IMG/VR virus record: IMGVR_UViG_3300020202_000175
Coordinates: 1-33,552 of that record
Source of the DNA: a virus
Direction: 5' to 3' (one strand)
DNA length: 33,552 nucleotides
This document shows, one piece after another, positions 1 to 33,552 of this stretch. Below the pieces are notes generated by a model. That model was not told where the DNA came from, made no database searches, and worked only from the letters and a program-made list of their open reading frames with translations. Position 1 is the stretch's first letter. The number at the start of each line of letters is the position of its first letter. Made by a program: the position numbers and the translations under genes.

Positions 1-1
1 T

Positions 2-217
2 GCTGGCACGACCGAATATCCCGAGGGCATCACCGCATCTGACCATATTGCCCATGACATGAAGATGGGGCGGTTTCCTGAGCAGTCTTCGGTCGAAACG
101 TTCTTGGCAGAACGCAAAAAGGAATTGATCGAGAGGCTGAGAGAGTACGCCAAGGACTGGCGCGTCCGCGCTAGTGATGCCTCACCTGTTCTCGAAGCCA
201 TAGCCGCACTCGAATGA
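2..217 (+). CDS. Partial hypothetical protein (C-terminal 71 residues)
   Basis: An open frame runs from the window edge to TGA at 215-217, so the 5' end of the gene lies outside the window. The visible part reads AGTTEYPEGITASDHIAHDM, then a charged, probably helical stretch rich in Glu, Lys and Arg. I recognise no family. It is on the same strand as the NusG-like gene, which starts 37 bases later, so the two may be co-transcribed. The continuous frame and soluble, charged composition make it likely to be real, but its function cannot be stated. Confidence 0.6.
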   Translation, partial: AGTTEYPEGITASDHIAHDMKMGRFPEQSSVETFLAERKKELIERLREYAKDWRVRASDASPVLEAIAALE

Positions 218-254
218 CCCCAGCCATCACCAAGCGACAGCGCAGGAGGCCGCG

Positions 255-923
255 ATGACCTGGTATGCCGTCCGGACCAAACCTGGGGCGCAACTCCCTC
301 AGCGCGAATACGCCACAGAGACGACTGCGCTCGGCAAAGACGGAAAGCCACGAGGGAAGGGCTACCGCATCGTGCCTTCGCTCAACCCGAATATGTCGGC
401 CGTCGAAAAGGCCCTGAAAGATAAGGGCTTCATCTGCTACATGCCGGCAGACTTCAAAGTTGTCCGCAGCCGCACGAAAGCAAACAGCTACTCGTTGCGC
501 CGCTTCCCGCTGCTCCCTGGTTATCTATTCGTCCACGACATTCGGGACTGGGGAAAGCTTGAGGACGTTGCTGGCGTGGCAGGCTGGGTCCATGTGGACG
601 GCAAGCCGCTTGCGCTCAGTGTGACGGACTTCCTGCTGCTGCGCACGGTCGAGGCGAAGAACCAAGCTGCTGCCGATCAAGACCTCGCACGGCGGGCAAG
701 CGACGAAAAGGCCGCTGCGCGAAAGGCTACACTGAAGGCCGCGGCTCAGGTGAAGAAGAAGCTCTATGCGGGCAAACGCGTCAAGGTGCTGTGGGGCAAG
801 GATACGGGGCATGAAGCGGTCGTGGCTGGCTGGGCCGATGATGAACAGGTGCGGGTCATCTTCGATAGGCTGGAAGCGGCGGAATCGACAGTCTCGTTCG
901 ATGCGCTGAAACTGGTAGCATAA
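255..923 (+). CDS. NusG/RfaH-like transcription elongation (antitermination) factor
   Basis: This 222-residue protein has the plan of a NusG paralogue. The N-terminal NGN-type domain opens with TWYAVRTKPG (residues 2-11) and continues with a helix ending in EKALKDKGFICYMP (51-64) and the strand PLLPGYLFV (85-93), a hallmark of NusG/RfaH proteins. A charged linker (about 131-167) leads to a KOW-like segment (YAGKRVKVLWGKDTGHEAVV, 171-190). Such proteins bind the RNA polymerase clamp and suppress pausing or termination. Residues about 17-47 look like an insertion between the first strand and first helix relative to host NusG. The start has a good ribosome site (CAGGAGG, 8 bases before ATG). Placed just before the tRNA/rtcB unit, it could act as a phage antiterminator; that role is inferred. 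Confidence 0.8.
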   Translation: MTWYAVRTKPGAQLPQREYATETTALGKDGKPRGKGYRIVPSLNPNMSAVEKALKDKGFICYMPADFKVVRSRTKANSYSLRRFPLLPGYLFVHDIRDWGKLEDVAGVAGWVHVDGKPLALSVTDFLLLRTVEAKNQAAADQDLARRASDEKAAARKATLKAAAQVKKKLYAGKRVKVLWGKDTGHEAVVAGWADDEQVRVIFDRLEAAESTVSFDALKLVA

Positions 924-1016
924 TGCGGTGTTCTGCTTGCGTTCCCCGGCTGATTCCGCTAGACGGACGCCATGATCCGCAACGCGCAGAAAGACCGACC
1001 GCGACCCACGCCCTAT

Positions 1017-1095
1017 CAGGGCGTAGGGGAGCTTGGCCGTCCCCGCGTGACTTGGAATCACGAGATCGCTGGTTCGAATCCAGCCGCCCTGACCA
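1017..1095 (+). tRNA. tRNA-Pro (anticodon TGG)
   Basis: A full cloverleaf can be drawn. The acceptor is CAGGGCG (1017-1023) with CGCCCTG (1085-1091), the D stem GGGG/CCCC, the anticodon stem CGTGA (1046-1050) with TCACG (1058-1062), and the T stem GCTGG/CCAGC around TTCGAAT. The discriminator is A1092 and CCA is encoded at 1093-1095. The anticodon loop is CTTGGAA, giving anticodon TGG. The C1-G72 pair and A73 are typical of bacterial proline tRNAs. The base after the anticodon is A, where proline tRNAs normally carry G37. It is the first of three tRNAs upstream of rtcB. Confidence 0.88.
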
Positions 1096-1126
1096 ACCTC
1101 TATCGACGGCAACGAGCGTAGCGTAT

Positions 1127-1203
1127 CGCTGCGTAGCTCAGCCGGATAGAGCATCAGACCCCGAATCTGAAGGTCGCGAGTTCAACTCTCGCCGCAGCGT
1201 CCA
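1127..1203 (+). tRNA. tRNA-Arg (anticodon CCG)
   Basis: The cloverleaf has acceptor CGCTGCG (1127-1133) with CGCAGCG (1193-1199), D stem GCTC/GAGC, anticodon stem TCAGA (1154-1158) with TCTGA (1166-1170), and T stem GCGAG/CTCGC around TTCAACT. CCA is encoded at 1201-1203. The loop is CCCCGAA, so the anticodon is CCG (Arg, codon CGG). Two positions are odd: position 33 is C instead of the near-universal T, and the discriminator (1200) is T where arginine tRNAs usually have A or G. The stems are perfect, so it is probably expressed, but decoding efficiency is uncertain. Confidence 0.85.
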
Positions 1204-1277
1204 TCCCGCTTCGTTCAGCGGCAGGACGCCGGAATTTGACTCCGGAAACCGTGGTTCGACTCCATGAGCGGGAACCA
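1204..1277 (+). tRNA. tRNA-Gln (anticodon TTG)
   Basis: The acceptor TCCCGCT (1204-1210) pairs with AGCGGGA (1267-1273). The D stem GTTC/GGAC has one wobble. The anticodon stem CCGGA (1229-1233) pairs with TCCGG (1241-1245) around ATTTGAC, giving anticodon TTG (Gln). The T stem CGTGG/CCATG flanks TTCGACT. The discriminator is A1274 and CCA is at 1275-1277. The weak T1-A72 first pair is typical of glutamine tRNAs. The gene abuts the CCA of the arginine tRNA with no spacer, and rtcB starts 19 bases after its 3' end. Confidence 0.87.
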
Positions 1278-1296
1278 TCCCCCGAAAGAGACCAAC

Positions 1297-2622
1297 ATGC
1301 GCAAGTTTACACAGACTGACGAACGCGCCCGCGAGCTTTGCCTTGCCGCCGGCATCGATCCCGATAGCCGAGTAGGTGAGGGCCGCGGTATGCCTGCCTG
1401 GTGCACGTTCCGCGATGTCGCGCGGCAGGAGCAGGTATTGAAGGAGGCGGCCGAACTCGAATTGCCGCCACAGGCGCCAGAGTACCAGAACGCGCCGCTG
1501 AAGGTGTTCGGCGAGCATGACGAGGGCACACTTGCCCAGATGCGCAACTGCATGGCGGTCGGCAATGTCGTCGCCGGCACGATCTGTGCAGACGGTCATC
1601 TCGGCTATGCCCAGCCGGTCGGCGGAGTCATCGCCTACGAAGGACAAATCAGCATCTCCGGCGTCGGCTTCGACATCGGTTGCGGCAACATGGCCACCCG
1701 GCTCGATACGCCGTTCTCAGCTATTCAGGACCGCGTTCCGGAGATCATCCGCGACGTGGCGCGCATCATCTCCTTCGGCGTCGGCCGCACGAATGACGAG
1801 CGCGTGGAACACGAACTGCTTGACGATGTGGAAGCCTGGCGCGCGTCTGACCGCGAGGACTATCGCGCCAAGGCCGCCGCCCAGCTCGGCACGGTCGGCT
1901 CCGGCAACCACTACGTGGATCTGATGCGCGACGAGGAAGGGCTTGTCTGGATCGGCGTTCACTTCGGCTCGCGCGGTCTCGGGCATTCCAGCGCCACGAA
2001 GTATCTGAAGGCTGCCGGTGGCAAGGATGGAATGAACGTCCCGCCTGCGCTCATCAACGAGGCCAGCGAGATCGGGCAGCGCTATATCGCGGCTATGGAG
2101 CTTGCCGGGCGCTACGCCTACGCCGGTCGCGAATGGGTGTGCGAGCGCGTGCGCAAGATCATCGGCGGCACCGTGACCGACATGGTGCACAACCACCACA
2201 ATTACGCTTGGCGTGAGCGCCACGGCGACCGCGACCTTTGGGTTGTGCGCAAGGGTGCCACGCCTGCCTTTCCGGGCCAGCGCGGTTTCGTCGGCGGCTC
2301 TATGGGCGACGATGCGGTCATCATCGAAGGCGTGGACAGCGAGGAGGCTCGCGCGTCCCTCTACTCGACTGTGCACGGCGCCGGCCGCTTGTTCGGCCGC
2401 AAAGAGGCAAAGCGACGCTTCCAGCGAGATGAAATGGAGCGCTGGCTGCAGGAGCGCGGCGTAACGCTTATCGGTGCCGACCTGGACGAAAGCCCGATGG
2501 CCTATCGCCGGCTCCCGGAAGTGCTCGCGCATCACAGCGCATCGACCAGGGTGCGGCATACTCTTCGCCCGTTTGCGGTAGCAATGGCGGGCGCCAACGA
2601 GTTCGATCCGTTCAAAGACTGA
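1297..2622 (+). CDS. rtcB: RtcB-type RNA-splicing/repair ligase
   Basis: RtcB joins RNA ends carrying 2',3'-cyclic phosphate or 3'-phosphate to 5'-OH ends, using GTP and Mn2+. All signature motifs are present in the 441-residue product: DIGCGN (126-131, metal ligands), GSGNHYVDL (201-209), HFGSRGLGH (222-230), HNHHN (298-302), RKGATPA (318-324), GSMGD (334-338) and HGAGR (360-364), whose His is the guanylylated nucleophile in the family. Length and motif spacing suggest a full, active enzyme. An in-frame ATG at 1264 lies inside the tRNA-Gln gene, so ATG 1297, preceded by a purine-rich AAAGAG, is the better start. No archease gene is seen nearby. Its position right after three tRNA genes suggests repair of cleaved tRNAs during infection (inference). 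Confidence 0.93.
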   Translation: MRKFTQTDERARELCLAAGIDPDSRVGEGRGMPAWCTFRDVARQEQVLKEAAELELPPQAPEYQNAPLKVFGEHDEGTLAQMRNCMAVGNVVAGTICADGHLGYAQPVGGVIAYEGQISISGVGFDIGCGNMATRLDTPFSAIQDRVPEIIRDVARIISFGVGRTNDERVEHELLDDVEAWRASDREDYRAKAAAQLGTVGSGNHYVDLMRDEEGLVWIGVHFGSRGLGHSSATKYLKAAGGKDGMNVPPALINEASEIGQRYIAAMELAGRYAYAGREWVCERVRKIIGGTVTDMVHNHHNYAWRERHGDRDLWVVRKGATPAFPGQRGFVGGSMGDDAVIIEGVDSEEARASLYSTVHGAGRLFGRKEAKRRFQRDEMERWLQERGVTLIGADLDESPMAYRRLPEVLAHHSASTRVRHTLRPFAVAMAGANEFDPFKD

Positions 2623-2668
2623 TGCGCTCGATTTGTTGCACAAACGGAAAGGGAACGTTGTGCGCCTA

Positions 2669-2697
2669 TTGACGAACGCTTTTTCAGCGTTTAGATT
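2669..2697 (+). promoter_or_regulatory. Candidate sigma70-type promoter with inverted repeat in the spacer
   Basis: TTGACG (2669-2674) and TAGATT (2692-2697) are separated by exactly 17 bases. The spacer consists of a 6-base inverted repeat, AACGCT (2675-2680) and AGCGTT (2686-2691), around TTTTC. A protein bound there would cover the promoter, so it could be an operator. The alternative reading, a weak rtcB terminator, is less likely because no T-run follows the hairpin. It lies 47 bases after rtcB and upstream of the hairpin-rich leader of the small genes. Confidence 0.5.
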
Positions 2698-2720
2698 CGC
2701 GAAAAGGGTGATTTGCGGAC

Positions 2721-2794
2721 GACTGGGGAACACCCCGGTCCATTATGCGAGGATGCTCACCGCCTCGTGCCTTCAGCGGCACTTTGCCCAAAGT
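2721..2794 (+). other. Run of adjacent hairpins in the leader of the small-gene cluster
   Basis: Successive perfect or near-perfect hairpins fill this stretch: GACTGGGG/CCCCGGTC with loop AACA (2721-2740, one wobble), CGAGG/CCTCG (2748-2767), GTGCC/GGCAC (2767-2782) and ACTTT/AAAGT (2781-2794). The last three touch or overlap by one or two bases, so some may be mutually exclusive folds. The next element (2795-2867) follows directly. Together they make almost the whole leader between the candidate promoter and the ATG at 2874 foldable. Confidence 0.45.
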
Positions 2795-2867
2795 TTGCCC
2801 GCCACAGCCTCAACAGTCTGAGAGACGAAAATCGTCAAAGGAAAAGGAGCCGCTAGCTGGCGGGCAA
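2795..2867 (+). repeat. Structured repeat element, copy A (TTGCCCGCC arms)
   Basis: The ends TTGCCCGCCA (2795-2804) and TGGCGGGCAA (2858-2867) are perfect 10-base inverted repeats. Inside are a hairpin GACGA-AAA-TCGTC (2824-2836) and a smaller CTCA/TGAG (2809-2822). A second copy lies at 3105-3173 with the same closing arms and an internal hairpin at the matching place. Both share AAGGAGC followed by an AGCTGGCGGGCAA end. This copy ends 6 bases before the ATG at 2874, so it could be a translation-controlling leader element. Confidence 0.6.
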
Positions 2868-2873
2868 TCCCTC

Positions 2874-3092
2874 ATGACCAACATCGTTGAGCTAGAGCCC
2901 CAGGAGCTAGGCGAGAACTTCCGCTTCGACCCCGACAGGATTCTCGAAGAGGCAAAGGGCCAAGGCTTCGAAACACTCGTCATCATGGGCCAGAAGCCGG
3001 ACGGCGAAATCTGGGTATCTGGCAACGCCAATCGCGGCGAGATGCTGATGCTCATCGAGGCCGCAAAATACGATGTCGTGTTTGGGGCGTAA
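2874..3092 (+). CDS. Small hypothetical phage protein
   Basis: This 72-residue product begins MTNIVELEPQELGENFRFDP and ends with an alternating hydrophobic/charged pattern (ILEEAKGQGFETLVIMGQ, then GEIWVSGN and LMLIEAAKYDVVFG). That resembles small phage and prophage proteins of about 70 residues with a strand-strand-helix core, whose function is unknown. The frame stays open upstream to 2745, but that part lies in the hairpin leader and has no plausible ribosome site, so ATG 2874 is preferred. No strong Shine-Dalgarno lies at normal distance; AAAAGGAGC sits about 24 bases upstream inside element A. Structure-dependent initiation is therefore possible. Confidence 0.65.
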   Translation: MTNIVELEPQELGENFRFDPDRILEEAKGQGFETLVIMGQKPDGEIWVSGNANRGEMLMLIEAAKYDVVFGA

Positions 3093-3104
3093 GCCCTAAC
3101 TGAA

Positions 3105-3173
3105 TTGCCCGCTACAACGCGCTCTCACACTTCGCTGACGAACGTCATCAAGGAGCGGCAAGCTGGCGGGCAA
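3105..3173 (+). repeat. Structured repeat element, copy B (TTGCCCGC arms)
   Basis: The left arm TTGCCCGCTA (3105-3114) pairs with TGGCGGGCAA (3164-3173). The pair that is C-G in copy A is T-G here, a pairing-preserving change. The internal hairpin is TGAC-GAAC-GTCA (3136-3147), in the place of the GACGA/TCGTC hairpin of copy A. The shared AAGGAGC and AGCTGGCGGGCAA blocks follow. ACC and five T residues come directly after the closing arm, so the element could also act as an attenuator. The next gene starts at 3195. Confidence 0.6.
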
Positions 3174-3194
3174 ACCTTTTTGCAGGAGCGCGAT

Positions 3195-3377
3195 TTGCCC
3201 TCGTCTTCCCCGGCTCAGGCCCGATTCATGGCCGCTGCTGCCGCTCACAATCCACAGTTCGCCAAGAAGGTAGGCGTGCCCCAGTCTGTCGCCCGAGAGT
3301 TCAATGAGGCCGACAAGCGCAAGGAAGGCGTGCGGAAGGTCGCGCGCGCGATCGTAGGAGACCGCAAGCATGGCTGA
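3195..3377 (+). CDS. Small basic hypothetical phage protein (TTG start)
   Basis: The start is chosen as TTG 3195 because CAGGAG sits 6 bases upstream; the first in-frame ATG (3228) has no comparable ribosome site, and the frame's upstream ATG at 3105 lies in repeat element B. The 60-residue product contains SPAQARFMAAAAAHNPQFAK and VPQSVAREFNEADK, a pattern seen in small phage/prophage proteins of unknown function. The lysine- and arginine-rich C-terminus ends KVARAIVGDRKHG, resembling the end of the next gene product. The stop overlaps the next start by 8 bases (ATGGCTGA), which suggests translational coupling. Confidence 0.6.
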   Translation: MPSSSPAQARFMAAAAAHNPQFAKKVGVPQSVAREFNEADKRKEGVRKVARAIVGDRKHG

Positions 3378-3633
3378 GTTGACCGGCGAGCGCCGCAAGA
3401 ACCTGCCGACTTCTGAATTTGCCATGCCGGATGAGCGTAAATACCCGATCGACACTCGCGGTAGGGCCGCGAACGCCAAGGCCCGTGCCGAGCAGCAGTT
3501 CAAGAGGGGCAATCTCTCCGAGTCCGAAAAGGCCCGCATAGACGAAAAGGCGAACCGTCTTCTGTACGGCTCGTCCAAGGCTCCGAGCGACGGCGCGAAG
3601 AAGGTCGCTTCGGCGATGGTCGGCAAGCGCTGA
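3370..3633 (+). CDS. Small hypothetical protein, DUF6582-like
   Basis: The 87-residue product begins MAELTGERRKNLPTSEFAMP and continues DERKYPIDTRGRAANAKARA. The sequence LP-S-FA-P followed by KYPI and a run of Ala/Arg resembles the small phage domain often listed as DUF6582, which precedes an alanine-rich helix. I judge this from memory only. The C-terminus GAKKVASAMVGKR echoes the end of the previous protein. The gene overlaps its upstream neighbour by 8 bases and the following fibre-cassette gene by 1 base, so all three should be translated from one message. Function unknown. Confidence 0.65.
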   Translation: MAELTGERRKNLPTSEFAMPDERKYPIDTRGRAANAKARAEQQFKRGNLSESEKARIDEKANRLLYGSSKAPSDGAKKVASAMVGKR

Positions 3634-3974
3634 TGTACGCCCACGGCGGCCTGCAACAGCGGTTCCGCGATATTGCGGGAACTGCCTACGACTGGAACGG
3701 CGATATGATCGCCGCGTCCGAATTGCTGACCGGCGAAACGGGCGGCGACGCCAACGCGCACTTGTTCCGCCTCTGCAAGGCTGCCACCGGCTCGAATGAA
3801 CCTGACCTTCCCGGTCAGATCGCCGCCTATGCCGCCATGTTCGGGGCAACCAACTGGTCCTCCTGCGGATATGACAACTGGCCTGCCGCTTGGAATTCCA
3901 GCGGCACGCTGTTGCTGCAGGACGGGACCAACATTCTCCTTCAAGACGGCTCTGCCATCCTCCTGGAGCAATAG
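3633..3974 (+). CDS. Hypothetical protein heading the first fibre cassette
   Basis: This 113-residue protein starts at an ATG overlapping the previous TGA by one base and stops directly before the large fibre gene. The first 70 residues look helical (LQQRFRDIAGTAYDWNGDMI). The C-terminus is a short beta-repeat: LLLQDGTNILLQDGSAILLE contains two copies of LLQDG followed by a hydrophobic pair. Such repeats are common in fibre-associated or baseplate-type adaptor proteins. Its position suggests it connects fibres to the tail or assists their assembly, but no family is recognised. Confidence 0.65.
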   Translation: MYAHGGLQQRFRDIAGTAYDWNGDMIAASELLTGETGGDANAHLFRLCKAATGSNEPDLPGQIAAYAAMFGATNWSSCGYDNWPAAWNSSGTLLLQDGTNILLQDGSAILLEQ

Positions 3975-5513
3975 ATGAGCGCCAAGGTAACCGACCTGCC
4001 TGCTGGTGTAGCCAGCGGGGCGATCTTCTATGCCGTCAACGGCTCGGCCGACCACAAGGTTACGGGCGGCGCGGCCAATGGCGTCGCTACGCTCGATGCA
4101 GCCGGCAAGCTTCCCGCCGCGCAGAGCGTGACCGGCGCGCTGACCTACAAAGGCGATTGGAACGCCTCAACAAACACCCCGACGCTGGCCAACGGTGTAG
4201 GCAGTCTGGGTGACACCCACATCGTCAAGGTCGCGGGGACCCAGAACCTCGGTGGCGGCAGCGCGAGCTACGCTGTCGGTGACATGCTCGTCTACGATGG
4301 GGCGGAGTGGGATCATTTCCAGTCTGGCTCTTTCGTTGTTCCCGCTGGAGCCAACCCAACCGCGCAGGTCGGTCTTACCGCAGCAAACGGTGCCGCTGCC
4401 ACATTCATGCGCTCCGATGCGGCGCCGCCGATCAGCCAGGCGATCGCGCCGCAATGGTCGGCAATGCACACGTTTGTGCTTGCGGGAAGCGCGTCGCAAT
4501 CGACGCTGCGCCTGGGCGGGCTCAATCCCTATTTCGAATTCTTTTCGCCGAACGCCCCTACCGACGAGAAGAAATGGATTTGGCGGATTCCGTCGCCGAC
4601 CACGTTCGCTTTCAGCGCGTTCAGCGACACGGGCATTGTCATCCGTGATGCCTACAGGATCACGCGCGCCGCCGGCGAAATTGCGCAGCACGACTTTCTC
4701 ACCGCCAACACCGTCCGGGTCACCATCAACTCCGGCGGCGTCGGCATCGGCACTCCGACGCCCCATGCGCCGCTGCAGACCGACAATGGCATCGTCAATC
4801 GCAAGATCGTGATTTTCGAGGCGGCCAACAACGATCACCAATATTACGGGTTCGGCGTCAACAGCAACGTCTTGCGGTACCAGACGAGCGGCACCACGGC
4901 TTCGCATGTGTTCTATGCCGGGGCGAGTGCATCCGCTTCGAATGAACTCTTCCGGATTTGGGGGACGGGCGGGTTCCTGTCTTCCGCTGCCGGCCAGGTC
5001 ATCACTGGGGTCGACGGAAATAAATTGTGGCTGGGGAAATATTCCTCCGGGACCGGACACAATAATGCTCCGACCTCGATAGGCGCGGAATCCACTTACC
5101 TCCAGATCGGCGGCCGTGAATACGGCAACAACGGCTTCGGCGGCATCGGCTTCAGCTATGTTTCCGCTCCGACCGATCATCCCGCAGTCTGGATCGGTTG
5201 GGAAGAGCGCAACACCGCCGGCAATACCAACGGCGATTTCATAATCGCCACGCGCTCGGTCACCACAAACACCGCGCCGACCGAGCGCCTTCGCGTCACG
5301 AACCTCGGCGCCCTCGCGGTTGGCGGGATGGCGAACACTGGCACGAATGGCCAAGTGCTGACGAGCACTGGCCCCGGTACTCCCCCGGCCTGGACGACGC
5401 TCCCGAAAGCAGCGGCGCAGGCCAACAGCACGGCTACCGACATCGCCGGGATCGTGGCCGACTTCAACAGCCTCCTGGCCAAATTGCGAACGGCTGGCCT
5501 ACTGGCCACGTAA
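3975..5513 (+). CDS. Tail fibre protein 1
   Basis: The 512-residue protein is rich in Gly, Ala, Ser, Thr and Asn, as expected for a trimeric fibre. Residues about 55-115 (GALTYKGDWNASTNTPTLAN, then GDMLVYDGAEWDHF) match a common phage-fibre carbohydrate-binding-like module. Residues about 349-446 are one copy of a repeat also present twice in the next fibre (core STYLQIGGREYGNNGFGGIG). The extreme C-terminus, ADFNSLLAKLRTAGLLAT, is nearly the same as the end of fibre protein 3 and is probably a trimerisation cap. A Shine-Dalgarno (CTGGAG) precedes ATG 3975. Its role would be host recognition at the cell surface. Confidence 0.85.
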   Translation: MSAKVTDLPAGVASGAIFYAVNGSADHKVTGGAANGVATLDAAGKLPAAQSVTGALTYKGDWNASTNTPTLANGVGSLGDTHIVKVAGTQNLGGGSASYAVGDMLVYDGAEWDHFQSGSFVVPAGANPTAQVGLTAANGAAATFMRSDAAPPISQAIAPQWSAMHTFVLAGSASQSTLRLGGLNPYFEFFSPNAPTDEKKWIWRIPSPTTFAFSAFSDTGIVIRDAYRITRAAGEIAQHDFLTANTVRVTINSGGVGIGTPTPHAPLQTDNGIVNRKIVIFEAANNDHQYYGFGVNSNVLRYQTSGTTASHVFYAGASASASNELFRIWGTGGFLSSAAGQVITGVDGNKLWLGKYSSGTGHNNAPTSIGAESTYLQIGGREYGNNGFGGIGFSYVSAPTDHPAVWIGWEERNTAGNTNGDFIIATRSVTTNTAPTERLRVTNLGALAVGGMANTGTNGQVLTSTGPGTPPAWTTLPKAAAQANSTATDIAGIVADFNSLLAKLRTAGLLAT

Positions 5514-5536
5514 ACCACCTCTGGGATTTAAAGACC

Positions 5537-6775
5537 ATGGCGCGCACGCTAGCTGAAGACCTTTGCGGCACTGGCCTTTCGGCGGCCTCTGCCGAGTTGA
5601 TCGCGGCAAATATTCTCGCCGCCGAAGAGGCACAGGGCACTGCGGTCGAGAAGACCGGCGACACCATGACCGGCCCGCTGAATATCGTCCAGGCGGCAAA
5701 CGGTCTGAAGGAATGGCTTGCAAAATATGACACCGGCAGCGGCCACAGCGACGCGCCGACCACGCTTGTAAACGGCACCTACCTCCAGGTCGGCGGGCGC
5801 GAGTTCGGCAACAACAGCTATCGCGGGATCGGTTACGGATATCTGCAGTCGCCGGGGCAGGCTCCGCCGGTATGGGCTGGCATCAAGGAGACCAATCCGG
5901 CCGATGCGACCGCAGGCGGATTTCTCATCGCCACTCGCAACACGACGGGCAACAACGACGTTCCGATCGATCGGTTCGAGGTGACGTCAACCGGGCAAGT
6001 TGTTTCCTACGGCGAGTTCGATGTCCTGCAGAATGTAGCAGGCATCAAGACCCGGTTGGCGATGAAGCTTCCGGGCACTCAGAACGATGCGCCCACGACA
6101 TTCGGCATTGCCGCGACCTATCTTGGGATCGGCGGCGGTGAATGGAATACCAACTCCTATCGCCTGATCGGCTTCGGCTACATCGCTGCGGTGGGCAACC
6201 AATATCCTGCGGTGATTGGCTATCAGGAAACCTCGATCACCTCCAACACGCGCGGCGATCTGGTTTTCGGCGCCCGGGCCAACAACAACAACGAGGCGCC
6301 TCCGATCCTGCTGCGCATTCGCAGCGACGGCCAGATCATGGCCGAGAGCGCGACTTACGTCCCGACGCAGCCGAAGTCGCTCGTTCCCAAGGACTACGTT
6401 GACTCGCCCGTCACCAAGCAGCCTGCGCCAGCAGCGACGACCAACACCGCGACCCTGACGGCTGCGGAACTCCTGACCGGCATCATCTCCGGTACGCCGA
6501 CCGCTGCGGCAATCTACACCCTGCCGACCGGCGCCCTGCTGGAGACCGCGTTGCTTGCCATTCATCCCGGCTTGGCGAATGACGATGCCTTCGATTTCAG
6601 CGTGATCAATCACGGAGCCGCCGGCTTCACCATCACGCTGGCTGGCGCGGCGGGATTCGTCGTGACAGGCGGCGGGAGCCTCATCGTCCAGGACAGCACG
6701 ACCGCCACCAGTGCGGGCAGGTTCCGTGTCCGACGCACCGGGGCGAACGCCTATCAGCTCTACCGGCTGGCATAG
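5537..6775 (+). CDS. Tail fibre protein 2
   Basis: The start is ATG 5537, although the frame is open back to 5198 inside the previous gene. It is supported by the N-terminus MARTLAEDLCGTGLSAASAE, which matches that of fibre protein 3 (MTRTIAEDIMGTGVSAATAS). Two copies of the roughly 97-residue fibre repeat follow at residues about 56-153 and 169-265 (cores TYLQVGGREFGNNSYRGIGY and TYLGIGGGEWNTNSYRLIGF). The C-terminal third is Thr/Ala-rich and beta-like, ending RFRVRRTGANAYQLYRLA. It lies 23 bases after fibre protein 1. It probably forms or decorates the receptor-binding fibre. Confidence 0.85.
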   Translation: MARTLAEDLCGTGLSAASAELIAANILAAEEAQGTAVEKTGDTMTGPLNIVQAANGLKEWLAKYDTGSGHSDAPTTLVNGTYLQVGGREFGNNSYRGIGYGYLQSPGQAPPVWAGIKETNPADATAGGFLIATRNTTGNNDVPIDRFEVTSTGQVVSYGEFDVLQNVAGIKTRLAMKLPGTQNDAPTTFGIAATYLGIGGGEWNTNSYRLIGFGYIAAVGNQYPAVIGYQETSITSNTRGDLVFGARANNNNEAPPILLRIRSDGQIMAESATYVPTQPKSLVPKDYVDSPVTKQPAPAATTNTATLTAAELLTGIISGTPTAAAIYTLPTGALLETALLAIHPGLANDDAFDFSVINHGAAGFTITLAGAAGFVVTGGGSLIVQDSTTATSAGRFRVRRTGANAYQLYRLA

Positions 6776-6811
6776 GACCGATAGTCGCCCGCTTTTTTGA
6801 TCGCGTGGAAG

Positions 6812-7390
6812 ATGACCAGAACGATAGCGGAAGACATCATGGGGACGGGCGTGAGCGCGGCTACGGCCAGCCTGCTCACCTCTGTCTTCCGCAAGTTCAC
6901 GCTCATTCCGTGGAATGAGATATCTGGCAAGCCGAGCACGGTCGCTGGATATGGGATTTCTGACGCCTTCAGCGGCGCCTATTCTGATCTGACAGGAAAA
7001 CCCGCCACGTTCCCCACACGATGGGGTGATGTCAGCGAGAAGCCAGCGGTAATCGCGGCCGGTGTGGACCAAGCTGCGGCGCGCGCCTCAATAGGCGCGG
7101 GCACGTCGAATCTAGCTTTGGGCACCGTGGCCGGCACCGCCTCAGAGGCAGGGCACGTTCATGGCGCAGCGACGCCGGCAGCCGCGGGGTTTTTGTCGGC
7201 GCAAGACAAGGCGAAGCTGGACGGTATTGCTGTAAGTGCAAACAATTACGCTCTGCCCACAGCAAACGCCAGCACGCCTGGCGGCGTGAGGCAGGGGCCG
7301 GCCGTGGCAAATGTGTTGCTGGTGCCCACCGCGGCCGACTTTAACGCGCTGCTGAATTCGCTTCGCGTCGCTGGCGTGATCGCGAGTTGA
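6812..7390 (+). CDS. Tail fibre protein 3 (short)
   Basis: This protein of 192 residues shares its first 20 residues with fibre protein 2, which decides the start at ATG 6812 rather than the codon at 6797. The middle is typical of fibre shafts: IPWNEISGKPSTVAGYGISD, then a GHVHG motif (metal-binding GxHxH-like, as in collar-type fibres) and AAGFLSAQDKAKLDGI, a widespread phage-fibre sequence. The C-terminus ADFNALLNSLRVAGVIAS matches the end of fibre protein 1. It looks like a chimera of fibre 2's head and fibre 1's tail, perhaps a short fibre or an adaptor assembling with both. Confidence 0.82.
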   Translation: MTRTIAEDIMGTGVSAATASLLTSVFRKFTLIPWNEISGKPSTVAGYGISDAFSGAYSDLTGKPATFPTRWGDVSEKPAVIAAGVDQAAARASIGAGTSNLALGTVAGTASEAGHVHGAATPAAAGFLSAQDKAKLDGIAVSANNYALPTANASTPGGVRQGPAVANVLLVPTAADFNALLNSLRVAGVIAS

Positions 7391-7392
7391 AG

Positions 7393-7584
7393 ATGCGCGA
7401 CGCGAAACAGAAGGTCGCTCGCGCGCTAGCTGGCAAGGAAACGAAGCAGCAGGCGAAATACAGCACGGGCACGCCGGCCGAGCATTGCGCCATCTGCGAA
7501 TACTTCGAGAAGCCCAATCGCTGCGACATCGTAGCGGGGGAGATTTCGCCGCAGGGTTGGTGCCGGCACTTCGAGGAAGACTAG
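7393..7584 (+). CDS. Small cysteine-rich protein, HiPIP-like
   Basis: The 63-residue protein has four cysteines in the order CAIC, then C after PNR, then GWC: EHCAICEYFEKPNRCDIVAG is followed by EISPQGWCRHFEED. Spacing and the ISPxGWC ending resemble high-potential iron-sulfur proteins, which hold a 4Fe-4S cluster, and small phage homologues of them. A zinc site is an alternative. The N-terminus is basic (MRDAKQKVARALAGKETKQQ). ATG 7393 is preferred over TTG 7387, which overlaps the preceding stop. It lies between the fibre cassette and the packaging genes; any role in the virion is inferred. Confidence 0.68.
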   Translation: MRDAKQKVARALAGKETKQQAKYSTGTPAEHCAICEYFEKPNRCDIVAGEISPQGWCRHFEED

Positions 7585-7617
7585 AAACTAAGCCAATCCG
7601 ATCAGAAGGAGACGGCC

Positions 7618-7896
7618 ATGGACAGCAGCGACGCAATCCCCTTGAACGAGATTCTCGGGGTCTTAACCGAGGAAACGCCGACCAATCACCTCCGAGGGCG
7701 CCGGGCCGGTGGGAGAGTGGTTTTTGAGCAGCGCTGGCAGGTCATCGATCATTCGCGCGGCGCAGTGCGAGAAGAATGGCGTCCGCTACCCGTCGTTGAC
7801 GATCCGAACGAATTAACCGCAGGCCAGGCCCAGAGAGGGATGCTCAGAAGGCTTTGGGCCGCGCTTGGCTTGTTCAAGGGCCGCTCCAATGGCTAA
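7618..7896 (+). CDS. Small hypothetical protein before the terminase genes
   Basis: The 92-residue product starts at ATG 7618 behind a strong ribosome site (AGAAGGAGA, spacing 6). It has an acidic N-terminus (MDSSDAIPLNEILGVLTEET), a basic centre (RGRRAGGRVVFEQRWQVIDH) and a C-terminus that may form an amphipathic helix (RGMLRRLWAALGLFKGRSNG). It overlaps the small terminase start by 8 bases. I do not recognise a family. The position suggests a packaging-associated or regulatory protein, without direct evidence. Confidence 0.65.
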   Translation: MDSSDAIPLNEILGVLTEETPTNHLRGRRAGGRVVFEQRWQVIDHSRGAVREEWRPLPVVDDPNELTAGQAQRGMLRRLWAALGLFKGRSNG

Positions 7897-8368
7897 GCCG
7901 AAGAGCAAGGGGGGGAGACCGAGCGTCTACAAACCGGAGTTCGCCGAGCAGGCAGCAAAGCTCTGCGCATTGGGTGCGACCGACTTCGAGCTTGCCGATT
8001 TCTTCGAGGTGGACACCCGCACGGTCTATCGCTGGAAGAACACTCACGAGGAGTTTTGTCAGGCAGTCACGTGCGGGAAGGATAGAGCCAACGAGCGAGT
8101 CGAGCGAGCGCTTTACAATCGCGCGGTCGGCTACACCTTCGAAAGCGAGAAGGTGTTCCAATTCAAGGGCGAAATTATCCGAGCTGCGGTATCTGAGCAT
8201 GTGCCACCTGACCCGAGCGCTGCGAAATTGTGGTTGACCAACCGCAAGCCGGACGACTGGCGCGACAAGCAGCAGCTTGAGCACACAGGCAAGGACGGCG
8301 CCCCGCTCGTCCCGGTGATGAATGTTACAATCGGCACTCAACCTGAATCTGCACCCGAAGCAGGGTGA
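7889..8368 (+). CDS. terS: Terminase small subunit
   Basis: The 159-residue protein matches the phage small terminase type. A basic N-terminus (MAKPKSKGGRPSVYKPEFAE) leads into a helix-turn-helix (about 20-50; LGATDFELADFFEVDTRTVY then RWK). A helical region with ERVERALYNRAVGYTFESEK follows, and the C-terminal part contains AKLWLTNRKPDDWRDKQQLE, a typical ending of this family. It recognises the packaging site on DNA and stimulates the large subunit. An earlier in-frame ATG (7865) lies deep in the previous gene, so ATG 7889 is chosen. It overlaps the large terminase by 47 bases, as is common for the pair. Confidence 0.9.
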   Translation: MAKPKSKGGRPSVYKPEFAEQAAKLCALGATDFELADFFEVDTRTVYRWKNTHEEFCQAVTCGKDRANERVERALYNRAVGYTFESEKVFQFKGEIIRAAVSEHVPPDPSAAKLWLTNRKPDDWRDKQQLEHTGKDGAPLVPVMNVTIGTQPESAPEAG

Positions 8369-9839
8369 GGCGCTTCAAACACCCGCAACCGAGGTTCTTT
8401 ACGGAGGGGCAGCCGGCGGCGGGAAAAGCCATCTGATGCGAATTGCAGCGCTGATCTGGTGCGCCAATATTCCGGGGCTGCAGGTCTATCTCTTCCGGCG
8501 CATTCGGGACGACCTGGTCAAGAACCACATGGAGGGACCGAAAGGTTTCAGGTCTCTTCTCGGGCAGTGGGCGAGTGACGGTTTCGTTCAGATTGTTGAA
8601 GACGAAATCAGGTTCTGGAACGGCAGCAAGATTTATCTCTGCCACTGCAAGGACGCGAAGGACATCTACAAATATCAGGGCGCTGAGATCCACGTCCTGA
8701 TGATCGATGAACTGACGCACTTCACCGAGCGCATGTACCGTTTTCTGCGGTCTCGCGTGCGAATGGTGGGCGTGGCGCTTACAGGCGCATTCCAAGGCCG
8801 GTTCCCGCGTATTCTCTGCGCCTCGAATCCCGGCAACATCGGGCATCTCTGGGTCAAGGAGAAATTCGTAACGTCGGCTCAGCCGCAGTCAGTCTGGAAA
8901 ACGCCGTCATCCGATGGCGGGATGCTGCGCCAGTATATCCCGGCTCGCCTGGACGATAATCCATCCATGATGGAGGACGATCCGAGCTACGAGGAGAAAC
9001 TTGAGGGTCTCGGATCAGCGGCGCTTGTTCGTGCGATGCGCTTCGGTGACTGGGATGTGGTCGAGGGCGCGTTCTTTGATCGCTTCGATCGGCAAAGGCA
9101 TGTGGTCGCGCCGTTCGTCATTCCGCAGCACTGGACGCGCATCCGCGGATTCGACTGGGGATATGCGGCGCCCTTCTCGGTGGGGTGGTGGGCTGTTGCC
9201 TCGGAGCAGCTGCAGGTAGGCAATGCGATACTGCCGCGCGGCTGCCTGGTCCGGTATCGGGAATGGTACGGCGTAAAATCGGATGGCACCGGGCTCCGGC
9301 TTGAGGCGGAGGACATCGCGGCGGGCATCAAGGCCCGCGAGGACGAGGGCGAGAAGATTGCCGCCAGTGTGGCCGACACGGCCATCTTTGCAGAGGCCGG
9401 CAATGCTTATGGCTACCGAGGCCCAACCATAGGTGAACGTCTCGGCCGGGCTGGTGCGCCGTTCATGCCGTCCGACAAGCGGCGCAAGAACGGTTGGGAC
9501 CAAGTGAGAGGGAGACTGAAGGGGGACAAGGAAGGAAACCCCATGCTCGTCGCGTTTTCGACGTGCCTGGATTTCATTCGAACGATCCCCGTGCTTCAGC
9601 ACGACGAGTTGAACCCGGAAGACCTCGACACCGAGAGCGAGGACCATATCGCCGACGAGACGCGCTACGTGTGCATGTCTCGGCCGATGGCAGCGGAGAG
9701 CCCCAGCGACAACCGTGTCATAGTAGAGGGGCCGCGTGGTCCCGTGGCGATGAAGCCCCGTCCCAAGGTGCTGACCGAGATGACCTACAGCGAGTTCCAC
9801 AAAGCCATTCGGCCGCAGCCGGAACGGGATCGCGTCTAG
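8322..9839 (+). CDS. terL: Terminase large subunit
   Basis: The 505-residue protein is the DNA-packaging motor. The ATPase domain carries Walker A GAAGGGKS (29-36), Walker B VLMIDE (125-130) and the coupling motif CASNPGN (166-172). The C-terminal RNase H-like nuclease has its first acidic residue in RGFDWGYAAP (D278), a second in SVADTAIFA (D352) and a third in the HIADETRY segment (D445). These are the positions expected for metal-dependent cleavage of concatemers. The length is normal for the family. It starts within the end of terS and is followed by the portal gene after 16 bases. Confidence 0.95.
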   Translation: MLQSALNLNLHPKQGEALQTPATEVLYGGAAGGGKSHLMRIAALIWCANIPGLQVYLFRRIRDDLVKNHMEGPKGFRSLLGQWASDGFVQIVEDEIRFWNGSKIYLCHCKDAKDIYKYQGAEIHVLMIDELTHFTERMYRFLRSRVRMVGVALTGAFQGRFPRILCASNPGNIGHLWVKEKFVTSAQPQSVWKTPSSDGGMLRQYIPARLDDNPSMMEDDPSYEEKLEGLGSAALVRAMRFGDWDVVEGAFFDRFDRQRHVVAPFVIPQHWTRIRGFDWGYAAPFSVGWWAVASEQLQVGNAILPRGCLVRYREWYGVKSDGTGLRLEAEDIAAGIKAREDEGEKIAASVADTAIFAEAGNAYGYRGPTIGERLGRAGAPFMPSDKRRKNGWDQVRGRLKGDKEGNPMLVAFSTCLDFIRTIPVLQHDELNPEDLDTESEDHIADETRYVCMSRPMAAESPSDNRVIVEGPRGPVAMKPRPKVLTEMTYSEFHKAIRPQPERDRV

Positions 9840-9855
9840 CGTCCAGAGGATTCAC

Positions 9856-12018
9856 ATGGCCGAACCCGACGCTACCGCCGAAGAGGATGCAGAGGCGGCA
9901 GCCAACCCCGCTACGTCAGAAGCTCGCTCTGCAAAGGAATGGCTGGAGGAAATCCAGCAGGCCGAGCGCGACCGCTTGAAGTGGCACAACCGCGCGAAGA
10001 AGATCGAAAAGCTCTATCTCGAAGAGCGTTCCGAAGCTTTACGGATGAAACGGCAGTACGCGCTGCTCTGGGCCAACGTGTCGGTGCTCCAGCCGGCGGT
10101 TTATGCCCAGGCGCCCAAGCCGGTTGTGACGCGTCGCTTCTCGGACAAGGACCCGCTGGCAAGAGCGGTTTCGGAGGTCATGGAGCGGTCGCTGACCACG
10201 CTCTTCGACTTCGGCAACATCGATAGCTGCCTGCGGTCGGTGCGTGACGATTTTCTCGTGGTGGGGCAGGGGACTGCATGGGTTCGCTATGAGCCCAAAT
10301 TCTCGACGCAGACGTTCAACATCGACGGGAAGGCCGTCGAGCAGGAAGTGCTTGCCGATGAACGGGTCGCCTTCGATTTCGTGCACTGGTCGGACTTTGT
10401 GTTTCCGAAGGCGCGCAGATGGGAAGACCTCCCTTGGGCGGGGCGCCGCGTCTACATGGACAAGAAGGCGCTTACCAATCGCTTTGGCCGGGAAAAGGCC
10501 GAGGCGGTCATGCAGGCTTATTCGGCCAAGCAGGGAGATTTCTCAGGCCCGGCCAAGAAGCCGCGCGAGCAGGCGTGCATCTATGAAATCTGGTCGAAGC
10601 GGGACGGGGAAATCCTCTGGCTCGCGAAGGAATATGGCGAGGAGGTACTAGACCGGAAGCCTCCGCTCTATGACCTGCAGGGCTTCTTTCCCTGCCCAAA
10701 GCCGGCGTTTGCCACGCTCCCGACCGACAATCTGGAGCCGGTGCCCGACTATGTCTACTACCAGGACCAGGCCGACGACATCAACAAGCTGACGGCGCGC
10801 ATCGGGGCGCTGGCGGACTCACTGAAGCTGGTTGGCTTCTATCCTGCGGGCGCTGAGGGTGGGGTTTCCGACGCCATCGAAATGGCATTGAGTGCCGGCA
10901 CGGATAACCGGCTCATTCCCGTGCCGTCGTGGTCGGCATTCGCCCAGGGCGGCGGTTCGGCGCAGCTCGTCCAGTGGCTACCGCTCGAAGTGGTTCTTGC
11001 CGTCCTTCAGGGCTGCATTGCCGAGCGCAAGCAACTGATCGAGGACGTGTTCCAGATCACCGGCCTGTCGGACATTATTCGCGGGTCTACTGATCCACGT
11101 GAAACGCGCGGCGCGCAGCAGATCAAGGCCCAGTGGGGCAGCATCCGAATTCGGGACCGGCAAGCGGAACTGGCCCGCTACGCACGCGACCTGACGAGGA
11201 TTGCCGCGGAGATCGTCGCGGAGAAGTTCCAGCCGGAAACGCTGTGGCGCCTTTCGCTTATGGAGTTCCCGAGCACCGAGCAAAAACAGACGGTGCAGGC
11301 CGAGATGCAGAAGCGCAGCCAGATGGAGGCGCTGCTTAAGCAGCGGGCGGCCCAGGCGGAGCAACCGCCGCAGCCCGGAATGCCGCCTCAGCCTCAACAG
11401 CCCATGCCGCAGCTTCCGCCTATCCCGGATGAAATCCTGGAGATGATGCAGAAGCCGGCGCAGGAGGAAATCATCGCCCTGATGCGGGACGATCGCCTTC
11501 GCTCCTATCGCATCGACATCGAGACGGACTCGACCATTGCGGCAGACGAGCAGGCCGAGAAGCAGAACCGCCAGGAGTTCGTGACGGTGCTCGGCGGAAT
11601 GCTTCAGCAGGCCGTTCCGGTGGCTACGCAGGTGCCCGAGCTCGTTCCGGTGATCGGCCAGTCGTTGCTGTTCCTCGTGCGCGCCTATCGGACGGGACGC
11701 CAGCTTGAAGACGTGATTGAGCAGACGATGGACCAACTCGCTCAGAAAGCGAAGCAGTCGGAAAATCAACCACCGCGGCCCGACCCGAAAATGGAGAAGG
11801 TGAAAGCGGACAAGGAGCTTGGCGAGAAGGAATTGCAGCAGGAAGGCCAGATCGCCATGACGCGCGAAAAGCGTGAGGCGATGGTGGCTGCTGGCCGGCT
11901 TCAACTCGATCGAGAGGCGGCTCAGACGGATGCCGTTCTGGAGCAGGAGAGGATTCAGGCGCAAGCGGCCGAGCGGATGCTGAAGGCCGTGCAGCAGCCC
12001 CAGATGAGGCCGCTATGA
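9856..12018 (+). CDS. Portal protein (P22-like type)
   Basis: The 720-residue protein follows the large terminase, the usual site of the portal. The N-terminal helical part (KEWLEEIQQAERDRLKWHNR) and the segment NVSVLQPAVYAQAPKPVVTR fit P22-type portals, as does the region around VYYQDQADDINKLTARIGAL. The portal forms the dodecameric ring at the capsid vertex, docks terminase and conducts DNA. Residues about 490-525 form a Pro/Gln-rich linker. The last 100 residues are a long charged coiled coil (EKVKADKELGEKELQQEGQI onward), resembling the barrel extension of P22 portals. The stop overlaps the next start as ATGA. Confidence 0.9.
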   Translation: MAEPDATAEEDAEAAANPATSEARSAKEWLEEIQQAERDRLKWHNRAKKIEKLYLEERSEALRMKRQYALLWANVSVLQPAVYAQAPKPVVTRRFSDKDPLARAVSEVMERSLTTLFDFGNIDSCLRSVRDDFLVVGQGTAWVRYEPKFSTQTFNIDGKAVEQEVLADERVAFDFVHWSDFVFPKARRWEDLPWAGRRVYMDKKALTNRFGREKAEAVMQAYSAKQGDFSGPAKKPREQACIYEIWSKRDGEILWLAKEYGEEVLDRKPPLYDLQGFFPCPKPAFATLPTDNLEPVPDYVYYQDQADDINKLTARIGALADSLKLVGFYPAGAEGGVSDAIEMALSAGTDNRLIPVPSWSAFAQGGGSAQLVQWLPLEVVLAVLQGCIAERKQLIEDVFQITGLSDIIRGSTDPRETRGAQQIKAQWGSIRIRDRQAELARYARDLTRIAAEIVAEKFQPETLWRLSLMEFPSTEQKQTVQAEMQKRSQMEALLKQRAAQAEQPPQPGMPPQPQQPMPQLPPIPDEILEMMQKPAQEEIIALMRDDRLRSYRIDIETDSTIAADEQAEKQNRQEFVTVLGGMLQQAVPVATQVPELVPVIGQSLLFLVRAYRTGRQLEDVIEQTMDQLAQKAKQSENQPPRPDPKMEKVKADKELGEKELQQEGQIAMTREKREAMVAAGRLQLDREAAQTDAVLEQERIQAQAAERMLKAVQQPQMRPL

Positions 12019-12317
12019 CCTACGCATGGATCGACCTCGGCGACGGCCGGCAGGTTTACCGCCGCGTCGATAGCCAAGAGCGTGCCCGCTCGCATCTCCC
12101 GAGCCCGATGATCCGGTCGGATAGCCTGGACAATGTTTGGAACCCGGTGGACGGCAAACGCTACGACAGCAAATCGCAGTACGAGCGCGCCGTGAAGGAC
12201 GCTGGCTGCGAGATTGTCGGCAACGATGCAGGCCACTGGAACGGACCTGCGAAGCAACGAAAGCCCGAGGGCATCAAGCAGGACTTGAAGCAGGCCCTCG
12301 CCGAGCAGGGGTTCTGA
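12015..12317 (+). CDS. Small hypothetical protein downstream of the portal
   Basis: The 100-residue product begins MTYAWIDLGDGRQVYRRVDS and contains NVWNPVDGKRYDSKSQYERA, then VKDAGCEIVGND. A WxPxDGKxYDSxSxYxRxxK pattern is common in small phage proteins encoded near portals or terminases; their function is not established. The gene starts with an ATGA overlap with the portal, so it is translationally coupled and probably made in comparable amounts. It may be a minor head protein or an assembly factor; this is inference. Confidence 0.7.
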   Translation: MTYAWIDLGDGRQVYRRVDSQERARSHLPSPMIRSDSLDNVWNPVDGKRYDSKSQYERAVKDAGCEIVGNDAGHWNGPAKQRKPEGIKQDLKQALAEQGF

Positions 12318-12319
12318 AA

Positions 12320-12610
12320 GTGGCGGACGACCCCAGACGTGAGGCGCGCGCCACCTGGCTTCGCGTTCTCAAAGGCAATAACGGCCTCGGCTGGGGCCAA
12401 TATGTGGGCGACTATCGGGGTTCCTACTATCACCTGTTGAACGTCAGCGACGAAGCCAACGTCATCGCCGAGATGATCTGTGCAAAGCGCGATCTCTGGA
12501 AACAAAACCAAGCCGCAGCAATCGCCCAAACCGTTCAGTTGATGCTGGACGACATCGACGTGGCGAAACAACCGTCGAAAGGACACGGAAATGACCGCAA
12601 GCACCAGTGA
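12320..12610 (+). CDS. Small hypothetical protein (GTG start)
   Basis: The 96-residue product starts at GTG 12320, two bases after the previous stop, with AGGGG about 9 bases upstream. The frame is open further upstream, but only inside the preceding gene. The sequence includes RATWLRVLKGNNGLGWGQYV, then DYRGSYYHLLNVSDEANVIA, and ends in a helical, basic segment. No family is recognised. Its place in the portal-scaffold interval suggests a head-related or packaging accessory protein. Confidence 0.62.
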   Translation: MADDPRREARATWLRVLKGNNGLGWGQYVGDYRGSYYHLLNVSDEANVIAEMICAKRDLWKQNQAAAIAQTVQLMLDDIDVAKQPSKGHGNDRKHQ

Positions 12611-12794
12611 TTTGACCGGCGTTGGCACGCCGCCGGCTCAGGCTTTCCGGCTCGGATATCAGCCCCATGTCGGTAACCCGACAGGCAGCGTGATCCCGTC
12701 CTATATCGGGCAGGAGCTTTTGGATACGACCGGCAAGATTTGGTACAAATCAGTCGGGCTCACGAACGCCGACTGGCGGGCGCTGAATGCTTAG
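12591..12794 (+). CDS. Small putative virion-associated protein
   Basis: The 67-residue protein contains PSYIGQELLDTTGKIWYKSV followed by GLTNADWRALNA. The form GQ-x-LDT-x-x-x-WY-x-x-GLTNADW-x-L recurs in small or modular phage structural proteins, often as a beta-hairpin tip or decoration domain. AAAGGACACGGAA precedes ATG 12591, giving a fair ribosome site. It overlaps the previous gene by 20 bases and is the last plus-strand gene before the scaffold unit. Confidence 0.65.
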   Translation: MTASTSDLTGVGTPPAQAFRLGYQPHVGNPTGSVIPSYIGQELLDTTGKIWYKSVGLTNADWRALNA

Positions 12795-12997
12795 GCGGCT
12801 GCCCGCCCTTGCGACGGTAGGAAATGCCGCTTGGCCGTAGCGGGCAGCCCTTCGTACGCGGCTTGAACCCTGGCTGCACTGGCGTACTTGTTCGTATTGG
12901 CGATCAGGACCTTCAGGCATAGCGCCAGTTCGTAGGTCGTGATGTCTTCGGCCGGGTTCCACTGAAGTTGGAATTGCGGTGCTGACATTGCGTTCAT
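12791..12997 (-). CDS. Small hypothetical protein on the minus strand
   Basis: Read on the minus strand from ATG 12997 (a second ATG at 12988 is an alternative start), this gives a product of 68 residues containing FQLQWNPAEDITTYELALCL and KVLIANTNKYASAARVQAAY, then LPATAKRHFLPS. The amphipathic, protein-like pattern and the absence of a competing plus-strand gene support it. It faces the surrounding operons and overlaps the end of the preceding plus gene by 4 bases. Function is unknown. Its C-terminal codons overlap the inverted repeat at 12797-12849. Confidence 0.55.
   Translation of the reverse strand: MNAMSAPQFQLQWNPAEDITTYELALCLKVLIANTNKYASAARVQAAYEGLPATAKRHFLPSQGRAAA
12797..12849. repeat. 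10-base inverted repeat with 33-base loop
   Basis: GGCTGCCCGC (12797-12806) is the exact reverse complement of GCGGGCAGCC (12840-12849). It sits at the 3' end of the minus-strand gene, just after the plus-strand gene ending at 12794, so it could slow or end transcription from either side. No T-run follows. The TGCCCGC core recalls the arms of elements A and B, but the rest differs. Confidence 0.4.
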
Positions 12998-13013
12998 CCC
13001 GTTGCCAGTGAGA

Positions 13014-13094
13014 GAGGCAGGCCGGGCGCAACTTCCGGCTAAGTGATGCTGGGTACCTGTCAGCACGCGTGTCCGCTTTCCACGCCGCTGCCTC
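13014..13094 (+). repeat. Cloverleaf-like structured element, copy C
   Basis: The 81-base element is closed by GAGGCAG (13014-13020) and CTGCCTC (13088-13094). Inside are three hairpins: GCCGG/CCGGC (13021-13039), TGCTG/CAGCA (13047-13065) and GCGTG/CACGC (13067-13085). A related copy on the minus strand at 33198-33062 has the same closing arms and the same first and third hairpins almost base for base, with a different middle arm. It lies between the minus-strand gene and the scaffold gene. It is tRNA-shaped but lacks a T-loop consensus and a CCA end. Confidence 0.6.
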
Positions 13095-13097
13095 CAG

Positions 13098-13126
13098 TTG
13101 AGTTTCTACACCGAAACACCTGAAAT
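13098..13126 (+). promoter_or_regulatory. Candidate promoter for the scaffold-capsid operon
   Basis: TTGAGT (13098-13103) and TGAAAT (13121-13126) are 17 bases apart; each matches four of six sigma70 consensus positions. The pair sits right after element C and about 65 bases before the scaffold ATG, in the only large plus-strand gap of the virion block. Expression of capsid genes from here is plausible but untested. Confidence 0.35.
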
Positions 13127-13191
13127 CCTCAAAGGTTTTTCACCAAGCCTCCCGGACACATCAACCGGAACGGCGCAACCCCCAAGGACCA

Positions 13192-14322
13192 ATGGAAAAC
13201 GACCTGAACGCTGGCGCAGAGCCGGCGAACGAGACCTCTTTGCGCGACATGCTGAGCGCTGAATACACGCGTCAGACAACCGAGACGCCGGCAGTTGTGG
13301 AAACGCCGGCCATCGCATCGGATGAGCCCCAGGACGGGCGCGCACGCGATGAGAAGGGCCGCTTCGCGCCGAAGCCGGGCGAAGCGCAGGTCGAGGAACC
13401 GAAAGAGGCAGCGGAAACCGCAAAGCCGGCGAAGGCCGCCGAAAAGGCAGACGAGCCCGTCGAGCAGGAAGAGGACAAGCCCGCCCGCCGCGTCGGCCCG
13501 CCTCCCGGTTGGTCGGTCGCTGCGAAAGCCGCCTTTGACGAGCTTCCTGCCGAGGTGCAGGCCGCCGTCGCAAAGCGCGAAGAGGAAATCGATCGCGGCT
13601 TCGCCAAGCTGAAGGAATACAAGGAACTCGAAAAGACGCTGGAGCCGTACAAGCGGACGGCGCAGCAATACGGCGCTGACATTCCGCAGCTGCTGGACCG
13701 CTTCATCAAGTCGGACAACTTCCTTCGGCGCGACCCGAAGAATGCGCTGCTCTGGCTCGCCAAGGCGTACAATTTCGATCCGCGCGAACTGGCCGGAGTG
13801 CCAGCCCAGCCGCAGGGCCAGCCGAAGCAGAACGGGATGGACCCGGCTCTGGCTCCGGTCGTCCAGCCGCTCGTGCAGGAGATCAACAGCCTGAAGGCAC
13901 AGCTCGCCCGCGTCGATGGAATCGAGCAGGCGCTGTTCCAGGACAAATACAATTCGGTTCTCGGTGAGATCGAGCGCTTCGGCTCCGATCCCAAGAACAA
14001 GTTTTTCGAGGACGTTGCCGATCAAATGGCAGTCCTTATCGAAGAGGCCAAGGCCAAGAAGCAGCAGATCGATCTCAACACGATTTACGAGACTGCCTGC
14101 TACATGAATCCGGAAGTCCGCGGCGCGCTCATCAAGGAGACGCTGACGACCCAGGAAAAGGCCAGGGCCGCGAAAGCCAAGACAGCCGCCGATCAGGCGC
14201 GGCAGGCAGGCGCCTCTATCACCGGAGGAGCAGCAGCAACCACGCCGCTCGCTTCTTCAAACCCCGACAACCTTCGCGCCCAACTGGAACAGGCTTACGC
14301 TGACCAGATCGGGCGCGTCTGA
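13192..14322 (+). CDS. Capsid scaffolding (assembly) protein
   Basis: The 376-residue protein lies directly before the major capsid gene and has the composition of a scaffold. There is an acidic, Ala/Glu/Lys-rich disordered N-terminal third (with RARDEKGRFAPKPGEAQVEE, a common scaffold-type motif), long helices with LDRFIKSDNFLRRDPKNALL and VQPLVQEINSLKAQLARVDG, and a C-terminal basic/helical tail that usually contacts the coat protein. The start ATG 13192 has AAGGA at 5 bases. It would guide procapsid assembly and then leave or be cleaved; no protease gene is seen nearby. Confidence 0.83.
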   Translation: MENDLNAGAEPANETSLRDMLSAEYTRQTTETPAVVETPAIASDEPQDGRARDEKGRFAPKPGEAQVEEPKEAAETAKPAKAAEKADEPVEQEEDKPARRVGPPPGWSVAAKAAFDELPAEVQAAVAKREEEIDRGFAKLKEYKELEKTLEPYKRTAQQYGADIPQLLDRFIKSDNFLRRDPKNALLWLAKAYNFDPRELAGVPAQPQGQPKQNGMDPALAPVVQPLVQEINSLKAQLARVDGIEQALFQDKYNSVLGEIERFGSDPKNKFFEDVADQMAVLIEEAKAKKQQIDLNTIYETACYMNPEVRGALIKETLTTQEKARAAKAKTAADQARQAGASITGGAAATTPLASSNPDNLRAQLEQAYADQIGRV

Positions 14323-14340
14323 CCATAAGGAACCAAAGAT

Positions 14341-15312
14341 ATGGCTTCGCCCAATCTTTCCGAACTGGTCACGACTACGCTCCGCAGCCGGACAGGCAAA
14401 CTCGCGGACAACGTGACCAAGAACACCGCCCTGCTCAGGCGCCTGCGTGAGCGCGGCAAGGTCAAGCCCGTCTCGGGCGGCCGCACCATCGTCCAGGAAC
14501 TCAACTACGCTGAGAATGGCACCTACATGCGCTATTCCGGCTACGAGCCCCTTAACATCTCTCCCTCGGACGTGTTCACCGCGGCCGAGTACGATTGGAA
14601 GCAGGCTTCTGTCGCGGTGACCATCAGCGGTCTTGAGCAGATTCAGAACGCCGGCCCCGAGCGCATCATCGATCTGCTCGAAGCGCGCATCACCAACGCC
14701 GAAGAGACCTTCATCAACAACCTCTCCGGCGACTGCTATTCCGATGGCACTGCAGACGGCGGCAAGCAGATCGGCGGCATGCAGCTTCTGATCGCCGACA
14801 ATCCGGCGGTCGGCACGGTCGGCGGCATCAACGCTGCTACCTGGAACTTCTGGCGCAACATCGCCTTCAGCTCGGCGACGGACGGCGGTGCCCCGGCATC
14901 GACGGCCAACATCCAGTCCTTCATGAACCGCATCTGGACCCAGCTCGTCCGTAACCAGGACCAGCCGGACCTGATCGTGGCCGACAACAACTACTGGCGG
15001 CTCTATCTCGAAAGCCTCCAGGCCATCCAGCGCATCACCGCAATCACCGAGGCATCGGCGGGCTTCCAGTCGCTCAAGTACATGACGGCTGATGTCGTGC
15101 TCGACGGCGGCTTCGGCGGCGCGGCGCCTGCGGACCACATGTACTTCCTCAACACGAAGTACCTGTTCTTCCGCCCGTCGCGTGAGCGCAACGTTGCGGT
15201 CGAGGATGGCGATCGCGTGCCCGTCAACCAGGACGCGATAGTCAAAATGCTGTTTTTTGCAGGCAACATGACTGTCAGCAACCGGCGCCTCCAGGGCGTG
15301 CTGAAGGCCTGA
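14341..15312 (+). CDS. Major capsid protein
   Basis: The 323-residue protein follows the scaffold gene, the usual order. Its N-terminus (MASPNLSELVTTTLRSRTGK) and the segment LLRRLRERGKVKPVSGGRTI followed by VQELNYAENGTYMRYSGYEP fit an HK97-fold coat protein without a long cleaved delta domain. Later, DLIVADNNYWRLYLESLQAI resembles the A-domain/spine part of such proteins, and the C-terminus carries LFFAGNMTVSNRRLQGVL, typical for capsids of this group. It builds the icosahedral shell. Codon use is biased towards C-ending codons, in keeping with high expression. Confidence 0.92.
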   Translation: MASPNLSELVTTTLRSRTGKLADNVTKNTALLRRLRERGKVKPVSGGRTIVQELNYAENGTYMRYSGYEPLNISPSDVFTAAEYDWKQASVAVTISGLEQIQNAGPERIIDLLEARITNAEETFINNLSGDCYSDGTADGGKQIGGMQLLIADNPAVGTVGGINAATWNFWRNIAFSSATDGGAPASTANIQSFMNRIWTQLVRNQDQPDLIVADNNYWRLYLESLQAIQRITAITEASAGFQSLKYMTADVVLDGGFGGAAPADHMYFLNTKYLFFRPSRERNVAVEDGDRVPVNQDAIVKMLFFAGNMTVSNRRLQGVLKA

Positions 15313-15340
15313 GTAAAGCCTTTCAACCTCATGCATTAGG

Positions 15341-15348
15341 AAAGGAGG
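15341..15348 (+). promoter_or_regulatory. Near-perfect ribosome binding site
   Basis: AAAGGAGG lies 6 bases before ATG 15355 and is the strongest Shine-Dalgarno in the capsid block. It implies very high translation of the small downstream protein, as expected for a decoration protein needed in copy numbers near that of the capsid protein. Confidence 0.75.
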
Positions 15349-15354
15349 CAAACC

Positions 15355-15624
15355 ATGCCTTCCACTTACGCAACAGACGGCAAGATCGCCGACTTCAAGG
15401 CTCGCTCGCTCACGCCCGAATTCAAGCTCGGCACCGTGGCGATCGGCGACCAGGACACTGCCTGGATTTACGTCGTGGCGGATGTCGCCGTGAACGCTGC
15501 CCAGGCGCCTGTCATGTCGGCGGCGTTCCACCTGACGGCGGCCACCGGCGGCACGATGACGGCCGACACTGCTTTCGCCATTGGCGAATACGGGTGGGTT
15601 CGCAAGACCGCGGCCTTGGTCTGA
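15355..15624 (+). CDS. Putative capsid decoration protein
   Basis: The 89-residue, beta-rich protein directly follows the major capsid gene and has an excellent ribosome site and a terminator immediately after it. It reads MPSTYATDGKIADFKARSLT then strands such as DTAWIYVVADVAVN and GTMTADTAFAIGEYGW. Size, place and expression signals fit a decoration or head-stabilising protein that binds the outside of the shell. The sequence itself is not one I can assign to a named family, so the role is inferred. Confidence 0.7.
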   Translation: MPSTYATDGKIADFKARSLTPEFKLGTVAIGDQDTAWIYVVADVAVNAAQAPVMSAAFHLTAATGGTMTADTAFAIGEYGWVRKTAALV

Positions 15625-15648
15625 CGCAGACCTGAACAGCGAAACATT

Positions 15649-15675
15649 GGGGGCGGCTTACGGGCCGCCCCCTTT
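15649..15675 (+). terminator. Intrinsic terminator after the capsid/decoration genes
   Basis: GGGGGCGGC (15649-15657) and GCCGCCCCC (15664-15672) form a perfect 9-base stem with a 6-base loop, followed by TTT and C. The T-run is short, so termination may be partial. That would make capsid and decoration messages more abundant than the downstream tail messages while still allowing read-through. Confidence 0.75.
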
Positions 15676-15699
15676 CATCCAATCAAACGGAGAAACATC

Positions 15700-16374
15700 A
15701 TGGCCAAGGGCCTAATCGCGGAATTCTTCATCGATGCGGTACACATGACCGCGCTATCGGAGAAGGAGGGCCGCCCGATCTTCGAGGATCGCGAATTCAT
15801 CAGGATCATCCCCATCGGGGACAACAAGACCGAAGTGGTCAAGGAAGCGACCGACGAAATCAGGCAGCGCTTTGCCGAGGAATACGGCGTCTTCAAGCGC
15901 GGCGCTGGCCAGACCTTCAGCGGCACGCCGCTGAACCAGTGGCCCGTCATGACGCCGGCCCAGATCAAGCAGTTCAACCATTTCAACGTCTATACGGTCG
16001 ATCAGCTCTCGGACCTGGATGACATCGCCATCAACAGGGTCGGCCCTGGGACGCGCGACTGGGTGGAGAAGGCCAAGGCGTTCCTCGTTCACGCGAAAAA
16101 CTCGGCCGATGCGCAGAAATTCGCGGCGGAGAACGAGCGTCTGAAGGACGACATGGCGCAGCTTCGCGCAACCGTCGCCCAGCTTTCGAAGCACATCGAG
16201 GACAAGGCTACGGGCGGCAATGGTGAGTCACGCGACGCAATCGAGAGCGCCGAACTGCGCAAGATCGTCGCCAGCCAGACTGCGACCATTGCCGAACTGA
16301 GGGCCGGGCAGACGGGCGAGCCCGCGCGCCGCGGTCCTGGCCGTCCACGCAAAGATGAGCAGGCGGCGGCCTGA
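15700..16374 (+). CDS. Virion-region protein with coiled coil and AT-hook-like tail
   Basis: The 224-residue protein starts behind a clear ribosome site (CGGAGAAA). Residues 1-130 are a mixed globular domain (IAEFFIDAVHMTALSEKEGR, DREFIRIIPIGDNKTEVVKE). A passage reading LDDIAINRVGPGTRDWVEKA resembles a helix-hairpin-helix. Residues 135-205 are heptad-like (ENERLKDDMAQLRATVAQLS), and the C-terminus RRGPGRPRKDEQAAA contains GRPRK, the core of an AT-hook that binds the minor groove of AT-rich DNA. It lies between the decoration protein and the head-tail adaptor. It may be a minor head protein contacting packaged DNA, but no family is recognised. Confidence 0.75.
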   Translation: MAKGLIAEFFIDAVHMTALSEKEGRPIFEDREFIRIIPIGDNKTEVVKEATDEIRQRFAEEYGVFKRGAGQTFSGTPLNQWPVMTPAQIKQFNHFNVYTVDQLSDLDDIAINRVGPGTRDWVEKAKAFLVHAKNSADAQKFAAENERLKDDMAQLRATVAQLSKHIEDKATGGNGESRDAIESAELRKIVASQTATIAELRAGQTGEPARRGPGRPRKDEQAAA

Positions 16375-16399
16375 TACTCGATAAGCCGGAGGCCGGCCC

Positions 16400-17122
16400 A
16401 TGGCCATGAACGCCCTTCAGGTCATCCAGAAGGCGATCAAGCTGACATCTGTGACTGAGGCTCCCTCAACCATCGAGGGCAACTCTGATCCGCAGGTCGT
16501 CAATCTGGTCGCTATTCTGTCGGACGTTGGTCAGGACCTCTATTCCCGGCATCCGTGGAACACGCTGGGCAAGAGTTTCGCCTTCACATCGAATGGAGGC
16601 AATCCCCAGCAGCAGCCAATCCCATCCGACTGGCAAACCTCCTATCCGAATGCGTCGGTGTGGCGATCGGGTTCGCTCATGTATCCGCTCTCCGGGCCCG
16701 TTCCTCCGGACATCTGGCATCGGCTGCTTGTAGTACCTGGCATCCGCTTCCCTGGGTACTGGAGGCAATATGCGGGAAACCTCGAAATCATTGGGGCGCC
16801 GGCAGACGAAATCGTGACGCTCGAATATGTCCGCAATGGATGGGTGATCGATCCGGACACGGGAGACGCAAAACGCGAAGTCACCAAGGACAATGATACG
16901 TTCCTGCTCCCCGACAGGCTGTTGAGCCTCGGTTGCATCTGGAACTGGCGTTCCACGAAGGGGCTGAGCTACGCCGAGGAGATGGCTACCTTCGAGCGGG
17001 AGCTTGAGCGCCAAATCGCAGCCGACAGAGCGGCGCGGCCGATTTCCACCACGTGGTTCACGCGGCCGGACGCGCCGTGGTTCGCGTGGCCTGGTCAGAT
17101 TGTTCCCGGAGTCGTTTCGTGA
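16400..17122 (+). CDS. Head-to-tail adaptor protein (tail tube/adaptor type)
   Basis: The 240-residue protein precedes the nozzle-like gene, as the adaptor does in T7- and P22-like phages. The N-terminus (MAMNALQVIQKAIKLTSVTE) and NLVAILSDVGQDLYSRHPWN match the helical bundle that binds the portal ring. The aromatic passage WHRLLVVPGIRFPGYWRQYA and LPDRLLSLGCIWNWRSTKGL, then YAEEMATFERELERQIAADR, are typical of podoviral adaptor proteins, where 12 copies extend the portal channel. GGAGG sits 9 bases before ATG 16400; ATG 16406 is a second possible start. Confidence 0.83.
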   Translation: MAMNALQVIQKAIKLTSVTEAPSTIEGNSDPQVVNLVAILSDVGQDLYSRHPWNTLGKSFAFTSNGGNPQQQPIPSDWQTSYPNASVWRSGSLMYPLSGPVPPDIWHRLLVVPGIRFPGYWRQYAGNLEIIGAPADEIVTLEYVRNGWVIDPDTGDAKREVTKDNDTFLLPDRLLSLGCIWNWRSTKGLSYAEEMATFERELERQIAADRAARPISTTWFTRPDAPWFAWPGQIVPGVVS

Positions 17123-17124
17123 GG

Positions 17125-19065
17125 ATGCCCGTGCAGTCGGTGGCCACCATGCGGCCACCGGCACAATACGCAGTCCGCAGGCGTACCAACGTAAAGCTGT
17201 TCCCTGCGCCGATCGGTGGGTGGATCGCAAATCGCAGCCTTGCCATCCCCAGCGGGCCGGGATTGCCCCCGGGCGCAGCTGTGCTGGAGAACTGGTTCCC
17301 CACCGCCTCGCGGGTCGTCATGCGAAGGGGCAGCGCACTCTACGCAACGCTCGGCCTCGGCGACGAAGCCACCAAATCATTGTTCTCCTACAAGAACGGC
17401 CCGCAGGAGGAATTGTTCGGGGCGACCGACACCGACATCTACGACATCACCAGCGTTGATACGCCATTCAACTACATGCTGGAGACGGACACCGGGGATG
17501 TGCTGGTCACCGATACCGGCGACACGTTCGGACAGGACTCGACCACGGAGCTTGCGGTTGTCACCGGCCAGACCAACGGCGATTGGGTCGTCCTGCAATT
17601 CGCCACGAGCGGCGGGGTCTATCTCGTCCTCGTCAACGGCACCGATCCTGAACTGCTTTATGACGGAACGAACTGGTATCCGATCGGCGACACTCCGATC
17701 ATGGCGCTCAACTACGACGCCGAGACCGTGGCCTTCGTAGTCGGTGGGACGCTCACCGGCGGTACTTCTGGCGCGACCGCGGAGATTCTGAAGGTCATCG
17801 ACAACGGCACGACCGGGACCCTCTGGATAAGGGATGTGACCGGCACCTTCCAGAACAACGAGACGATTACCGGATCGCTGGGCGGGTCCGCTACGTCTGA
17901 TGGCGTTGCGTCGCAGTTGGCGCCCGGAATCACGGGCATAGCCACCAACCTGTTCAGCTATGTGTGGAGCTACAAGAACCGGCTGTTCTACGTCGAAAAG
18001 GACAGCCTCAACGCCTGGTATCTCGCTACCGACGCCGTTGGCGGAGCGGCCACGAAATTCCCGTTGGGCGGGATATTCCAGCGCGGCGGCTCGCTTGTGT
18101 TCGGCGGCACATGGTCGCTCGACTCCGGTTCGGGTGGTTCCGGTCTATCGCAGCAATGCGTGTTCGTGACCTCGGAAGGAGAGATCGCGGTCTATCAGGG
18201 GACCAACCCCGGAGATGCAAATGATTGGTCGCTTGTTGGCGTGTACCGCATCGGCAAGCCGCTTGGAAAACAGGCGCATTTCCGCGCAGGCGGTGACATG
18301 GCGATTGCGACCGATATCGGTCTGTTGCCTCTCTCGACTGCGGTTCAGCGTGATTACGCCGCGCTGTCGCCGAGTGCGATTTCGTTCTCGATCGAGGATG
18401 CGTGGAATGCAGAGGTTCAGGCGCGCGCTGGACTGGCGGAATGGCATTGCGAGGTGTGGCCGTCCGCTCAGATGGTCATCGTCACCCTCCCGACAGTCAA
18501 TGAGCGTCGCCCGACCTGGTTCGTAGCCAACGCCCGGACGGGAGCGTGGGCACCGTTCATTGGCTGGGACGCCAACTGCCTTGAGATTTTCCAGAACCGA
18601 TGCTTCTTCGGATCTCAGGATGGCCGGGTAGTCGAGGCCAACATCACCGGACAGGACGAAGGCGTGCCATACACGGCCGCTTGTTCGCCTTTGTTCGATG
18701 ATCTCGGGGCGCCGAGTGCACTGAAGATCGCAGAAATAGCGCGCGCCGTCATTCGCAGCAAAGGCGAGCCTCGCGAGAAGATATCGATCCTTCGAGAGTT
18801 CGATGAGGCGCTTCCAGCCGCCCCGGATACCGCAATCGTCAACGATTCGTCGGCATGGAACGTCGGCGTCTGGGGCGAAGCCGAAGGCGCGGCTGTATGG
18901 GGGGAGATCACGCCGCTCCGCACTTCGCAGCCGTGGCGAGTGGTTGACGGCCACGGTTACGTCATGTCGCCGTGCGTCCAAATCACCAGCGGGTCGATTG
19001 TTCCTCTCGATGCAGAACTGATCCGCACCGAGCTGGCCTTTGAAACGGCCGATCAGATCACATGA
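17125..19065 (+). CDS. Tail nozzle-like structural protein
   Basis: The 646-residue product starts at ATG 17125, two bases after the adaptor stop; ATG 17149 is an alternative. The frame upstream lies in the adaptor gene and is ignored. The early segment KLFPAPIGGWIANRSLAIPS, then LENWFPTASRVVMRRGSALY, followed by repeated beta blades (YKNGPQEELFGATDTDIYDI, YVWSYKNRLFYVEKDSLNAW), is the pattern of podoviral tail-tip nozzles built on a beta-propeller, comparable in place to T7 gp12 or P22 gp10. Residues about 235-290 look like an inserted Gly/Thr-rich beta domain. It overlaps the GNAT gene by four bases. Confidence 0.8.
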   Translation: MPVQSVATMRPPAQYAVRRRTNVKLFPAPIGGWIANRSLAIPSGPGLPPGAAVLENWFPTASRVVMRRGSALYATLGLGDEATKSLFSYKNGPQEELFGATDTDIYDITSVDTPFNYMLETDTGDVLVTDTGDTFGQDSTTELAVVTGQTNGDWVVLQFATSGGVYLVLVNGTDPELLYDGTNWYPIGDTPIMALNYDAETVAFVVGGTLTGGTSGATAEILKVIDNGTTGTLWIRDVTGTFQNNETITGSLGGSATSDGVASQLAPGITGIATNLFSYVWSYKNRLFYVEKDSLNAWYLATDAVGGAATKFPLGGIFQRGGSLVFGGTWSLDSGSGGSGLSQQCVFVTSEGEIAVYQGTNPGDANDWSLVGVYRIGKPLGKQAHFRAGGDMAIATDIGLLPLSTAVQRDYAALSPSAISFSIEDAWNAEVQARAGLAEWHCEVWPSAQMVIVTLPTVNERRPTWFVANARTGAWAPFIGWDANCLEIFQNRCFFGSQDGRVVEANITGQDEGVPYTAACSPLFDDLGAPSALKIAEIARAVIRSKGEPREKISILREFDEALPAAPDTAIVNDSSAWNVGVWGEAEGAAVWGEITPLRTSQPWRVVDGHGYVMSPCVQITSGSIVPLDAELIRTELAFETADQIT

Positions 19066-19535
19066 CGGTCGTCTGGGGACTGCAGGACCCGCAATTGAAC
19101 GAGGCAATGGGGCGGTGGCTTCAGGCCAAGCTCTGCCTGCCCCAGCCGTTTCGTGAGCCGTATGTGTGCATGGGCCTGTTCGAAAACGACCAGAAGCTGA
19201 TCGCGGTGCTGATGCTGGAAAACTACCGCTCGCGCGATGGCACGGTGGAGATTGGCGGCGCTGCAGACAAGCCGAAGTGGCTCACGCGCGGCGTGATGTC
19301 GGATTTGGCCGACTACGTGTTCCGGAAGCTCCGCTGTCAAATGGCAGTTTTCCGGGTGCCCGAGAGAAACACCCATGTCTGCGATGTGTTGAAGCGTGCC
19401 GGCATGGAATGCCTCGTCATTCCCCGGCTGCGAGGCCGGCACGAGGCCGAGTTCTTTTTCATGATGACAGATGACGCATGGGACCAACATCCCATGAACC
19501 GTAAGCGAGGTGGCTATGCCGTCCGATCCTCCTGA
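19062..19535 (+). CDS. GNAT-like acetyltransferase-fold protein in the virion block
   Basis: The 157-residue product has the GNAT layout: a strand-rich N-terminal half (FRE-PYVCMGLFENDQKLIAVL then EIGGAADKPKWLTRGVMSDL), a central helix (LADYVFRKLRCQMAVFRVPE) and the late RNTHVCDVLKRAGMECLV segment, equivalent to the family's motif B. The Q/R-x-x-G-x-G/A acetyl-CoA loop is not clear, so catalysis is uncertain. In T7-like phages a GNAT-fold protein (gp13) sits at the same place after the nozzle, acting in assembly of the ejection machinery. The ATGA overlap with the nozzle gene couples their translation. Confidence 0.75.
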   Translation: MTVVWGLQDPQLNEAMGRWLQAKLCLPQPFREPYVCMGLFENDQKLIAVLMLENYRSRDGTVEIGGAADKPKWLTRGVMSDLADYVFRKLRCQMAVFRVPERNTHVCDVLKRAGMECLVIPRLRGRHEAEFFFMMTDDAWDQHPMNRKRGGYAVRSS

Positions 19536-20511
19536 ACCACCGGACCCGCGGGAAACGTCCGCCGCCCAAACCGGCACAAGCATCTCGACAGCCATCGCCA
19601 ACGCCATGATGGGCAATGTCGGCCGCGTCGGCCCCGGAGGCACGACCCAATACAAGCAGTCTGGCTCGTATCAGTACACTGATCCCTATACCGGGCAGAC
19701 CTATGCCGTTCCGACCTTCGATGAGCATGTCACGCTCTCTCCGGAGCAGCAGAAGACCTATGACCGCACGCAGGCCGCTGAATATAACCTGGCGGACCTC
19801 GCGGCCCAGCAGTCCGGGTTCCTGAAGGACTACATGGGGAAGCCGGTCGATATCAATAACGAGGAAACCGAAGCGAGGCTTCACGAACTGGGTTCGGCTC
19901 GGCTCGATCCGCGCTTTGCGCGAGAAGAAGAGGGCTTGCGCACGCAGCTTCTAAACCGCGGAATCCGGGAGGGCTCGGATGCCTGGAGCGCCGCGATGGG
20001 CCAGTTCGGGCAGAACAAGAACGATGCCTACAATCAGTTGCTTCTGTCGGGGCGCGCTCAGTCCGTGCAGGAACAGCTGGCCGAGCGAAATCAACCGCTA
20101 AACGAAATTTCGGCGTTGCTTTCCGGTGCGCAGGTTGAAGTACCCGAATTCAGCAGCATCCCGCAGCCCAATATCCCGACGACCGACGTCGCAGGCCTGG
20201 TTGGGGAGAACTATCGCGGCCGGCTCGCCAACTGGCAGCAGGAAAACTCCTTCATGAACAGCATCCTTGGCGGGCTGTTCAGCCTTGGCGCCGCCGGCAT
20301 CATGGCGTCTGACGAACGCGTGAAGGACGACATCGAGGAAGTGGGCGAAACCCATGACGGCCAGCCCATCTTCACGTTCCGATACAAGGGCTCGCCGCTG
20401 CTGCAGATGGGCCTCCTGGCGCAGGACGTTGAGAAGCGGAAACCAGGGGCGGTCATCGAGATCGGCGGCGTGAAGATGGTCGACTACCCGAGAGCACTGG
20501 AGAACGCCTGA
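19516..20511 (+). CDS. Internal/tail virion protein with C-terminal S74-type chaperone domain
   Basis: ATG 19516 is chosen because GAGG lies 5 bases upstream; GTG 19510 is an alternative start. Residues 1-60 are a Pro/Gly-rich leader, 70-245 are helical with many Gln and Asn, and 248-262 are Gly-rich and hydrophobic (SILGGLFSLGAAGIM). The C-terminus starting ASDERVKDDIEEVGETHDGQ, with FTFRYKG and MGLLAQDVEKRKPGAV, is a compact intramolecular chaperone/S74 peptidase domain. These usually cut themselves off just before the Ser of SDxRxK (here Ser265) after trimer folding. By position it matches T7 gp14. It overlaps the next gene by one base. Confidence 0.83.
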   Translation: MPSDPPEPPDPRETSAAQTGTSISTAIANAMMGNVGRVGPGGTTQYKQSGSYQYTDPYTGQTYAVPTFDEHVTLSPEQQKTYDRTQAAEYNLADLAAQQSGFLKDYMGKPVDINNEETEARLHELGSARLDPRFAREEEGLRTQLLNRGIREGSDAWSAAMGQFGQNKNDAYNQLLLSGRAQSVQEQLAERNQPLNEISALLSGAQVEVPEFSSIPQPNIPTTDVAGLVGENYRGRLANWQQENSFMNSILGGLFSLGAAGIMASDERVKDDIEEVGETHDGQPIFTFRYKGSPLLQMGLLAQDVEKRKPGAVIEIGGVKMVDYPRALENA

Positions 20512-22637
20512 TGGCTCTCAGCTTTGCGTTTGACGCATCGAAGGAAACACCGGAAAGCGTAAAGCGCCGCCGCGCCATAGCGGAAGCGTTGGCGCAAAGC
20601 GTGCTCGGCAGGCATCCGCGCGATGTAGGCGAGGGCCTGTCTACGATTGGCAACGCGCTGGCGTTTCGTGCCCTGCAAGCGAAGAACGCAAAAGCGGAAG
20701 GAGCAGGGCGGTCGAGCGCAAATGACATTTTCTCCTCTCTGTTTGCCGGGTTCCCGGATGCGCCGGCCGCTCCGGGCAGCGGCGGTTCCTTCTCTGCCGC
20801 CCCAGCGCAGCCTGACGATCCGAACGTCGGCTCTACGATTGATTTCGCGCGCGCTGAAGGCGCCCGGAGCACGGTTCCGGAGGCCGGCGCGATCCGCGAA
20901 GGGTTGATTGCCCGCGGCCTTCCCGAACATGTTGCGGACGCCTTTGTCCTGAATTTCCAGGATGAGAGCGGATTGAAAACCGATATCAACGAGGCTGCAC
21001 CGATCGTTCCCGGTTCCCGTGGTGGGTTCGGCTTGTCGCAGTGGACTGGTCCGCGTCGCGTCGCGCTGGAGAAGTTCGCTACCGAGCGTGGTACGCCGAC
21101 CTCAGACCTCGATACCCAACTCGACTTCCTGATGTACGAGTTGGAGGGGCCAGAAGCAGCGGCAGCGGAGAAGATTCTCGCCGCAAAGGACACGCCGACT
21201 GCGGCGACGGCAATCCTCAATGATTTCCTGCGCCCGGCAGAAGAACATCGCGCACGGCGAGAAGCCAAATATCTGGGGGCCGGGGCTCCGGTCCAAGTCG
21301 CAAGCGCCGATCCTTCCATCGGGTTGCCGCCGGCCGATCCTGCCGCTGGTGTGTTCCAGGCCGGTGCAGAGCAGGGACTTCCGGCTGACAATCCCGGTCT
21401 GCAGGCACTTGCGGCCCTCGCTGCGCAGGAAGGCACGGCCGCGGCTCCTCTTCCCCAGCCGGGCGCTCCAATCGCTCCAGCGGCCCCCGCAGCGCCCGTA
21501 GCGCCGGGTGGTCCACCCATGCCACCACCGACCGCTGCTAACCGCGTCGCCCAGGCAGTGGTCGGTGAATTGCCCGAGATGGCCGGCAATCGCCGCGCTA
21601 CACCGGGCTCTCCGGACATTCAGCGGCTTATGAACGCGATGGGCAACGAATGGCTCTCCGAAGGCCAGAAGCGCGTTCTCGGTGCGCTGCTCGAGCAGGA
21701 GATGCAAAAGGCCGATCCGGCTTACGGGCTCCAGTTGCAGAAGGCGCGGCTCGACATGGAAAAGCAGGCGCTTGAACTTGAGCTTCTGCGCAATCCGCAG
21801 ATGTCACCTTATGAACGCGCACAGATCGATCTACGCCAGCGGCAACTGGATGCAGAATCCAAAAAGCTCTTGGAAATCTCGGAAGGCACGACCGTTTTTG
21901 ACCCAGTGTCGCGGAAACCCGTTTACACCGCGCCAAAGGACGAGGAGGCACCAACCGTCCAGACATTCTTTGGTGACGACGGCCGCGAATATAAGGCGCA
22001 GTGGGTCAATGGTGAGTGGGTCCCGATCGGGGGCGCAAAGGCGCCGAGCGGGTTCGCTATCCGCTCCACCCCGGACGGCGGATTCGAAATGGTGCAGGGC
22101 GGTGCAAAGCTGACTGAAAACCAGTCGAAGCTGACGCTCTTCCAAACGCTCCAGACGGAGACGCAGCCCGTCCTGCTCGATCTCGAAAGCCAGTGGGACC
22201 CAGCCAACGTTTCGGATGCCGCCGCGCGCTCGACGCCGATCGCCGGGAATTTCTTCAAGTCGGAGCAGGGCCAGATTTACGACGCTGCGGCCACGGCGTG
22301 GGCTGAGGGCGCGCTGCGCATCGCGACGGGCGCCGCTGCTACACCGGAGGAAATGGAGCGCACCAAAAAGGCATATTTCGCGCAGGTGGGCGACACGCCG
22401 AACACGGTCGCGTTCAAGGCGCAAATGCGCGAGATGTACAATCGCGCCATTCAGCGCGCTTTGGGCAACACTGAGGTCAAGGGCGCGCTTCCGAAGCCGA
22501 GTGAGTTTGCCAAGGCCGTTGATGAGCAGACCGCGGCACCGGCCGCGCCTGCCGTAGAGCCTGCGGCCGTTCCAGAAGGCATTGATCCCGAAGACTGGAA
22601 ATTCATGTCGCCGGAGGAAAGGCTTCTTTTCCAATGA
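20511..22637 (+). CDS. Internal virion protein with phage tail lysozyme domain
   Basis: The 708-residue protein carries a lysozyme-type domain at about 127-250: AIREGLIARGLPEHVADAFV, LNFQDESGLKTDIN with the likely catalytic Glu152, and SRGGFGLSQWTGPRRVALEK. This matches the 'phage tail lysozyme' family (Phage_lysozyme2), which opens peptidoglycan during DNA entry. The rest is Ala/Pro-rich linker (about 255-350) and long helices. The C-terminal part, EEMERTKKAYFAQVGDTPNT, recalls other internal proteins with a helical end domain. It is probably packed in the head or tail and ejected into the periplasm. It overlaps the next gene as ATGA. Confidence 0.85.
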   Translation: MALSFAFDASKETPESVKRRRAIAEALAQSVLGRHPRDVGEGLSTIGNALAFRALQAKNAKAEGAGRSSANDIFSSLFAGFPDAPAAPGSGGSFSAAPAQPDDPNVGSTIDFARAEGARSTVPEAGAIREGLIARGLPEHVADAFVLNFQDESGLKTDINEAAPIVPGSRGGFGLSQWTGPRRVALEKFATERGTPTSDLDTQLDFLMYELEGPEAAAAEKILAAKDTPTAATAILNDFLRPAEEHRARREAKYLGAGAPVQVASADPSIGLPPADPAAGVFQAGAEQGLPADNPGLQALAALAAQEGTAAAPLPQPGAPIAPAAPAAPVAPGGPPMPPPTAANRVAQAVVGELPEMAGNRRATPGSPDIQRLMNAMGNEWLSEGQKRVLGALLEQEMQKADPAYGLQLQKARLDMEKQALELELLRNPQMSPYERAQIDLRQRQLDAESKKLLEISEGTTVFDPVSRKPVYTAPKDEEAPTVQTFFGDDGREYKAQWVNGEWVPIGGAKAPSGFAIRSTPDGGFEMVQGGAKLTENQSKLTLFQTLQTETQPVLLDLESQWDPANVSDAAARSTPIAGNFFKSEQGQIYDAAATAWAEGALRIATGAAATPEEMERTKKAYFAQVGDTPNTVAFKAQMREMYNRAIQRALGNTEVKGALPKPSEFAKAVDEQTAAPAAPAVEPAAVPEGIDPEDWKFMSPEERLLFQ

Positions 22638-24772
22638 CGCCTGAACAGCAGAAAGCGCTGGCGATCGCCCGCGCGCGCCGACGCCGGGCAGAGGCCGCAA
22701 GCGCCGCTACCCCGACCGGCGCGGCCGATCTCGCACCAACTGCCGAAGATGCTGCACAACCAGCCGGGCGCGATCCGCTCGGATGGATGAAGCGTACCCG
22801 CGCCTTCAACCCGGACATGTCCGCGGAAGCGCAGGAGGCCGAAAAGGCCAGCGCGCGAGAAGGCGGGCGGGCGCTGCTCCGCACGGTGGATGCTGCAATG
22901 CGCGGTGCGGCGGATACCGCCACATTCGGGCTTGCAGATGAACTTGCAGCTGGGGCCGGTGCAGCCACGGGCGTTGGCGGTGAATTCGGCGAGTATTCTG
23001 CCAACCTTGAAGGCCAGCGCGCGCGCGACCGTTCAGATGCAGAGAATTTCCCGGCAGCTCGCTTCCCGGGGCAGGTTGCCGGCGGCCTTATGCTGGCGTC
23101 GCGCCTTCCGTCTGTGCTCGCGAATGCGTCCAGCTTGGGGGGCAGGGTGCTCGGCGGCGCGGCCACTGGTCTTGGATATGGTGGCGCGCACGGGTTTGGC
23201 TCTGGCGAAGAAGGTGTCGGCAATCGCTTGGTGCGAGCGCTGTTGGAGGGTGGCACCGGACTTACGATCGGCGCCGCGCTTCCGATGGTTGGCTCTGCGG
23301 CCACGTCGGGTGTGCGGCGCGTCGCGGATGCTCTGTTCAGCCGGGGCGCGGCGAAGGAAGTAGGCACGTCGCCAGACGTGCTCCGGGCTATTGGCCGGGT
23401 GATGGAAGCAGACGGTACGCTCGGCCCGACTGGGCAGCAGAATATGGCCGCCGCTGGGCCGGCTGCGATGCTCGCAGATGCCGGGCCGAACGCGCGCGCT
23501 GTCCTCGATACAGCCATCCAGCGCGGCGGACCAGGCGCTACCATGGCAAGGGACCGCATTGGCGAGCGGGTGGCGGCCGGTGCCGAGGACCTCGTTTCGA
23601 CGCTTGATAATACACTTGGCGTGCCCCAGGGCGTCACAGCAACTCGCACGGCCATCCGCACCGGGTCCGCGGCGGCGCGCGGCAGTGCCTACGATGACGC
23701 CTATACGGCGCCGATCGACTATTCCAAGCCGGCGGCGATGGAGATCGAGGATATCGTCAAGAACCGTGTCCCAGAATCGGCCATCAAGGCGGCAAACGCC
23801 CTGATGCGGGCTGAGGGCAACCAGTCCGCGCAAATCCTCGCCAAGATTGGCGATGACGGTTCCGTGGTGCTGGAGCGGCTTCCGGACGTTCGTCAGCTCG
23901 ATTACCTCACGCGCGGCCTCAATGAGGTAGCTGAACAGGCAAACGCGAGCGGCAAGCTCGGTGGGACGACTGCGACAGGTCGGGCCTATGGCAATCTGGC
24001 GACGGAAATTCGCGACCGGCTAAAAAGCCTCGTCCCGGAATATGAGACTGCCCTGGCAACGGCGGCCGACCCGATTCGCCGTTCGCAGGCAGTGGAACTC
24101 GGCTCCAAGCTCCTTTCCCCAGCCATGCGCCGCGATCAGGTTGCAGAGGCGGTAGCTGGCATGACGGGCGCCGAACGCGATGCGCTGGCGCAAGGCGTGC
24201 GCTCGCAGATCGATGACCTCATGGCGAACGTAACCCGCACGGTGCAGGATGGCGATGTTCCGGCAAGGGAGGCCGTCAAGGCGCTGAAAGACTTGTCCAG
24301 CCGCGCCAGCCGGGAAAAGCTTGAACTGGTGCTGGGCGAACGAGCCGGCCCGCTGTTTGACGAACTAGACCGAATTGGCCGATCGTTCGACCTCAAGGCG
24401 GCGGTTGCGGACAACTCCAAGACGTATGCCCGTCTCGCCACCGAACGTGCTGTAGGGGACATGACCAATCCCGGCGTTCTTGGGAAACTTGCTGAGGGCA
24501 AACCGCTTGAGGCAAGCAAGCGTGTGGCGCAGGCGATAACGGGAACCCGCCCGCAGGACCGCCTTGTCCAGCAGGACGCCATCTATTCCGAACTCGCCGA
24601 TTTGCTCACCCGACCAGGCGGTAGAGTCTACGACGCCGTGTCCAGAGTAGGGAAGACGGACGAATCTACACGGCTCATCGCCGATCGGCTCGCTCGCGTT
24701 CTTTCCGGGCGGAACGCATATCCACTAGCCGTGCAAGCAGAATCATACATCCCGTTAGGCCCACGCAGATAA
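22634..24772 (+). CDS. Large DNA-ejection (internal virion) protein
   Basis: The 712-residue product is the last gene of the virion operon and is predicted to be almost entirely helical. It is rich in Ala and Gly. Residues about 75-120 and 150-235 have small-residue, weakly hydrophobic stretches (AAMRGAADTATFGLADELAA, LGGRVLGGAATGLGYGGAHG, GGTGLTIGAALPMVGSAATS) of the sort found in ejected proteins that cross the inner membrane. The later part (LDYLTRGLNEVAEQANASGK and beyond) is charged and helical. Phage proteins of this size and place, such as T7 gp16 or P22 gp16/gp20, form the DNA transfer channel. The assignment is by context and composition. Confidence 0.75.
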   Translation: MTPEQQKALAIARARRRRAEAASAATPTGAADLAPTAEDAAQPAGRDPLGWMKRTRAFNPDMSAEAQEAEKASAREGGRALLRTVDAAMRGAADTATFGLADELAAGAGAATGVGGEFGEYSANLEGQRARDRSDAENFPAARFPGQVAGGLMLASRLPSVLANASSLGGRVLGGAATGLGYGGAHGFGSGEEGVGNRLVRALLEGGTGLTIGAALPMVGSAATSGVRRVADALFSRGAAKEVGTSPDVLRAIGRVMEADGTLGPTGQQNMAAAGPAAMLADAGPNARAVLDTAIQRGGPGATMARDRIGERVAAGAEDLVSTLDNTLGVPQGVTATRTAIRTGSAAARGSAYDDAYTAPIDYSKPAAMEIEDIVKNRVPESAIKAANALMRAEGNQSAQILAKIGDDGSVVLERLPDVRQLDYLTRGLNEVAEQANASGKLGGTTATGRAYGNLATEIRDRLKSLVPEYETALATAADPIRRSQAVELGSKLLSPAMRRDQVAEAVAGMTGAERDALAQGVRSQIDDLMANVTRTVQDGDVPAREAVKALKDLSSRASREKLELVLGERAGPLFDELDRIGRSFDLKAAVADNSKTYARLATERAVGDMTNPGVLGKLAEGKPLEASKRVAQAITGTRPQDRLVQQDAIYSELADLLTRPGGRVYDAVSRVGKTDESTRLIADRLARVLSGRNAYPLAVQAESYIPLGPRR

Positions 24773-24884
24773 GAAGATATAGCCAAACGGGCAGCGTCTC
24801 TGACAGGCTCCACAACCACCGGCCGAAGAAGAAGCAAACCACTACCGCAATGGCGGCGCCGATAATCTGATAAATTTTCTCCAA
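24675..24884 (-). CDS. Small two-helix membrane protein (TTG start)
   Basis: Read on the minus strand from TTG 24884, with AGGA 7 bases before it, this 69-residue product has two clear membrane segments: IIGAAIAVVVCFFFGRWLW (about 7-25) and LPVWLYLLICVGLTGCMILL (about 31-50), followed by a strongly basic tail (MRSARKERERADRR). That is a typical small inner-membrane protein, and the positive-inside rule predicts both ends in the cytoplasm. Its 3' end overlaps the convergent ejection-protein gene by 98 bases. It could be a holin-like or superinfection-related moron; there is no family evidence. Confidence 0.55.
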   Translation of the reverse strand: MEKIYQIIGAAIAVVVCFFFGRWLWSLSETLPVWLYLLICVGLTGCMILLARLVDMRSARKERERADRR

Positions 24885-24953
24885 TCACGCATCCTAAGAG
24901 CAGTCAGCCGCGCGAATATGCGCTCTGCGGGGCCGGCGTTCAAGACGCGGGGA

Positions 24954-25337
24954 TTATAGACAGTTCCTCAGGATCGAGCCGCACGCTTCTTCGGGAGAAA
25001 ACAAACCGCCGCCTGATGAGCGGTAATTCACCGACGCAACGACGCCGTTCTGGATAGCAAACGTGGCGACGCATTGAGACTGCCGCGACACGCCCGTCAT
25101 GATGATCGAACTGCCGACAGAATTGGCGATCATTCCGCCGCGGGAGCGTCCAGTGGCTCCGTAAGAGAGATATTCAGTCGCGCCGTCCTGATAGACCTGA
25201 TCCGGCGCTCCGAGGCAGGTGAGAATAGCGCCCTTTGGCTTTCCAACGAGGTTCGTTCTCGCCTTTCCGGCCGTCTGCTGGTTAGCGATGGTGCAGCCGC
25301 ACAATGCGGCGAGCGCGAAGAGCGCAATGTACTTCAT
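24954..25337 (-). CDS. Putative outer-membrane lipoprotein (moron candidate)
   Basis: The 127-residue minus-strand product has a lipoprotein signal peptide: MKYIALFALAALCGC, with the modified Cys at 15 in the lipobox LCGC (Cys at -2 is less usual). The mature part contains KPKGAILTCLGAPDQVYQDG and ATEYLSYGA, a beta-alpha pattern found in SmpA/OmlA-like and other small alphaproteobacterial lipoproteins, then a Gly/Ser-rich middle and two more cysteines near the end. The start ATG 25337 has GGAG at 8 bases. On the opposite strand from the virion genes, it may be expressed in the lysogen or early and could alter the cell surface, for example in superinfection exclusion. Confidence 0.72.
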   Translation of the reverse strand: MKYIALFALAALCGCTIANQQTAGKARTNLVGKPKGAILTCLGAPDQVYQDGATEYLSYGATGRSRGGMIANSVGSSIIMTGVSRQSQCVATFAIQNGVVASVNYRSSGGGLFSPEEACGSILRNCL

Positions 25338-25400
25338 GCTTCATTCTCCCCCGCTGTGTGGGAGGACGATAGCAGGCAAGACCCGAACTGGCGAGTCGAG

Positions 25401-25412
25401 GCGTGGCCACGC
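25401..25412. promoter_or_regulatory. Perfect 12-base palindrome
   Basis: GCGTGGCCACGC reads the same on both strands. It lies in the 198-base gap between the start of the minus-strand lipoprotein gene and the plus-strand collar-fibre gene, about 65 bases upstream of the lipoprotein ATG, so it could be an operator. The evidence is the symmetry and the location only. Confidence 0.25.
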
Positions 25413-25490
25413 AAGCGAAGAAGAGCCCGGCATCGGTTTCTAGCGACGGCTAAAACCAGAGCTGTCCCGTTTTCTACATCGAGAACAATA

Positions 25491-25516
25491 AAGGCGTCCT
25501 TCGCGGGACGCCTTTT
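25491..25516 (+). terminator. Intrinsic terminator upstream of the collar-fibre gene
   Basis: AAGGCGTCC (25491-25499) and GGACGCCTT (25506-25514) make a perfect 9-base stem with loop TTCGCG, followed by further T residues. On the other strand the stem is followed by TATTGTTC, so it may work both ways. The ribosome site GGAG of the next gene follows just 6 bases later, placing the terminator inside that gene's leader. Confidence 0.75.
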
Positions 25517-25535
25517 CCTTTGGAGTATTCAGACA

Positions 25536-26336
25536 ATGCCAAGATCAGGCGGCGTTTACAACTTACCGCCCGGATATCTGGCGGTTGCGGGCCAGAAAAT
25601 TCTGGCGTCGCAGCACAATCCGCCGTTGGAAGATATCGCACAGGCACTGACGGGTTCGTTGCCGCGGGACGGCACGGGGCCGATGCAGGGCAATCTGCCG
25701 GTCGGGGGGTTCCGGATTACCGGCATGGCTGACGGTATCGCGCCAACCGATGGCGCGACGCTTGGGCAGGCGACGGCGCAGGTCCCGATCGGTTCAGTCA
25801 TGGACTATGCCGGCGCGATCACTCCTCCGAATTGGCTGCTCTGCTTCGGGCAAGAGGTGTCCCGAAGCACTTTCGCGCAACTCTTTGCCGTACTGGGCAC
25901 TACCTATGGCGCGGGCAACGGCGCAACGACATTCAACCTGCCCGATCTGCGCGGGCGTGTCGTTGCTGGCAAAGACGACATGGGTGGCACATCAGCCAAC
26001 CGGCTGACCGGACAGTCTGGTGGCGTGAATGGCGACACGCTCGGCGGCACGGGTGGCGCCGAGCGACACGGCCTGACCGCGCTTGAGGGTCCCCTGCACA
26101 ACCATTCTGCAATCGTCACCGATCCGGGCCACGTGCACCCGGCAGCCGCCTACGGCACGGCTACGGGCGGACCCAACACCCAATATTGGACAGCCACCGG
26201 CGGTAACGCCGCCAACACGAGTTCAGCCACGACCGGCATCTCGGTGACAATCACAAACTCCGGTAACGGAGCCGGGCACAATAACGTCCAGCCGACGCTG
26301 ATCTTGAACAAAATCATCAAGGCTTTAGCCGGCTAG
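25536..26336 (+). CDS. Tail fibre/collar-domain protein
   Basis: The start is ATG 25536 (GGAG 10 bases upstream); the frame is open far upstream but crosses the opposite-strand lipoprotein gene and the terminator. Of 266 residues, about 83-150 form a phage tail collar domain (PIGSVMDYAGAITPPNWLLC, then TTYGAGNGATTFNLPDLRGR). The remainder is a Gly/His/Thr-rich region with GPLHNHS and DPGHVHP, resembling the metal-binding HxH knitted segments of T4 short-fibre-like proteins, and an end with GHNNVQPTLILNKIIKAL, the typical close of such proteins. It probably sits at the tail tip and binds the cell surface. Confidence 0.87.
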   Translation: MPRSGGVYNLPPGYLAVAGQKILASQHNPPLEDIAQALTGSLPRDGTGPMQGNLPVGGFRITGMADGIAPTDGATLGQATAQVPIGSVMDYAGAITPPNWLLCFGQEVSRSTFAQLFAVLGTTYGAGNGATTFNLPDLRGRVVAGKDDMGGTSANRLTGQSGGVNGDTLGGTGGAERHGLTALEGPLHNHSAIVTDPGHVHPAAAYGTATGGPNTQYWTATGGNAANTSSATTGISVTITNSGNGAGHNNVQPTLILNKIIKALAG

Positions 26337-26361
26337 GCACCCATCCAGAAACGCACGTCCG

Positions 26362-26384
26362 CCGCCCTTTGAGGGTGGTTTTTT
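26362..26384 (+). terminator. Intrinsic terminator upstream of the repeat-bearing fibre gene
   Basis: CCGCCC (26362-26367) pairs with GGGTGG (26373-26378, one G-T wobble) around loop TTTGA, followed by six T residues. It ends 2-3 bases before the GGAG ribosome site of the next gene (ATG 26397), again placing the terminator within a leader. Confidence 0.7.
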
Positions 26385-26396
26385 GTTGGAGCAAAT

Positions 26397-27941
26397 ATGG
26401 CCAACATCCGCATCAATAACCTGCCTCCCGAGCCCAATCCGCAGCCCACAGATGTTGTGCCGATCGATGGCGCAACCACGCGGAAGGCGACCCTCGCTGC
26501 CGTGGCGACTTCGGTAAGGCCATTCGCTTCTCAGGCGGAAGCGGAAGCCGGTGTTGACAACACCAAAACCATGACCCCGCTGTCATCCGCCCAGGCAATC
26601 GCGGCGATCGGCGGTGGCCTTTTTGCCACGACCACACAGGGAGCGAAAGCGGATACCGCCGTTCAGCCCACGCGCCAGGTCAACACCGGGACTGGGCTGA
26701 CCGGCGGTGGCGACCTCTCGGCGAACCGCACGATTGAATTGAATGCTGCCAGCATCGCATCCCTGGCGAAGGCGGATACTGCGGTTCAGCCGAGCCGTAC
26801 CATCTCGGCCGGGACGGGCTTGACCGGCGGCGGCGATCTGTCGGCGAACCGGACACTCTCGGTTGATCCGAACGTGCTGGCCGCCACGCTGCCAGTCGGC
26901 GGGGCTACGGGCCAGACACTCCGCAAAGCGTCCAATGCCGACTACGACACCGAATGGAGCAACCCGCCCGGCGGCGGCGACATGCTCGCCTCGGTTTACG
27001 ACCCGACGAACGTCGCGGCGGATGCCTTCAACCGGACGAATTTCCACGGCATTACGCCAATCAGCGGTGGTGGGACTGGCGCGTCGTCCGCGGTCGGCGG
27101 CTTTGACGCGCTCGCGGCCCGCGGCTCCGATGTCCCAACGGCCGCGACGCTCAATCTCGACAGCGCAAACGCGCCAGTAGTGGATCTCACGGGATCGGTC
27201 ACTGTCACGGCGGTAACCCTGACCTCTGGGCGTTGGCGCATCGCGCGTGCCGCAGGCGCTTTCCAGATCACGGCCGGCGCTTCGCTCATCGTCAACGGAT
27301 CGGTGTCCGTCAGCTTCACGACGATCGGCGGCGATTTGTTGCTGTTCCAAGGCTATGCCGCGGGCGTCGTTCGCGTTTGGCTGATCGGCAATTCGGGCCG
27401 AAGCATTTTGCCAGGGCTTGGTACTGCCGGGCAACTGCTCAGAGTCAACAGCAGCGGCTCGGCGCTTGAGTATGGGGCGAACATCACCCTTGCTACGCCC
27501 CAGGCTACCACCTCCGGCACAGGCGTCACGTTTTCCAGCATCCCAGCGTCGGTCAGGCAGATTGCCATCAACTTTTCGGGCGTTTCCGTCAGCGGCACCG
27601 CCAATCTTTTCATACAGATTGGCGACGCAGGAGGGGTCGAAGGCAGTGGATACCTGGGCTCCGGCAACTTCAACGGGGGTACCGCGACCAACTTCACATT
27701 AGGGTTTGGTGTCGTGAGCGCGACCGCCGCCAACGTCATCCACGGAACTGTGTTTCTCACGCTCATTGATCCATCAGCCAACACGTGGGCCGCATCCGGC
27801 ACATTGGCGATATCCAACTCAGCGGGCGTCATAAACGTGGCCGGCACGAAGTCGCTTAGCGCCATACTTGATCGCGTGTTCATAGCACCGGGCGGGGCCG
27901 ACACGTTCGACGCCGGTAGCATCAACATCGCATATCACTAG
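26397..27941 (+). CDS. Tail fibre protein with internal sequence repeats
   Basis: The 514-residue product has a short helical N-terminal anchor (MANIRINNLPPEPNPQPTDV, then KATLAAVATSVRPFASQAEA). It is followed by two copies of a 32-residue repeat at about 84-115 and 125-156, sharing KADTAVQP and GTGLTGGGDLSANRT; this repeat is widespread in phage fibres. A long Gly/Ala/Ser/Thr/Val beta shaft and tip follow, with a DITP-like ISGGGTGASS linker (a common knob-joining motif). The C-terminal 170 residues (TSGTGVTFSSIPASVRQIAI onward) look like a beta-sandwich receptor-binding tip. The start has GGAG 6 bases before ATG 26397. It is a second type of fibre in this genome. Confidence 0.87.
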   Translation: MANIRINNLPPEPNPQPTDVVPIDGATTRKATLAAVATSVRPFASQAEAEAGVDNTKTMTPLSSAQAIAAIGGGLFATTTQGAKADTAVQPTRQVNTGTGLTGGGDLSANRTIELNAASIASLAKADTAVQPSRTISAGTGLTGGGDLSANRTLSVDPNVLAATLPVGGATGQTLRKASNADYDTEWSNPPGGGDMLASVYDPTNVAADAFNRTNFHGITPISGGGTGASSAVGGFDALAARGSDVPTAATLNLDSANAPVVDLTGSVTVTAVTLTSGRWRIARAAGAFQITAGASLIVNGSVSVSFTTIGGDLLLFQGYAAGVVRVWLIGNSGRSILPGLGTAGQLLRVNSSGSALEYGANITLATPQATTSGTGVTFSSIPASVRQIAINFSGVSVSGTANLFIQIGDAGGVEGSGYLGSGNFNGGTATNFTLGFGVVSATAANVIHGTVFLTLIDPSANTWAASGTLAISNSAGVINVAGTKSLSAILDRVFIAPGGADTFDAGSINIAYH

Positions 27942-27953
27942 GAGACATCCCCG

Positions 27954-28295
27954 ATGCATCTGGCAGTGATGTCATGGGACGCAGCGACTCTTCGCGTCAC
28001 CAAATGGGCTCGGTTCGATACGCAGGGCGAGGCGGCGGCGCATGTCGCGGCTCGCGCCGGGCAATACCCCGAAGCCTTTGCGGTTGAGTACAACGGCCCG
28101 CTCCAGGCAGCGATTGTTGATCCCATCGCCAAAACGGTTTCGGTCGGCTCCTTGCCACAGCCTGACATCGATGCCGCGACGAACGGCGACGCCCTTCGCG
28201 AACGCCAGCGCGCCGAGAAGAAGGCGCATGCCCTTTCCCTGATCGCTCAGGGGAAAACTGAGGAAGCAATGAAGGAGCTATTGGAGTTGATCTGA
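27954..28295 (+). CDS. Small protein of the second fibre cassette, possible fibre chaperone
   Basis: The 113-residue product follows the fibre gene after 12 bases, with GGAGA before ATG 27954. The first half is mixed (WDAATLRVTKWARFDTQGEA, then PEAFAVEYNGPLQAAIVDPI). The second half is a charged helix (ALRERQRAEKKAHALSLIAQ, then KTEEAMKELLELI). This plan of a small beta domain plus a long C-terminal helix is common for fibre-assembly helper proteins encoded after their fibre, but I recognise no specific family. It is separated from the next small gene by one base. Confidence 0.68.
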   Translation: MHLAVMSWDAATLRVTKWARFDTQGEAAAHVAARAGQYPEAFAVEYNGPLQAAIVDPIAKTVSVGSLPQPDIDAATNGDALRERQRAEKKAHALSLIAQGKTEEAMKELLELI

Positions 28296-28296
28296 C

Positions 28297-28602
28297 ATGG
28301 CACACATTCGATATGATGCCTCGACGGCCGGCGGCCAGCTTGTCGCAATAGCGACGGCGAAACTGCTCGGTGCGATCGAGGACTTCCGCAACCTGAAGGG
28401 TATGGTCGATCAGGTTGGCAACATCGGCGGGTCCTTTTCCGCCACCAACTTCCAGTCCGGCAACAATGTCGTGTTTGCAGTGGATGCGGCCGACTGCCAG
28501 GCTTTCAACGATCAGGTGTCGGCGATCGACACGGCCTTGTCGGCGATGCTCGCCGATGACGGCAATGAAGGACGCATCTACAGCCTTTTCCAGGCTGGCT
28601 AA
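28297..28602 (+). CDS. Small hypothetical protein ending the second fibre cassette
   Basis: The 101-residue product begins MAHIRYDASTAGGQLVAIAT and reads as helix-rich (LLGAIEDFRNLKGMVDQVGN) followed by a mixed region (GNNVVFAVDAADCQAFNDQV). It starts one base after the previous stop with GGAG about 11 bases upstream. The composition is that of a small soluble protein. No family is recognised; the location suggests association with the fibres or the tail. Confidence 0.65.
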   Translation: MAHIRYDASTAGGQLVAIATAKLLGAIEDFRNLKGMVDQVGNIGGSFSATNFQSGNNVVFAVDAADCQAFNDQVSAIDTALSAMLADDGNEGRIYSLFQAG

Positions 28603-28612
28603 GCGGACCCGA

Positions 28613-28672
28613 CAGGAGCGTGCACTCCTGCCGAGCCCTAACCCTCACGCGCCTTGCGGTGCGTTCAGGCTC
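28613..28672. other. Hairpin pair in a convergent intergenic gap
   Basis: Two folded units fill most of the gap between the fibre cassette and the opposing thermonuclease gene: CAGGAG/CTCCTG around a 6-base loop (28613-28630), and GAGCC/GGCTC (28633-28672) enclosing a 7-base stem ACGCGCC/GGTGCGT with loop TTGC. No T-run follows on either strand. The pair may end transcription from both sides or protect the 3' ends of the convergent messages. Confidence 0.4.
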
Positions 28673-28705
28673 CCATCAGTTTCCAACGGCCATCCTTCGA
28701 AGCGG

Positions 28706-29080
28706 TTAACGGCACCAATCATTCTTGGCGTGTGGCGACCAGATCACCGCAAGGCTCTCCTCGATAAGGATGCTTTCGGCAGTTCGCCCATCCGGCATCT
28801 TGACGCGCACTAACGGGCGCCTGTGCTTGTCGCTCACACCCGAATGCTCAATGACGACTCCCGGCTTTGATATCAGCTCGGTGAGCCGCGCCTTGGCCTT
28901 CTTGGCAAGGATGCGCTCGCGATCACAACGGGCCTTTCTAAGTTCCGGGGTATCGATTCCGGATTTGTAGGGGATGCCGTCGCCAAGCAGGCGCATGAGC
29001 TGCCCATCGCAGCGGATAGTATCCCCGTCCACAACGGCCAAAGACCAACAGGATAGAACCAGCGCGGCGGCAGTCAGCAT
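28706..29080 (-). CDS. Thermonuclease (SNase)-like protein with N-terminal export signal
   Basis: The 124-residue minus-strand product carries the staphylococcal-nuclease pattern: VVDGDTIRC (residues 16-24), R30 in MRLLG, E46 in GIDTPE, and R87/R88 in DKHRRPLV. These correspond to the catalytic Asp/Arg/Glu/Arg set. The first 15 residues (MLTAAALVLSCWSLA) are hydrophobic, so the protein is probably exported to the periplasm. There is a short insertion (DGIPYKS) between the LLG and GIDTPE motifs. The missing acidic C-terminal extension and the small size are usual for phage and plasmid relatives. It may degrade DNA or RNA outside the cytoplasm. Confidence 0.75.
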   Translation of the reverse strand: MLTAAALVLSCWSLAVVDGDTIRCDGQLMRLLGDGIPYKSGIDTPELRKARCDRERILAKKAKARLTELISKPGVVIEHSGVSDKHRRPLVRVKMPDGRTAESILIEESLAVIWSPHAKNDWCR

Positions 29081-29109
29081 CCGGCGACCATATCAGCCCT
29101 GCGCAAAGC

Positions 29110-29298
29110 CTAGCCGTAGGAAATCTTGACCGTGCCTTCGGTAAAGATGGGATCGACCTCTAGTTCGTCGCCCTTCTCGTTCCGGACGCGGTAGGTTGGT
29201 CGGCCGGGCTGTGAAGTAGCAACGACGCGCTCGCTCTTCTCGATGAAATCGGCCAGCGGATCGACAATCTTGATGGTTTCGAGGGCGCTGTTGGTCAT
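29110..29298 (-). CDS. Small hypothetical protein on the minus strand
   Basis: The 62-residue product begins MTNSALETIKIVDPLADFIE and continues with RVVATSQPGRPTYRVRNEKG and DELEVDPIFTEGTVKISYG, a compact beta-rich pattern. ATG 29298 has AAGG 7 bases before it. A longer frame in another reading frame spans the same DNA but looks random and is rejected. It is likely transcribed with the downstream thermonuclease gene, 29 bases away. It diverges from the lysis cassette across a 94-base gap. Function unknown. Confidence 0.6.
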   Translation of the reverse strand: MTNSALETIKIVDPLADFIEKSERVVATSQPGRPTYRVRNEKGDELEVDPIFTEGTVKISYG

Positions 29299-29392
29299 TC
29301 GCGAACCTTAACATAACGCGCTTAGCGGCGCAAAGCCCGCACACTTTCGCACCCCATCAACGACTCTGCCGGAAACGGCGGAAGGAGAACGC

Positions 29393-30148
29393 ATGGACCT
29401 TTCATTCAAGGGCCGCGCAAAGCGCATTGACGACATCGACCTTCCGAAACTCGGCCACCGCATGGGAGTCGGTGAGGATGAGCTGCACGCTTTCATCGAT
29501 GCCGAGACGCGCGGAACAGGCTTCGATTCCGAGGGTCGCCCGCGCATCCTTTTCGAGCGGCACAAGTTCTTCAAGTACGTCCCTGCGGCAAAGCGAGCTG
29601 AGGCGATAAAGGCGGGCCTCGCCAGTCGTCTGGCGGGCGGCTACGGCAAGGAAAGCGAGCAGTACGGCAAGCTACTCCGCGCGATCGCCATCGACAAGAC
29701 GGCAGCGCTGTTTTCCTGCTCGTGGGGCCTCGCCCAGGTCATGGGCTTCAACCACAAGGCGGCTGGCTACACCTCGGTTGAGGAGATGGTTGCCGCGTTC
29801 ATGGATGACGAGGAAGAACACCTCGAAGCCGCGGTCAACTTCATCCTCTTCAACAAGCTGGACGATGAGCTTCGCGCCCACAACTGGGCCGCGTTCGCCA
29901 AGGGCTACAACGGCGAGAATTACCGCATCAATCGGTACGACGAGAAGCTCGCGGAAGCTTATGTTAAGTGGAAGCGCATCAAGGACACGGCCTGGTCGCC
30001 CAACGCCGTCGAGCCTCCCAAGCCCCCCATCCCCCGCCCGGATGACGAGCCAGACCCGATTGCGGTCGAGCCTGATGCCGCGCCGACCAAGCGCGGCCTT
30101 TGGGCCTTCATCAAATTCCTCTTCAACGAACTCTTCGGAAGGAACTGA
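29393..30148 (+). CDS. Endolysin: N-acetylmuramidase (DUF3380 type)
   Basis: The 251-residue protein fits the N-acetylmuramidase family: LHAFIDAETRGTGFDSEGRP holds the catalytic Glu (38), SWGLAQVMGFNH (110-121) is the conserved mid-domain motif, and AAFAKGYNGENYRINRYDEK near 180 closes the domain. It cleaves the peptidoglycan glycan strand for host lysis. A Pro-rich linker (about 208-225) leads to an amphipathic or membrane-binding tail (GLWAFIKFLFNELFGRN), which is unusual for an endolysin and could tether it at the membrane. AAGGAGAA precedes ATG 29393. It heads the lysis cassette. Confidence 0.88.
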   Translation: MDLSFKGRAKRIDDIDLPKLGHRMGVGEDELHAFIDAETRGTGFDSEGRPRILFERHKFFKYVPAAKRAEAIKAGLASRLAGGYGKESEQYGKLLRAIAIDKTAALFSCSWGLAQVMGFNHKAAGYTSVEEMVAAFMDDEEEHLEAAVNFILFNKLDDELRAHNWAAFAKGYNGENYRINRYDEKLAEAYVKWKRIKDTAWSPNAVEPPKPPIPRPDDEPDPIAVEPDAAPTKRGLWAFIKFLFNELFGRN

Positions 30149-30150
30149 CC

Positions 30151-30549
30151 ATGGCGCAGAAAGCATCCCTCATCGGTGGCGTCATCGTCACCACCATCCT
30201 CGAAAAGGTGCTCGACAAGGTGCTGAACAGGGTGGCGGCCAGCCCGCACCTGTCGCTTGAGAAAAAGGACGTGGACGCCGTTAAGGAGGTCATCGTCAAG
30301 GAGGTCAATCAGGAAGTCGAGGCCCGCGACAAGTTCGCCACCAACAGCGAGCCGGCGCACAAATCGCCGGTCACGGTCGGCTCGACCACAACGGTTATCG
30401 GCTCCATCCTCATGCTCTGGACCGTGTTCCAGGACGGTGCGCTGTCGGCTGACGAGCAGGTGTTCGCAGCCAGTGCCATTGCCACGCTCATGGGCGCGCT
30501 CTTTGCCCTGTGGGGCCGCTGGATGGCGAAGAAGCCGCTCGGGGAATGA
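30151..30549 (+). CDS. Putative holin-type membrane protein
   Basis: Start ATG 30151, 2 bases after the endolysin stop, with GGAAGGA upstream; an upstream ATG at 30100 is inside the endolysin gene. The 132-residue product has a charged, coiled-coil-like N-terminal half (EKKDVDAVKEVIVKEVNQEV) and two hydrophobic segments near the C-terminus: STTTVIGSILMLWTVF (about 74-89) and QVFAASAIATLMGALFALWG (about 99-118). The size and topology are like holins with two membrane spans and a long cytoplasmic lead. It is probably one of two membrane proteins controlling endolysin action. Confidence 0.68.
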   Translation: MAQKASLIGGVIVTTILEKVLDKVLNRVAASPHLSLEKKDVDAVKEVIVKEVNQEVEARDKFATNSEPAHKSPVTVGSTTTVIGSILMLWTVFQDGALSADEQVFAASAIATLMGALFALWGRWMAKKPLGE

Positions 30550-30550
30550 C

Positions 30551-30850
30551 ATGAGCCCGCGGCTCGTCCTGATCATCCTAATCGCCGCCGCGATCCTGTG
30601 CGGGGTCATGGCGGCCACTACGGCTCAGGAGCAGCGGCCGGGCTGCGCCCCGGAAAAGGAGTTTGTCGAAACGCTCCAGAGGCAATTCAACGAGTTCCGC
30701 GTCCTCGACCTCGACCTCAAAACCGCGCGCGGGAAATTCACCATCACTCGCTCGACCAAGGGGACGTGGACGATCCTCGCCGTTGAGGGGGAGGACTATG
30801 CCTGCATCTTTGCCGCGGGCGAGACCAGTGTCGTGGACCGAGGCATCTAG
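30551..30850 (+). CDS. Small secreted protein of the lysis cassette
   Basis: The start is ATG 30551 (GGGGA 7 bases upstream). The 99-residue product has a signal peptide of about 25 residues (MSPRLVLIILIAAAILCGVM, then AATTAQEQ). The mature part contains PGCAPEKEFVETLQRQFNEF and KGTWTILAVEGEDYACIFAA with GE after it. Cys in a short helix and the late GTWTI...ACxxAAGE motif form a pattern of small periplasmic proteins common in alphaproteobacteria and their prophages. The two cysteines may form a disulfide. It could be a spanin-like or regulatory periplasmic component; there is no catalytic evidence. Confidence 0.7.
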   Translation: MSPRLVLIILIAAAILCGVMAATTAQEQRPGCAPEKEFVETLQRQFNEFRVLDLDLKTARGKFTITRSTKGTWTILAVEGEDYACIFAAGETSVVDRGI

Positions 30851-30851
30851 A

Positions 30852-31028
30852 ATGAACGGGCCAATCATGGACAAGATCACCGCGGGGGTGGCGGCCGGCG
30901 CCGTAGTGTCGCCTTGGTGGTTGCCGGCCATCAAGGCGGTTTCAGACGGCGCTTCGATCGTTCTGCCAATACTCGGGTGCCTCTGGCTCCTCGTGCAGAT
31001 GGTCGCCTTCTTCCGGGGGCGCAAGTAG
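30852..31028 (+). CDS. Small holin-like protein
   Basis: The 58-residue product starts at ATG 30852, 1 base after the previous stop. It is MNGPIMDKITAGVAAGAVVS, then PWWLPAIKAVSDGASIVLPI, followed by LGCLWLLVQMVAFF and a basic end (RGRK). One or two membrane segments with a short basic tail, next to an endolysin, is the usual signature of a small phage holin. Similar small proteins with SPWWLPAI followed by a hydrophobic helix occur in alphaproteobacterial phages. Which of this protein and the earlier membrane protein sets the timing of lysis is unclear. Confidence 0.68.
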   Translation: MNGPIMDKITAGVAAGAVVSPWWLPAIKAVSDGASIVLPILGCLWLLVQMVAFFRGRK

Positions 31029-31031
31029 CGC

Positions 31032-32048
31032 ATGGGAACCCGCCCACTGGCAGACGACAAGAAGCAGGCCGCGCTTGATGCGCTCCAGAAACACGGTTCA
31101 CCCGCCGCAGCATACAAGGCGCTTGGCCTTCCCAAGACAACTTTCGAGCATCATCTGCGAGAGGCCCGCAAGGCTGGCATGTCCCCAACAGTCGAGTTCC
31201 CCGAGTTCGTCACGGAAGGCGATGAAGAGGAGCCGATAGACGAGTTGCTCGACCGCATCCGCAAGGCCTCAGACCGCAAAATCAAGGCCGCGGAAGCCCG
31301 CCGCTGGTTCCCGATCAAGATCCATGAGGATAAGCCTTACGGCCTGCTCTGGTTCGGCGATCCTCACCTCGGCAACGGCAATCAGCGCCTCCTCGACCGC
31401 CATCTGACCGTCGCACGACAAGAGGGCATTTACGGGGCAAACATCGGCGACACCACGGACAATTTCCCGTGGACCGGCAAGCTCGCAAGGCTGTGGGCAG
31501 AGACGGAATTATCGTCCAAATCCGAACGGCGCCTGGCTTCTTGGTTCATGTTCGAAGCCGGCGTGAAATGGCTGGTCTGGCTGCTCGGCAATCATGATGC
31601 CTGGAACGGCGGAACCGAGTTCTACAAGATGCTCGGGGCTCACCATGTCCCGGTGATCGACTGGCGGGCACAGTTCACCATCGTTCACCCGAACGGCTCC
31701 AAGGTGGCTGTGGACGCCGCACACGGGCGCAAGGGCACGTCGATCTACAACCCGACCCACGGCACGCTGCGGGACGCGAAATTCGGCGAGCACGCAGATT
31801 TGTTCGTGTCCGGGCACATCCACACCTTCGGGCTCTTCCGTATCGAGTTCCCGGAGAAGAAAACGCTTACCTGGCTGGCTCAAATCGCCGGCTACAAGTC
31901 GATTGACGACTTCGCTTGGACGAAGGGTTTTCATCCCGCGGAACACGGCGCGGCGATGCTCGCCATCATCGATCCGGAGACGGCCAAGGTCCAGTGCTGG
32001 GAAGACCCGGAAGAGGGCGCTGAATATCTGAAGTGGAAGCGGCGCTGA
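31032..32048 (+). CDS. Phage metallophosphoesterase with N-terminal helix-turn-helix
   Basis: The 338-residue product has all metallophosphoesterase motifs: GDPH (109-112), GDTTDN (139-144), GNHDAW (186-191), AHG (230-232) and SGHIHTFG (260-267). These bind two metals in a calcineurin-like core. The N-terminus (residues about 12-46; KQAALDALQKHGSPAAAYKA then LPKTTFEHHLRE) is a helix-turn-helix of the kind seen in phage proteins, suggesting DNA targeting. Residues 60-100 are an acidic/basic linker. Its substrate could be DNA ends, nucleotides or phosphoproteins. It starts 3 bases after the holin-like gene and begins the last plus-strand gene set. Confidence 0.87.
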   Translation: MGTRPLADDKKQAALDALQKHGSPAAAYKALGLPKTTFEHHLREARKAGMSPTVEFPEFVTEGDEEEPIDELLDRIRKASDRKIKAAEARRWFPIKIHEDKPYGLLWFGDPHLGNGNQRLLDRHLTVARQEGIYGANIGDTTDNFPWTGKLARLWAETELSSKSERRLASWFMFEAGVKWLVWLLGNHDAWNGGTEFYKMLGAHHVPVIDWRAQFTIVHPNGSKVAVDAAHGRKGTSIYNPTHGTLRDAKFGEHADLFVSGHIHTFGLFRIEFPEKKTLTWLAQIAGYKSIDDFAWTKGFHPAEHGAAMLAIIDPETAKVQCWEDPEEGAEYLKWKRR

Positions 32049-32161
32049 AGTGGCTCTACTTCGGCTGGTTCTGCCTCTCGACGTGGCTTGCCCAGAGGAT
32101 GGCGGCGAGCTTGGTGGTGAACCTCATCAGTTCCTTTCGCGGGGCGGTCCATGCCGCCTGA
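32033..32161 (+). CDS. Possible 42-residue membrane microprotein
   Basis: From GTG 32033, within the end of the phosphoesterase gene, an open frame reads MEAALKWLYFGWFCLSTWLA, then QRMAASLVVNLISSF, and stops at TGA 32159-32161. The hydrophobic, Trp-rich segment looks like a transmembrane helix, and the frame fills the gap between two genes. There is no good ribosome site; the call rests on the membrane-like pattern and the position. It could be random. Confidence 0.3.
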   Translation: MEAALKWLYFGWFCLSTWLAQRMAASLVVNLISSFRGAVHAA

Positions 32162-32204
32162 TCCTGACTTCGCCGTCGAAACATTCGGACCACTGGAGAC
32201 CTAC

Positions 32205-32510
32205 ATGCCCGACATCAAGGCAGAGATTGCGGACGAGGCAAAGGCTATCGTCGCTGGAGCTCGACGCAGCGCATATGGCACCCCGGAGAACAACTTCGAG
32301 CGGATCGCGCGGTTCTGGGAGGTCTACTTCATCAATACGGGGCGCCCTGTACGGATCAAGGCTGCCGACATCTCCCCGCTGATGCGGCTGATGAAGGAAG
32401 CCCGGCTGTGCGAGACGCCGGATCATCGCGACAGCTTCGTGGACCTGATCGGCTACACGCTGACTGGCGCCGAAGTGAACGGTCTTCGCCCAAAGGACGC
32501 TGCGCAATGA
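32205..32510 (+). CDS. DUF6378-like protein
   Basis: The chosen start is ATG 32205, which has GGAGA 6 bases upstream; an in-frame ATG at 32151 would add 18 residues (MPPDPDFAVETFGPLETY) but has a weak ribosome site. The product begins MPDIKAEIADEAKAIVAGAR, followed by RSAYGTPENNFERIARFWEV. This Ala-rich helix plus YGxPxxNFxRIAxxW pattern is the DUF6378 signature, a helical domain found in many phages, often fused or adjacent to nucleotide-related genes. The rest (IKAADISPLMRLMKEARLCE, then HRDSFVDLIGYTL) completes the domain. It may resemble the MazG-type all-alpha pyrophosphatases; this relation is a guess. Confidence 0.78.
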   Translation: MPDIKAEIADEAKAIVAGARRSAYGTPENNFERIARFWEVYFINTGRPVRIKAADISPLMRLMKEARLCETPDHRDSFVDLIGYTLTGAEVNGLRPKDAAQ

Positions 32511-32857
32511 AGGTCTACGTCGCTGGCCCGATGCGCGGCATCCCCGAGTTCAATTTCCCCGCCTTCAACGCTGCGACCGCTAAGCTCCGCGCTGAGGGGC
32601 ATACCGTGTTCAACCCGGCCGAGCGCGACAACGAACGCCACGGAAAAGACATCTCGAAAGGCAATGCTGACGGGTGCGAAGAGCGCGCTGCCAAGGATCA
32701 CGGTTTCTCGCTGCGTGAAGCGCTGGCCGACGATACGGCGTGGATATGCCGCGAAGCTGACGCCATTGCGCTCTTGCCTGGCTGGGAGAACAGCAAGGGC
32801 GCTCGCGCTGAGCTGGCTCTTTCCGAAGCGCTCGGGCATTCCGTCATCTACTTGTGA
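32507..32857 (+). CDS. DUF4406 protein (nucleoside deoxyribosyltransferase-like fold)
   Basis: The 116-residue product starts with an ATGA overlap of the previous stop. It opens MKVYVAGPMRGIPEFNFPAF, with the strand-AGPMRG loop of the DUF4406 family, and ends DTAWICREADAIALLPGWEN followed by KGARAELALSEALGHSVIYL. This is the Rossmann-like plan of nucleoside 2-deoxyribosyltransferase relatives, where the D/E and the LLPGWExSxGAxAEL motif lie at the active site. The substrate is unknown; it may modify or salvage nucleotides, in line with the neighbouring DUF6378 and phosphoesterase genes. AAAGGA precedes the start by 9 bases. Confidence 0.85.
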   Translation: MKVYVAGPMRGIPEFNFPAFNAATAKLRAEGHTVFNPAERDNERHGKDISKGNADGCEERAAKDHGFSLREALADDTAWICREADAIALLPGWENSKGARAELALSEALGHSVIYL

Positions 32858-33061
32858 CGGGCCGGCGGGCCGGAAAATCCCCGAACGGTGAAATCTGAGC
32901 CAACCGACCGTCAAATTGACTGGTCGGTGATATTGCCGAGAGGCGAGAGAACGGCGGGAAGGAAATCACCCCCGAAACCCTTGTAACACAAGGGGTTGAT
33001 CCTCGTAAATAGGCCAAAAACGGGCTTGAGGAAATCACCCAATTTTGCTACAAGAATCCAT
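32858..33061. other. Non-coding stretch with palindromes and short direct repeats
   Basis: With element D this is a 339-base gap without a convincing gene. It holds GGGCCGG twice in tandem (near 32859-32873), a near-perfect 26-base palindrome (32903-32928), an 11-base direct repeat GGAAATCACCC (32961-32971 and 33030-33040) and a hairpin CCCTTGT/ACAAGGG with loop AAC (32978-32994). Open frames here look random. The cluster fits a regulatory, replication or attachment region; which one cannot be told from the sequence alone. Confidence 0.45.
32903..32928. promoter_or_regulatory. 26-base near-perfect palindrome (candidate operator)
   Basis: ACCGACC and GGTCGGT are outer arms (7 bases each), with an inner GTCAA and TTGAC around a single A; one T is unpaired. 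Total arm pairing is 12 base pairs per side. It lies in a gene-free stretch after DUF4406. The symmetry resembles a binding site for a dimeric repressor. Confidence 0.45.
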
Positions 33062-33198
33062 GAGGCAGCGGCGTGGAAAGCAGACACGCGCAACCATCTC
33101 CGAGTCGGGATCGTGGTATCCATTCCACGGCGGGCTACAGGGTTCGGCACTGTCGGAGAACTCAAGGCCGTCAGCCGGAGTCGCGCCCGGCCTGCCTC
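33062..33198 (-). repeat. Cloverleaf-like structured element, copy D
   Basis: Read on the minus strand, the 137-base element has the closing arms GAGGCAG (33198-33192) and CTGCCTC (33068-33062), a first hairpin GCCGG/CCGGC and a third hairpin GCGTG/CACGC, as in copy C. The 28-base 3' block GCGTG...CTGCCTC differs from copy C at one base. Its middle arm is longer and itself branched: TCTCCGA (33159-33153) pairs with TCGGAGA (33103-33097), enclosing ACAG/CTGT and CGTGG/CCACG hairpins. It begins on the stop codon of the DUF982 gene. Confidence 0.6.
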
Positions 33199-33442
33199 AT
33201 AGCCGCTCCATCAGGTTCCCCGTAGCCTTTGCCGCTGCTCTAAACGCCTTCCTTGCTTCCTCAGCAGAAGCAATTCCCTCCATATAGGCTGAGCAAACCT
33301 CAACGGCCTTCCTCGACTTTTTCGCATCCCAGCCGTTCATGATGCGAAGAGCCTCGACAGCGTTTGATACGTTTCGGGTGATACCTACTCGTTCACCACG
33401 AACGGGAACAGGAGGGTTCCACCAGCAGAGAGATTCGGTCAT
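33197..33442 (-). CDS. DUF982 family protein
   Basis: The 81-residue minus-strand product fits DUF982, a small domain abundant in Rhizobiales: MTESLCWWNPPVPVRGERVG, then RNVSNAVEALRIMNGWDAKK, and VEVCSAYMEGIASAEEARKA followed by FRAAAKATGN. The pattern W-x-x-PV, RxVxxxxEAL, a cysteine in a helix and FxxAAxxAG is as expected. The family's function is unknown. ATG 33442 has AAGG 7 bases upstream. Element D follows its stop codon directly. This is the clearest marker of a rhizobial-type host. Confidence 0.85.
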   Translation of the reverse strand: MTESLCWWNPPVPVRGERVGITRNVSNAVEALRIMNGWDAKKSRKAVEVCSAYMEGIASAEEARKAFRAAAKATGNLMERL

Positions 33443-33552
33443 GCAGGGCCTTAGCCTAGAACTGGCCGAATGGGAAATTCCTCCTCGAATGTGACCACGC
33501 GGGGCTTGTGGGTGTCTTTCTCCGCGAATATGCCTAGCGTCGCCCAGTCTCA

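Follow-up and report, generated by a model that had tools for sequence, protein, structure and literature searches.

Two phage elements with a shared frame

Elements C and D of a tailed phage are probably two genes of one family of phage-borne, trans-acting structured noncoding RNAs, each built from a conserved frame and an exchangeable payload arm. The virus record that carries them (33,552 bases, referred to here as the window) has genes for a terminase, a portal protein and a major head protein, and it also encodes an RtcB-like ligase and three tRNAs. Element C lies on the minus strand at 13014-13094 and D on the plus strand at 33062-33198. An earlier note on this DNA had placed both copies at these positions on opposite strands, and the sequence and BLAST bear this out; the strand that it described was the wrong one, the RNA being read from the other (minus for C, plus for D). 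Common to the two are GAGGCAG/CTGCCTC, a GCCGG/CCGGC stem and a GCGTG/CACGC hairpin whose loop differs by one base, the last exactly as the note had it. BLAST of C against the whole record returned D as the sole match, in two pieces (97% over 29 bases, E 4.5e-9; 93% over 27 bases, E 1.5e-5) that are the two halves of the frame. Covariance model R1, which was trained without C and D, gave 79.8 bits for D (E 2.8e-16) and 52.1 bits for C (E 4.4e-10) and detected no third copy in the window. A BLAST search of named phages with the region of C gave no match.

In the RNA sense the order is P1, a CG linker, P2 (GCGUG-GAAAGCAGA-CACGC), the arm, P4 (GCCGG-AGUAGCGC-CCGGC) and P1', which follows P4 without a linker. 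The frame measures about 56 nt with the arm excluded. The features of the two elements are as follows.

13103..13132, minus strand: predicted sigma70-like promoter of C, from sequence; -35 TTGAGG at 13132-13127, 18-nt spacer, -10 TAGAAA at 13108-13103
13014..13094, minus strand: element C, whole frame with minimal arm, 81 nt with P1 counted as 7 bp, by model R1
13088..13094, minus strand: C P1, 5' strand GAGGCAG, pairing with 13014-13020, from sequence; in the family this helix covaries, with double-sided change at 10/10 pairs
13067..13085, minus strand: C P2 hairpin GCGUG-GAAAGCGGA-CACGC, its loop nearly invariant in the family
13040..13066, minus strand: C variable arm, 27 nt, a simple hairpin
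13021..13039, minus strand: C P4 hairpin GCCGG-AAGUUGCGC-CCGGC, abutting P1' without a linker
13014..13020, minus strand: C P1', CUGCCUC, from sequence
33026..33054, plus strand: predicted sigma70-like promoter of D, from sequence; -35 TTGAGG at 33026-33031, 17-nt spacer, -10 TACAAG at 33049-33054
33062..33198, plus strand: element D, whole frame with 84-nt arm, 137 nt with P1 counted as 7 bp; with 9 bp it spans 33060-33200
33062..33068, plus strand: D P1, 5' strand GAGGCAG, from sequence; the covarying family helix
33071..33089, plus strand: D P2 hairpin GCGUG-GAAAGCAGA-CACGC
33090..33173, plus strand: D variable arm, 84 nt, inner fold uncertain
33174..33191, plus strand: D P4 hairpin GCCGG-AGUCGCGC-CCGGC
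33192..33198, plus strand: D P1', CUGCCUC; its outer end overlaps the stop of an opposite-strand ORF at 33197-33442

The closing stem had been described as 7 bases long; GAGGCAG/CTGCCTC is present, but P1 extends to 8 bp in C and to 9 in D. The GCCGG/CCGGC hairpin had been called the same in both copies, and its stems are indeed shared, but its loop is one nucleotide longer in C (9 nt) than in D (8 nt). The middle arm of C had been recognized correctly as a simple hairpin. A 7-bp inner stem proposed for the D arm is not significant: a like stem occurs in 14.6% of shuffled arms, and it is absent from the minimum free energy fold.

Covariation in the frame

The folding energies of C and D taken singly are unremarkable compared with shuffled sequences (z about -1), and the case therefore rests on covariation and comparison across the family. 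In 62 diverse members, 95.2% of the cells fall in standard pairs and double-sided change is seen in 16 of the 20 pairs; all ten pairs of P1 covary. Double-change cells number 282 in these 62 members, where shuffling leaves 83 and sliding 54-68, and the covariation score is 0.581 compared to 0.127 for shuffled and at most 0.11 for slid controls. P1 varies in sequence between sites and keeps its complementarity. The frame loops, GAAAGCAGA in P2 and NGUAGCGN in P4, are nearly invariant. When members were chosen by Watson-Crick pairing alone, the remaining frame pairs in the RNA sense were G-U in 52 cases versus A-C in 20, an excess found in both P1 (39 versus 18) and P4 (13 versus 2). On this comparative sequence evidence the family is a structured noncoding RNA, the compensatory changes in the proposed helices exceeding those in the controls. 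The suggestion of a modular structured RNA in the earlier note gains support from this covariation and the G-U asymmetry, together with the context-dependent promoters at P1 and the clean arm replacement described below.

Distribution of the family

A 20-base search pattern taken from the shared hairpin matched at least 119 stretches of viral contigs and 34 contigs of one-per-species bacterial genomes. The family was seeded from such exact patterns, and loop conservation is best judged from a set anchored on P4. That search was run to avoid circularity and was not conditioned on P2 or P1. The untruncated matches numbered 125; 112 of them also show P1 and a P2-like hairpin, and 91 of the 112 have the loop GAAAGCAGA, which had not been requested. 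The P2 stems in this set vary with compensation (GCGUG/CACGC, GCGCU/AGCGC, GCGGG/CCCGC, GCACG/CGUGC). A fuller extraction gave at least 253 elements. More than 250 distinct elements are now known, and the stem changes among the members compared largely preserve the pairing.

The carriers are mostly tailed-phage contigs and prophages of Pseudomonadota, and the family extends beyond Rhizobiales. The genome-contig matches are named as alpha-, beta- and gammaproteobacteria and as single MAGs or species of Planctomycetota, Acidobacteriota and Bacteroidota. Six of ten large neighbouring proteins tested on these contigs match phage families, and not every contig is a confirmed prophage. Copy number is usually one, with two or three copies in about 5 of 41 viral records; the prophage of Comamonas sp. 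B21-038 has two. The covariance model detected an element in 3 of 384 other genomes of the alphaproteobacterial class, the strict pattern was absent from 369 genomes in the class of the Comamonas genome (0/369), and complete E. coli genomes gave no match to the frame. This rarity in random genomes indicates that the frame is not a resident cellular RNA.

Strand, promoters and genomic context

A sigma70-like promoter lies upstream of P1, with the end of the -10 box most often 6 nt before the start of the helix; transcription is thus predicted to start at the first base of P1. Both C and D have their own promoter of this type. The predicted start of C is at about 13096-13095, the first base of its 8-bp P1, and that of D at about 33060-33061, the first base of its 9-bp P1; both fit the family-wide placement. 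Promoter scores and gene calls were obtained with simple home-made scripts and are approximate, and by these scores promoter strength depends on context. Among elements antisense to both neighbouring genes, 61% score above 5 (mean 5.1, shuffled -0.1, n=36), compared to 8% of elements sense to both neighbours (n=107). An element that rides on an operon needs no promoter of its own and an opposing element has one, which is the signature of a gene that produces this strand as RNA, although promoters are indirect evidence of a discrete RNA. Intrinsic terminators are not enriched downstream of the elements, so the 3' end must be made by processing or in some other way. Pseudomonas phage Persinger carries a compact promoter-element-terminator unit.

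The elements are intergenic, with 15 of 184 inside called genes. They have no linked gene family: the commonest accounts for 4 of 130 downstream and 3 of 130 upstream neighbours, and no Ro protein is among the recurrent neighbouring families. Several elements have a repressor, integrase or recombination gene of a temperate phage close by. In the window, D occupies a convergent site and C opposes structural genes. Ochrobactrum phage POI1126 likewise has an opposed element between its portal and capsid genes, the position of C; homology between the small ORF that follows C and gp07 of POI1126, which has the same position, was not supported.

This context bears on the idea of a cis-acting leader, that is, a riboswitch, an attenuator or a put-like processive antitermination RNA at the start of a phage transcript. 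A leader would account for the predicted transcript start exactly at P1, for the 58% of scored elements that are co-directional with both neighbours, and for Orimi01, whose element heads an early operon. The HK022 put RNAs are also two small hairpins in phage early transcripts, but in the frame RNA a variable arm lies between the two hairpins, within a closing helix, and many elements run against the surrounding genes. Promoters are best in the elements antisense to both neighbours (36 of the 184 that were scored). The gene next to D is convergent with it, the next gene usually lies well apart from the element (median gap 170 nt), and no downstream gene family recurs. A leader function is quite unlikely, and the leader/riboswitch assignment was rejected on the lack of a recurrent downstream family and on the antisense elements with positioned promoters.

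The variable arm

The arm ranges from 27 to 198 nt (median 79, 251 elements), and the 251 elements fall into 224 arm similarity clusters. Elements with near-identical flanks and the same P1, P2 and P4 can carry unrelated arms, as in L040 compared with L055 and L128 of the Comamonas type. Swaps within the same flanks are also found in Pseudomonas (L014 and L053 versus L028 and L230) and in the pairs L126 versus L150 and L052 versus L117. The frame hairpins are the boundaries of the exchange. The arm is therefore exchangeable, as the earlier note had proposed; its further statement that the exchanged arm is still base-paired does not apply generally, since arms are hypervariable and on average fold only slightly better than their shuffles (mean z -0.45). 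The exception is a Pseudomonas arm lineage, the only one with enough members, in which an H-type pseudoknot whose loops hardly vary in length opens the arm, together with a conserved ACCUGAA. Both stems of the pseudoknot covary, stem one as GCGC/GCGC, CAGC/GCUG, GAG/CUC and GAC/GUC, and stem two as CUCCG/CGGAG, GGGCG/CGCCC and GUCGCA/UGCGAC.

Exchanged arms and unrelated intergenic sites would also be expected of a mobile DNA palindrome with cargo (REP/RIME, MITE or an IS200/IS605-type hairpin) whose structure matters as DNA, which the earlier note had offered as its other reading. The G-U rather than A-C variants in one strand and the strand-specific promoter at P1, found mainly where it is needed, argue against it. 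So do the usual single copy per phage, the outer helix that differs between sites yet stays complementary, and the related phages that differ in the arm and keep the frame. We consider such an element highly improbable. Membership of a known REP/RIME/IS200-type repeat family was rejected on the variable P1 sequence, the usual one to three copies per phage and the strand asymmetry.

A hypervariable arm in a constant frame, often in temperate phages and in some cases near repressor or integrase genes, is what might be expected of an immunity or regulatory antisense RNA with the arm as its pairing specificity. The P1/P7 C4 and P4 CI immunity RNAs are small prophage RNAs of this kind, in which a variable part sets the specificity. 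However, complementarity of the arm to its own locus (up to 14 kb) does not exceed that to the loci of other phages (mean longest match 10.3 versus 10.1, p 0.89), and no Rfam match to such families was found. Within the window, the C arm has no exact complementary match of 10 bases or more, and the D arm has matches of 11-12 bases at most. No target turned up for any arm. An antisense function is unlikely. GGA motifs (CsrA-type decoys) and Shine-Dalgarno or anti-Shine-Dalgarno motifs are not enriched in the arms, and a search of 249 genomes of the P. viridiflava family for arm homologues outside the frame gave one partial match and nothing more.

Proposed action of the RNA

The sequence evidence above shows an RNA that is predicted to begin at the 5' base of the closing helix P1 and two hairpins with near-invariant loops, flanking an arm that is swapped as a unit as the frame and outer flanks stay in place. 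An element that runs along the phage genes, usually without its own promoter, would be cut from the operon transcript, and an element that runs against them would be made from its own promoter. P1 may protect the ends of the RNA. It is the loops, and not the stems, that stay unchanged from phylum to phylum, and the RNA has no constant companion among the phage genes, which suggests that the loops probably bind a host component conserved across host phyla. The arm, the fastest-changing part and one that is exchanged whole, is thus probably a payload under diversifying pressure, as expected in conflict with host defences or rival phages; it would most likely bind a fast-changing target of the host or of a competitor.

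The family may be a phage RNA chassis, with an invariant frame read by a host factor conserved across phyla and payloads swapped like cassettes in host/phage conflict, an idea to which we give somewhat less than even credence. If true, it would be an RNA counterpart of modular anti-defence or toxin cassettes. For the arm itself our preferred guess, a tentative one suggested by the pseudoknots and the tRNA-like arms, is a decoy against RNA-directed host defence. Found in phages of several bacterial phyla, the family would extend viral noncoding RNAs by a new class and may bring to light a host factor used by many phages, and its frame would be a ready-made natural RNA scaffold.

Relation to known RNAs

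The comparison with Rfam that the earlier note had called for gave no match at C or D at the gathering threshold among the 4227 models of Rfam 15, which include ribozymes, riboswitches, GOLLD and ROOL. Relaxing the search to E 10 in the region of D gave noise alone, and a search to E 2 at 12 loci gave no convincing family across the frame. At 20 further loci the gathering threshold returned only tRNAs, one of them within an arm. The conserved strings were found in no open-access PMC paper, subscription papers and preprints outside PMC lying beyond this scope. The RNA is probably a new class, apparently undescribed in Rfam 15 and in open-access PMC papers.

Nearest in kind are GOLLD and ROOL, which like the frame RNA are structured phage or prophage RNAs for which no protein partner is known; in GOLLD the 3' part is conserved and the 5' part less so, and the linker sometimes contains a tRNA (PMC12286853). 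These RNAs form cages and are hundreds of nucleotides long, whereas the frame RNA is about 56 nt plus the arm and matches no Rfam model. YrlA-type bacterial Y RNAs, the partners of Ro60, resemble the frame RNA in that a stem closes a modular and sometimes tRNA-like domain. The frame RNA differs in having no Rfam Y RNA match and in the two conserved hairpins that flank its variable module. We know of no other RNA in which an invariant frame surrounds an arm that is both hypervariable and exchangeable.

Degenerate or atypical tRNA genes are a very unlikely explanation, although the elements share features with tRNAs and viral tRNA-like structures. There is a cloverleaf-like topology with a closing stem, a 2-nt linker, a D-like arm and a 5-bp T-like arm (P4) stacked on the closing stem without a linker. 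The tract 3' of P1 is G-poor, and ACC or ACT is its commonest start. A T-arm occurs in 8 of 182 distinct arms (about 4%; 7 with all five pairs) compared to 0.35 expected, and the arm of element L100 scores 31.7 bits with RF00005. However, ARAGORN at its default threshold found no tRNA in the 182 arms, and neither ARAGORN nor RF00005 found a T-loop-consensus cloverleaf at C or D; tRNA identity was rejected, in agreement with the earlier note that these are not ordinary tRNAs, and the arms are tRNA-like in a minority only. Genes for tRNAs are no commoner in these phages (11 of 37) than in a comparison set (14 of 38). The frame has the loops GAAAGCAGA and NGUAGCGN instead of D and T loops and no fixed CCA, its P1 is usually 8-9 bp, and its variable arm occupies the place of the tRNA anticodon arm.

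Genes adjoining the elements and within the window

Short ORFs adjoin C and D, the two copies of the RNA element in the window, which also encodes tRNAs and an RNA ligase.

1017-1277, plus strand: three tandem tRNAs (Pro, Arg, Gln)
1264-2622, plus strand: RtcB-type RNA ligase gene, directly after the tRNA trio
12791-12997, minus strand: 68-aa ORF immediately 3' of C and co-oriented with it
33197-33442, minus strand: 81-aa ORF, convergent with D

The 68-aa ORF is oriented against the structural genes, and a Pfam search with it returned no match. The stop codon of the 81-aa ORF overlaps the outer end of P1', the 3' strand of D's closing helix.

Variable arms, tandem copies, and a variable intergenic spot

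The arms of two phage loci, L087 and L160, have in common a TTCGATT T-arm hairpin followed by AACGATAA. The hairpin stem covaries (CTGGG/CCCAG versus CAGGG/CCCTG). Two elements of the family form a direct tandem in a Burkholderiaceae genome (G002:C7:508955-509224).

Relatives of Pseudomonas phage Persinger (Mica, Mano, HeidiAbel_Bas97, MQ-4, PT1, Arya, and KA2-1) were compared at one intergenic spot.

L341-L347: spot between the integrase and SprT-like/SSB genes

The relatives carry differing other sequences there that look structured, with strong terminators in some, and the Mica annotation reads 'tRNA-OTHER'. The spot may be a small-RNA gene hotspot.

A second phage hairpin

A second hairpin, GCCGGAGACGTAACCGGC, is widespread in phages and is distinct from the family's P4 frame hairpin. 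At least 120 stretches in viral contigs contain it.

L343: ~750-790
L346: ~690-770
L024: 3053-3070
L105: 1898-1915
L350-L437: further loci with the hairpin

Its geometry is that of P4 (5-bp stem and 8-nt loop) with a different loop, AGACGTAA, and a variable hairpin, for example GGCGGTGAAAGCCCGC, lies 5' of it. An Rfam search of the Bas97 locus returned no family over the second-hairpin region. The second hairpin is possibly a sister RNA family of the present element, which it adjoins in two cases (L024 and L105).
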